A stretch of DNA of 64,000 bases from Siphonodentalium dalli (taxonomy: Eukaryota; Mollusca; Scaphopoda; Gadilida; Siphonodentaliidae), in NCBI GenBank assembly GCA_032622095.1, contig CP136061.1, forward strand, positions 52,835,762 to 52,899,761. Direction: 5' to 3'. Positions 1 through 64,000 of the stretch are shown here, piece after piece; within the stretch, counting starts at the first letter, position 1, and every line of letters starts with the position of its first letter. The position numbers and the translations under genes are program-made. Below the pieces are notes generated by a model, which ran no database searches, was not told where the DNA came from, and saw only the letters and a program-made list of their open reading frames with translations.

Positions 1-80
1 TTATTGGTGGTAATACTCTCACTGCCAACACTTGCGAGTTAACAGAGATATCATCATCCAGAACTGATGTGTCATTCACT
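1..80 (-). CDS. GAIN domain exon, partial at window edge
   Basis: Acceptor TTTCATTGTAG, phase 2 start. The peptide begins VNDTSVLDDDISVNSQVL and continues AVRVLPPI to the window edge. S(V/I)NSxVLxxxV is the GAIN motif just ahead of the GPS. A possible donor GTGAGA at 22-17 would end the exon at 23 instead; reading through also gives plausible GAIN sequence, so the 3' end is open. GPS and helices should follow beyond base 1. Confidence 0.72.
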
Positions 81-3000
81 CTACAATGAAAGCAAATAGT
101 CAGAACAATGATCTCAAAATGTAGTTACACAACGCGTTTTCACATATTCTGATTCTGACTGAAAAATTGTCAGTCCTGATGACATTTGCAGAATGAGGTC
201 CCCAGAGGGTGAATTTAGTGATGCTAACCCACACAGCGGGTTACCGTCACCTAACTAATCCTCTGGGGACCTAATTCTGCTATGGGAGACCTAGACACAG
301 ATTTAATTAAGTTAATTTTGGGAATAGAGAAACTAAACTAAAAAAGAAAAACAAACTTTCTAAAGAAACTAAAAAAACTTGTTAATTTGATAATAAAGAT
401 ACTTTCCAGAGAAGATGAGGCCCAAGCAGAATTAGGTCCCCAGAGAGTGTGAATTTAGTGATGCTAGCCCACTGAAAATGTTTGAGTTGAGTTCAAGTTA
501 AGGCCACATTGTAATGGGAAATAACTCAGAGCAGGGATGGGTTAATTACTTACCCTAAGTAATTAATTACAATTACTTTCTAAAATCTCAATTACAAATA
601 CAATTACAATTACTTCAAAAACACAATATAATTAATTACCATTACTTGACAATGTAATTAATTACTTTTCAATTAATTTAATGGTATTTTCAACATTCTT
701 GTATGTTTTATTGTGAACTGTTATGTAAATACAAATCTGGTCACATAGAACAGCAGTGTCTACATGAATATGACACGCACGCAAAAAACAACACAAATAA
801 CAAGGCATCATTGTTGAATACAGTACATCTACAATTTGTAATGTACCTTCGCGAAGTCTTCAACATAATGAAGTTGGCGATGTATTCTATAGCAAGGTTC
901 TAACATGAATAAAGAGGCTGGCCAACTTCAATTTGGAGTAAGTTTTATTGGGACTGTTGTTGACAATGGCTGTACACTCACACTGGCTCTCAGATGTACA
1001 GTAATGCCCTAAATAATCAACTCCTTAACCACAGCAGAATTATGAGTAACTTTTCAGGATTTATTCGGAAATATGGCTTGTTGCCATTTATCTCAAACTT
1101 TGACAGACAGTGCACCAATCTCTGAGTTCCAGTAATGAATAATGGCTGACTGCCAGTGTACTAAAGTAGGGTCATAGTCATTATGGATGTATATTGTATC
1201 TCACGTGACTTTGTTATTGAAATCAAGCTTTCCGATTGGTTGGCTACTCGACTCTATTAGTCGTAGTTGTATACTACGCCTTCAAGTCTCTCCCATCGTG
1301 CACTATGCATATGTAGTTTTGACTACTAAAAATAGTAACGAACACTACATCAAACTTTGTTCTGAAACTACTTGTTATTTCGCCACTGATCCAAATTAAA
1401 GCTTCAGTAAGGCGAACATCAATTGTCTGAACTTAGTAAAAGTTGAAAATAGTAGTTTCCTACTGCTAAATCAAAATTACAAAGGTTTTCTCTGGAGTCC
1501 CGTTGCGTTTCCTAAGTTCGCGATACCCCATTCCTATACCGGCAACACTAAAATGTGTGATCGGTTGCTGTACCCGAACAACTAATAAAATGAACCGAGA
1601 ATACAATTTGCCGATTACAGCTTGTTTTAGCTGTATCTTGTAAATAAATAATACCCCTATGCTGTATACTAAGCGTTGAAAAAACACGCTACTGCAGATT
1701 TTCATGGCCCAAAAACACCAATCATACGTTCATGTTTCCGGAGTTGGGTACACTTTTTTTTGTATCTGTAAATTCTTTGCTTCCGATCAGAGTCACGTGA
1801 CCGCTCGGTTCGAAAATAATCAATAATTTCGCGGCTCAATTATTCTGATAGTTCCGTGTACAAGAGCGACTTATACTAATAAATGACCAAATTTAATACA
1901 TTCTTCGTTCGTCCGGGCACCAATTAAGAGTGGGTAAGTGGTTGAAATGTGTTGACATTGGTCTAAATGTTCTTGAGTTTGGTCACTGGTCACCACAGGC
2001 ACAGGTCGGGCAACAAAAAAACTAATTTAAAAAAACAAACAAACCTGAACAAAGGGGAATTTAAAAAAAAACAAGTTTTTTTTAAAACAGGAAAACAAAC
2101 ATGAAAAATAAACAAACAATAAATAAACATTTACAACAAATAAAAATAATAAAAAAAAACAACAAAAAATAATAATTTTTTTTTACAACAAACAGGCAGC
2201 CAAAGTTTTTAAAAAAACAGGAAAACAAACATTGGAAAAAAAAAAAAAATTACAAAGAATTAATTAAAAAACAAAAAAAACAAACAAACCTGAACAAAGA
2301 GGAATTTAAAAAAAAAAAATTTGTTTACATATTATTTTTTTCTTCTGGTGCTTGCCCACTCGTTTGCCTTTAATTTCTGCATTTGTTCGATACAATATAA
2401 TAATTAGAGCATGACTTGTCGTGAAATACGCCGATATAGTGCATAGTGCGGTTGTGTAGTTCACTCCGCTTCGCGTCGTGAACTACACAACCTCACTATG
2501 CACTATATCGGCGTATTTCACTCCAAGCCATGCTCTATTTATTAAATAGCACACAACATAACATAACAGCCAAAAGAGGTTGATAGATTGCAGGAGACAA
2601 TTCCATATGGATATACTTTGTAGGAAAGTTATTTACATGTATCACCATAGCTATTCAAATTGATCGCCTCAGGCATGGATAAGTCACCTCAAGGCAATAT
2701 ATAAGGCCATTAAAATAAAATACCTGCGTTGTCAGGCACTTAGATTTCAATTTTTAGATGAGGGAGGGAAGCAATTATTTGAAGAAAAAAAATTCTCAAA
2801 ATCTGGAAAACATACTCCAGAAACAAAACATATTCATTTTCATTGTTAAAATCAAACTGAAACTATTGAAATTTCTTTTGGAAAATTTCAGTGACGAGGA
2901 GCTAGGTGCCTGAGAACACGTAATTTTTATTTATTTTGACTAACAATTATTGCTTGCTGTATGTAATATTCATATCGTTCATTAGATTCATGTGTACATT

Positions 3001-6000
3001 GTAAATAAATATACTGTTATATATCATACTCTTTATTTTTGGGCTTACTTACACAGGTATGATAGTATTGATGCTCTGATAGAATATGGCACTGAAGTAC
3101 AAATCCAGAAAATCTGCAAATAATTTAATCATTAGCCATCAATTCACAGAATACTGTACAGGGTTAATACACCTCACAATGAAAAAAATTCCATCGCTTT
3201 TCCACGACTTTCAAGATCCTCAACATTTTCGAGAAATTTCCAGGACCTTCCCCTTACAAATTTACATAACTTTTCCTCACCTATTCAAAAAATTAAAAAT
3301 AGATTTATGAAATAACTGTTCCATATTCTGCTCTTATAATTTCCTCAATTTGGCATCATCATCAATCATATTGCCCATAATAGGTGAGGGAAAACTTGAT
3401 GGTGTTGCAGAAAGCATGCACAGGTGATCCAACTACAGTAATGCGGGAAGTATATGACCCTTTAACCACAGCAGAATTATGGGAAATTTTTCAGGATTTA
3501 GTCGGAAATATGGCTTGTAGCCTTTCATCAAAAAGCTCTCACCGATGAATGCAACAAGCCATATTTCCGACTAAATCCTGAAATATTTCCCATTCTGCTG
3601 TGGTTTAGAGGTCGATTATTTAGGACAATACTGAAGTTTCCAGACAGCAGCCCACACGTATTTAGAAACTTTAAATATGCCAGCCTTGTTGCTTTCACTT
3701 GCCTTAGCTAAGAAATAGCTCAGAAAGATTGGATTGAATTATAAGAAATAACTCATGTTTCAATTAAAGTGATGTGAAACAATCCGATGAGGTGTTCAGA
3801 ACGGAATTACCAAGAATCATGCTGTAATAAGGTACTTTCTTAAATTTGATATAAAAATAGGCAGAAATTGTGTCATTGTTATAAACAAAATTCATGTAGT
3901 GACTATTGTTGGCGGAATTATTGCCATAATATTCATGCACAATTTGTCCCGAAAAAAAAGTCCATAATATGTATTTAAGTTTATGAGTTATACCTGAAAA
4001 GTTTGAATACAAATTTACTATAACACACTATAAAATTTGTCTTAAAAACTTTCTGTATATATTCAATTGAAACAAGAGTTATTTCTTAAATTCAGAACAT
4101 AATTTAGACATAAAGTGATTCATATACATGAATCCTGAGTTCATTGTGTATAAATTTAGAGCTTGTGAATTTCAAGCATAATATGTACCAATATTTATAA
4201 AGATAAATTTGTCATACAAGAAATATTCTGGTTCCATTTTTACATTTCGTTGTTGTACAAATAATATCAGTGAAAAAACCATTATGAGTTTTCCACTTTC
4301 TTGGCATACATGACTTCAATTGGAGGAATCTAAACTGAAAAACTGTGTTTGAAAAATCTTTTTGATAAATTTATTGACTGAAATTTAAAGTTAATCTTGT
4401 TCTATAGAAGAATATAAAACAATTTCATGGGTACAAACATGATCCCCATGAAAAGCTGGATATAAATGCGACTGGTTTGAAAAGTTAATAGTTTAACCCT
4501 TTCTGTCCTAAATAATAGTACACTTAGGAAATGTTCAGATAATTAGTTCCAACAAATGACCATATACATTTCCCACCAATGTATAGGAATCCTTCAGCCC
4601 TTGTATTACAGTAATGCCCTAAATAATCGACTCCTTAACCACAGCAGAATTATGGGTAACTTTTTCAGGATTTACTCGGAAATATGGCTTGTTGCCATTC
4701 ATTGGAAAGCTCTCACTGAGAGTTTTCCGACGAATGGCAACAAGCCATTGAGCTCTAAATAATCGACTCCTTAACCACAGCAGGTGAGAGCTTTCCGATG
4801 AATGGCAACAAGCCATATTTCTGACTAAATCCTGAAAAGTTACCCATAATTCTGCTGTGGTTAAGGAGTTGATTATTTAGGGGATTACTGTATCTGGGTT
4901 ATATTTTTGTCTGTCTTCTACTTATATTTCTTGAACATCCATCCAAATGAATAAAAGATCATTCCAATATATACTTTTACAACTGATAGGAGAATCCATT
5001 TAGTAAGGAAAGTGTGATCAGTGCCTTGGGTGCATGACCCCTTCTGCAATACTAACCACCATAGTTGTCCTTCAATGTAGCTTCTTCAAAAGTCACCGAC
5101 CCAGATGACTTCTTCATCCAATCTGGAAGCTTGACTCCTTCCTCTACCGGAAACTGTGTTCTCTTTGGCTTTGATTTTTTCACTTGCAAAACTGAGAGGA
5201 AATGTAGTAAACAGGGGCTGTCTATGGTGTATCCATATAGTCGTAGGTTAGTACCTCGATATTGATGAAATTTGAGACCATTTGACAATTACTGTAGGCA
5301 CCCATTACCAAGCCTTGAAATAGTGTGTCTGTCATTTGCAGAATGAGGTGTAAGCAGAATTAGGTCCCCAGAGGGTGAATTTGGTGATGCTAGCCCACTA
5401 TGCGGGGTTGCATCACTAAATTCACCCTCTGGGGACCTCATTCTGCAAACGACAGACACACTATTTCAAGGCTTGCCCATTACAGTAAGAACTGGGGGGA
5501 CCATGAACTTTTTGACACAACTTGGGACCGGGCTTACCTTCCAGGACCCCTATGCAATATCTCAGTTTGCATTCATAGTAATAATCTAATGTCGTGGTTT
5601 ATATGAATCATGATTGATTTATATTATTTTATTTAATGAAAATAATTTGTTTTAAGTTTTAATATTTTAGATAAATATTTAAAATAAGACACAACGATCT
5701 TATATTTTGTAATACAGCATTTTGTGAAAAACAATGTGGCAGGTAGTATTAATGAGTTTGCAATGGAAATTAGCTGGAGTAATCTGGAGTAATGCTATTT
5801 TTGTGTATAAATTTGTCATCTTCATTCAGACAGGGTTTCCGCTACTACGGCAGGCCGGCCGTCATTCCCCTCCCCAACCTTGACTTATTGGCCACAAAAT
5901 AGCCAGACCTAGCTCAGCCACTTTTTTACACAGGACGAGGGATCACCGAAACTGATGATTAACAGATTGCAAGGAATCCTGCCTGAATAAGACATGATCA

Positions 6001-9000
6001 GTAGCGCGGGCCACGTGCACAGTTGTCTACACCATCCTGAGTAATGCTTTATCGGCGAATGTTTAGTAGTAATTAATCAGCCTCTCATATTTTAATTTAC
6101 CATATATTTTCTGTCTATAAGTCCCAACTTTCTGACCCACTATTTCCCCTCAAAATGTGCATTACACATCGGTAAGTCATTAGGGGGCTGAATTCTGAGC
6201 TACAACCATGAACACAGGTGATGTCTGGCAGTTGCTGCAATGAACAGTGCAGACATTTTACCTCAAAACAAGATATGTATCAAAGAATTATTTAATTAAA
6301 AATAAAACAATTAAAATATTAATAGTTATTATCAGTGTATTTATTCCCTATCCAATTAATACAAAATTACCCATTATACTAATCCAGCATGAGTTCATCT
6401 CCGTCTGAGGAATAGCTTTTGATTTTACACCAAATTCTTTTGATTGGTACCAGAGCTGTTAAGTTTCACGGATTGTCCATGAGACACCCAGATTCCGCAA
6501 ATACGGATAACCCCCAATTTCTCCCGGATTCAGCAAAATCCCACATTCAAAATTCCAATTAAAAAACAATGTTTTTTTTATTTTTTGAACTCGTGAAATT
6601 GCGGGGATACCCTTATTTCCGGTACCGTAAATAACCACAAATCAACATTCACTTTTGATGTTCCCTCTGATTGAAAACTGATCAGTGGTGAACTGTGACT
6701 GATATTAATTGATTATCACACTCTGATGAAGCCACACGTATAAAGGGTGTATTGATTTTTTTGGGAGCACAACATAGACTGAGATTATCCTCAGGGTAAA
6801 CAATGCTTACCTATATTAGGTTTGACTACAGTTTGGACTATGTCTAGTTCCTGTACTTTCCTGCTGACTGGTCCACTGTACTTTTCAACAGCATCCAAGA
6901 GTTTGGCTATACCACTCTTCTGTTAAGGTCAAAGAAGAAAAGAACATGTTCAATCATTTGAAAAAATAACAATCAAATGGACACATATTTATTTACAAGG
7001 CTGCTTACAGTAATGCCCTAAGTAATCCACCCCTTAACCACAGCAGAATTATGGGTAACTTTTCAGGATTTAGTCGGAAATATGGCTTGTTGCCATTCAT
7101 CGGAAAGCTCTCGGGGAGAGCTTTCCGATGAATGGCAACAAGCCATATTTCCGACTAAATCCTGAAAAGTTACCCATAATTCTGCTGTGGTTGAGGGATC
7201 GATTACTTAGGGCATTACCTTAATTGGGGAGACCATTGCCAGGTTTAGCTTAAAACAGCAATAGCTTAGGCTCCACCAGGGCATAGTCAGTTAGTGCACG
7301 TGCCATACAGATACGATCATGTAATATTATTCAGGGCAGATGCAAATTTTTCAAGTATTAGATCCATATTTCAGGAAAATCATGTTCTATAATGTTGAAT
7401 CAGAGCTTCCTGAGATATTGTGATAAATAATTTAAAAAATATTATAAGTCATATTTTGCAAACCATTCCTATATGATAATTTTGATTGGATTGTTGTTAA
7501 AGGGGCATGACCAGAAAGTGTATCTTCTTCATCCTTATTACTCAAATGCAGAAAATGTCAAAACTTAAATGGTGTATCACTGACTCGCTCATTTTCCCTT
7601 CTAAAATATCAAATATATACCATAAAATATTTTGTTGTCATCAATCAGAAGTAATATCAATATGAATTTTTTTCTCTTTTCTACATAGCAGCTGTTATAT
7701 AAAAGATTAGCATGCCAAGTTGTAGAGGCCATTGTTATCTCCAGAAAAATATCGTTTTTTTGTGTCTTCTGTAAAATGTTATTTTCTGGGTTAACCCTTT
7801 ACACAACAAACCGGCCAAAACCGGCCAAATAAAGCTTCAACAGCCTAAAATATCTTCGGTCTGTCTCAATAGAACCATACAAATATGGATATCATTGGAA
7901 CCGGCTCCTTGACCACATTGTGATAGTTACAGTTATGCCCTGTGCCAATGCATTCTCTTATATATGCGAGTCGACCATAGGTCGCCTCGCATATATAAGA
8001 GAATGCATTGGCCTTTTTTTTAACACTTTTTACCATTTTTTCTTACATTCTTTAACAATTTTATAATTTTTAATGTGTTAAGCCAATGCATTCTCTTATA
8101 TATGAGAGGCGACCTATGGTCGACTCGCATATATAAGAGAATGCATTGGCACAGGGCCCTTCTGTTGGGTAAAGGGTTAATATAATTTCTTAGAAGCCCA
8201 CCGAGAACGGGTGTTTTCTGCTTCTCTACTTCACATGAGAAAACAACAGCACACACCACTTATCCACATTGCTGTGAACAGCTGTACATACAGTAATGCC
8301 CTAAATAATCGACTCCTTAACTCACTGAGAGCTTTCCGATGAATGGCAACAAGCTATATTTCCAACTAAATCCTGAAAAATTACCAATAATTCTGCTGTG
8401 GTTAAGGAGTCGATTATTTAGGGCATTACTGAACAGTTAAAGACAGTATATATAAAAGCTACCTTTTTGTTGATAACTTCCCAGTTGACCTTATTCTTAT
8501 CTTCAATTGTATTGCTGGCAATCTGGAGAAAATCCTGTAATAAAATTGTATCTCTCAGGACATTTAGCTAATGAAACTAACAGCTATTAAGAAAATGAAA
8601 GTGTCAATGATGCTGTAGCTCATATAATTTCATGTGTTACAGTCAATTGAGTGCTTAGGAATATGGAAAGTTGAAATAAGGTATGGTCTGTATGGATTGA
8701 ATTTTGAAATCCAATAAGGCCACTGACAGCCACGTTTTTTTTGCCTAATAACTAAAAATGACACGTTCCCATCTACATGTCAATGTCAACATCCATGACA
8801 AATTTCATCATGATCAGACCAACAGTACGAGTTGTAGCCCATGCTAACGGATTTACATTGTCTAATACTGAAAACCTGGTGATGGCCAATTCACCCCAAA
8901 ACATATCATTCCCATCTACATGTCAATGTCAACCTACATGGAAAATTTCATGATGATAAAAAAACGGTAAGACCTAGCTGTAGCCTGTTCTACTGAAGTT

Positions 9001-12000
9001 TGAAATCCAAGATAGCCACTGGCAGCGATGCTTTTTCGCTGAATGACCCCAAGATGACTCTTTCCTATCTACATGTCAATGTCAACACCCATGATAAATT
9101 TCATAATTATCCGACCAAAGGTACAACCTGTGGCTCATGCTGATGGCAATTGTTGATGGACGGACGTATGCACGCATGACGGATATCAACCCAAGGCAAT
9201 AGCCCAAACTTGACTTTGTCGAGTTGTGCTAAATATCCATGATTTTCCTTTAGTTTAGCATCAATGCTTTACTATATTTAACCCTTTCTATACTAAATGG
9301 ATTCAAAACATTCAGTAAAATAAAGTATATATTGGAATAATCCATTATTCACATGGAGGGAGTTCAGGTAATAAAAGCAGATGACAGTAAAACGAATAAT
9401 ACAAGAGCAGAATGATTCATATTCTCATATTCATTGGTGGGAAATGTTCAGATAATAAGTTCAACAAATGACCTTTAACTTATTCTCTATTTTTAGAACC
9501 CACCACCTCGGGAATGCGAGTTTTTTCCTATCCGATCCCGGACACCATCCCCGCCAATGCAAGTTTTTTGTAAGAAATTTGACCCACCCCATGATATCGT
9601 GTTATAAAAGAAAAAATATTGGGCAAATATTGAAACTAGGAGCCACCTTCTCTTGATTAATGCTCTATTTTGGTCCTTTTTATAAGCCTGAACATTTAAA
9701 ATTGTTTTAGTAGTCATAATTTGTCTTTAACCCTTCCATGACTGAAGTTTCCTGAGATTGTGCAAATATTATTTTTGAACTTCTTCAATTGAACTTACAT
9801 CAGTTAGATCAGTTGTTACATTGTTTATGCCTTTGTCGACTACCTCAGCAACTTTTGATAGAATGTTTATAGATGCTTCAATGTCTCCGGCAGTTAGAGT
9901 ATCCTCCTCAACAGACGTCGTGGTAACCTCCTCCAGTATACTGATTGTTTCCTCCAAAACCGCATCAACAACAGACTCATTTGTTACAATCTGAAAAATA
10001 GGGCATTAACCCTTTCTATATTAAATAGATTCTCCCAATCAGTTATAAAAGTATACATTGGAATGGTCTATTATTCATCTGCAGGGGTTTTCAAGAAAAA
10101 TAAGCAGATGACAGATAATACAAGAACAGAAGGATTCCTATTTATTGGAGGGAAATGGTCAGATAATAAGTTCAACAAATGAACAATGGTTGTTTGTTGA
10201 ACTTATTTTATCACATAATTAGCCCTAAACCCAGTCTCATATTTTTTAGTAAGACACATGTGTATTATCAGTATGCACAATGATGTAAGAGCTAAGTAGC
10301 GCAATGATATCGATCAATGTTATAATTATTTTAATTAGAATATAATTGTGATATTCAATTTTAATTGGCTTCTTTAGTTTGACTGTGAGATAAACATGTG
10401 TGATGAGGGTGGTTGAAAATTTTTGTCAACATAAAAAGACTATATATTTTCTTGAAGGTGTCTTTACTTCCTCTTTGGTTGTGACAAGGAAATCAATATT
10501 AATTTTTTTTAACCCCAGTGGTTTTGAATCGTTTTCCTTGCTAAAATGTGATTATGTGACAAAAAGGATCTCAAATTTGGTGCAATTCTATACAAATTTA
10601 TTAACATCGTCCACTAAATTTAATAAATACATTTTGTATAGAATTGCGATTCATTCGAGATCCTCTATATCTTAACATTTCATGACGGATAACTACTCAT
10701 CAATATGAGTATTTAGTAAATAAAGGGTAAAAGGCATCATGATGTTAAAATTTAGTAACAGTCCAAGTTTATTTAAAGACGATTGTTACAATAAGAAGCA
10801 CTAGCTGGGACAGTAATTATTTCAAATTCAGGGTTCATACACCTATCAATGGATACAATTCCACGATTTATTCAAAACTTTTCAAGATTTAATTCCTTTA
10901 CAATTTCCATACTTAATTGGTTAGGTTTAAATTGGTTATAATTTAAATAGTTATTAATCACTTACAAATTGCGTATGTGTACATATCTGTCACGGTTTCA
11001 TGTCAAGAAATTTGGTCAAATGATATCGAGACAATGGGATATAACGGTGTGATGTTTTGTGATTTATGAAAGTACATGTATACAGGGCGACTGTACTGAC
11101 TGTCAAAAGGAAGCCGTTGATTTGCTTATATAGCAACCAGCTAGTAACGGAAGTTATATATAGTAGAGCAGACACAAGCTCTATTCATCTACTCCGTAGC
11201 GCCGTCGGCATGTACTGCAAAAGCATGACATCATGAAGAGGAACGGAAAAGTGAGCGGAGCTGGATGGGCCATGGATGAGACTAGGCAGTTAGCTGCCAT
11301 CAATATTGGCATGTAGGCCTGCCGGAATATCTATCTGTGCAGTTTATCGATAATTAACCCTCCGCAAATCTTTGATGTTTCAGGGGGTACATTGGCAACA
11401 AGTGCATTAGAATGATGGATAACATTCAACGATTTGTTCAAAACATTTCAAGATTTAAAAAAATATTTTATGAACACAAGCTGATGAAATTCCATTAAAA
11501 TGTCCATACTTAATTGGCTAGGCTTCAATAAATGGAAGATAGAATTTAAATAGTTAATTTCTCATCACAACTTAGCTTCAGTATCAGCTAATTGAATTTT
11601 TCTTCATAAACAAAAACATTTTTATTCCATGAAATATTCGTGATCTTCACCAGCTAACATCTGGTCTACACAATCAATACAAATTGAATAGGAACACGTG
11701 CTATTTGGAATAGGAGCATGTATTATTTGACAATGTAATTGCGAGGTAACCAGGCTGAATCAGGCACATGGTTTTTAGTGATACTTCGATAGCATTCCAA
11801 ATATACAGTCTATATATATATATATATATGTACATGTATTCTCAATGTAATAATTGTAAATGTTTTCTAGTGCAACATTAGCCAGCAAATGAAATAAAAT
11901 CAATTTATCCATGGTTTCCGCTAGTATGGCTCAGCGTCTGTAGAGCAGCCTCATTACCCTCGCTGATGATATGTTTGAGACATACAAGTACCTAAAGTCA

Positions 12001-15000
12001 ATCATAATCTACCCTAAAAATTCTGGCTGCAACCGTAGTGCAGGGGTTAACAGAATGGTATGTTATAACACAACCCTTTGAAATAAAACCACAACATAAT
12101 GTTTGGTGTACTGTCAAAATGCAACATCTACGGCATAAATACAACTATGAAATTGTCGCGATAACTTCAAAGAATGCTGAGTAGGGACATTTTTGTGCAC
12201 AGGATTTCCGTGTACGAAACTATACTCACACTCAGAGAACCAGTACTAGCGTATATTACATAACCAATGCATCTCTCTGCGGAATTCACATACTGCAATT
12301 CGTTTTGATAACTGTCACAATACAAGATGAGCAAAAAGGAGGGTTATTATGAAAGGAAATTGAAACCCTCAGATGTCCGTGGGTCACAAAAAATAAGCAG
12401 ATTCCTTCAACATGAAATAAATTTGCAGCCGGAAAACTTGAATGAGAGATTTATATCGCAACAATATGGAAATTAACACAAGCCATTGCAGCCATAACAT
12501 GCTTCAAAGATAAAGGCAAAATATATCCCCAAATATGGAGATAAAGTGAAAGTAGAGCCGATAATAATTTTCAATATCCCGCCTGGAACCCCCTGGCACA
12601 AACAACGATGCACATGCTGACATTTTCCTGCCAAAACGGATACCAACCCCAACACTCAATTATATCTCATAACACATGGGCTAAAACTCTGTGCCATCAG
12701 AGTCAATGGTTGCAGCTAGTGGTTCTCGCTATTATTGTTTGGCGTTATGCCCAGCAACTTATTTTGCAATTAGCGAGTGATCGCAACTTATTTTCTGGGG
12801 TCTTAGCTTTGGGTGTTCCAGTTGACTCACTTTCGTGCAAAAGTTTTCATTGCATTTTATCATCGATCTTACTGAAAATCATATCAATAATAACAATCAA
12901 GAAAAACTGTTTTCCATATAAAATTTAATATTCAATATAGTCTAGGCAAATATGGACATAGGTGTCGCCTGGAGAGGGAATTTATGAGACCAACATTTTT
13001 GGTTAGCATGAACACTCAACTTTCGGAATCCGTATGTTGGCTTTGTCAGATAGGCGGACTTTTTTCGCACTACGTGGTTTTATTGAGGCACCTGGTGATA
13101 AAATCGTTCATTTTTTAAATAAAGCCGACATATTTGACAGAGTATATTCACACATTTTGAGAAGAAATATTCATCCAATTTTGATACATGTGAATGGGGC
13201 GATAACCATAATAAGGTAATACATGTAACCATTGAATATCAGAATGACAGTCATGACGTCATGTGACGTCAAATAAGTTTTAGGGTGAGAAGAATATGAC
13301 GATTCACGCAAAGCGTTGTCTTTCGTTTCTTATAAAATCAGAAGTAAGATGGTTATGGCCAATTGTCTTATACCATGGGAAACTACTGCCAATTAGCTAC
13401 GTTCTAATATATCATTTATCGCTGTTGGTCGCATTATTTTTTATCAAAGGCAGAAAAACCAACCCTCCCCCCTAAAACTGAGAGGCGTCACGATGTGGTG
13501 TAAGGCACACATAACGCACGATTATGTGCCAACTTGCGAAATTAACACAACGGCCGTTGATGGACTGCTAAGGTATTGTCTATTATATATGTTTTGATCG
13601 ACACAGTCGAGCATTAAAGTAACAATATCACATAACATACCTCCTGACTCAATTTTTTAACAATTTTTAGATTTTTTCACCAAAAAAGATAATCTAAAAT
13701 GCATTTTGTCTTCTTCCGGGAGGAAAAAATGAAACTAATATATTAAGGGTGGAGATAATTAGTGTATACGGTAATTTCGTTCCGTCCTGGTTTAAAAACT
13801 GGCCTAATAACCCAAGATGGCTGCCAATATGGTGGCCGGTATATAGGTGGGAATTGTGCAATTTGTAAGAATGCACGATTACTTCCCAAAATGGCTTAAC
13901 TATCACAACGGCCGTTGATAAACTGCAAGAATTTTATGTAATATATATATCCCGATCCATCGACAAGAACATTTAAGTTAAACCGGTACACAAAGCACCT
14001 CCTGGTCCCAATTTTTGATTAAATATTTAATTAGTTTAGTGTAAAACTAATCGAAAACCTATTTTTGTCATCTTATCGAAATGCATAAAGACAATAATGT
14101 AGCGTGGGTGGATATAATTTGTATGTACGAAAATTTAATGCCGTCGGCGGATACTACATGACATATTAACCCCAAGATGGCTGCCAATATGGTGGCCGGT
14201 ATATGGCTGGAAATGGTAAAATATGTCATGTTGAAATTAACATCACCATCGCAATGCAATGTCTTATAAAACCAATAGTCATATTATATTCATATCATTT
14301 TGCAATACTGAGTGGCCAGTTCTATCAAAATGATAACCAGATTGGTACCAACGAGTGAGAGGATCGACATATTTTGCATTCATTCGCGCTCAAGTAAGAT
14401 TAGTTCTTCGAAATAGGTGGCATGTCGTGCAAATTATTTCACAATAAACATGGTTGATTTAAGGCAGATGGCTGTTCGACTATCTTTGCGAACAGAATAA
14501 GGGAATTATGTAGGTTATATTAAATTTAACACGACATTTAAGCATTCTTGGCACTCTAAGTGGCTCTTGTCACAAAATGCGACCGCGAATATCAAAATTA
14601 ATCAATTAACCAATTCGGATATATATCCCATCAAATAACTCATGTTGATACGAATCGTTAGTTAACCCATATCAACGAGGCGTGGTTACATGAACGGAGC
14701 TACTGATACATTATGTATCATGTATACCGTTCTAAAAGTAAGTATAGATGGATCTCATTGACCAATAGCAATTGCTACCCAGTCCGCAAGAGGACATCTC
14801 CAGCAAATTATCAAACCGTCACATCATACAGGTTCGTTCAGTTTCATCATCACGCAATAGACTCGTTGAATTTTGTATTCTAACATTTACCGGATTATTT
14901 ACCATGACACATATTTCGCACACAAGAAGATGGAAACCTGGTTGATTTTCATCTTGAAGTTTGTCAGTTGCTTAACGGTGGGAAGTATTTGATTGTACTA

Positions 15001-18000
15001 GCAGTAGATAAGTTGCAAAGCTCTAAGCGACATTTCCAACAACGAAAATACCAGCGATGTGGTAAATCACACAAAGCTATCAAACTATGTTCCTATATAT
15101 TTAGATTGTATGTTATTCTGTATAGTATGGTACTGGAGTCTCGTGTCACCACATGTGCACTCGTGATTTCCAGAAGTGACTGAACAATTGCTTGTAAGAC
15201 GAGGTGCCCCAAATATGGACACTTATCCAATGCCAGATGAACAGTCAAATTACCCATATCTTTCTATGCTGATGAGTAGGTAGGATTACTTCTGGAAGGC
15301 TGTACATTCGGAAACAGCATATAGATCGGAGTATTGGCATCGAGTTTTATCATGTAGACTGGTACATTTTGGACTTTTGGTATCCCAGTGTAAGTTTTAG
15401 CTCATTGTGACAGCAAAATGAAAAGGACGACAATTGCAATTATTTGTATACATGCTATACACAGGTTGATACCAGGAAGCGTATAATAACTTTCTAGATA
15501 AGTCCAACAATAATGCGGTTAGGGACCTGCTGATGTCAGCAGGCCGGATGTCTGAAAACATACCATATTTTGATCATGTCCATTCATGATTAAAGCATTA
15601 TAATTCCACCACCTGTCATGTCTAACGCCAGATGTGTTACAGTTAAATTCAAATGTATCTATAGTTATCCCACTATGCGCGACGTGAGTGAACCGTGTGT
15701 AGTGCGTATCCTGATATTATATTGTGGTAGTGTTTGATGTGCAAATGAGTAAAACAAAATGGGATCATGAGTCTTTGTGTAATTTGTCGCTGCATCTCAG
15801 AAATGACATATAGCAACAACTTCTGTGCAGACCAGAATCTGATCTACGATAACTCAACCATAACAACTCCGAATGTGCTGAGCGAAATCAGTAACTGCAT
15901 GGACACGATAGCCGTAGTTTAGTATTTACTGAACAGCGTGTGAGGAACACATGCATATGTCTTTGTACAATCGGGACGATATGGGGACGAGGAATTATTC
16001 GCCGTATTGTTTTCCGCCAGTGTAATTGCCTGTAAATACTAATATTGAAAACACCCGATTGATACATTAATGACATGGGTTTTACGTTTCAAACACCAAT
16101 GGTACTTGCAACAGCAGCAGGTCTCCTGGTCTGAATATGACCCGTTCAGATGTAACATAACGTAGACAAGTTTACTTTTCCACCAAGTTGGAAACAACAT
16201 TTGATATTTCTGAAGGTTATCGCGTTCATATATTGCAAATAAAGCAGTCCATGGCGATCTTGTTCAACAGAAAATGCATAATTAAGTTAGACGCACAGGA
16301 GGGATTCTCATTCTGGACATAACTATTCTTATGTTTATCACTGATCAGATAATTTTTCGGAAGATGCAAAATCTGAACTAATTTGGTACGACAAGAGCTC
16401 TCTTTTTTTCTGAATCTGATCTTCTTTGCGTTATTGGACACTAGTCAATGAAAGAGGCGATGGTGATTTATGGTCTGGAAAAATTAACTCTGTGTTATCA
16501 CGGGCGTCTTCTGTAGGTCGAAGCTATTGTACAGCAATTGCCCATTGTATATATAGCAGATTAATCAAAATCATTGCTTCAAATGTTGTTGCTTCAGTGA
16601 GTGTGAACAAATTATCATTTCTTATCGAAGTGGTCATATATATGTAAAATGAGATGTTTCTTATCTAGCTTTAAAATCGGTCCCAATTTTCGCCCAATCA
16701 ATTCAGGGGTGTGAACCTGCATCAACCTCGTCTAGGCCAGAATTCGATAATGGTATCACGACATATCCACATCATACGTACCATCCTATCTGGTAGCACT
16801 TGGAATAATATTCATTGAGAAAGATTGACCTTCTTTTGTCGGGTTAAAGTAATTTCATATTGATTATGTCAAAGGTGACAGGCATAAATAACAATCAGGC
16901 ATTCAATGTATTACTGTTACTCGGTTCTTCGTTTTAAACAATCCTGTTCATCTGTAAATACCTCACTCAAAAATGCCACCTATTTCAAGGGACACAGATT
17001 ACTTGATCACGAATGCTCATGAATGCAAGATTCGTCAATAATGGGCACCATTCTGGTAGCAATTTTAAATAGAATTGTGCATTGTGATGTCCCGGAGTAA
17101 CATGATACAATGAATATTATACTTTGGGTTGTGTGAGACATTATATGACGGCGATAAAAGTGAAACATGACATATTTCACTATTTATTCTGACCCCCGTA
17201 TTGCCATCTTGGGGTTAGTAATCCAAAAACGACATTGAATTATCGTACATATCAAACATCAGATTCTCCGCCACGCTACATTCTGCGCTTTATGGTTCCG
17301 AGAAGATGACAAAAAACGGCTTTAGGTTATTTTTGGAGAAAAATAGCTAAATTTTATATACAAAAAAAAAGTGCCAGCAGGTGCATTGTGTAATATTTTC
17401 AACAAGAGTTTGTAGATCGGGATATATACCTTAAACTATAGTTTAGCAGTTCATCAACGACTGCTTTGTTATTTAAGCCATTTAAGCAAGTAATTGTGAG
17501 TTCTTACATATTTCCCAATTTCCACCTATATTGCGGCTGCCATATTGGCGGCCATTTTTGGTTAGTATGTCATTTTTTAATCCAAGGCGGAATAAAATTG
17601 CTGTATACACCAATTATCTCCACCGTTACTAATTCTTGTCTTTTTTTGCCTTCCAGAAAATAAAAAAAATGCGTTTTATATAAATTTTTAGGAACAATTC
17701 TAAAATTTATTAAAATTTCGGGTCTGGGGGTACGTTATGTTAATTAAGCCTATTGACATGTAACCGTGAGTTATGTGTGCCTTATACCACAGCATGGCGC
17801 ATCTTAACTTTAGGGGGGAGGGTTGATTTTTCTGCCTGTGATAAAAAATAATGCGGCTTACAGCGATAAGTTATACATCAAAATATAGCCAATTGGCAGT
17901 AGTTTCCCATGGTATAAAACAATGCGGCATACCCGTCTTACTTTACGATTTAAAAAAAACGAAAGACAACGCTTTGCGTGAATCGTCATATTTGTCTCAC

Positions 18001-21000
18001 CCAAAATATTGTTTGACGTCACATGACGTCATGGCTGCAATTCCTAGATTCAATGGTTACATGTATTACCCTACTCTGGTTATCGCCCCACTCACAGGTA
18101 TCAAAATTGGACGAATATTTCTTCTCAAAATGTGCGAAGAAAACCACGTGGTGAGAAAAAAGTCCGCCTATCTGACAAATCCAATATACGGATTCCGAAA
18201 GTTTAGTATTTACGCTAACCAAAAATGTAGGTCTCATAAATTCCCTCTCCAGGCGACACCTATGTCCATATTTGCCTGGCCTAATATAATTGTAGATGAC
18301 TACATTCATCTCAATCACTATTTCTGTTGTGATGTCCAATAACTTGGGTATCACATGTGTAGTATGATGATTTATGCTCTGGTTAGCATGAAAAAAACTG
18401 GTGTAGCTTTGGATTACTTTGAGATTATCCCCCAGGTACAAGGAAATGGCTACATTTCAGTGACAATAACCCAATTTTTCTCCTGATGGGACGGTCATGT
18501 TATGTGTTTTCCCAATACGGCCTGATTTATTTTCCCTTGGCGGAAACCCTGATTTATGATTTCCTGCTGGTTTTATTTAATTGGAGATGTAGGGGTGATT
18601 TAGGCAACAATCTATTGGGAAATCGGATATAAGTATAGTAATTTTAAGTGTCGAAATTTGAATATGGCCTGTATTTTTATATGATAAATCCACATACTAA
18701 AGTTTAAAGCTATCGGATCAAGCCCTAAGCTAGGAGGTGACTGGGGTGAAGTTCTCGCCTTCGATTCGGCGACTTCGCCCTCGGATGTCAGCGAGGCGAA
18801 AACAAAGTCGCCTTCCAAATTTGACCAAACTGAGATTTACATGTGGAAATTTGACTTGTTTTGCAAAAAGATATATTAAAATATATCTTTCATAACGTTG
18901 TTTTCCTATCTCTCTGAACCACTGGGAAAAACATTTCCTTAAAATATACCTTTCTGATTAGTCCTGATCAAAGAAGTTGTTCACACTTAATCCTGGCCTA
19001 ATCTATTTGAAGTCACCTGTATTCGCTGGGATTATCAGGGGATTATATATCTAACCATCAAAAGTCATTATCCTAGTATCAGAAATAATAAGACCATTCG
19101 AGTTCCATGAGTTTATAAACTACAAGACTGCCATCCTGCTATTCAGATAAAACAATTACGACATTATCAGATTATGTACTAGGCGCTTCACTGGGCGCTT
19201 CGGAAGTTTATTTCGGCTGAAGTCTCCCTAAATTCTCCAGAGGGAGAAGTAACTTCTCTGTTTTCAACCCCTAGCTTGGACCGTCTATTGGATAATCCAT
19301 ACAACAAAATAATCATCTGAACAACAAAATAATCAGCTAATTCTAAGTTGAAAAGGGGCGTTAACTATGGCAGAAATAGGCGGACCAGAGCCAAATTCGA
19401 AAATGACTGGGATTGCCTCCTCTGAAGACCCCGTACCAAGTTTAATCAAATTCTGTCAAATATTTTTCATCCAGAAAATAAATGCTCGAACAAACAGGGG
19501 ACATAAACTATGTACTTACTGCTATTTCAATAGCAATGATGGCATCTTTAACACAAAGTGAGTAGTCTGCATTGAGCCAGATTCCACGTTGACTACATGT
19601 GCGAAATGAAATTCCTGTAAAAAATAAGATAAGGTCAACAAGCCTTGAAATAGGGTGTCTGTCATTTGCAGAATGAGGTCCCCAGAGGGTGAATTTAGTG
19701 ATGCTACCCCGCATAGTGGGCTAGCATCACCAAATTCACCCTCTGGTGACCTCATTCTGCAAATGACAGACACACTATTTCAAGGCTTGAAGGTCAAACA
19801 AAATCAATATGCTGTTTCGCAGACAACTGCCTCCTCATAAAATAATATTTTCAAATAGAAGATACATATTCCCTAATAAGATACTTGCACATTGAACTAC
19901 ATGGTATATTCATTTTTATTCACAAAGAAGGGATCTATGAGACCCGTTTTAAAATTTATTATCTTGGTATGAAATAGCTTAAGTACGTTTTGAATCATTA
20001 TGACGTAGCAGGTCACATGCCATCAAGCTATAATAAATAGGCTTGTTGGCAGATCTAATGGCCTCTTTCATCCTCTTACAAGATTCGAGGGGTGTGACCG
20101 AGCAGCAGGGAGGGGGAAATCCCAATTTGGGAGGGACATATGTATTTTCTATTTGAAAATGTTATATTCCCGTCAACGATACGTTACACACTGAACTAGA
20201 TGGTAGAATCAAGTCATAGGAGGAGGCAACGAGGAATGAGATACTATTGTATTTTGGTTAACAGCAATTCTTCTGAAACTGCTGAGTAGTAACAAATGGA
20301 TCCAAATGGTACCTGAAGTCAGGCAAACCAGTAATTGTGAAAACTCATTAGGTAGAAATCGCCCAAAGGTCATATTCATGCAGGTACATGCATGTGCCAC
20401 CTCCTCCATGGAGCAAGCTGGTCATATGCAGAATGCATAGGCCACTCTGATCCATGGTATGTGACTGTACGAACCAAGATATCCCAACATTTCGACACCA
20501 GAGGAAGGAAATCTATTGCTACCTGAATGGTCAATCTGGATGTAAAACGAGGAAGTGGCGAATGTAAATACGATTAGAAACATACCAAAACCTCATTTCT
20601 GGCGAAGAAAACCCAGATTTTAATAGCCGCATCACCATGATTGTGAGTTTGGTGCCATACTGTCAGTAAAGGTGCAAACCCAAATTTGTCAAACTGGTCA
20701 AGGCTCAAAATAATTATTTTGTGACTGACTGTCAAAATGACAGTATTTAAATGTCCAATCGACTTATTATAGTAGTCAATGAGATGCACATTTTAGTGAG
20801 CGTCCAATTGCCACCTAGGAAAACCCATGTTATTGTTTTCAAAAGTGCAAAAACTTTACTTCGATTAATAAATACACCAGACATAAGCAATTTTCTGTCG
20901 GACAATGACCATGACTGGCATTTACTTTGAGCCTTGAAACTGGTTGGAAAAACCCCTGGTAAACTAAGTTCATCATGAGCGTTATAGGATTTTGAAATTC

Positions 21001-24000
21001 CTAAAGTGTTTTCTGGTATCGAAACAATCGAGAAGAAAAAGTCCGAACAGTCCCGAGTTGTAAACTACCTCCACAGCCTGTCGATCCAATCGAGTGTATT
21101 CAGTTACCTTGATTGAAAGGGACACTTGGCAGCCTGAATGTAATATATTACAAAATGTTGGGAAGGAGGATACCTATCGAGATGGAACAACTTCAAACGG
21201 TCGAAAAGGATGAACAGGCTGTGGATGATGAAGGTCTAAAAACAACCAGAATGTTGATAACAAGAAGAAAGTGTCTTCTTGTTATTCACTGATTGTTCTT
21301 AACAGACGAAGGGCCCGGGTCCATGAGCTGTTAGTGTTTTCAGCCCACCGCAGCCACCAAGGAGAAGGCATATACTCCTTCGACATTTGGTCGAGAGGAG
21401 TCATGCCAGTGATGTGAACAGAAGGGCGAAAATTACTGAAGACCAGTCACATGTGTGTATGGTCTGACGGTTGTCTGCCGCTCATACAGAGAGAACTCGG
21501 ACCCTAGTTCCTCCCCGTGGGCAGAGACTCTTCTGTTGCCAACGGTTATTGCCTCATGTGTGCTGTTAGATGGATTGGCTGTCTGTTTGAGTTATTCAAG
21601 ACAGCGTGTCAAAAAGGAGCACTGAGTACATTAATGCCCTAAACAACTGACACCCCAACCACAGCAGAACCACAGGCAACTCCCCAGGATCCAGCCGGAA
21701 GCATGGCCCACAGCCACCCATCTGAAAGTATGTCGTTGGCATGACGCACGGCTCAAAATTCTGAAATGCGCCTGTTCCCATGGAACAGGTTATTTATTTC
21801 TTACCAGCCACCCCAGAAGATTGTGTGAGTTCAGTTGTCTATATCGTAACCCTATAAGCTAATCCAAACTGTAAAAGCCATGATATCATGAGAGAATAGA
21901 TCTAAACCTGGTACTACAAGTGAACAACTCATTGGGATTTTTCTAAGGCTGGAGAGCCAAATGCTAATGAATGCTCTACGCAAATAGAAATGTGAGATTG
22001 ACTCTCGCAAATTTGTTGGAAGGATTCCAAGGCTTGGTGTTCCACCACACGGAATCTTTAGTAAGGGCGAAAGATGATCTGTGTAATGAGGAGAATTTAC
22101 ATTCAGAAGAATTGATTGTTTACCCATAAACAAAGTACAATGCCAATCAGTGACAAGTGGAAAGGTAATAAGTTTGAGCCCTGGTAAAACTCCATGGTAA
22201 AACAGATTGAGTGTCTGTTAAAAGTCTCTGCCCAGGCCGATGACTACGCTGTGTTCACTGTTATGGACAGCACCCGAGATTAGCCGGTATTAGACAGCGC
22301 GCTGTCTGATGGCCCAATGCTCAGTCCCCCCTCGAACCCTCCAGGACACATACTGGTGGAGAGAAACTGCGTCTGATTCCCCTCGATGCCCTGCAATTTT
22401 CTCTATTTCTTTTTCACACACAGACACAAGAAATAGCAGCAAGTGCTTTCCGAAATCTAAAGTGAGAATCGTAATTCACGTCGGATGGCAAGCAGCCCTG
22501 TTAATTAGAATTGTAAACTAAATTTCAGATTGTCAGACCCAACCAATGGGTTTTTTCTGTATAGTAAAAACTGAATAAACAGGGCTGGGTAAAGCCTGGA
22601 AAGAGGCATCGAGGGATGATTAAGGTGTAGGCTGTTTCCCCCCTAACCCGGAGCCAGCTTAAAACCTGACGAGAAGCAGAATCATGCTGTGCCGCCATTA
22701 GGGCAGCAGCGACACACTTGGTCACGACACGATATGAATCACGATAACCGACCAATGAAACGATACAGATAACGAAAATTAACGATACACTACACTAGTG
22801 TTTCCAAATGGACACTATCTGCATTGAACTACATGGTATTTTTTGTTGGGCAGATCAGTCAAATATACATAGAATACACCGAAACTTTGGTTTACACTAG
22901 CCCATATATCTGCAGATATTACTTTGATTCGTGTAACGCGATAGATGTATCACCCCATTGAAATGTGCAATGAATAGCCACAGTCCCAGCCGCTAAACTT
23001 GCTATAATTTGCCTCCCGCCAAATATTAAGCATTTTAAGGCCATGCAGAGTCCCGGGAAGCGGTCTCATCAGCAATTCTACCTGAGCAAGCCTTGAAATA
23101 GTGTGTCTGTCATTTGCAGATTGAGGTCCCCAGAGGGTGAATTTAGTGATGCTACCCTGCATAGCGGGCTAGCATCACCAAATTAACCCTCTGGGAACCT
23201 CATTCTGCTGAGGTGTAAGCAGAATGAGGTCCCCAGAGGGTGAATTGGGTGATGCTAGCCCGCTATGCGGGGTAGCATCACTAAATTCACCCTCTGGGGA
23301 CCTCATTCTGCAAATGACAGACACCCTATTTCAAGGCTTGCACCTGAGGGTGGGCTGACATATCTTGGTTCTTCCCACCTGCTTGTGAAAGGGAAGTGGG
23401 AGGACGAAAATCTGAGGTAGGTTTCAGCAGGAGCGGACGAACAAGGTCAGAGCCGTGAACACTGGAACCCACACTCAGATCAGTGGAGACCCTGGTGACG
23501 TCATGGCGTGATGCGTCGAATCTCACCCCAAAGTCGAATGAGAACGAGGGATTTGATTAGCCTGAACCATGGACCTTGGGGGTACCAATCAGAGGCCACT
23601 CGATGACGAAAAATAGCCAGACCTTTTATAAGGATCAGGAAAGGGGACCTCAAAATTTACCATGAAACTGGGTGACTGATGAGTCATGTTATGACTTGTG
23701 TCAGAGCGATTTGATCACTTGACACCAAGTTATTTTGTTGGCTAACAACCTCAGTGTGTATTGTAAACAAATTCATAGTGAACTATGAATCAAGTAAAAC
23801 CACACAGAGTGAGTTAATTCATAGATAAACGAAATTGGCCCCAAAATTGATCCATAATTTGCAGGGAGCAAATTACTTTTGAAATTTTGATTAGCAAATA
23901 ATTATGTGTCATTTCCCAAATTGAACTGAAATCACAAGTTAAAAATTGTAACGGGTTAGGTTAAAATAAATGAAAGTGTCAATGACACTGTAGCTCAACT

Positions 24001-27000
24001 TGGAAAGGGAATAATTTCTTGTGTTTAGGAGTGATTAGGAATGTGTTAAGTTGAAAGGCCTATTTATGCAAAGAGTAAAATCCAAGATGGCCACTGGCAG
24101 CCATGTTTTTTTGCCGAATGACCCCAAAAAGACTCGTTCCCATTTACATGTCATTGTTAACATCCATCACAAATTTCATGATGATCCGACAAAAGATACG
24201 ACCTGTAGCCTGTGTCAAATGATTTAGTCATGCAAAGAGTAAAATCCAAGATGGCTGCTGGCGGACATGTTTTTTGACGGAACGACCCCAAAATTACTCG
24301 TTCCCATCTACATGTCTATATTAACATCCATGACAAATTTCATGATGATCAGACGAACAATACGACCTGTAGCCCGTGCTAATGAATTGAATTTTGAAAT
24401 CCAAGATGGCCACTGGTGGCCATGTTTTTTGGCCGAATGACCCCAAAATGACTCATTCCCATCTATATGTCAATGTCAACAGCCATGACAAATTTCATAA
24501 TGATCCGACCAAAGGTACGACCTGTAGCCCGTGCCAAACGATTTAGTCATGCAAAGAACAAAATCCAAGATGGCTGCTGGCGGCCATGTTTTTATGCCGA
24601 ATGACCCCAAAATGACTTGTTTCCATCAACATGTTATTGTTAACATCCATGACAAATTTCATGATGATCCGACCAAAGGTACGACCCGTAGCCCGTGCCA
24701 AAGGATTTAGTCATGCAAAGAGTAAAATCCAAGATGGCTGCTGGCGGCCATGTTTTTTGGCCGAATGACCCCAAAATTACTCGTTCCCATCTACATGTCA
24801 ATATTAACTTCGATGACAAATTTCATGATAATCAGACAAACACTCTGGCCTGTAGCTCGTGCTAATGGATTGAATTTTGAAATCCAAGATGGCCACTGGT
24901 GGCCATGTTTTTTTGCCGAATAACCCCAAAATGACTCGTTCCCATCTACATGTCAATGTCAACGCCCATGACAAATTTCATAATGATCCGACCAAAGGTA
25001 CAACCTGTAGCCCGTGCCAAAGGATTTAGTCATGCAAAGAGTAAAAAAATCCAAGATGGCTTCCCGCGGCCATGTTTTATGGCTGAACGACCCTAAAATG
25101 ACTCGTTCCCATCTATATGTCATTGTTAACATCCATGACAAATTTTATAATGATTCGATAAAAGGTAGGACCTGTAGCCCGTGCCAAACAATTTAGTCAT
25201 GCAAAGAGTAAAATCCAAAATGGCTGCTGGCGGCCATGTTTTTTTGGCCGAACGACCCCAAAATGACTCGTTCTCATCTACATGTCAATATTAACATCCA
25301 TGACAAATTTCATGATGATCAGATGAATGGTAGGACCTGTCGCCCGTGCTAATGGATTGAATTTTGAAATCCAAGATGGCCACTGGTGGCCATGTTTTTT
25401 CCCCGAATGACCCCAAAATGACTCGTTCCCATCTACATGTCAATGTCAACAGCTATGAGAAATTTTATAATGATCCGACCAAAGGTATGACCTGTAGCTC
25501 GTGCTAAAGGAAATTGTTGACGCATCACACACGCACACACACACAGACGACGGACGACAAAGCCATGGCTTTACAAAGTAAAGTTGAGCTAAGAATGAAC
25601 CGGACAATAATGTTTGGTTCATTTTACTCATAGCGTTACTTCCCTGAATCTAGTATGCACAAAGATGAAAGAGGGCGTTAGATCAGCCAACAAGCCTATT
25701 TATTATAGCTAGATGGCACGTGACCTGCTACGTCATAATTATTCAAAATGTACTTATGCTATATTTTGTACCAAAATAATAAATTTTAAAACGGGTCTCA
25801 TATATCCCTTCTTTTGTGAATAAAAATGAATATACCATGTAGTTCAGTGTGTAACGTATCTTTGACGGGAATAATATGGCTCCCTATGTGCTTTTTATAG
25901 CCTACAGAGAATAAAAATTTGATATCATCCACTCGGCTTCACAACGTGATGTCCATAATCTCTGTCCACTACTGGCCATGAGTTTTCTTTTTGATTTGTA
26001 TAAACTTTATGTAGTTGGGTTGTACAACAGACTGTTACATTGAAATTTTATTAAGAATAAATAATGAAAAGTCATTTTTCATACCCAACACTGTTTTTGA
26101 TATGTGAGTAAACACATGGAAACCAGCCTGCTGGGTGATTTTGTTTGTAAAATGTGAGAATATAAAACTGACTGCTGGGTAATTTTAGAGGTAAAAAATA
26201 AATATAAAAACCTGCCTGTCCTGGCCTGCCTGCCTATTTAAAAAAAAAACGTAACTGAGAAACAAACAAGTGCAATGACAAGAATGACATACAGTAATGA
26301 CCTAAATAATCGACTCCTTAACCACAGCAGAATTATGAGAGCTTTCCGATGAATGGTAACAAGCCATATTTCCGACTAAATCCTGAAAAATTACCCATGC
26401 TGTGGTTAAGGAGTCAATTATTTAGGGCATTACTGTATGTCCCCAACACTCAGTTTAGAGATTGGGGAATACTAAATATTTTATAGCTGGAAATCTTTTT
26501 TATTTTGTAAACCAAGAAGTGGGTATTCTTTCCCCCTAAACTGGGCTACCAATTTTTATTTTTTTTAACACACCAAAGTACAACCAAATTTGATGATCCA
26601 TGCCCAATTACTAGCCAATGGTTTCACAAGGACATAAAATTAAGAAATTCCCAAGTCAAACAAGTGCTGTAACTCTGATGAAAATGAATGGACGAAACCC
26701 CTAGTATGTGGGTATCCTTTACCACATGGTGGGCTATCACCATACCTAAGCACAGCCGTTTCTGATAATCCATGTCCAAGTTACAAGCTGAAATGTTCTT
26801 TCAGACACATAGTTCACAAACTCTCAAGTCAAACAAGGGTCATAAAAAATAATGAATAAAAATTAATGGAGGTAACCCATAGTATGTGGTTATCCTCCCC
26901 CCCCCAACCTGTGCTATCACCATGACAAAGGACAACAAATGAAACAGACCATTCTAATGTATACTTTTATAACTGAATGGGAGAATCCATTCACTAAAGG

Positions 27001-30000
27001 AAGGGTCAAAAGCATTGTAGCATATTTAGCTATTTCCTGCCCAAAAATTCATTTTCTTTGTTCAAATCCATTATTTCTAACAGAAAATATTTTTAAAAAT
27101 ATTTGACAAGGCTTTTTAAAAGAAAATTTCAGTGCTGAGGGAGGTGTCTGAGAATACGGAATTTTATTTATTTGGCATTAATTATTATTTTATATTCCAT
27201 TCTGAACACCTCAGTGGGGAGTTCCACATTACATTATAACCACTAACCTGTGTGGCGAGGGTGGCAGTAATTGCTCTGTGTTTCCCCAGCCAGTGTGGTG
27301 TCCCATGTTAACAGAGAATCAGAGCTGAATTCCTCCGGACAGTATACAGGCTCTTTAAGAAATACAATGAAGAGACATTAGGACACAATTAGCAACATAG
27401 ACCTAGTTGGTGATAATTCCAAGGTAGCTGAATTGGTAGAAAACTCAAAAAGATGATAGTACAGTAATACCCTAAGTAATCGACTCCTTAACCACAGCAG
27501 AATTATGGGTAACTTTTCAGGATTTAGTCGGAAATATGGCTTGTTGCCATTCATCGGAAAGCTCTCAGCGAGAGCTTTCCGATGAATGGCAACAAGCCAT
27601 ATTTCCGACTAAATCCTGAAAAGTTACCCATAATTCTGCTGTGGTTAAGGAGTCGATTAATTAGGACATTACTGTACCTCACACAATATCACCAAGAATT
27701 TGTAAGAGCTCAAAACTCAATCTTCGATTTATCCACAATTAGAAATTTATATAGATTTCTGTTGAAAATATTATAGGAAAAAGACCCAGGAAAAAAGATT
27801 CAATAAATAGGTTGGAAAATTGTGAGATTATATAATTCTATAAATCTATCAATACATATACAAACCCCTAAATTTCTTGGAGAAAAAAAATTTGAATTTA
27901 AAAAATAAATAAAAAAATATTTTGTTTAGAAACAAGAAATATAAATCTAGTTATTGTTAATAGCTTATTTTCGACATCTTCTTACTTTCAACACATTTGT
28001 TTCCTGTCCATTCCTTATCTGTATTCTGGCAGATGCATTTCGATGATTTACAGACTAATTCCCCTATACACGGGTCACCTGGGCTGTCCTCTTGACAAGC
28101 TTCATCAATTCCACCCTCTGCAAAATGAATTAGTAAATGACGCTGGAAGCTGCAGTCTAAAGATACTGTTAGATCATAGTTGATCATTTTGATCAATTCG
28201 GCATTTACACTGACAGTGGCCAAATTGGCCAATGGCCATTTTTTTTAAATATGCCTGTTTGTTTTGCCATAAATATCTCATCATATCTCATTCAAAAATC
28301 ATTGGTCTGAACCGATATTTGAACTCTATTTTTAGTGGATAAACATAAATTAATGCCCTAAATAATTGACTCCTTAACCACAGCAGAATTATGGGTAATT
28401 TTTCAGGATTTAGTTGGAAATATGGCTTGTTGCCATTCATCGGAAAGCTCTCGGTCGATTATTTAGGGCATTACTGTATATACAAGTCTGGAAATAGTGT
28501 GTCTGGCATTTGCAGAATGAGGTTCCCAAAGGGTGCATATAGTGATGCTACCTGGAACAGTGGGTTAGCATCACCAAATTCACCCTCTGGGGACCTTGTT
28601 CTGCTTAGGTCTCATCTTGTGTGAAGTATCGATAGTTTCAAATTAGCATTGTTTTAGTTACTTTTTCCCTTCTGTTCAGATTCAATATCCTTTAATTTGA
28701 AGAAGATAAAATGCATAATCAAGGTGACTAATGGGTGAGCATCACAAACTTCAACTGGGGCATTTCAATCTGAACCTAGGTCTCCCATAGCAGAATGAGG
28801 TTCCCCGAGTGTGAATTTGGTGATGGTAGCCTGCCATACAAGATAGCATTACTAAATTCACCCTCTGGGGACCTCATTCTGCAAATGTCAGACATACTAT
28901 TTCCAGGCTTGGAACTATAGTTCTGAGAATATAACCTAATCTAGAGTTCAGTTGGAAATAGGGTTTAATCACGGGAACGTGAATTTCCCGATTCCCGGGT
29001 CCCATCCTCATTCCCGTTTCCCAGGAATATAATTTGTAGGAACCGGGAACAGGGTGAATTGTTAACACTTGGTATATCATACTTCAGGGGATACCAACGG
29101 CACATAATTTCGTTCAATTTGTCCATGCACAGCATACAATGCAATATATATGTTATATATCTGCAAATTCTACATAAAGTGTAAGTAGAATTGACCATGC
29201 TATCATCTAAGGGTTAAGGAATAAGGACGTATTAAAGGTCTTGTGGCCCATGCACAGTCATGACGTTATGACACGAGCTCACGAGTCACAATGTAGTGGC
29301 ATGATTTTAACTGTTCGTGGGAAACAAGACTTTTACAACGTGTATCAAATTATTGATTGCGGCGATGTTGCGTTAGTAATCTCAGGCAATTGTTATCGAC
29401 ACATGCACAGACTGTACCCCATGCAGTTGTCACGATGTATGTCGTAAATAGACCGTGATGCACGTGCAGTTTCTGTTGATGTCGCATTCCAATTTCCATG
29501 ATAGCAAATCGTTTCATGCAAGTTGTGAATGTCACTGTAGAGTCCAGATAGAATAATATACCCATACAGTTCGAGCTTCCGTTATAACGCAAGTAACGCA
29601 ACATACACATAATGTACAGCACAATGGATACTAGACTGACAAGTCACTGGGTGACTTGGTGTTGCTCCGAATGTACTTATCAAGACTACATTCGACTCCC
29701 GATAAAATAAAAAATCAGGACACTAAAAAGTATAGGAAATTAACACACAAATTTCATCGAACTATATATAGACTGTTTATTTTGTATTCTCTAAAGTTAA
29801 CGTACAAAGACAATTTACGAGATGCCATAAGAAGTTCAAACATCGGCAACAATTCGTTTGAAGTTTGGGAAGTTGGAACGATGGTTTTATGTTTTCCAAC
29901 TTTTGTAATGTTACATTGTATACAATTATGTGGCCCAAGAAGGTCAAATATAATAATTTGGAATATCCATTAGTAAATCTAAATTATCATTATTATGATC

Positions 30001-33000
30001 CCTGTCACCCAAACCAGCCAAATTGCGCATAACATGTGTTGTACAACTTGTGCATACAAGACATACATTTCCCAGGAACGTTCCCGGTTCCCGGTTCTGA
30101 AGGGGTTTCATTCCCGGTTCCTGTTTTTTAAATTCCCTGGCATATATTAAACTCTAGTTGGAAATAGGAATGTTTTCCCTCTGGAAATGTTCAGATAATA
30201 AGTTCAACAAATGACCATTGGCCGTTTGGTGAACTTATTATATGAACAATTCCCTCCAATGAATATGTATCCTATTATATTTACCTCTGTCTGTCGTCTG
30301 CTTTTAATACCTGAACATATCTCCAAATAAATAATTGACCATTCTAATGTATATTTTTCTAACTGACTGCAGAGAATCCATTTACTATAGAAAGGGCTAA
30401 TCTTCCTCGAATCTAACCTCTGCCCAAGCCTGAGTTTAGTGTGTCTGTAATTTGCAGAATGAGGTCCCCAGAGGGTGAATTTAGTGACGCTATCTGGCAT
30501 AGCTATGCAAGCATTACTAAATTCACCCTCTGGGGGACCTCATTCTGCTAAGGCCTCATCTTCTCTGGAAAGTTTCTTTATTATCAAATGTCTATAGAAA
30601 CTTCTTCACATTGATTCTATTTCTTTTTTTTAGTTCAGTTTCTCTGTATCCCCAAATTGGCAGATGACAAATTGCATAATCAATGTTTCCAATGGTTGTA
30701 CATCACAATATTCACCATTTGGGAACTTCAATCTGAGTCTATGTCTCCCGTAAAAGATGAGGCCTAAGCAGAGGGGGAATTTGGTGATGCTAGCCCACTA
30801 TGTGGGATAGCGTCACTAAATTCACCCTCTGGGGACCACATTCTGCAAATGACATGCACCATACACTCAGGCTTGCCTCTTCATAATGAATTAGTCAATG
30901 ATGCTGCAGCTCAAAGAAACTGTTAAATCAATTTTATCATTTCTTCGAAAAAGTCATTATATATAGAGCTAATTACATAATCACTGCCTCATATAAGCCA
31001 TAACAAAGCTAATACCTTTGATTATCACTGCACCAAATTTGGAATTTAATTTGATTTAAACAACACATATTTTTCATTAAATCTCTAGATTTACGACATA
31101 CACGAATCACTAAATTTCCATAAATTTGAAATATATGTGGGATTTATGAACACATATTCTTCGACATTTACATGGAAACTACAGTAATGCTCTAATTAAT
31201 CGACCTCTTAACCAAAGCAGAATTATGGGTAACTTTTCAGGATTTAGTCGAAAATATGGCTTGTTGCCATTCATCGGAAAGCTCTCGGGGAGAGCTTTCC
31301 GATGAATGGCAACAAGCCATATTTCCGACTAAATCCTGAAAAGTTACCCATAATTCTGCTTTGGTTAAGAGGTCGATTAATTAGAGCATTACTGTACATG
31401 TCAGTAAATCCCACGCTGCCACTTCTCCTTGATGATGGCGGCGATGAGTAAGTTTTTGTTAATTGTCGAAGTTTAAAGATAGTCCATATCTTACCAGAAA
31501 GTTTTATATAGATTCCGGGTATAAAATAATAGATATCAATCAAGGACAACCTGTCCAGAAAAGTTGCTATTAATTAATATAAATTTTATTTAGATTTTTT
31601 ATCACATCTGTGGTACAGTTTTAAGGGCTATTTTTAGAAAATAAAGTCCAAGTGAAAATGTTTTGAGCAAACCAAAGTTTGAAACAAATTTACTATATAA
31701 CGGGTTACAGAATTTGTTTTCAATCTCTTTTTGGTTACAACTGCATTAACAGTCGAAACAAGAGCTATTACTTAAATAAACTTACTTTCACTGCAGGTCT
31801 GTCCATTCCAATAGCGCCTGTCACCGACACAATTACAAAACCGAGACACACAAACAAGGTCTCCGTGACACTGATTGATGTCTCCTGGCTGACACTCATC
31901 AAGGTAGTTCTTCACTGGAAAACAACACAACAATCATTTCAATGGTCATTAACCCTTTCAGTGCCAGGGGCCGATCTCATCGGCCCTAATTTACAGTCTG
32001 TAAAATCGGCCCTAAAATTAAAAAACAAATGTTTGTTTGTTTGTTTTCTTTAGATTGTTTGTTTTGTTTTGGGTTGAATTTTTTGGGTATGCTTAAGCAT
32101 GCTATAGCGAATTTAAAAACAAACTGGTTAAAACCTTAGGGGCATGTTATAACTCAAAACTATCACCAGGTATTCACAGTAATAATTTTGATGCCCATGA
32201 AAAACGTAAGATTCCCTGGCACTAAACCTACAAAATAAGTCTGTTAAAGAATATAAGAAAAAATTATTAAAATTGTAAAAAATAATAACAAATGATGAAA
32301 AATTGTTAGGCCAATGCATTCTCTTAAATATGCGAGGCGACCTATGGTCGACTCGCATATATAAGAGAATGCATTGGCACAGGGTATATGGGTTGATAAA
32401 AAAATCGGACCTGGCACTGAAAGGGTTAATACAAAGAACTAAATAGGTTCCTATCTTCAAGTGACTATTTCTTTGGCTTCGGGGGTGAACAATATTTTAT
32501 TCGAGTCGAGGAACCCACCCATCAAAGCTCAGAGTGATCAGATATAAATTTTTGAAATTTGTTATTTCTCGAAATGTGTAATTATTTGTAGCCCAGAAAA
32601 GAGTCGTCAAACTGATGGTCTCGGATTAAATTCCGGATGAAGATGGATAACTCTAAAATCAAGTGGTAATACGGCCAAATCCCAGTCAGTTATAAAAGTA
32701 TACATTGGAATAGTCTGTTATTCATCTGGAGGGATGTTCAGGAACTATAAGCATATGACATACAGGCGAAATTATAATACGTCAGAATGCTCGGTTAGTG
32801 ACAGGTGGACATCTCTTATGTGACTTGGTCTCTATGGCATCACATGTGGGGATCAGTATATCCACAGTACTGCATTGAATCCATGATCTGTTCATTACAA
32901 CGAATGCACGGTGCCTAACATCATTGATGCAGCATACATGGGCTTAATGCAGAACTCAGCTGCCCGATCAGTGTCAGATACGTTGTATACAAATGTAAAT

Positions 33001-36000
33001 TACCGTTCAACGAGTCACACAATCATCGTTGTCATGGTCGAACCCGGGGCATTTTCCAAATAGTTGACATTGTTACTGCATTTCTGTGTCGAGTTTAATC
33101 AAATATTGCGTCAATTGAGGTACGAATTTGACAAATCCTACATTTATGCTTATCAAAGCTTATGTTGGATGTTAATTTTTGCACTGTTAATGTCCCCTTG
33201 TAGCCCAAGAAATGACTTTTAGCGATCGGTTCGTGGTTTGATCTGATGGTCCTGATTTGATCGAGCCGATTGTGACTCATTTTATGTATAGATCTCATCC
33301 CCGTATGTATTCCGTGAGTCAATCTGGTGGACCTGCAAAGTCTACTCTATACAATGAAAACAAGAAGAAGCCCACTTTTGTCATCCCAATTTAGTAAAAA
33401 GCTCCTGTATCTAAGTTTGTCATAAAATATCACGTATAATATGGTCGCAGAATCGTTAAACTGCCGTAGCACCGTGGTTGTCGATCAAGTCGCAGAATCG
33501 TGAAATTGGTCGCAGAATCGTCAAAACGATTGTGCCGTGTGAACAAGCCATAATAATTTCCGACTAAATCCTGAAAAGTTACCCATAATTCTGCTGTGGT
33601 TAAGGGGCCGATTAGTTAGGGCATTACTGTAATAACATTACATACATGACTCGCAGGAGTCTCCATCCCAGAATGTGTCGCTTTCTGAACAAACACACTC
33701 CCCATGCTGGCAGACTAATTCCTCAATACAAGCCAACTGCGCATACTCCATGTTACATTGCTCACCATGACTGCTTTCTGAAAATTAGAATGTGAAAATA
33801 TTTAGAAGCTTGTCTAAAAATTGGCGCCTTGTGTGTTATATAGTCCCAGGCATGCTCAAAGGGCAACGCTCGGCATGTCTTGATGACATATACATAACAT
33901 GCTACTGTGCCATATATCTACTATATATACAAAATAAAAACCTTAAAATGTGCATATAGAGTCCTAAGTGCGATGTCCGAATACAGCGGCCATTTGAGCT
34001 TCCTTTTTTGGGGTTGCTTTTGTGGCCGTGTGGTATTGACATCGGTCATTGAGTCGCAAGGCATGCTCGCCATCATGGGCCGGGGTTCGAATCCCACCCA
34101 ATCCCCCAATAAAAATGCACTGTCTCAAAAAACACACGCTTATAAAAATTGGCATGTTCAAAGATCAATGCTCGGCATGTGTCGATGACATAGATGTATA
34201 TATATTTACATACTAAGTGTAATTATCACTAAATCCAGCATTCTGATTGGTCGGCGCCCACGTGGCTAGTTGCAATTATTTCTCGGTGAACGCGCAACAG
34301 CTCATAACTGCAGCCTCATAATTACATCGACGCGTCATAGGTTTGGGAAAGACGAACGCGTAATGTTTTAAGCGCGTTTGGACTCCTGCAGGATTGACTT
34401 AATAAATCATCGGGTTTCAATATAAAGAGAAATTGTTCCTGTTAACTTTTGCCAAGGGTGCTATGGGATATTTTGGGCTGATTTTGTCACGATACACTTT
34501 TCGATTTAAATACATTTACAAAAGTGGCTTTTTCGCTAAATGTATATAAATATAAGGATTAACTGTCATGTGGACTGTTTTTATGGAGATGTAACCGCGA
34601 GGTGAGTGGTCATAACACAAGTTATGACCACTCACCTCGCGGTTACATCTCCATAAAAACAGTCCACATGACAGTTAATCCTTATATAACATGCTACTGT
34701 GCCATATATCTACTATACATGAAAATATTTAGCTTATTTGTTCATGATTTTATTTTGATCTTGGCATATATATTTCATCTTGGAAACAAAATAGGACAAA
34801 ATATATATACATGTATCAGAGAAATGGATAAATGGAGAATGCTGATATATTTACACTTATACATATATTTGTCCTGTGGAACTTGAATGCAATATGTTGG
34901 TTGGTTGAAATCATGCCATGTGATGTCGTGCACCGGAAATCATATGGACACATCGTAATTGGTGTGTATTGTCCAAGAACAAGACAACTATAAAGCAATG
35001 GGTGTGCAATAAATACAGTAATGCCCTAAGTAATCGACTCCTTAACCACATCAGAATTATGGGTAACTTTTCAGGATTTAGTCGGAATTATGGCTTGTTG
35101 CCATTCATTGGAAAGCTCTCAGTAAGAGCTTTCTGATGAATGGCAACATGCCATATTCCGACTTACCCATATTCTGAGTTACCCATAATTCTGCTGTGGT
35201 TAAAGAGTCGATTACTTAGGGCATTACTGTACCTATATCACATGAAACCCCTATTATATCATTAAAAAAGCCATTACATATTTCCTTATATCACATAATT
35301 TTTATGCCACTAGTGATGAATAAGCACATGCTTCCCGCCAACTTGGCAGTGCGCCAACAATATTACTTTTCTTTGATTAGGGGGATTAATACTTAATTTT
35401 GAAAAGCCGTGCATGACACAAAAACAAAGAATGCAAAATGATTGATTTGTTCATTAATGTTAAAATCTTGTCCAATTTCGTTGCGCTAATGAAAATAGAC
35501 ACAAAAACAAAGAGCTAATTGGGGGACTATATTTTTTGTCGCAAACCTGAGCATGCAATACTGTCGTATATGGTTGTGAAGCGTCTCAGCCAACAATGTA
35601 AATGTATGCATTTTTCAGCATCTTTTAAGGATTTTGTTTTGTTAAAAAGGCATAAAGATCTAGTTTTTTTCATGTGATATCCAAGATCTTCAACTCGCTA
35701 TGTTGGAATATAAGATTTTATGAAACTCGTTTGATAAATTTGATTCACAACTCGTTGTGAATCAAATTTATCAAACTCATTTCATAAAATCTTATATCCC
35801 AACATAACTCATTGGAGATCCTCTATATATGCAGTAGACAATACAGATTATACATTTTAGAAATTTATTGTCTATATACAGTAATGCCCTAAATAATCGA
35901 CTCCTTAACCACAGCAGAATTATGGGTAATTTTCAGGATTTAGTCTCAGTGAGAGCTTTCCGATGAATGGCAACAAGCCATATTTCTGACTAAATCCTGA

Positions 36001-39000
36001 AAAATTACCCATAATTCTGCTGTGGTTAAGGAGTCGATTATTTAGGGCATTACTGTATGTGTACAGTTGAATTTGCAATGACTTCTAAATCAAAACCCCA
36101 ACAACAGCTCAGATATGGTATGATGAGTTAAAACCTAAAAACAAAACACTTTAAAATAAGTTAAAGCTCCTGCACATGCATACCAACGCTAATTTTGTTC
36201 TGGCATTTAACAAGAACTAAAAATTCAATTCATTTGCACCAATGTTATGTACATATCAGACCTGTTAAGTTTTGAAAATGTCAATCCGGGAGATTTTAGC
36301 AGGAGGTATGCCCAAATATGTTCATGTTGCAAAAATCATTTTTATGATGAAGATTACATAGTTTTTATGAGTTTGTGTTTATTTTTTACCTAAATACAAT
36401 GGTAATGAATGTCCTGTTGGTAGTTGTAATAGAACTGCTGTGAGTGGGAGATACCACCATTTATTGAAGAGAAAGAAGCAGACATTTCGTATAAAGTTAA
36501 AATACTCAGAATTTCACCGGATACAGCCAGATATGCGCGAAACCGAAAGTACAAAATTGGAATAAACTACAAAATGGACTCGTCTTACTGTTTAACCCCC
36601 AAAAGAAATGCACACATTCCACAATTTATTAACAAATTTTAAGAAGCACAAACTTCGTTTAAAATAAGTAAAAATGAACCCGAGTTACAAAGGTTACAAC
36701 CGGACATGAATGGGTGATAACGAAAGTACAAATTGACAACGTGTTACAATTCTACCCGCAAACGAAATGGACACGTTCCGTTCACAATGCGTACCACTAA
36801 TCCGTTACTAAGAACTGTTCATCAATGAGGGCTAACAATACAGCTGCACACTTGTGATTATACGTATTGTATACTATATAACAACACCCTTTTATGTGTG
36901 TGGCTTCACCAGAGTGTGAAAATCAATTAATATCAGTCTTCAATCAGAGGGAACAACAGTGAATGTTGATGAGTGGGTATTTACGGTACCGGAAATAAGG
37001 AAATCCCTGTCATTTGGGAAATCCCGGCAATTTCACGAATTCGAAAAATAAGAAAACATCGTTTTTTTATTATTTGAATGCGGGGTTTTGCTGAATCCGG
37101 GAGATATTGGGGGTTATCCGTATTTGCGGAATTGCCGTGGCAATCCGGGAGTCTCACAGACAATCCGTGAAACTTAACAGCTCTGGTACATATGGTAAAC
37201 AGATGTATATTATTTTCAGCAGTAGTGTGGTGGAGGGGGGCATGGAACAAGAAAAGTAAAATTCATCTTACTTTCAGCACATGTAACACCATTCCAATAA
37301 AAAACAGATGAAAGGCTACAGATGCAGAAACCATCATTACATATTAGCCACGTCACACAGGAATCCTCCGGATCAGTTTGACATTGCTGTCCATGTGAAT
37401 GTCGAGGAGAGCAAATTTGTCCGCCCCAATAATCACCATCGTCTACACAGTCACACTTGTCATCTCCACTGCAACTCAATCCAGGAATGCATGAATCCTC
37501 TGGACTAGTTAAACACTGGTCACCGAAAAGATGTTTATCCTCACAACTGTCTAGGTCCCAGTATTTTGCGTTATTTTCGTCACATATACATGCCTGGTTA
37601 ATGCAAGTAAGTCCTATGACACATGACTCCTGCGGGTCGGTTGTACACGATTCTTTGAAATCTTTTCTTGGGAGACAATGAGAGCCATTCCAATATAAGC
37701 TGTCTACATTACAGACACATCTGTCATCAACACATGCTAGAGGATCCCTGCATTGTCCCACTGGTTCTAGAGTACATTCACTGAGGAAGGGTTTTTTTGG
37801 ACTGCAATGTGTGCTGTTCCAGAAAACGTCTGTTGAGGTACAGTCACACTTGTAGTTACGGCAGGTCAATCCAACTTCACAGGAGTCTTCTGGGACAATC
37901 ACACAATCCTCATCATATTTCTTCCCTGTAAAATATGAATAAAAGAGGCTTAGTTTCAATTCTAACAATAACAGGGCCCGGAACATACAGTAATGTCATA
38001 AATAATCGACTCCTTAACCACAGTAGAATTATGGGTAATTTTTCAGGATTTAGTCGGAAATATGGCTTGTTGCCATTCATCGACTCCTTAACCACAGCAA
38101 CAATGGCAACAAGCCATATTTCCGACTAAATCCTGAAAAATTACCCATAATTCTACTGTTGTTAAGGAGTCGATTATTTAGGGCATTACTGTATGTCTTA
38201 ATTTGCTGGAAAATGGCGGCAAGATGTCTCACATTGAAATGAGTATTCCTCGTTTTCATCACCTATATAAATAACTCAATCAAAATTTATAGCAAATGAT
38301 TGAGCTATGTATAAATTATTTATCACTCACTATGAATCAAGTCCCCACATAAATATGACTGTTGAAAAGATATTAATATTCAAGTCACTTCAGTCACCAT
38401 TTTTTGAGGTTGTGAAATTTGATTTACAAAATCTCCATAAAAACAATTATGTTCGGCAACTGGTTTTGGCAGTGTCCAAGATGAATTGTTGGGATAGCTC
38501 ATTAGTCTAATATAGTCTAAAAAAATTAACGGCTCCATCTAGTGGTCACATAAAGATCCAAGTTAAGTTTGGCAACGATCGAATGAGGGATGTGGACTCT
38601 AGGGTGTGCCAAAGTCATGCAAAGAATAAAATCCAAGATGGCTGCCTGCACTCACGTGATACATTGAAAATCGTTCAATTTGATAGCTCCCATCTAGAGG
38701 GGATCGTGAACATGGCTGTAAATTTTCAAAACAATTGAAAAACTACTTGTAATCACCAATAATATTCGGATGACACACACATCGTGAAAATACACACAAG
38801 AAACCATCATTTAACATTGAAAACAAACAAAAGATCAAAATTCATAACACACTTTATCATCCATTACTTTTGGATAATGGATGCATGCAATGGACGCTCT
38901 ATAAGAGACGGTCACAGGAATTTTTGACAAAAATTAAAAATGTGTTAAAACTTCCTCTTTGAAAAATCTATATTTTGCAACAAATCTCCTATTATTGAGC

Positions 39001-42000
39001 TCATGGGTCCGATCTAATTATATCATGATATTGAAGATGTACACTTGGTGTCAAATTGGACTGGGCATCTTTAAAAATCCAACTAACATTGAAGTCTGAT
39101 CAGTGATAAATGTCTATACAGAAAGAAAATTATCAAATTCCAACAAGGTCCGTATCTCTTGTGAGAATAAATGGACAGATCCTGTAGTAAGCGGTATCCT
39201 CAGGAATAACTTCTATGTAAAAACTCACTGGCTTCACATAGAATTCCACCCCAAAACAGTCCAGAGTTGGGACAAATGCACATGTCCCCTAGGCAACTCA
39301 GATCACCGTAACATGGGTCCTGAACGATTAAAGTGCATGCTTCTCTGAAACTCAAAGCTGAAATAAAAGTTGATAATCCCATGATGCTTCAACAAACAGC
39401 TGCTTAACCCATTCTTTACTGAATAGATTCTCCCACTCAGTTATAAAAGTATACATTGGAATGGTTTATTATTAATCTGGAGGGAATTTCAGGAAAAACA
39501 AGTAGACGACACTCACGACAGATAATAAAAGTACAGATGAGTCCTATTTATTGGAGGGAAATGTTCAGATAATAAGTTCAACGGAACACCTCGTTTGTTG
39601 GAAAATATTATCTGAACACTTCCTATGAGATAACTACTTGACATTAAAGGAATACGGTCCTGAAAAAACAATATTATTTTCTTTCAATGTACCGATAATA
39701 TATATATAAAATGTCCATTGGGCGCATATAATCTAATATTCGGCCGCCAATCGTTATTTTTATAACGATTAAAAAAAATTCCGAAGTTAGCCGAAGATTT
39801 TGTTGTAGAAGAAGTCACGTGATCATCAGCCCGATCACGTGATTGTCACATGTAAACAGAAGCATAGCACGTGATCGATCACGTGGTAACTCATTGACAA
39901 CGCATAGATACGCGACAGCGGTATTTTAAGTTTGCATGTAGTCGATCGCGGCCTTTGAAGATTGCCGCGTTATCACACTGCGAATGCAAAACTTCGCCGA
40001 AAACATCGCCTTTTTCGTAATTAAATGTCTTTATCGTGTTATTATTACCATTATTATATGTATCGCGGCGTGTTGTTACTATAAAGCCATGCCACGTATA
40101 TTATTCAGTTTTGCGCGCATTTATCTATATAAACGCGTGCTCGTGTTTATATATATTTTTTCGTTACCGGAATAGTCCAAGTTATATTATATATGCATAT
40201 CAAGATTGCATATATACGCGAAGACTTGCACAGTTATTAGGCAATTGTCATCTCGTAAACATTCCAATTTCCAGATGCCATTAGTCGTGTGTCAATAAAG
40301 AGCGTTTCGTTTTAATTTATCGTAACGCGGTAAACAAAATTGGTTTATTGCTGTCGGATTTAATCAATTATAATCAAGTCATTCATTACCAATATGATAT
40401 GATAAGTTCATTTTTCATTGGTTATGAATCATGTATATATTTGGGCAATATGGTGTTTATATATATTTCGGAATATTGCTTCCCCCACCCCAAAACAATC
40501 TAGTCGACTGTCACTGATGAAACCACTGCGTTTATGCGTGGTTATTGGCCTATAAAATTAACACTCTAGCAATGCGTCTATTGAATATGCAGGTCAGAAC
40601 TCGACCTCTATGTGTCAATAGGATTATAAAATATATAAACGTTCGCAGTGGTTCGTATAAACATCCAATCATATATAACACTTTTTGTAGGAGGGATAAT
40701 AATCCGTTTTAATATGTAAGCACATATACAAGCGTTCTTTATTCGCAATATATCGTAATAGTGAACGCTCTTTATTGCGTCAAGGTAAAGGGACTGGACA
40801 GTTGTCGTCGTGATTTTTTACTGATTACACCAATACAGGTCACTACATGTACACGAACTTCCGATATGCATGCTTTATATATCCTTCCAAGTAATAGAAA
40901 TTTCCGCTTTATTAAACTATGTTTATTCGTACCATATTAGGAAAACTCTTAACATGGAACGCTCTTTATTGAGCCATGGTGAAGGAAATGGGGAATCGAC
41001 TTAGAATAGTTGTTATCGTGAATTATTCAACATACTCTCCACTTTAACTGCAATTGTATGTATTCGTAACCATGACTGACTTGTCAAATTAAACGCTCTT
41101 TATTTGGTATACGTAATCAGTTTCTGATTTTGCGCAACGGGTTTCCAACAGAAATCCCGCCAAATGGCACGTAAACGAACATCGTTTGGAAAAGAATACA
41201 GCATTATACCGAACTGAGAGTCACTAGACCGGCCACAGCCGAAAACACTGCATTTATATGGCATTGTTACGAATGAATGATTGTAAATACGGGACACTCG
41301 GGGCATATATACGGAAAATTAAAACAACATCGTGAACACGCGCCCGAATAGAGTTCACATGCCTGCTCGTGTTTTATAAGCTTTATTTTTGACACGAAAG
41401 TGTTACATACCCCGCTCAATCGGCCTTCTATAGTTTTTTTTGTCAAAACAATAACTTTTCAAACAGCGCTTAAGACAAATCACAAGTGAATATAACTCAC
41501 CGCGCGATGAAAATTAACCATGTGTACACAATGCTATTGATATGCCCCACAGTAATTTCATCACGTTCACGCGCTGATGTCTATTCCGGATTTTCCATCG
41601 TCATATAGGTAGACACAATTAACTCCGACTCTGATTCCGTGTTTTTAATTAGTTTACCTCGCTTGACGTCATGCGAGGTTTTGCGACGGAGATAGCCGAC
41701 AACCGGTGGCGGTATTATTTATTTATTTCTCGGCTTATTTATTACGCGATTTTTATGGGACTTGGATTATTGTGATCACAATAGGGGTGGCTTTCCGATA
41801 GAGTTTTGTTGTTTCATGAGCATTGTAATCCTTTAAGTATTTAGTATAGACAGGGTTAACCTGCTCTATTCTGAATGGATTCTCCCATTCAGCTATAAAA
41901 GTATACATTGTAATTGTCTATTATTCATTGTAACCCCTTCAGATAATAAAAGCAGACAGACGAAAAAATAATACAATATCAATTTTCACTTTGATTTGAG

Positions 42001-45000
42001 AATGATATTCGAATCACTCCATGATACCTATTTACAGATGAAACAAAAAACCGCAATACGATCGCCAAAGAGATCTCTGATTCTTCTCATACTATTTCCA
42101 GACGAATGTGTCAAATAAAATGTTAGATATGTCACCACATCCAGGTATTAATAAGTGTTTGATAAATCATAAGCGGATGTCTTGAATTTTATGTCATATA
42201 TTACGTGACGGGTTTTTCGTGGTTACGTCAGAAAAACTTGAAACTTCTAATATATCGTAATTGAATTTATGGCTCAAGTCATAAACTCTATTTAATATAA
42301 TTTTGATGTTGATACCTGCAGTTATTTTGAGTATGTGTGTATATTCAACATGCATCCTCAATTCAAATTAGTTCATTTGTAGCATATTTTCCATAAAATG
42401 AAGCAGAGGCGTCTAATAAATGGTCGGATTCGCGTACAGCACCCCTTTAAATTAAGACTATATGTTGAAGAGATTTATACTTACAAATGATGCATTTACT
42501 ACCATCCCAAATGTTCTTTGTATTTGCACAAACACACAGATCATCGATACAATTGAGATCTCCAGGACAAGGATCCTGTACTTGTCGCTTGCAGGGTGTT
42601 TGGAACATCTCTCCCTCTGGTCCTGAAATATGTCAATCATAGTTTGAATAAAAGGTCGCTGACCAAAATGTCCCCTGATGAAGGTGGTAGGATAGAAGGA
42701 TTTGTGAGATTCAGATCCCTATATTACAAACAGTAGGAGGAACTGATGACACCAATATGATACCAAGTGCATATTCACTAAATATGTTGCACATCTTCAA
42801 TATGTCGAGAAAGGTCAATAACTCTAAAATAAAAAACATAAAACATTTCTATGTCGAAAAATGGCAATCTCCGCCAAAATGGCTCCATCTTAACTCAAGA
42901 TCGCAGGCACGCAGGTTCCCATGCTGGTTGACATCTGTGCTAAGTTTTTAAAAAATTGACTGGAAAAGGATGGAATACAGGTGTGGACAAAAGATGCATC
43001 CCAGGATGTATGATTCTATTTCGAATAATGGCAATAACTCTGCAAAAATGAGTCTGACCGAACTGAAAATCGCAGGTTCCCATGCTGGTTGATTATGTGC
43101 CAAGTTTTAAAAAAAATGACAGAATACAGACGTTGACAAAGTTCCAGAAGGATGGAAGGACGATGGTCATTACTGTAGTCCTCCGATGGAATTTCGAGGG
43201 CAATCAGCATATGCTACAGATGGATTTCATTGTAAAGTAAACAAGCAATTATGGCACTGAAATTCATGTAAAAAAAAGACGACCTGCGTTATCCAAAACT
43301 CTATTTGATGACTTAGATGAACATCAAGATTTAATTAACTATATGAATTTATTATAACTATAATTACAATTAATTTGATCTACAGTGGACGTCTTATCTC
43401 ATTTTAATTGGATGATCATCATAACTTTACCTCAGTCATTTAGTTTTTATATAGCCTCATTAGTACACCAGGATGTATGAACGTAGGCCCTATTAATTAT
43501 GTAAATGTCTGGTGGTCTGTCTATAAGTAGTAGATATAATTATATGCATATTTATTAAAGGCAACAATCTGCATTTCTCGGGCGCAAATTGTGTTCCTAT
43601 ATACACAGAAAATAAATACATTTGACAAGCTAGAATTATTAATATATATATATATATATAACAGTAGAAATATTGTGATATATCCCTAATCGACAACCGG
43701 AAACTATGTTTAAAGATACAGAATGTGTTGGTGTTGTTTCTTGCTGTTAAAATAGTCGCACCGTTAAAACCATCATAAACATAAAGAATATTATATTATA
43801 GACAGACTGTGTTCTTATACTAATCATAAATATTGTGTAAACAGCATGTTATTGTCAAGTTTGTAAGGTTTGTCATGTAAACAAATGCAGTTATCTTACA
43901 GAACCATTTAACATTAAACAAACACTCGAAAAGTCAGAAGTCCAACAACGATTTCCCATTTTTATAGAGGGCACTGTGGAAGGGTGAGATCAAATTATTG
44001 GTGGCATGTACAGAAATCTCATTAAAATCATCCCAAATCTAATTTCTATCGACCCATATGACCCGTTGTCAGTTCAAAATGGTCGTTACCTCATGATTGG
44101 GGAATGATCAGACAGAAAACGTGTATACCTATTATAGAATTATTTTTGCAAAGAGACCAAACTATATTAATCCAGTGAGTATTTTCTCCCAAGATGTTAT
44201 AATTATATCACATGCCAAATAAGGAAATAAGGGGGGGGGAGTCGTATCCATTGTATGTTGTGGTGCTTACATGCTTTTAGTTCATTAACTCTTTCAACCC
44301 GGCAGCCCGCTAAAGCGGGCACAATGTAATTTACGTTCATCCCGGCAGCCCGCTTTAGCGGGCAGAGCGCAATTGTCGGGAATAATACAATATTTCCAGA
44401 GATATACAAATGATTTTATGGGTTAGCGACTTGCATGCGCGGCAGGCCTCAGCCTAGGGGTTCAGAACAGGGAGACTTGAAGTCTCCCTCCAGAAAATTT
44501 AGGGAGACTTCAGGGAGAAGTGGAGACTACCGAAAATTGACAATTTTCAACTATCGCTTTATTTTATAACATCAATAAAAAATTTAAAAACATAAAATAA
44601 GAAATAAAACTAAAACATTTTGACTTTATCTGAAATTAATCTAATTAATTGTTATTTTACATTTAAATTTTTTGGAAATGTTTTGTGTAGCTATCATTTA
44701 AGCAAGACAATTATCAAGTTACAGTAGTAGTTAATTTTTTTAACTAAATGGAAGAAGTATTATTTCCTAGACTGCAGCATGGAAGATATGTTTGTAGTAT
44801 TGACTATTGTCAGATTGTACAGTCTGAATCATGATGCATGTAAGTTGTAACTTTGTAAGTTTAATTTGGTCACGGCTGTAATGTGGGTGTCCGGTCCGCT
44901 AAAATAAACAATAAGGATTAACTAACAAAGGAGTTGCAACAGCTTTTAGTTTTATTGCTAAAGCTTTTATTAATTAATGGCCTCCCTTAATTAATGCCAA

Positions 45001-48000
45001 CATCACTGGTATTATCCGATTAAAGCAATAAACTTGACATTTATTTATTTACGGAAGCGGTCTCTTCAAAAAGTGTGACGCGGTCTCTTCAAAAAGTACA
45101 ACGCGTTACCGAAACGAACTTCCGAAGCGCCTGGTACATACTCTAATAATGTCGTATTTGTTTTATATCTGAAAAGCGGGACCGCGGTCTTTTAAGTTAA
45201 TTAAAACATTTATTTGTGACACTCACGATGGTCAATAACAACACAGATGCTAACATCTCATCGTGTTTTCAGTGTGTCAAAACATTCGTGATTAACATTC
45301 ATTACCGCAAAGGGAACAACGGCGACTGAATAACAACACAAAACAATAGGTCATATTTTATTTTAAACTCTTGGGACTTTGTCTCTGCATCGTCCGTTTC
45401 TTTTTGGGATGGCCGCCACAATTCATCTATATACGGACAAGTCTGGGAAAAAACTAGAAAAAAAAATAAAGAAAAAAAATAAAATAATTCCCCTTAAAAT
45501 TGAAGGCGACTTCGATTTCGCCTTAGAGCGATGATAGGGCGAAGTCAGCGACAGTAAGGCGAAAATCTCGCCTGAGTCGCCTTGTGAGCTGAGGTCTGAT
45601 GCGCGGTATATCCTTTGGGTGATATTCTGTATCATTAATAATTTATTGGTGCGCACGAATACCTAGCATGTACGCCATTAAGAGAATTTCCGGGCCTAAA
45701 TATAGACAGCAACTCTATGACGTCACGATTACTATTTTGGGGTTTCCCAAAAAATCGATGACGCAATACGGTACTGCAGACAGGTGTGGTGTTGTGAATC
45801 ACATTTCGATTTTGGTTTATTGTTTATCACAAAAACATACCGATAAAATTATTATTATTATGTTTATGAAATAAAGAAGATAATATTGACCTTTCTAACG
45901 ATGTTTTATTTGTGGTATCCGTCTAATGTCTCCTATTTTCGACGCAATGTTACGGAAATCACCGTGGCGCACTATACGGCGCGACTTTAATAATAATAGC
46001 TGCACGTGCATATTATAAACATGAAATCGACATTCATAATCATTTTGGGAATCCAATCAGGACATTGGCAGTTGTTTTATTTGGAATGTTACTCATAATT
46101 CATCAGCATACAGACAAGTAAATCCCTGGGTCTAAAATTGCTAGATGTGGGAGTATATGTCTGTTTCGGTCAAATAGCGTCTTTTTGGCATACTATCTGG
46201 GTTAGTACTGGTCTGCTCTTGCCTTTGGTATAGCAATTACAGTCAATTTCGGTTAATAGAATATGCTCGGTGCAGCAATTTTTTATTCGAATAACCGATT
46301 ATTCTATTAGGCGATTTTGCACCAAAACGTTGTAATTTCGAGTTGACGATGTACCACTGACTTGACCGATGTTTGTTTGATATAAAATCTTTAAAATACC
46401 TGTTATTAAATGTGTATTAACTTCATAATATTGTTCTCTTTATTGATTGTTTCATATAATATTAAAATATTTGTAATACCATTGTCAGATTGTGTGTTTG
46501 TTGTTACTTTTTACCGAGGGAAAATTGTAAAAACATCGATCGATAAAAGCACATGTTTAATGTCGCTGAAACCCTGTGTGCATTGCATCGGCATGATGGG
46601 GACCTTGTATTCATCGTCGTCATCGTGGAACCGCTTCCACTTGATGTCGTTCCTCTTCTTCCACCTGGATAACCAGCCACTGGTGGGGACGAAGGCCGGT
46701 TTGTCGAGTAGCTTGGCAAAATCCTTGGATTTCTCCGTCAGCAACTCGCCGCTCATTGGAATGTCTCGGTGTCGGGTGTTGTCGAACCAGGTAACGAGGG
46801 CCTTCTCAACATCTGCAGCTTTCGTTTCGAGTTCATAATGACTGAGTAATTGATTATGACTGGTGTACCCACAGCATCGCATTTATAATAGCCCTGGTAC
46901 GATTTTGTTTTTACAAGTGACACGTTAATTTGCCTTTTGTTAGCGGCTGTACTCAAACAAATACTTAAACAAACACTCTGTCATCATTAATGGGACAATC
47001 CTTTGTTCGCGCCATAGAGTGCGAAACGAACAAAACAGTTTGTACAGCCTAATTCTTTATGCATGGTCATTAACAGACATCAAATACAAAAGAACCGAGT
47101 CGCTAACGGCGTATATATGTAGTTTCAAGTTCAAAAGCCATGCGCGGCTATGCGCGTGCAAAGCGCACATGTGTCTGTCCAACTACAGTACTGTAAATTG
47201 TAAAACATATTTTTTCGCGTTCAGTGACAACGTCGGTATGTTCCTTCATGTAACCAAACACAGAGAACTGGCTTCCTGGTTATGTAAACACACAGTGGGT
47301 ATTATATATAATGGAGCAGAAGGAGAACTTGTCATTGAACAACAATGTCTTCCAAACTACATCAACGTTATGTATTCGAAACCAAAATAAAGGTTATTGA
47401 CATTAACATTTTTAAGCTGCATTTTGTTCACGTTTTACAGTATAAACAGTTTAGGAGCGATAACTCTATTTATTAAAACACGTGCTTTTTAGCAGAAATA
47501 CAACTGTCTTTTGTCAGTACTGTTAGTGTTAAATAATTACACTCACTGGCTTTTGTTAAACATGCAATTAGTCGCTATTGTAACATCCTCTATGTGGACA
47601 ACGGATCACGAATAAAGCGTCGGGTTTATTAGTTTCCTAATCGGATTAAGTCTGAACATTGATATAAACTATAGACTACTATAGACTATAGATGTGGGAT
47701 TTACCCACACTGCTTACAAAATTTAATAGTGAATTATGGGAATGTTGGGCAATAAAACAACAAGACAAGTATTATTATAATATTTTAATATTCACATTTA
47801 ATTGAAAAATCAAAACGTTTTATGTCACCCATTTTCGATCTAATACGATTGTCTGCGGTTTCTTGACATAAACTATAATATTTTGGATGAAATACCTTCA
47901 ACTAAGTTCTAGAATGCACGAAAATACCGACTTTCAGAGCACATTTTTGTGAATATTCTATTCGATTAAGCGATAGTCCGCTTGGGAGTCTATTCGAATA

Positions 48001-51000
48001 AGCAATTAAAAAATACAGATGTACTATTAAAATGGTTTTGGAATCCGAAATATTATTATAATAAACGAATTATTTGATTAACCGTTATTCGATTAATTGG
48101 AATTGACTGCATGTTCAATGAACCGATTGGTAAAACATTTGAAACCATGCACGGTGGCATCGCAACCAAGTTTTTACACCCCACTTGCAAAGAATGACAC
48201 ATACATGTATGTATTTGTGTTAAACATTGATATGTGAATTTGATATCCCAGATACAGGTAACACATGCGACTATAGCATATATTGGGATTCAATGTCCCT
48301 TCTCGGTTCTCACCTGCACACACCTGATATATCATTTAGATGTGACACCCCCAACTGGTATATAACAGGAATTGAAGGTCACTTGTTAACGATCATAAAA
48401 CATGCAGTTTGCCATACCCGCCATCACTCTAAAGGTAGTGTTGCAGCAATATATCAGGGACACATAATTTTACTTAGGCAAGCTGATAATCCAGGGTTCT
48501 GGGACATCTATATCTGTATATTCAGGGATGAAAGAGTTAACTTGAGATCAAAGAAAGACGATCTGTTTTAATTTGGTTTCTATGCTTCAATGTTCCTTCT
48601 TGTTGTCTCAAGTGCAAGGAAATGGCTACTTTTCAGTGATAAACATCAAAATTTTCTCCTGACAGGGCGCCGGGTATATGCTTCCCAAATACAGCCACAT
48701 TCCCCCAACCCCTAGCGGAAACCCTGAATCTGTTCTGGGGTTGTGGGAATAGGGAGCGTGTGTTTGCTCTGAGGAACAGGCCAATCAATAGGGGAAGTAT
48801 GATTGCCTGAAGCTTATCCATTTGGGATTCAAGTCACCTTGTTCGATCACTGATAAAGGGAGTAGACCTCGGGCAATTCTGTAACTAAAATCCAGGGAAT
48901 ATGACTTATATTCATTATTGATGGTTTTCCAATAAATAAATTTTGCGTGTTGAAACCACTGTTATTTATACCAAACTGTTACAGTGATTTGCCAACAAAC
49001 ATCCCAAATTGCATCGTAAAATTCAAATATTTTAGTCTAAATATTATTTTCTGAAATTTGTTCAATACTTTTGTATCTTATTGGACTGATCAGACATTGA
49101 TTGGTGAAACCACTGTAACAGTAATGTGTACATAACAATGGTTTCAATAAGCAAAATCTCGTTATTGAAGCGTTATTAAAGTGGTAGTGGTTGGCCGGAT
49201 TGAGCGGTATGTGTGCTATATATGGCCACATGCTGTTTCATATCTCGCACCAGGTTGTGACCCATGGGCAAGGTCACTTGTACTCTGCTCGCTTTGTCAT
49301 ACCCAGACAAGAAAAAGGTACCTGGTTGTTGGGTATCCGTAAGCTGCTCTAGTGAAGCGCCTGTAAAATGGCAGCAGGCACAAGACTCGGCATTACTCAT
49401 AAAAACAGCTGGGGTAATAATGTAAGCGCTTAGAGCTACACCAGGGATTAAGCGCTATATAAATGATATACATTATTATTATATTTATAGTAACATATAA
49501 ATCATACAAACAACATTATTAACCCTTTACCCAACAGAACGGCCCTGTGCCAATGCATTCTCTTATATATGCGAGTCGACCATAGGTCGCCTCGCATATA
49601 TAAGAGAATGCATTGGCTTAACACATTACAAATTATAAAATTGTTAAAGAATGTAAGAAAAAATGGTAAAAAGTGTTAAAAAAAAGGATTTTTTTTAGGC
49701 CAATGCATTCTCTTATATATGCGAGGCGACCTATGGTCGACTCGCATATATAAGAGAATGTATTGGCACAGGGCATAACTGTAACTATCACAATGTGGTC
49801 AAGGAGCCGGTTCCAATGATATCCATATTTGTATGGTTCTATTGAGACAGACCGAAGATATTTTAGGCTGTTGAAGCTTTATTTGGCCGGTTTTGGCCGC
49901 TTTGTTGGGTAAAGGGTTAAAAGCACAGATCAATGTAAATAATAGAAATGATATTTTTAAAAATATAATATATATTTCCTTAAAGAAAGCCTGAACACTG
50001 AACTATATGGATGGATAGATGTCCTGCGTTTGTAAAACCATAGTAGAAAAGGGGTTAACTTTTTGTGTGTGGTCGCCTACGGTACCTCGCGGTCTTGCTC
50101 GGATTAGTCACGCATGCACAGTCCCAATATAACCGACTGAATCCGCCAGTTTATTTTCAACTCAATCAGGAGATTGGCGAGTTGCGGGGTTGGGAATGGC
50201 ACCGCCATGGGAGGGCCCTATGATAGTTCAGTGTTCAGGCTTTCTTTAAGGAAATATATATTATATTTTTAAAAATATCATATTTCCGCTAAAGGAAGCC
50301 GTTCACACTGAACTATATGGATTAGAATGCAAGCCCAGGAGGAGGCACGAGCAATAAAGTTAATAGCCAAATTTTGGAGGGAATGCACACTTCTAAAACA
50401 GATTGTACCTAAATATGAACTCTTTAATGAATCTGTTATGATTAGGTACGTGAAATAACTCATATAATTAGAGTGCTATATTGCCCAAACATGTACCTCC
50501 CCCCCTTGTTTTTGGAAGCAACATCCCAGGTGGTGCCATTCAATTCAGAATTGCGAGCGAACCGAGCAATTCTCTGTTCTTCATCCGTAAGTTCTAAGAA
50601 TCCAGCCGATTTTGAGATTCGAGGAGACTATAACTCCCTCTCCGCCTTAGCGACATAACGACCTGCACTGGAGGAGGCCCACTCCAAAGATGGCAAGACA
50701 ACCAACATTAAGAGTTTAACTAACTGCTGTTCACCAATGCAAATGGCAGATAACCTGATGCCCAATCTATGGTACATGTATCAAATGGAGAGCCCACCAG
50801 CCCCAATGGGTTATACAACTATAAGCGAGTCAAGCCATCGGATCAGAGGGAGCCCCCACCATCGCATGCTGCAGGTGGTCATGCCCAAGCTAATATCCTG
50901 GCCAAGCTGGAGGGTGGGGAGAGGTCATTTTTCTCCGATCCCTTCACGGAGGAGTGGCAGGCAAGGCCGTGTCGTTAATTCGATCGTGACCAGGGGGACT

Positions 51001-54000
51001 CGGCGCTTTACCTCATGGGTACGCCCCTGCCCTACGCTTAAGCTGCCTAAGGCCATCCAGCCAGTGTCGATACGTACGCACTCGATTATTTGGCAGCTTT
51101 AGCGCCCAGAACCGCTAGCGTCTGGTGGGGGCCAAATGGCCTGGAGGTCCCAAGTACCCCTGCAGCTCCACCAGACGTATCCCCACGAATTGGTTGAACC
51201 AACAAATTGATACGTCACCGGAGGAGTGTGAACTGGTCCTGCCCTTAGAACAGTTATCACACGTTCACATGTCCCTGAGGTACCTATGTATCACAATATA
51301 CACATTGCGTATATATATATATAAAATGATATAATATATATATCCGGGGGAGATACATATTAAGTTTTCCTCATGAGATCATGTCAGAAGGCCCTTCCAA
51401 AGCTGCGCCCATCAATCTACTGGGCGGAGCCAGATCACAGCTCCCTGTCATGATCCAACGTATCACTAAATATAGATATACAACCCCACAGAGAACATGT
51501 CTCATGTCTCTGAGGTACCTATGTATCACCGTTTCACAAGATATCATTGCAGAAACCCGGTGACACAAATCTTTCGCATATATAGATATATAAAATGATA
51601 TAATAGATATATCATGGTGATATATAAGTCATCATGAGATCATGTCAGAAGACCCTACTAAAGCTGCGCCCAACAATCCAATGGTCGGAGCCAGAGCAGA
51701 GATCCCTGGCACAATCCAATGTATCATTAAAGATATATATATAGCCCCTCAGAGAACATGGCCGAACACCGCAGGTGACCAGAGCATCCGATGAGAAAGC
51801 AAACCGCTACTCTCAGGTGCCAAAACAATAGTGTCGGTACGAGTATTAATTTCAGAGAAATTTCCCAACGAGCACCATCCTTTGGAATGGAGACAGACAG
51901 CAAAATGTGCAATCACAAGTATTATGTTCAGCCTAAATCCACACACATTACTATTATTAGGCCATCACGACCACTAGGCACCTGAGAGCAGTCCGCGTTC
52001 CCAGCGGAATACCCACCGCGATCCGATTCTAAGAAATGAAGGTGCGCCTTCTACAACCGAAATCAGTTCAAATGATGTAAAATGTAGTCAGATGATGAAC
52101 ACAGGTAAATTTTCACGGTCACCATACGGAATATTCAGGTCTGAGCCTCTGCCCCCCCAAACATGCAGCAGAACGACCTAGGTGTGTGATAGGTCGGTTA
52201 GTGTGAAGCATGCAGCAAACTAGGGGAAGACCCGCTCTAAAAATGGCTCCCCTAGGAAGGAAAGGAATGAAATTATCATCCTCCTAGTAAAGGATACACA
52301 TCCCTTTATAATGTTGTTTTATTTTAATTTGAAGAGCCAAGATAGAGAGGAACTCCCCCGACCTAAGTGGTCCCGCTTATGGCATGTTTAAGGAAGAGAG
52401 GACAGCATAGACCGAAATGCGCAGTTGGCAGCATGGCTTCAGGCCCTTATGATCGGGCATCTGTGCCATGGGGATGGGATGCCACTCGAACGGGGTGGTC
52501 CCCTCCTGCCTGCGTCTTAGGAAAGGTCGGTAATGCTGGTCAATGAGCTTCCTCGAAAGCTTAGCTGGACAGCGCAAACGTCTTCGCCTGTTTTATTGTC
52601 TATGTGCCAGATAATCAAATTGATATGGGCAATAGAAGTATGAAGAGCCATGCTGATGGCCTCTTGTCGGAAAGGCTATTGGCAGTGGTCGTGGGACACA
52701 TGGCAATATAAATGCTTTCCATGTAAATATGCTTCATTCGTGTGTGAAGTATATTCGCCATATCAACGGTATGAAAGGTCGGGACACGTATATATTTTAA
52801 AATTCATTGAGACTCCAACTAGTCCATGAATACCTTCAAAATACCTACCATGCCCTTTATGAACAATACATGCTGTATTGGATGTACAGCCTGTTCTTGT
52901 ACCAAGCTCACATTTGATATGGTTACTTGTCATAAATAATGTCTCCCCCCACCTTCCTCGTCTTGGAATACCACTGCTATTATATCGTTATTCATTGGGG
53001 AACGTCATCCAGGCCACGGTCGCCAGTTATTGCCAGTGGGCCAGTTACCTGGAGGGGTCAAGTCACCACGACTCTAAATACCTGTCAGGCTGGAATCATT
53101 CACATAATTGAATCAAGAAGGGGAAAGGTTGTTCAAACCAAAGTATCTTCAAATATATTTTTAGATAGTGAAACCATGAGTAAACACCGTCAGAGTGACG
53201 ATAAGCCTCTTGCCTTACTCTAGAGAATGCAAACCGGAGCACCCATGATTTGTAATTTTGTGTCCCAATTAGAGCCATATCCAGAATCGTAGTAATCCAG
53301 CCCCCCCCCCCCCCCCCCCCCCCCCACCACTTCTTTTCGGTAAACCTACACAGGAAGGAAAGCAATTATGTTTGTATTCCGGAAGGAGACACCATTTTGT
53401 CGAGATACAACCCAGCAATTTTGAAAGGATGGGTTAATTTTTGGATACAATTCAGAATAACTAAAATCTGGAATTGAGACAATAGTGAAACTGTCATCAC
53501 GATTAATTTTAGTGTCATGCTTGCAATCAATAAATGCTAGCAGTTATAAATTTTGACAGTGAAGTTGAAGCACTGTACGAGAATCGAATCATGTACTCAA
53601 CAGAATTCTGACTCCTGTCAGATGTCAATCCCTGTCTGAAATTAATGACACTAACGAATCTTAGTACGACAACAGTCATTATTTTTCTGATATTGATAAA
53701 CTGTAGTCTGATAAATTCAAGTGTCGACCAACACATCTAAATCATAGGAGACATGTGTGACAGTATTAAAACAGAAAACACAAAGTATTTTGTGAAAGCA
53801 TGTTGTTTAGATGAGATCTAGCGACTCCAGTAGTGTTCTGTAACATGCACACACCTAGGTGTGTACATGTGCAGCGTAGTGCACCCACGACAACATACCT
53901 GAACAAGTGTTGTAATGGGGAAAATCGGCATTTGCATTCGGATTTTATTCAGTAATCTCAAATGGGACTTGTTAGCCTGACAAACTTGGTATCGGACCGA

Positions 54001-57000
54001 GTTCTGATTTCTGTCAGAATACCCTGACCAGGGTGCAATCCCCGGTCCGCTAGCACATGGCTGAGATTGTTACATTGAAGGTGATGCTCCGTTACGAGAA
54101 TCAAACCATGAACATAATTATAACACTTGTCCAATATCAATCTCTGTCAATTTATTAAAGTAATAATGACACTACTGTTTTTACATTGAATTGATAAACC
54201 CAGATGTAAATTGTAATCAACTTTTAAGTTCAAATGTGACCAACACATCTGGATCAGTTGTATTGAGCCATAAAACAACAAAGTATTATGAGAAAGAATG
54301 TAGTTCATAACATTATGATAAATAGCGTCAGTAGCGATGGTAATTATTGCTAAATAAATGTCCACGCGTAAATAAATTCCCACGAAATTAGGAGACTTCC
54401 GGTAACAAACACGTGGCATTTTTTATATCTGACAAATTATATCATACCTTATAGGTTCTATAATAATTACATAGATGAATTGTTCACAATAGTCTATGCG
54501 CCTCGTAAGGCCTTGACATGGCGGCTGATTATGGCGAAATGTCGATTTTCAGATTCGAAAAATATTAAGTTCGCCGCCTATTCGAAAACACGGAACAATT
54601 GTATGTTTTGAAGCGAAACGGTCCGTGAATTCGAAACAATAATTCTAAAAACTAACGCGTAGGCGACCAGTAATTATTGTATCGATAAATTGAATTTGTT
54701 GTCTAGTTGTTAAACGACAAATTCGGAACAATACTCCCTTTAGACTTCTCTCTTTGGTAGCAGAAAATAAACTGGCGGATTCAGTCGGTTATATTGGGAC
54801 TGCGCATGCGTGACTAATCCGAGCAAGACCGCGAGGTACTGTAGGCGACCACGCACAAAAAGTTAACCCCTTTTCTACTATGGTTTTACAAACGCAGGAC
54901 ATCTTTCCATCCATATAGTTCAGTGTGAACGGCTTCCTTTAGCGGAAATATAATATCTATCCACATAATACCCATGAAAATTAACTTTTAGGGGGTGAGT
55001 TTTAGGGGGTGAGTTTTAGGGGGTGAGTTTTAGGGGGTGAGTTTTAAAAGTTATGTGAACACGGTAACATAATAGTACTCAAAAACTCGCGTAAACGATA
55101 TAAACGTCACTCCAACTGTCAACCGTAAAATGACATAAATGTCATTCTACCAACCAAAGGGTTAACAGACTTTTATAAAATTTATCTCATTTCACATGAA
55201 ACCACTTCGATGGTCTTGGGTCCCTTTAAAGATAATGATACTTCCATGGTACTTACTGTGTACACATACAGCACCGTCCCAATACGCATCAGGGTTGGAA
55301 CATAAGCACTTGTCATTCACGCAAGTCAGGTTCGTCTTACAAGGATCCTCAGCATGGATAATACACAGGGTGTTGAAATCCTTTTCTAAGAACAGAGAAT
55401 ATGTTTTATGTAGCCAATACTCATACAGCATCGAGGAGGGTCACGCGACCATTTCCTTTCAGTTTGAACCGAATACACATTAATGTTCGTGAATCAAATC
55501 GAATCGAACATAATCAACGCAAGAAAGTATATAACTAAGGGTAGTTTCCAAGCAGGAAGGTTTGGTTTTATTGGGCACAATTCGCAGAAATAGTGGCTGC
55601 TTGTAACCAACAATTTAAAAACAAATACATCAATAAAATCTAGCCTCATTCTTGCAGCCAAACGATGCTTGATTGCTTTCTAACTATGTAAGCTATTGGA
55701 CACACTCTTGAGCCAACATGTAATTTTAGGCGTGTGAACTGAACTCATGGCCTTATGGCAATGTTTGACACTACATGATACAGAAACTGACAAGGTTTGT
55801 CGAATTTGGAATAATGCGCTTGGAAAACAGATTCTATGTCATGGAACTACAAACAAATTTATTGTTAGATCAAGTAGTTAGCAAATTAATCAATTAATTC
55901 ATTTTGTATCATGTATGGCCAATTAGAACATTTCCATAACGCCATCCATTGTCTGTATCAGATGTCTATCCTGAGGAATAGACACATTGAGCATGTTATC
56001 ATAATGTGTAATTGACCCAAACGTTGGATATCTGGGTGTGACAATTAGATATCCGTGATATCCAATTGTCACACCCAGGTATCCAAAGCTTTGGTAAATT
56101 ACACATTATTACAATGTGCCCATTCCAATCGCCGCAATTAATTTGGTGGGGCACGGGTGGGGGTCACACAACAACACAGCAATATCCATTTAAAAGACAT
56201 ATTAATATCCATTTAGAAAACGCTGATGCAGAAAATTCAGAAAAGTAGACTTGAAATCTTCACAGGACGAACATAGCACTGTCAAGTACACAGCACTAGT
56301 TTTCACAAAAAGTCAAATATATTAACATTCTTGTGAATATGGAGTGTGGTCGCATCAAATTTCACTCCACTAATGTCGTATTCATGTTCATGTTTGTGCA
56401 GTTTTAAATATCTGGACGGTTCAATTTACTTTGACATTCATCGCTCTCCTGTCTTGGTACATCAGTCTTTACTTTCCCCATGCACGCCGGGTAGTATTTT
56501 GTGAGACTGTATACTGTATACTCCCCAGAGAATGAATTTGGCGACACAAGCCCACTGTATGGGGTAGAGTGACTAAATTCACCCTCCGGGGACGTCATTC
56601 TGGAAATGTACGGCACCATATTCGTAGGCCTATGAGACTCTAAAAAAAATGTATAGACTCACTTAGATTGCATTTACTCTGGGATTCATCATAATAGTTA
56701 AATGAGTCTGGACACCTGCAGTAATCATTAACGCATGCCAGATCTCCCATGCAGGAGTCATCAGGGTCAGAGGCACACACCGTGTAGTTAAAACCATGAC
56801 CTAAGAAAAATGGTAGAAGAAGAATATGACATGAGTTCATAAATCAAATGTTCAAAATTATTTAATCCTTTGATAATTAAATACTCGCTGATGAGTAGTT
56901 ACATTAGGAAATGTTCAGATATTAGTAAGTTCCACAAATTAACTGCCTTGTTGAACTTGTATTCTGAATATTTCCTACCAATGAATAGGAATCCCTATGA

Positions 57001-60000
57001 ACTTGCATTATCTGTCACCTGCTTACAGTAGTGCCCTAAATAATCGACTCCTTAACCACAGCAGAATTATGGGTAATTTTTCAGGATTCAGTCGGAAATA
57101 TGGGCTCACTGAGAGCTTTCCGATGAATGGCAACAAGCCATATTTACAACTAAATCCTGAAAAATTACCCATAATTCTGCTGTGGTTAAGGAGTTGATTA
57201 TTTAGGGCATTACTGTATATTTACTGAACATCCCTGCTGATAAATATTTTTGTATGTGGTCTGACAAATGTGACACTGAAATCAACATTAAGTTGAATCT
57301 GATAAAACATTGCTATCTACAGCCAATGCTATATAAATAATGCATGGGTTTTACAGCAAACATTCAATTTTCCAGAAGTTCTAGACCCTGAAATTCCTAA
57401 TGTTCATTTCAAGTTCCGACATTTGATAAGATAGATATACGAACCCTGATTTTCTTAATTACTCAATTTTTCCTGGAGTGTTCAAAACCTGGATTTGCTA
57501 ATGTTTATGCTCCAGTTACCAGGTTATAGGTGACCACACCCTGCTATTTATAGCCAATGCTATCTTATAATGTTTTGGTGTTCCAGTACTGTCCAGGATT
57601 GGATTGGAATCCCTAATGTTCATTTTCCCATTTCCAAAATAGGTATAATGAAAGTGTCAATGACACTGTAGTTCAACATAGGGAGGAGTTAATTTTTATG
57701 CTGAGCAATGAAAGGAATGATAATGAAGAAGTCACACTGAAGATCCATATAAAGTTTGATCATTATCAGATGAGGGATATATGGTCTGTAGGGTACGCCA
57801 AAGGATTCAGTCATACAAAGAGTAAATTCCAAGATGGCCACTGGCGGCCTTGTTTTTCAACGAATTTCGGTCAAAATAGGAGGCTCCCATCTAGAGGTCG
57901 CCCCGAAGATCCATATGATGTTTGGTGATCATCAGATGAGGGATGTGGTCTGTAGGTGTGCCAAAGGATTTAGTCATGCAAAGAGAAAAAAATCAAAGAC
58001 AGCTGGCAGTGGCCATCTTTTTCATCGAAATTTGTTCAAATTTTATAGCTCCCATCTAGAGGTGATTCTAAACATCCCTGTAAATTTTCAAAATAATTCT
58101 CCAATAAATGCGGGCTGCGGGGATGTGCCGATGGATTCAAATTGGAAATACAAGAGGGCTGCTGGCAGCCAAGTTTTTCAACAAATTTTTGTCAATATAG
58201 GTGGCTCTCATCTAGAGATCACCCCGAAGATACATATGAAGTTTGGTGATGATCGGATGAGGGATGTGGTCTGCAGGGTGTGCCAAAGGATTTAGTCATG
58301 CCAAGATTAAAATCCAAGATGGCTGACGGAAGCATGTTTTTCAAAAATCTTTCAAATGTTATGGCTCCCATCTACAGGTGATCACAATGGTGCCTGCAAT
58401 TTTTTTTAATTATCTGGCCACAACTACGGGCTGTAGGGTGTGATGATGGATTTAATTTGAAATCCAAGATGGCTGCTGGCGGCCATGTTTTTCATAAAAA
58501 TTTGACAGCTCCCATCTACAGGTCACCCTGAAGCTACATATGAAGTTTGGTGAAGATCGGATGAGGGATGTGGCCTGTAGGGCATGCCAAAGGAAATTGT
58601 TGACGAACTAACACATGGAAGGAAAAATGGATGCCAACCCATGGCAATAGCTCAAACTTCACATTGTAAAGTTGAGCTAAAAACCATGCATTCCTAAACA
58701 TCCTCAAGTTTTCCAGTTTTCATATCCTTGAATTGCTAATATTCATTTTTCTGTCACGGAATATGTGTACGAACCCTGCCTTTTATAGTCAGTGCTACAT
58801 AAGTAATGCTTGGATTTTCCAGTATCGCTAAAAAAACGAATTTCTTCCAAAGGTCTCAAGAACATGAATTACCTAATGTTCATTTCCGGTTCCAGCAGTT
58901 GGCAAGATAGATATATGAATCCTGATTTCCTTAATAACTAAATTTTTACTGGAGTGTTCAAAACCTGGATTTGCTAATATTCATTTTCCAGTTAGCAGGA
59001 TAGGTGAAAAAACGTGGCCATTTATAGCCAGTGCTACATAAGTAATAGTTGGAGTTTCCAGCCTGCTAAAAAAGCTAAATTTTTCCAGGGGTATTAAGCA
59101 TCTTGCATTCTTGATTTTAAATTTCCAGTTCCAAGGATAGGTGTACGAACACTGCTTTCCTAAAAATCCTAATTTTATCGAGTTCTTGTTAAAACAAAGG
59201 CTCAACATCTGTAATGCTGTACTGAGTCTGGATTATTTGGGGGTTCCCTATTACCACAAGCATTATATCAGTCTCAGCCAATCACAACATAATATCGCCA
59301 AAGCCATGTAGCTATTTGGGCTAGTGTTGGAAAATCTATACAGTCCCAGATTTGCCACATAACTCATGAGAAGTTATTTATAGTGACACAGAGCTATTTG
59401 GTATAGGAAACACCAGCATTTTCTCCAGATGCAGCTATTTGAGTCGGGTTTACCCAGAACTGATTTTTTTCCTGAAGGTTTCAAATCATTGAATTCCTAA
59501 TGTTCATGCTCAAGTTCCGAGGATAGGTTACGAATCCTACCATTTATAGCCAATACGTATTATAAAAATAGAGTAATATTTGGATTTTCCAGTATCAATA
59601 AAAACCTAAATTATGCCAGGGGTTTCAAGAATCTGATATTCCTAATGTTCGTTTTCCAATTCCCAGGATAGGTGAATAAAAGTATCACAAATAAATAAAA
59701 ACATGACTTTATAATACAAACCTGTAGAACAAGCCTCGCCATCCCAATAGGCATCTGACGAAATGCACCCACACATTCCATTCGAACAAATGAGTTGACC
59801 AAAACACGGGTCCTCAGGTGTTGTTGAGCAGCTCTCAAAGATCTTCTTACCTGGAATAAGGGAAATGCATCATTAGAAATTAATAATCATTAATAATACA
59901 TAACAATGACATCAATCACTGCTCAAATAATAGTTACTATATAATTCAAGATATATAAAAGATGAACAATCAGTATCTATTATATTTTATCTTTTTCTTT

Positions 60001-63000
60001 TATAAAGGAATGTCTACAAACGCTAGAGTTAACACATGCCAAAGGGACATCAGGATAACAATTTATGAGGCATAACTTCTACAATAAAATACGGACAGGC
60101 TAGGGATGGTTTGACAATTTTAGCTGAAATCAGAACTTGTTTAAGTTACCGAGCTTATTACAGTAATGTCCTAAATAATCGACCCCTAAACCACAGCAGA
60201 ATTATGGGAAATTTTCCATAATTCTGCTGTAGTCGGAAATATGGCTTGTTGCCATTCATCGGAAAGCTCTAAGTGAGAGCTTTCAAATGAATGGCAACAA
60301 GCCATATTTCCGACTAAATCCTGAAAAATTACCCATAATTCTGCTGTGGTTAAGGAGTCGATTAGTTAGGGCATTACTGTACATGTAGTGAAAATATTTA
60401 TAAAAATTTTGATGCTGTTTTTGTCGAATAAAAATTAAATATGAATATTGTAGACCACAAATGTGGCAAACAAATGTCTATGCCAGGCATCACCCTGCTA
60501 TATGATTATCAGCAAACACAAGCTTAACATGCATTATAATACTCACTTGTAGTGCAAGCTGTTCCACCCCAGTAATGTGTGTCAGCACACTGACATTGGT
60601 TGTTAACACATGTCATGTCTCCTTTACATGGATTCACACCAGATGGAACCCCAACTGGACAAGATACAGTCACGTCCAACTCTGATAAAACAATGAAAGT
60701 GTCAATGACACCGCAGCTCAAGATGGAGAGGGGATAATATTAATCTCATGCATTACAGTCAATTCAGCAATTAGGGATGCGGAAAGTTGAAAAAGGATAA
60801 ATTTCCATCTGAAATTTGTAAATACAGTGTAACAAAGAATATTATTATATGGTCATAAGTTTCTTTCCCCAATTCCTATGTTAAAACGTAACGAAAAAAA
60901 TCGAGATATCTAACAATGTTCACCTCATTAATGAAACAACAGGTTAATAACAGTTCTGAGTGACGTCAGATACTTCAGGGGTTAAAACATAACTTATTAT
61001 CAGACCTGAAAATAGATAAGGTTTTCCCAGCGACATTCAACATCATAATGTCTTGTCCAATCAAAGTGCGTTTCATATAATAAAACAGTTATCGCATTGT
61101 TTCTTGGTTGACAAGACGAATTGTAAGCCCTTGGAAGTCAATAATTCCTCGTGTCAACCTCGAAACAATGCGATAATTGTATAGTACTCACTTGTAGTGC
61201 AAGCTATTCCACCCCAGTAATGTGTGTCAGCACACTGACATTGGTTGTTAACACACGTCATGTCTCCTTTACATGGATTCACGCCAGATGGAACTCCAAC
61301 AGGACAAGTTACAGTCACATCCAACTCTGATAAAACAATGAAAGTGTCAATGACACAGCAGCTCAAGATGGAGAGGGGATAATATTAATCTCATGCATTA
61401 CAGTCAATTCAGCAATTAGGGATGCGGAAAGTTGAAAAAGGATAAATTTCCATCTGAAATTTGTAAATACAGTGTAACAAAGAATATTATTATATGGTCA
61501 TAAGTTTCTTTCCCCAATTCCTATGTTAAAATGTAACGAAAAAAATCGAGATATCTAACAATGTTCACCTCATTAATGAAACAACAGGTTAATAACAGTT
61601 CTGAGTGACGTCAGATACTTCAGGGGTTAAAACATAACTTATTATCAGACCTGAAAATAGATAAGGTTTTCCCAGCGACATTCAACATCATAATGTCTTG
61701 TCCAATCAAAGTGCGTTTCATATAATAAAACAGTTATCGCATTGTTTCTTGGTTGACAAGACGAATTGTCAGCCCTTGGAAGTCAATAATTCCTCGTGTC
61801 AACCTCGAAACAATGCGATAATTGTATAGTACTCACTTGTAGTGCAAGCTATTCCACCCCAGTAATGTGTGTCAGCACACTGACATTGGTTGTTAACACA
61901 CGTCATGTCTCCTTTACATGGATTCACGCCAGATGGAACTCCAACGGGACAAGTTACAGTCACGTCCAACTCTGATAAAACAATGAAAGTGTCAATGACA
62001 CTGTAGCTCAAGATGGAGGGGATAATATTAATCTCATGCATTACGGTCAATTCAGCAATTAGGGATGCGGAAAGTTGAAAAAGGATAAATTTCCATCTGA
62101 AATTGTAACTACAGAATAACAAAGATTAATACTCACTTGTAGTGCAAGCATTTCCATCCCAGTAATGTGTGTCAGCACACTGACATTGGTTGTTAACACA
62201 CGTCATGTCTCCTTTACATGGATTCACGCCAGATGGTACTCCAACAGGACAAGTTACTGTCACGTCCAACTCTGATAAACAAAATTAAAACCATTTAAAA
62301 CTATTTAAAAATAGTTCTACATGTGTACGAGTAATTATCCATTCAGTGTCCATCCTTTTGTAATGCATGTACTTCATTAACATAATCTTTGATCTTGTTT
62401 TACCTGTGGTTAATTAGTTTAAACTCAGAAGTCGTACTATTTTTCGCTCAGTTTGTAACTATACAGCATAACAAATATTAATACTCACTTGTAGTGCAAG
62501 CTGTTCCACCCCAGTAATGTGTGTCAGCACACTGACATTGGTTGTTAACACACGTCATGTCTCCTTTACATGGATTCACACCAGATGGAACGCCAACAGG
62601 ACATGTTACAGTCACGTCTAGCTCTGATAAACAAAATTAAAACCATTTAAACAATGAATTTGTCAATGACACTGTAGCTCAAGATGGAGAGGGGAGAATA
62701 ATAATGTCATGCATTACAGTCAATTGAGCAATTAGGAATGTTGAAAAAAAGGATAAATTTCCATCTGAAATTTGTAACTACAGAATAACGAAGATTAATA
62801 CTCACTTGTTGTGCAAGCTGTTCCACCCCAGTAATGTGTGTCAGCACACTGACATTGGTTGTTAACACACGTCATGTCTCCTTTACATGGATTCACGCCA
62901 GATGGAACTCCAACAGGACAAGTTACAGTCACGTCCAACTCTGATAAAACAATGCAAGTGTCAATGACACTGTAGCTCAAGATGGAGGGGATAATATTAA

Positions 63001-63867
63001 TCTCATGCATTACAGTCAATTCAGCAAATAGGGATGCAGAAAGTTGAAAAAGGATAAATTTCCATCTGAAATTGTAACTACAGAATAACAAAGATTAATA
63101 CTCACTTGTAGTGCAAGCTGTTCCACCCCAGTAATGTGTGTCAGCACACTGACATTGGTTGTTAACACACGTCATGTCTCCTTTACATGGATTCACACCA
63201 GATGGAACGCCAACAGGACATGTTACAGTCACGTCTAGCTCTGATAAACAAAATTAAAACCATTTAAACAATGAATTTGTCAATGACACTGTAGCTCAAG
63301 ATGGAGAGGGGAGAATAATAATGTCATGCATTACAGTCAATTGAGCAATTAGGAATGTTGAAAAAAAGGATAAATTTCCATCTGAAATTTGTAACTACAG
63401 AATAACGAAGATTAATACTCACTTGTTGTGCAAGCTGTTCCACCCCAGTAATGTGTGTCAGCACACTGACATTGGTTGTTAACACACGTCATGTCTCCTT
63501 TACATGGATTCACACCAGATGGAACTCCAACAGGACAAGTTACAGTCACGTCCAACTCTGATAAACAAAATTTTAAACCATTTAAACAATGAAACTGTAG
63601 CTCAAGATGGAGAGGGGATAATATTACTGTCATGCATTACAGTCAATTCAGAAAATAGGGATGCGGAAAGTTGAAAAAGGATAAATTTCCATCTGAAATT
63701 GTAACTACAGAATAACAAAGATTAATACTTACTTGTTGTGCAAGCTGTACCACTCCAGTAATGTGTGTCAGCACACTGACATTGGTTGTTAACACACGTC
63801 ATGTCTCCTTTACATGGATTCACGCCAGATGGAACTCCAACTGGACAAGTTACAGTAACGTCCAACT
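1..63867 (-). CDS. Adhesion GPCR-like receptor gene, partial (26 exons placed; EB-like array, HormR, GAIN)
   Basis: Composite entry for a gene read from high to low coordinates; coding parts are the 26 exons listed separately. Seen: nine 135-nt tandem module exons, nine further cysteine-module exons (22 modules in all), two exons making one HormR domain, and six exons making most of a GAIN domain. Intron phases chain without conflict: 1-1 through the array, then 1-0, 0-0, 0-0, 0-1, 1-1, 1-2, 2-. Known: HormR plus GAIN precedes the GPS autoproteolysis site and seven helices in adhesion GPCRs, plasma-membrane receptors with a cleaved ectodomain. Inferred: a receptor with a long disulfide-rich N-terminal stalk. 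Signal peptide, GPS and helices are outside the window, so the GPCR part is not shown. A GAIN protein of another class is less likely because of the HormR domain. Phase-1 symmetric exons allow module gain or loss without frameshift. Confidence 0.85.
168..474. mobile_element. hAT-type hairpin MITE (family B), degraded copies
   Basis: Two core fragments (180-280 and 412-474) carry gaatgaggtccccagagggt-like sequence. The outer ends have decayed. Confidence 0.6.
540..690. repeat. taattac-rich low-complexity stretch
   Basis: Repeated aattaattacaattact words follow gagcagggatggg at 529, which resembles the outer end of some hAT elements. No partner end seen. Confidence 0.6.
999..1096. mobile_element. 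TA-type hairpin MITE (family A), single arm
   Basis: One arm of the family whose full form is an inverted repeat with ends CAGTAATGCCCTAAATAATC and an interior containing caagccatatttccgac. The second arm is missing. Confidence 0.75.
2010..2340. repeat. A-rich low-complexity stretch
   Basis: aaacaaacctgaacaaag occurs near 2036 and 2280, embedded in A-rich simple sequence. Confidence 0.75.
2406..2536. repeat. Near-perfect 58-bp hairpin
   Basis: agagcatg..gaaatacgccgatatagtgc on the left pairs with its inverse at 2479-2536. The loop is a GC-rich ctccgcttcgcgtcg segment. Confidence 0.85.
3053..3113 (-). CDS. GAIN domain exon, YxS(I/L) strand
   Basis: Exon of 61 nt, phase 1-2, acceptor AATTATTTGCAG, donor GTAAGT. 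The peptide is FLDLYFSAIFYQSINTIIP, matching the GAIN pattern VvvYksLxxLlP. It was found only because the phases demanded a 1-to-2 exon between 5057 and 80; both joints then gave good GAIN sequence. Confidence 0.75.
3436..3633. mobile_element. TA-type hairpin MITE (family A)
   Basis: Both arms are present but the outer end is degraded (CAGTAATGCGGGAAG). The arms pair around position 3535. Confidence 0.75.
4494..5030. repeat. Family D fragments around a family A MITE
   Basis: Left piece 4494-4608 (ttaaccctttctgtcctaaa, ggaaatgttcagata) and right piece 4891-5030 (tgaataaaagatcattccaa). The family A MITE at 4609-4890 sits inside the family D copy. Confidence 0.6.
4609..4890. mobile_element. TA-type hairpin MITE (family A), enlarged copy
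   Basis: Two outer arms plus an extra internal inverted segment near 4700-4790, so gagctttccgatgaatggc-type sequence occurs several times. The ends are CAGTAATGCCC and GGGATTACTG. Confidence 0.75.
5057..5191 (-). CDS. GAIN domain exon, subdomain B strands
   Basis: Exon of 135 nt, phase 1-1, acceptor ATTTCCTCTCAG, donor GTTAGT. It continues NI as VLQVKKSKPKRTQFP, then GVKLPDWM, then SVTFEEATLKDNYG. The in-frame TAG just past the donor (within GTTAGT) would make this look like a terminal exon, but the downstream exon at 3113 continues the domain, so splicing is preferred. Confidence 0.78.
5309..5475. mobile_element. hAT-type hairpin MITE (family B) with 8-bp target duplication
   Basis: Ends CAAGCCTTGAAATAG and its inverse, flanked by the direct repeat CCCATTAC (5301-5308 and 5476-5483). 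The interior is an inverted repeat including cagagggtgaattt. Eight-base duplications are the hAT rule. Confidence 0.85.
5831..5975. repeat. Isolated CAGGGTTTCCGC element end
   Basis: Starts CAGGGTTTCCGCTACTACGG, is GC-richer than its surroundings, and matches the terminal region style seen at 18.5 and 48.7 kb. The partner end was not found nearby. Confidence 0.5.
6451..6755. mobile_element. hAT-type element, partial copy of the 36257-37185 family
   Basis: Begins CAGAGCTGTTAAGTTTCACG and matches, in inverse orientation, the right end of the 36257-37185 element (ccggtaccgtaaata and the following 100 bases). The other end is lost. Confidence 0.7.
6811..6919 (-). CDS. GAIN domain exon, LLDAVE helix to NI strand
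   Basis: Exon of 109 nt, phase 0-1, acceptor CCTTAACAG, donor GTAAGC. The peptide has SGIAKLLDAVEKYS and ends VKPNI. LLxxLExxx followed by an NI(V)L-type strand is the conserved GAIN A-to-B transition. The next exon completes the codon to give NIVLQV. Confidence 0.82.
7008..7220. mobile_element. TA-type hairpin MITE (family A), near-perfect
   Basis: Arms of about 100 bp pair almost perfectly around 7115. The left flank is TA. The right end is slightly mutated (GGCATTACC). Confidence 0.85.
7791..8180. mobile_element. piggyBac-like MITE with TTAA target (family E)
   Basis: Starts TTAACCCTTTACACAACA and ends TGTTGGGTAAAGGGTTAA. TTAA duplication and CCCTTT ends fit piggyBac. Inside are two perfect small hairpins built on gccaatgcattctcttatat. 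Confidence 0.8.
8291..8431. mobile_element. TA-type hairpin MITE (family A), left arm shortened
   Basis: The right arm is complete and the left arm is truncated after the terminal 27 bases. It lies 31 bp from the GAIN exon at 8463, on the donor side. Confidence 0.75.
8463..8522 (-). CDS. GAIN domain exon, N-x-x-x..W segment
   Basis: Exon of 60 nt (20 codons), phase 0-0, acceptor TTTTCTCCAG, donor GTAGCT (non-optimal). The encoded peptide starts IASNTIEDKNK and ends NWEVINKK. This matches the GAIN stretch SNLLxxxNxxxW found in latrophilins and relatives. Confidence 0.78.
8591..9233. repeat. AGCTCAACTT-ended element with internal tandem repeats (family C)
   Basis: Opens gaaagtgtcaatgatgctg and closes with a gagttgtgcta variant of the terminal repeat. 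The interior has about three units of roughly 160 bp containing catctacatgtcaatgtcaa and a gatccgacc motif. Non-coding. Confidence 0.75.
9278..9480. repeat. TTAACCCTTTCTAT dispersed repeat (family D)
   Basis: Starts TTAACCCTTTCTATACTAAA and includes gttcagataataagttcaac near the end. The TTAA start suggests a piggyBac-like MITE, but a matching far end is not clear. Related copies are at 10006, 30183, 32683, 39404, 41856 and 56905. Confidence 0.65.
9799..9990 (-). CDS. GAIN domain exon, subdomain A helices (first part)
   Basis: Exon of 192 nt (64 codons), phase 0-0, acceptor TATTTTTCAG, donor GTAAGT. The peptide is helical, with TAGDIEASINILSKVAEVV and a following NNVTTDLTD. The D(I/V)xxSxxIL motif is typical of GAIN subdomain A. 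Reading on past the donor stays open for a while, but the spliced product joins cleanly to the next exon. Confidence 0.83.
10006..10215. repeat. TTAACCCTTTCTAT dispersed repeat (family D), beside a GAIN acceptor
   Basis: Begins TTAACCCTTTCTATATTAAA only 15 nt from the acceptor end of exon 9799-9990, so the branch-point region of that intron is repeat-derived. Confidence 0.7.
10830..11600. repeat. Duplicated intron segments with ccatacttaattgg
   Basis: 10850-10960 and 11420-11590 share caaaacttttcaagatttaa-like and tccatacttaattgg sequence in the same order; a weaker relative lies at 3170-3300. The rest of 9991-12930 is AT-rich intron with no gene seen. Confidence 0.55.
11921..18551. mobile_element. 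Possible hAT-like outer ends around the inverted-arm element
   Basis: The left end reads CATGGTTTCCGCTAG and the right end is the inverse of CAGGGTTTCCGCCAAG, with flanks ATTTATC and ATTTATG. CAGGGTTTCC ends and a near 8-bp duplication would fit hAT. Similar ends occur alone at 5831 and at 48726. Confidence 0.5.
12931..18310. mobile_element. Large element with long inverted arms
   Basis: Left arm (12931 to about 14400) and right arm (about 16900 to 18310) are diverged inverse copies: ggcaaatatggacataggtg on the left pairs with its inverse at the right end, and gcgttgtctttcgttt at 13313 pairs with its inverse near 17965. Each arm has two internal units with ccaagatggctgccaatat-like sequence. 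The 2.5-kb centre has no recognised gene. It fills most of the intron between GAIN and HormR. Confidence 0.8.
18715..19290. repeat. Short inverted-end element with gcgaagtc-rich interior
   Basis: Ends ccctaagctaggag and cccctagcttgg are inverse-related. The interior has ctcgccttcgattcggcgac and cttcggaag blocks that recur at 44.44-45.61 kb. Confidence 0.55.
19520..19614 (-). CDS. HormR domain exon, C-terminal half
   Basis: Exon of 95 nt, phase 1-0, acceptor TTTTTTACAG, donor GTAAGT. The peptide reads G-ISFRTCSQRGIWLNADYSLC and continues with VKDAIIAIEIA. R-x-C, G-x-W and a final C are the HormR hallmarks. Phase 0 at its end fits the phase-0 start of the GAIN exon at 9990. Confidence 0.83.
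19639..19789. mobile_element. hAT-type hairpin MITE (family B) with 8-bp target duplication
   Basis: Same ends as the copy at 5309. Flanking direct repeat AAGGTCAA (19631-19638 and 19790-19797). It lies 25 bp from the second HormR exon, on the acceptor side. Confidence 0.87.
21628..21730. mobile_element. TA-type hairpin MITE (family A), heavily T-to-C changed arm
   Basis: It aligns along its length with the family arm (taatgccctaaacaactgac, accacagcagaaccacaggc), but most differences replace T by C on this strand. One arm only. Confidence 0.65.
23087..23340. mobile_element. hAT-type hairpin MITE (family B), double form
   Basis: Two head-to-head core hairpins between one pair of ends. The flanks TACCTGAG and CACCTGAG match in 7 of 8 bases. 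Confidence 0.83.
23970..25593. repeat. AGCTCAACTT-ended element with about nine internal tandem repeats (family C)
   Basis: Opens tgaaagtgtcaatgacactg, closes aaagttgagcta. The word ccaagatgg recurs at about 24076, 24246, 24402, 24566, 24729, 24886, 25050, 25216 and 25371, giving a unit of about 162 bp. Two unit types (with or without the gaattttgaaat lead) alternate irregularly. Confidence 0.85.
26292..26435. mobile_element. TA-type hairpin MITE (family A)
   Basis: TA-flanked, left arm shortened, ends CAGTAATGACC and GGGCATTACTG. Confidence 0.8.
26935..27012. repeat. Family D fragment
   Basis: Contains gaccattctaatgtatac and agaatccattcac, inverted relative to the 9278 copy. Confidence 0.55.
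27248..27352 (-). CDS. HormR domain exon, N-terminal half
   Basis: Exon of 105 nt, phase 1-1, acceptor TTCTTAAAG, donor GTTAGT. The peptide contains YCPEEF, then LTWDTTLAGETQ, then YCHPRHT. This matches the HormR pattern C..W..T..G....C. The downstream exon at 19614 supplies the rest. HormR sits directly before GAIN in adhesion GPCRs and its role there is structural or ligand-related. Confidence 0.82.
27462..27674. mobile_element. TA-type hairpin MITE (family A), near-perfect
   Basis: Full-length copy with TA on both sides. The arms pair around 27570 with a loop of a few bases. It lies between the HormR exon and the last module exon. Confidence 0.87.
27986..28117 (-). CDS. EB-like cysteine module exon, last before HormR
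   Basis: Exon of 132 nt, phase 1-1, acceptor CATTTTGCAG, donor GTAAGA. Six cysteines with GDPCIGELVC and EWTGNKC (tryptophan kept, tyrosine replaced). The split codon A plus AG joins it to the HormR exon at 27352. Confidence 0.84.
28349..28476. mobile_element. TA-type hairpin MITE (family A), right arm deleted
   Basis: Left arm plus the terminal 25 bases of the right arm. It is directly abutted by an 8-bp-type hairpin element starting at 28483. Confidence 0.75.
28483..28911. mobile_element. hAT-type hairpin MITE (family B), long double form
   Basis: Outer ends CAAGTCTGGAAATAG and CTATTTCCAGGCTTG enclose two degraded core hairpins separated by about 170 bp of other sequence. The target duplication is no longer clear. 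Confidence 0.7.
28962..30155. mobile_element. 1.2-kb insertion flanked by a 13-bp direct repeat
   Basis: AGTTGGAAATAGG occurs at 28950-28962 and 30156-30168. The inserted piece begins gtttaat and ends attaaac, with cccggttc/gggaacg-rich subterminal sequence at both ends. Open frames inside (for example 29656-29973) have no recognised domain. Type unknown. Confidence 0.55.
30183..30401. repeat. TTAACCCTTTCTAT dispersed repeat (family D), inverted
   Basis: Reverse orientation: gttcagataataagttcaac near the start, ending in the inverse of ctatagtaaatggattctc. Confidence 0.65.
30425..30875. mobile_element. hAT-type hairpin MITE (family B), long double form
   Basis: Same architecture as 28483-28911. 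Ends CAAGCCTGAGTTTAG and CACTCAGGCTTG. Confidence 0.7.
31182..31394. mobile_element. TA-type hairpin MITE (family A), near-perfect
   Basis: Full-length, TA on both sides, arms pairing around 31290. Confidence 0.86.
31786..31914 (-). CDS. EB-like cysteine module exon (diverged)
   Basis: Exon of 129 nt, phase 1-1, acceptor GTTTTCCAG, donor GTAAGT. Six cysteines with NQCHGDLVCVSRFCNC and YWNGQTC. A piggyBac-like MITE begins only 35 nt upstream in gene sense (31949). Confidence 0.82.
31949..32429. mobile_element. piggyBac-like MITE with TTAA target (family E variant)
   Basis: Starts TTAACCCTTTCAGTGCCAGG and ends in its inverse. It shares the gccaatgcattctctta hairpin at 32311-32378. It begins 35 nt from a module exon. 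Confidence 0.78.
32683..32775. repeat. Family D fragment
   Basis: Contains agttataaaagtatacattg and tattcatctggaggga. Both ends missing. Confidence 0.6.
33543..33629. mobile_element. TA-type hairpin MITE (family A), right arm only
   Basis: Ends in GGGCATTACTG followed by TA. It stops 16 bp short of the module exon at 33646, so it sits almost on the donor site of that exon. Confidence 0.78.
33646..33777 (-). CDS. EB-like cysteine module exon (diverged)
   Basis: Exon of 132 nt, phase 1-1, acceptor TAATTTTCAG, donor GTATGT. Six cysteines; QLACIEELVCQHGECVC replaces the usual DPCxGDLxC core, and the tail is FWDGDSC. This is the most diverged core of the array. Confidence 0.8.
34015..34107 (+). 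repeat. tRNA-like promoter segment (possible SINE or tRNA pseudogene)
   Basis: Contains tggccgtgtgg, close to an A box, and ggttcgaatcccacc, a good B box, spaced about as in a tRNA. No clean cloverleaf is apparent by eye. The sequence acatgctactgtgccatata occurs on both sides (33897, 34687), so it may lie in a duplicated block. Confidence 0.5.
34551..34686. repeat. Perfect 66-bp inverted repeat with 4-base loop
   Basis: Left arm 34551-34616, loop acaa, right arm 34621-34686. The arms are perfect inverses over all 66 bases, including gaggtgagtggtcataac. It would form a long hairpin. Confidence 0.9.
35016..35229. mobile_element. TA-type hairpin MITE (family A)
   Basis: Full-length with TA on both sides. 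The inner right arm is partly scrambled. Confidence 0.83.
35684..35820. repeat. Near-perfect long hairpin
   Basis: Arms of about 65 bp around a ctcg centre (taaatttgattcacaa ctcg ttgtgaatcaaattta), with a few mismatches outward. Confidence 0.85.
35879..36055. mobile_element. TA-type hairpin MITE (family A)
   Basis: TA-flanked. The left arm is interrupted by a deletion near 35945 and the right arm is intact. Confidence 0.82.
36257..37185. mobile_element. hAT-type non-autonomous element with perfect 8-bp target duplication
   Basis: Ends CAGACCTGTTAAGTTT and the inverse of CAGAGCTGTTAAGTTT. The flanks are a perfect direct repeat GTACATAT (36249-36256, 37186-37193). The element is 929 bp, AT-rich, without a coding region I can recognise. 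It lies 86 bp from the five-module exon, on its donor side. Confidence 0.83.
37272..37925 (-). CDS. Five consecutive EB-like modules in one exon
   Basis: Exon of 654 nt (218 codons), phase 1-1, acceptor ATTTTACAG, donor GTAAGA. It encodes five complete six-cysteine modules of about 43 residues each with no intron between them: tails FWNSTHC, YWNGSHC, YWDLDSC, YWGGQIC and YWNGVTC. Elsewhere each module has its own exon. Intron loss or insertion of a processed multi-module copy would explain this. Confidence 0.88.
37988..38191. mobile_element. TA-type hairpin MITE (family A)
   Basis: TA-flanked, arms pairing around 38090. It lies just upstream (gene sense) of the five-module exon. Confidence 0.83.
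38530..38745. repeat. Fragment of family C internal repeat
   Basis: One to two units resembling those at 57.7-58.6 kb (aatgagggatgtggactct, ctcccatctagag). No ends visible. Confidence 0.65.
39229..39357 (-). CDS. EB-like cysteine module exon (diverged)
   Basis: Exon of 129 nt, donor GTGAGT. Two acceptor AGs lie 13 nt apart; the upstream one (TTTATTTCAG) gives phase 1 and is chosen because it matches all neighbours. Six cysteines with QDPCYGDLSC and FWGGILC. Confidence 0.82.
39404..39635. repeat. TTAACCC dispersed repeat (family D)
   Basis: Starts TTAACCCATTCTTTACTGAA, contains aaaagtatacattggaatgg, and ends with an inverse of the ggaaatgttcagataat block. Confidence 0.65.
39815..39886. promoter_or_regulatory. 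Cluster of four CACGTG E-box palindromes
   Basis: TCACGTGA at 39815, ATCACGTGA at 39834, GCACGTGATC at 39867 and ATCACGTGG at 39878, within 72 bp. Such sites bind basic helix-loop-helix-zipper factors (MITF/TFE or USF types). They lie at the edge of the region holding the THAP fragment; what they control is not evident. Confidence 0.45.
40294..41107. repeat. Four dispersed copies of aacgctctttatt
   Basis: Copies at 40762, 40958 and 41092 in one orientation and its inverse aataaagagcgtt at 40295; an imperfect one is at 40733. Spacings are irregular. On the minus strand each contains AATAAA, and the 41092 copy overlaps the stop of the THAP fragment, so a polyadenylation role is possible. Confidence 0.6.
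41100..41264 (-). pseudogene. THAP-type zinc-finger N-terminal fragment
   Basis: A methionine-started reading gives MPYKCSVFGCGRSSD, then LYSFPNDVRLRAIWRDFC, and stops after 54 codons. C-x4-C, the F-P pair and the tryptophan are THAP hallmarks. The distal C-x2-H half and the AVPTIF box are missing, and no convincing donor continues it. THAP domains bind DNA in host factors and in P-element-like transposases. It lies inside an intron of the receptor gene on the same strand. Likely a transposon exon or relic; an unspliced first exon of a nested gene is possible. Confidence 0.55.
41856..41985. repeat. Family D fragment
   Basis: Starts TTAACCTGCTCTATTCTGAA and contains ctataaaagtatacattg. With the 39404 copy it brackets the compositionally distinct 39.64-41.85 kb region. 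Confidence 0.6.
42485..42622 (-). CDS. EB-like cysteine module exon (diverged)
   Basis: Exon of 138 nt, phase 1-1, acceptor CATATTTCAG, donor GTAAGT. No methionine opens the frame. The phase-1 reading gives six cysteines with QDPCPGDLNCIDDLCVC and IWDGSKC, an unmistakable module. Confidence 0.82.
42820..43160. repeat. Two tandem intron units
   Basis: ggttcccatgctggttga and a following gtgc(t/c)aagtttt recur about 160 bp apart. Non-coding, just upstream of module exon 42485-42622 in gene sense. Confidence 0.6.
44303..44367. repeat. Paired GC-rich micro-hairpins
   Basis: gcccgctaaagcgggc at 44306 and gcccgctttagcgggc at 44349, each a perfect palindrome with the same preceding cccggca, 43 bp apart. 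Function unknown. Confidence 0.8.
44446..45608. mobile_element. Inverted-end element related to 18715-19290
   Basis: Left end cctcagcctaggggttcaga, right end gccttgtgagctgaggtc (inverse-like). Shares agggagacttcaggg and gcgaagtc-type words with 18.7-19.3 kb. No coding region recognised. Confidence 0.5.
46240..48109 (-). mobile_element. Pogo/Tigger-like DNA transposon relic
   Basis: Imperfect terminal inverted repeats: the left end opens CAGTCAATTTCGGTTAATAG after TA at 46238, and the right end is the inverse of CAGTCAATTCCAATTAATCG. CAGT ends with a TA target fit Tc1/mariner-pogo; on the right the flank is CA, probably a mutated TA. A CENP-B-type DNA-binding domain is encoded inside on the minus strand. 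The element is 1.87 kb and lacks a recognisable DDE catalytic region, so it is internally deleted. Confidence 0.6.
46511..46882 (-). pseudogene. CENP-B/Tigger-type helix-turn-helix transposase fragment
   Basis: Open frame of 123 codons. Recognisable pieces are VEKALVTWFDNTRHRDIPMS, LLTEKSKDFAKLL and GWLSRWKKRNDIKWKR, matching the HTH_Tnp_Tc5/CENP-B second DNA-binding helix bundle (WFxxxR..IPiSG..L..KA..F....F..S.GWL.R(F/W)K.R). After it come an acidic run and non-conserved sequence, then a stop, with no DDE domain. The frame fills part of the 46240-48109 element, so it is a decayed transposase rather than a host gene. Confidence 0.65.
48608..48726. repeat. Isolated CAGGGTTTCCGC element end (inverse)
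   Basis: Contains aaggaaatggctac, ttttctcctga and a terminal gcggaaaccctg, matching 18434-18551. A solitary end. Confidence 0.6.
49519..49920. mobile_element. piggyBac-like MITE with TTAA target (family E)
   Basis: Near reverse complement of the 7791-8180 copy, with the same TTAACCCTTTACCCAACA ends and two hairpins (49545-49617, 49700-49767). Confidence 0.8.
51255..51775. repeat. Two tandem units inside the 50-55 kb element
   Basis: tctgaggtacctatgtatca, atgagatcatgtcagaag and agctgcgccca each occur twice about 235-240 bp apart. Arrangement is direct. Non-coding as far as visible. Confidence 0.75.
53301..53325. repeat. Poly(C) tract of 25
   Basis: Uninterrupted C run within the 50-55 kb element, producing spurious glycine-rich frames. 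Length is sensitive to sequencing error. Confidence 0.9.
54989..55045. repeat. 14-bp minisatellite, four units
   Basis: Unit agggggtgagtttt repeated four times without change. Confidence 0.9.
55257..55385 (-). CDS. EB-like cysteine module exon (diverged)
   Basis: Exon of 129 nt, phase 1-1, acceptor TGTTCTTAG, donor GTAAGT. Six cysteines with EDPCKTNLTCVNDKCLC and YWDGAVC. It is separated from the next exon downstream by a 12.6-kb transposon-filled intron. Confidence 0.85.
56515..56635. mobile_element. hAT-type hairpin MITE (family B), degraded copy
   Basis: Core inverted repeat with ctccccagagaatgaatttg and its partner near 56575-56610. It lies 28 bp from the module exon at 56663. Confidence 0.6.
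56663..56800 (-). CDS. EB-like cysteine module exon (diverged)
   Basis: Exon of 138 nt, phase 1-1, acceptor TTTCTTAG, donor GTGAGT. Six cysteines with DDSCMGDLACVNDYCRC. The tail YYDESQSKC replaces the usual YWxGxxC and is slightly longer. Confidence 0.83.
   Translation of the reverse strand, partial: VMVLTTRCVPLTLMTPAWEIWHALMITAGVQTHLTIMMNPRVNAI
56905..57020. repeat. Family D fragment
   Basis: Contains ggaaatgttcagatat and ccaatgaataggaatcc. It abuts the family A MITE at 57026. Confidence 0.55.
57026..57215. mobile_element. TA-type hairpin MITE (family A)
   Basis: TA-flanked, ends CAGTAGTGCCC and GGGCATTACTG. Confidence 0.82.
57300..59690. repeat. Diverged tandem repeats around family C insertion
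   Basis: Units of roughly 150 bp recur before 57646 and after 58681, with phrases such as cctaatgttcattt and tatagccagtgctacataag. The block splits cleanly where the family C element sits. Non-coding intron sequence. Confidence 0.7.
57647..58680. repeat. AGCTCAACTT-ended element with diverged internal repeats (family C)
   Basis: Opens aatgaaagtgtcaatgacac, closes gtaaagttgagctaa. About five diverged units with cccatctagaggt and gatcggatgaggga. It is inserted into a block of other tandem repeats (57300-57646, 58681-59690) that continues on both sides. Confidence 0.8.
59722..59850 (-). CDS. EB-like cysteine module exon (diverged)
   Basis: Exon of 129 nt (43 codons), phase 1-1, acceptor TTATTCCAG, donor GTTTGT. 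The peptide has six cysteines with EDPCFGQLICSNGMCGC and YWDGEAC. Splice sites and symmetric phase match the rest of the array; sequence identity to the tandem copies is limited to the module skeleton. Confidence 0.85.
60161..60379. mobile_element. TA-type hairpin MITE (family A)
   Basis: TA-flanked, with a small extra inversion near 60210-60230. It lies between the tandem exon array and the first diverged module exon. Confidence 0.82.
60547..60681 (-). CDS. EB-like cysteine module exon, tandem copy 9 (last of the array)
   Basis: Exon of 135 nt, phase 1-1, six cysteines (TVSC at the first position, a serine change relative to TVTC in the others), donor GTGAGT. It is the last of nine near-identical exons; downstream modules are clearly diverged. 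Confidence 0.87.
61192..61326 (-). CDS. EB-like cysteine module exon, tandem copy 8
   Basis: Exon of 135 nt, phase 1-1, tail YWGGIAC, donor GTGAGT. Its neighbouring intron toward lower coordinates, ending at 60682, is almost identical to the one at 61327-61836. Confidence 0.87.
61837..61971 (-). CDS. EB-like cysteine module exon, tandem copy 7
   Basis: Exon of 135 nt, phase 1-1, tail YWGGIAC. It differs from the copy at 61192-61326 by only a couple of bases. The 645-bp spacing and matching introns show a recent block duplication. Confidence 0.87.
62137..62271 (-). CDS. EB-like cysteine module exon, tandem copy 6
   Basis: Exon of 135 nt, phase 1-1. The tail reads YWDGNAC instead of YWGGTAC, which is closer to the diverged modules downstream (for example YWDGEAC at 59.7 kb). 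Donor GTGAGT; acceptor TTTATCAG. Confidence 0.86.
62489..62623 (-). CDS. EB-like cysteine module exon, tandem copy 5
   Basis: Exon of 135 nt, phase 1-1, with canonical splice sites. It encodes the full module with ELDVTVTCPVGVPSG leading into NPCKGDMTC. The following intron (toward lower coordinates) contains unique sequence of about 130 bp not seen in the other tandem introns. Confidence 0.87.
62806..62940 (-). CDS. EB-like cysteine module exon, tandem copy 4
   Basis: Exon of 135 nt, phase 1-1, donor GTGAGT, acceptor TTTATCAG, six cysteines, tail YWGGTAC. The spacing to the next copies is 317 and 300 bp, repeating the pattern 300 and 317 bp upstream. Confidence 0.87.
63106..63240 (-). CDS. 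EB-like cysteine module exon, tandem copy 3
   Basis: Exon of 135 nt, phase 1-1, donor GTGAGT, acceptor ATCAG. It carries the variant bases shared with 62489-62623 (acgtctagct at the 5' end), so the two are paralogues from duplication of a block of about 617 bp. Confidence 0.87.
63423..63557 (-). CDS. EB-like cysteine module exon, tandem copy 2
   Basis: Exon of 135 nt, phase 1-1, six cysteines, donor GTGAGT, acceptor TTTATCAG. The tail is YWGGTAC. It is nearly identical to the copy at 62806-62940, and the upstream intron shares the same repeat-derived sequence. Confidence 0.87.
63733..63867 (-). CDS. EB-like cysteine module exon, tandem copy 1
   Basis: Exon of 135 nt (45 codons), phase 1-1, with acceptor TTTATCAG and donor GTAAGT. 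It encodes one six-cysteine module with the core NPCKGDMTCVNNQCQC and a tail YWSGTAC. It is the most upstream exon placed in the window, and its tail serine differs from the glycine of most sister copies. Being extracellular and disulfide-rich is inferred from the cysteine spacing. Confidence 0.85.
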
Positions 63868-64000
63868 CTGATAAAACAAATTAAAACCATTTAATGGTAG
63901 TTACTCTAAGATATATAATCAAGGCACAAAGTGGGTTCACTTGTACACAGTAGTTGTGGATACAAAATAGGTTGAGTTGGATAAAATATCAAACACAACC

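Follow-up and report, generated by a model that had tools for sequence, protein, structure and literature searches.

What protein do the cysteine-rich modules on the minus strand of this locus belong to, and do they form the extracellular arm of a membrane receptor? The window, i.e., the whole stretch of 64,000 nucleotides from Siphonodentalium dalli (C1:52835762–52899761; a C1 coordinate equals the window position plus 52835761), was analyzed together with its surroundings at C1:52797001–53104300, which comprise 307,300 bases with an N content of 0, and nine contigs (2.23 Gb) were covered by the genome searches. We lean toward the view that the window is the middle of a single minus-strand gene of ∼293 kb, which would encode a giant adhesion GPCR with up to 136 EB-type modules (∼6,000 residues) followed by HormR, a GAIN domain with GPS, and a seven-helix (7TM) domain.

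A six-frame scan revealed modules of the type C..C..C..C-x-C..C on the minus strand of the window, where 22 six-cysteine modules are distributed over 18 exons from 28117–27986 to 63867–63733. Nine of these exons are of the LDVTVTC type: the one at 63733–63867, which is flanked by AG/GT and readable in phase 1-1, and eight near-identical ones (63557–63423, 63240–63106, 62940–62806, 62623–62489, 62271–62137, 61971–61837, 61326–61192, and 60681–60547). They are followed by EB-like module exons at 59722–59850, 56663–56800, 55257–55385, 42485–42622, and 39229–39357, by an exon with five EB modules at 37272–37925 (PF01683, 29.5 bits; cut-off 24.3), and by further module exons at 33646–33777, 31786–31914, and 27986–28117, the last of which is nearest to the membrane. 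Two HormR exons, at 27248–27352 (phase 1 to 1) and 19520–19614 (phase 1 to 0), jointly give an HRM match with E 2.2e-7. Five GAIN exons complete the set: exon a at 9799–9990 (phase 0 to 0), with similar exons near paralogous receptors; exon b at 6811–6919 (0 to 1); exon c at 5057–5191 (1 to 1); a probable small exon at 3053–3113, i.e., C1:52838814–52838874 (1 to 2); and exon d (2 to 0), which occupies positions 1–80 and crosses the left edge (C1:52835715–52835841). The first-pass annotation had described the same number of modules, with position 63867 as the outer limit of its chain, a position at which the last module exon in the window begins. Its order of modules, HormR, and GAIN was recovered with exon phases that join without a break; the phase-compatible order of its 26-exon chain held, and the exon count is 25.

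The exons of the receptor end were called with a splice-site score derived from the module exons and with phase checks. This yielded two HormR, five GAIN, two GPS, and seven 7TM exons plus one exon for the end of TM7, whose phases join without interruption. A GPS match (PF01825, 42.1 bits) lies at C1:52821803–52821907 on the minus strand, 13.9 kb past the left edge of the window. The GPS exon at C1:52821785–52821908 together with its neighbor at C1:52827451–52827497 reaches 55.7 bits (E 7e-15; cut-off 22.5), and in a longer spliced protein the profile still scores 51.8 bits (E 1.2e-13). The GPS motif directly precedes the 7TM domain, whose eight exons, including the TM7-end exon, span C1:52797174–52820958. 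Positions 201–246 of the 7tm_2 profile match at C1:52801140–52801268 (minus strand), and in the spliced C-terminal part of 587 residues, PF00002 gives 172.6 bits (E 1.2e-50) over profile positions 4–250 of 250, with matched exons down to C1:52797230. In the same 587 residues, GAIN (PF16489) scores 39.1 bits (E 7.1e-10; cut-off 26.5). Over exons a–c (E 9.1e-8) this match extends only to profile position 156, and with the small exon and exon d it covers positions 76–208 of 210. The small exon, ranked second by splice score among eight candidates, was picked by phase and by a motif that we take to be GAIN-like.

Because GPS and seven helices, both on the minus strand, lie beyond the left edge of the window, the locus is that of an adhesion GPCR. 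This had been proposed from the window alone, together with the expectation of exactly these downstream elements, and it is now supported by GAIN, GPS, and 7tm_2 matches above cut-off. Among the domains named at that stage, EB (in the multi-module exons) and GAIN were confirmed by profile, and HormR (PF02793) scores 31.6 bits alone and 25.8 bits when part of the longer spliced protein (cut-off 26.2). The comparison with vertebrate architectures in which the receptor had been placed found no support; the genome holds dozens of single-frame 7tm_2 genes. These genes, of ∼400–1300 residues and spread over many contigs, are presumably Methuselah-like, and clusters of 7tm_2 genes were seen at C4:77.1–77.3 Mb, C5:185.4–185.6 Mb, C7:187–189 Mb, and C8:148.8–149.0 Mb.

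The nearest PDB match of the 7TM domain is ADGRL3 (7sf7, E 2.7e-41), nearly tied with ADGRD1 (4.8e-41), and the GAIN-GPS part matches ADGRB2 best. Judged by its sequence, the seven-helix domain looks like the latrophilin/ADGRD kind. At the predicted cleavage site the sequence reads H-Y-T-NFAILM, so that the HL(T/S) triad retains its first and last residues and has Tyr in place of Leu; self-cleavage at the GPS is uncertain because of this substitution. The putative tethered agonist would begin with TNFAILM, and an excerpt of PMC13197933 describes the HL/T triad as overlapping the tethered agonist. In the TM7-end exon the reading ends after 19 residues, indicating either a very short C-terminal tail or a further exon that was missed.

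How far does the module array extend? Outside the window it continues for ∼190 kb beyond the right edge, with single-module exons at C1:52901104–53058342, a giant exon of 8,901 nt with 69 modules at C1:53064320–53073220, and four module exons beyond it, up to C1:53090515. Altogether, the array comprises 64 exons with 136 modules on the minus strand of C1:52863747–53090515, and the last 10 kb of the stretch analyzed (to C1:53104300) contain no module. When used alone as a genome-search profile, PF01683 recovered only part of the locus, and we therefore built a model from the locus's own modules. A regular-expression search of C1:52797001–53104300 detected 56 module exons with 128 modules; a profile derived from these added six minus-strand exons, and two more lie further upstream. 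All 64 exons have AG/GT at the chosen sites, lengths divisible by three, and exactly six cysteines per module, e.g., 414 cysteines in the 69 modules of the giant exon, in which an 86-residue unit of two modules is repeated over most of the length. An in-frame donor is present in every full-module exon, both in the 56 found by regular expression and in the eight found by profile.

A phase 1-1 reading is possible for all 64 module exons, which is partly by construction since only phase-1 sites were sought for the 56; for the other eight, 1-1 also ranked first among the splice pairs of all phases. With a generic score that takes the best site in any phase, 55 of the 64 exons are 1-1 (phase 1 at 57 acceptors and 62 donors), and in the remaining nine, one of the two ends has a better-scoring site in a different phase. 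The minus strand contains 131 six-cysteine matches, 56 of which are bounded on both sides by phase-1 splice sites, compared to two matches on the plus strand and three in 20 shuffles (500-base blocks, summed), none of them with splice sites, at thresholds derived from the same module exons. The chain of 80 exons keeps one strand, one domain order, and compatible phases throughout and reads 6,575 residues with 0 stops, to which the TM7-end exon adds 19. The HormR-GAIN-7TM part is very likely joined to at least the modules of the window, and we consider it fairly likely, as an inference from this chain, that all exons belong to one transcript. Initial exons were sought upstream of C1:53064400, and neither a start exon nor a signal-peptide exon turned up there as far as C1:53104300.

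Decayed copies also occur within the array. An LDVTVTC module that is truncated and lacks a donor (C1:52912229–52912357) and a tail fragment (C1:52911180–52911242) represent dead duplicates, and a partial module of the giant-exon type lies reversed on the plus strand, outside the chain, at C1:53018569–53018724 (+182808 to +182963 of the window). Since the locus holds such copies, one of them without a donor, some of the array exons may be dead as well.

Gaps between adjacent module exons have a median of 1.9 kb and reach 19.4 kb, and the largest one bears on an alternative that we regard as rather unlikely, namely that the locus consists of two or more head-to-tail genes, one of them for a secreted EB-array protein built from the giant exon and another for an EB adhesion GPCR whose arm is limited to the nearer modules, tens in number and with those of the window among them. 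In favor of this, the 25 kb from the giant exon to the next cluster, with the 19.4-kb gap, carry a single module exon, and EB-like modules unlinked to any receptor do exist elsewhere on C1 and C3. However, this single exon (C1:53058202–53058342) sits in the very gap that would separate the genes, the module exons of the chain all share strand and 1-1 reading, and we saw neither a module exon that ends in a stop nor a clear initial exon, the latter within the region upstream of C1:53064400 in which such exons were sought.

To see whether the receptor has relatives, we considered a 7TM protein search of the genome, in which 150 of 196 candidates were scored. It revealed at least 11 other loci with 73–90% identity in the TM6/7 exon, each with GAIN or GPS matches nearby. 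Four receptors were sampled for EB-like modules in stretches of 9–10 kb each, and two of them, L024 and L025, have such modules upstream on the same strand: a single module at a distance of 44 kb from the GPS at C1:150631022 (L024), and three modules at a distance of 101 kb from the GPS at C1:150465728 (L025, a receptor outside the 11). Because of these distances the linkage of the modules to the receptors is only putative; one of the four modules forms a clear 1-1 exon, one is ambiguous, and two have no splice pair above threshold. The samples taken near the other two, L040 and L041 (9 kb), contain no EB-like modules.

Further EB-like modules, some of them clustered, were seen without a linked receptor at C1:0.56–0.69, 79.5, 81.4–82.3, 84.7–85.2, 97.8, and 98.4 Mb and at C3:211.1 Mb. 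Several GPS/EB matches come in pairs of equal or near-equal score, 1–2 Mb apart (C7:39517196 and C7:41512343; C5:109016091 and C5:110786624; C6:51652647 and C6:52603560), and perhaps represent large duplicated blocks or retained haplotypes. Repeated myosin-head matches at C4:274.2–275.5 Mb, several with equal scores, look like tandem myosin genes. The first 300 bases of C3 hold 47 copies of CCCTAA, a chromosome end of the TTAGGG type, whereas arthropods usually have TTAGG; no CCCTAA copies were seen in the 300 letters inspected at the start of eight further contigs and at the end of one. Profile searches of the genome for the arthropod families PF00372 and PF00379 gave no match, nor did one for PF14830 of molluscs, although such negatives, obtained without a positive control, do not prove absence; overall, the genome is probably not that of an arthropod.

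What kind of module is it? The giant exon matches EB (PF01683) with 361.4 bits over 53 stretches (cut-off 24.3). Single modules match weakly, with 8 of 17 at E≤10, a best E of 0.0017, and 15.5 bits for the first module. An AlphaFold2 model of the first three modules of the five-module exon (36 alignment rows) has a mean pLDDT of 89.8 and predicts short beta strands in each bead. A sequence comparison of the five-module exon with the PDB gave no match at E≤10, a fold search returned none at E≤0.001, and the best VIA-align Z was 3.0, among knottin, Dickkopf, and TNFR-like cysteine-rich chains; in view of these scores we do not claim a fold relative.

Modules outside the giant exon and the LDVTVTC group differ strongly from each other. 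In the LDVTVTC group itself, the 21 near-identical exons of the locus comprise 20 distinct DNA sequences that encode ten distinct proteins, with dS 0.138, dN 0.017, and dN/dS 0.12, and the 29 two-module units of the giant exon give dS 0.245, dN 0.100, and dN/dS 0.41; all values are pooled pairwise estimates that gene conversion could bias. Taken from their sequences, these ratios indicate that the near-identical modules are under purifying selection. The intron flanks of the 21 exons diverge by ∼0.5, more than the exons themselves, but since they were compared without gaps this is no clean yardstick.

The diversity of the modules bears on a further alternative, in which the receptor is real and its array serves as a multi-ligand recognition surface for adhesion, self/non-self discrimination, or microbe binding, with a length selected for the diversity of binding sites and not for force. 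Both the strong divergence among the modules outside the giant exon and the 21 near-identical exons (19–38% identity to the first in 17 modules) and the presence of at least 11 paralogous receptor loci would agree with this, yet most of the array, i.e., most of the 69 modules of the giant exon plus the 21 exons, is near-uniform and under purifying selection, which fits a spacer better than a diverse sensor; we consider the recognition surface possible but doubtful. It is very improbable that the array is a functionless repeat, either in decay or inflated by the assembly: the truncated copy at C1:52912229–52912357, the fragments, the plus-strand relic at C1:53018569–53018724, and the very recent origin of the tandem copies would suit it, but the 64 exons are free of stops over ∼6,000 codons, dN/dS is well below 1, and no N interrupts the stretch.

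For a single giant receptor, the mechanism that we infer as most likely is that of a long arm which passes on force. The disulfide-rich beads would form a stable tether of great length and attach it to a partner, either on a different cell or in the matrix; a pull on this tether would load the GAIN domain, the loaded domain would free the tethered agonist (TNFAILM...), and the freed agonist would switch on G-protein signaling. Since all module exons are readable as symmetric 1-1 exons, the reading frame survives the gain, loss, or skipping of modules, and evolution, perhaps also splicing, could thereby adjust the length of the arm and its binding sites. Seven potential mechanosensitive adhesion GPCRs are reviewed in PMC8878244, an excerpt of which also states that the length of the N-terminal fragment modulates mechanosensitivity in fly CIRL.

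Compared to known receptors, the locus shares the order HormR-GAIN-GPS-7TM with the latrophilins/CIRL (ADGRL), its 7TM domain matching ADGRL3 and ADGRD1 almost equally well, but its arm is built from EB modules; RBL lectin and olfactomedin domains were absent when Pfam was run on the giant exon, the five-module exon, and the C-terminal part of 587 residues, with the N-terminal end outside these scans. With ADGRV1/VLGR1 it has in common a giant arm made from one repeated domain and a similar size, as at least 6,575 residues are predicted here and ∼6,300 residues are given for ADGRV1 in the excerpt of PMC8878244. The repeats of ADGRV1 are Calx-beta and those here are EB; no Calx-beta was detected in the same three Pfam scans, most single-module exons lying outside them. 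EGF-TM7 receptors (ADGRE) likewise place tandem cysteine-rich beads before GAIN and 7TM, but their beads are of the EGF type and few in number, whereas those of this locus are of the EB type (PF01683) and amount to 136. The tandem EGF repeats of ADGRE are mentioned in that part of PMC8878244. Nematode and insect EB-module proteins (PF01683) resemble the locus in their arrays of six-cysteine EB beads. To our knowledge, known EB-module proteins are secreted or single-pass; in contrast, the EB array described here is on the same strand as, and in frame with, an adhesion GPCR. Among the matches listed in a literature search whose scope largely left aside subscription literature, we found no report of an EB module joined to an adhesion GPCR, and a list of adhesion GPCR domains in an excerpt of PMC12716839, which ends in "etc.", does not include EB by name.

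If one transcript spans the whole array, the receptor would rank with the longest known GPCRs and would offer a natural experiment on the way in which tethered-agonist receptors are tuned by the length of their ectodomain; as the exon phase would leave this length freely adjustable, one could then test how sensitivity depends on the length of the tether. Such a design of a long chain of beads could act as a long tether or a mechanical sensor. Tentatively, we propose that a single transcript specifies an adhesion GPCR which, with its 136 EB beads and at least 6,575 residues, would exceed ADGRV1 in length and whose 64 symmetric, skippable module exons would tune a force-sensing tether by duplication and alternative splicing, and that its receptor family, with at least 11 paralogous loci of which some may have EB arrays of their own, might represent a lineage-specific sensory system.
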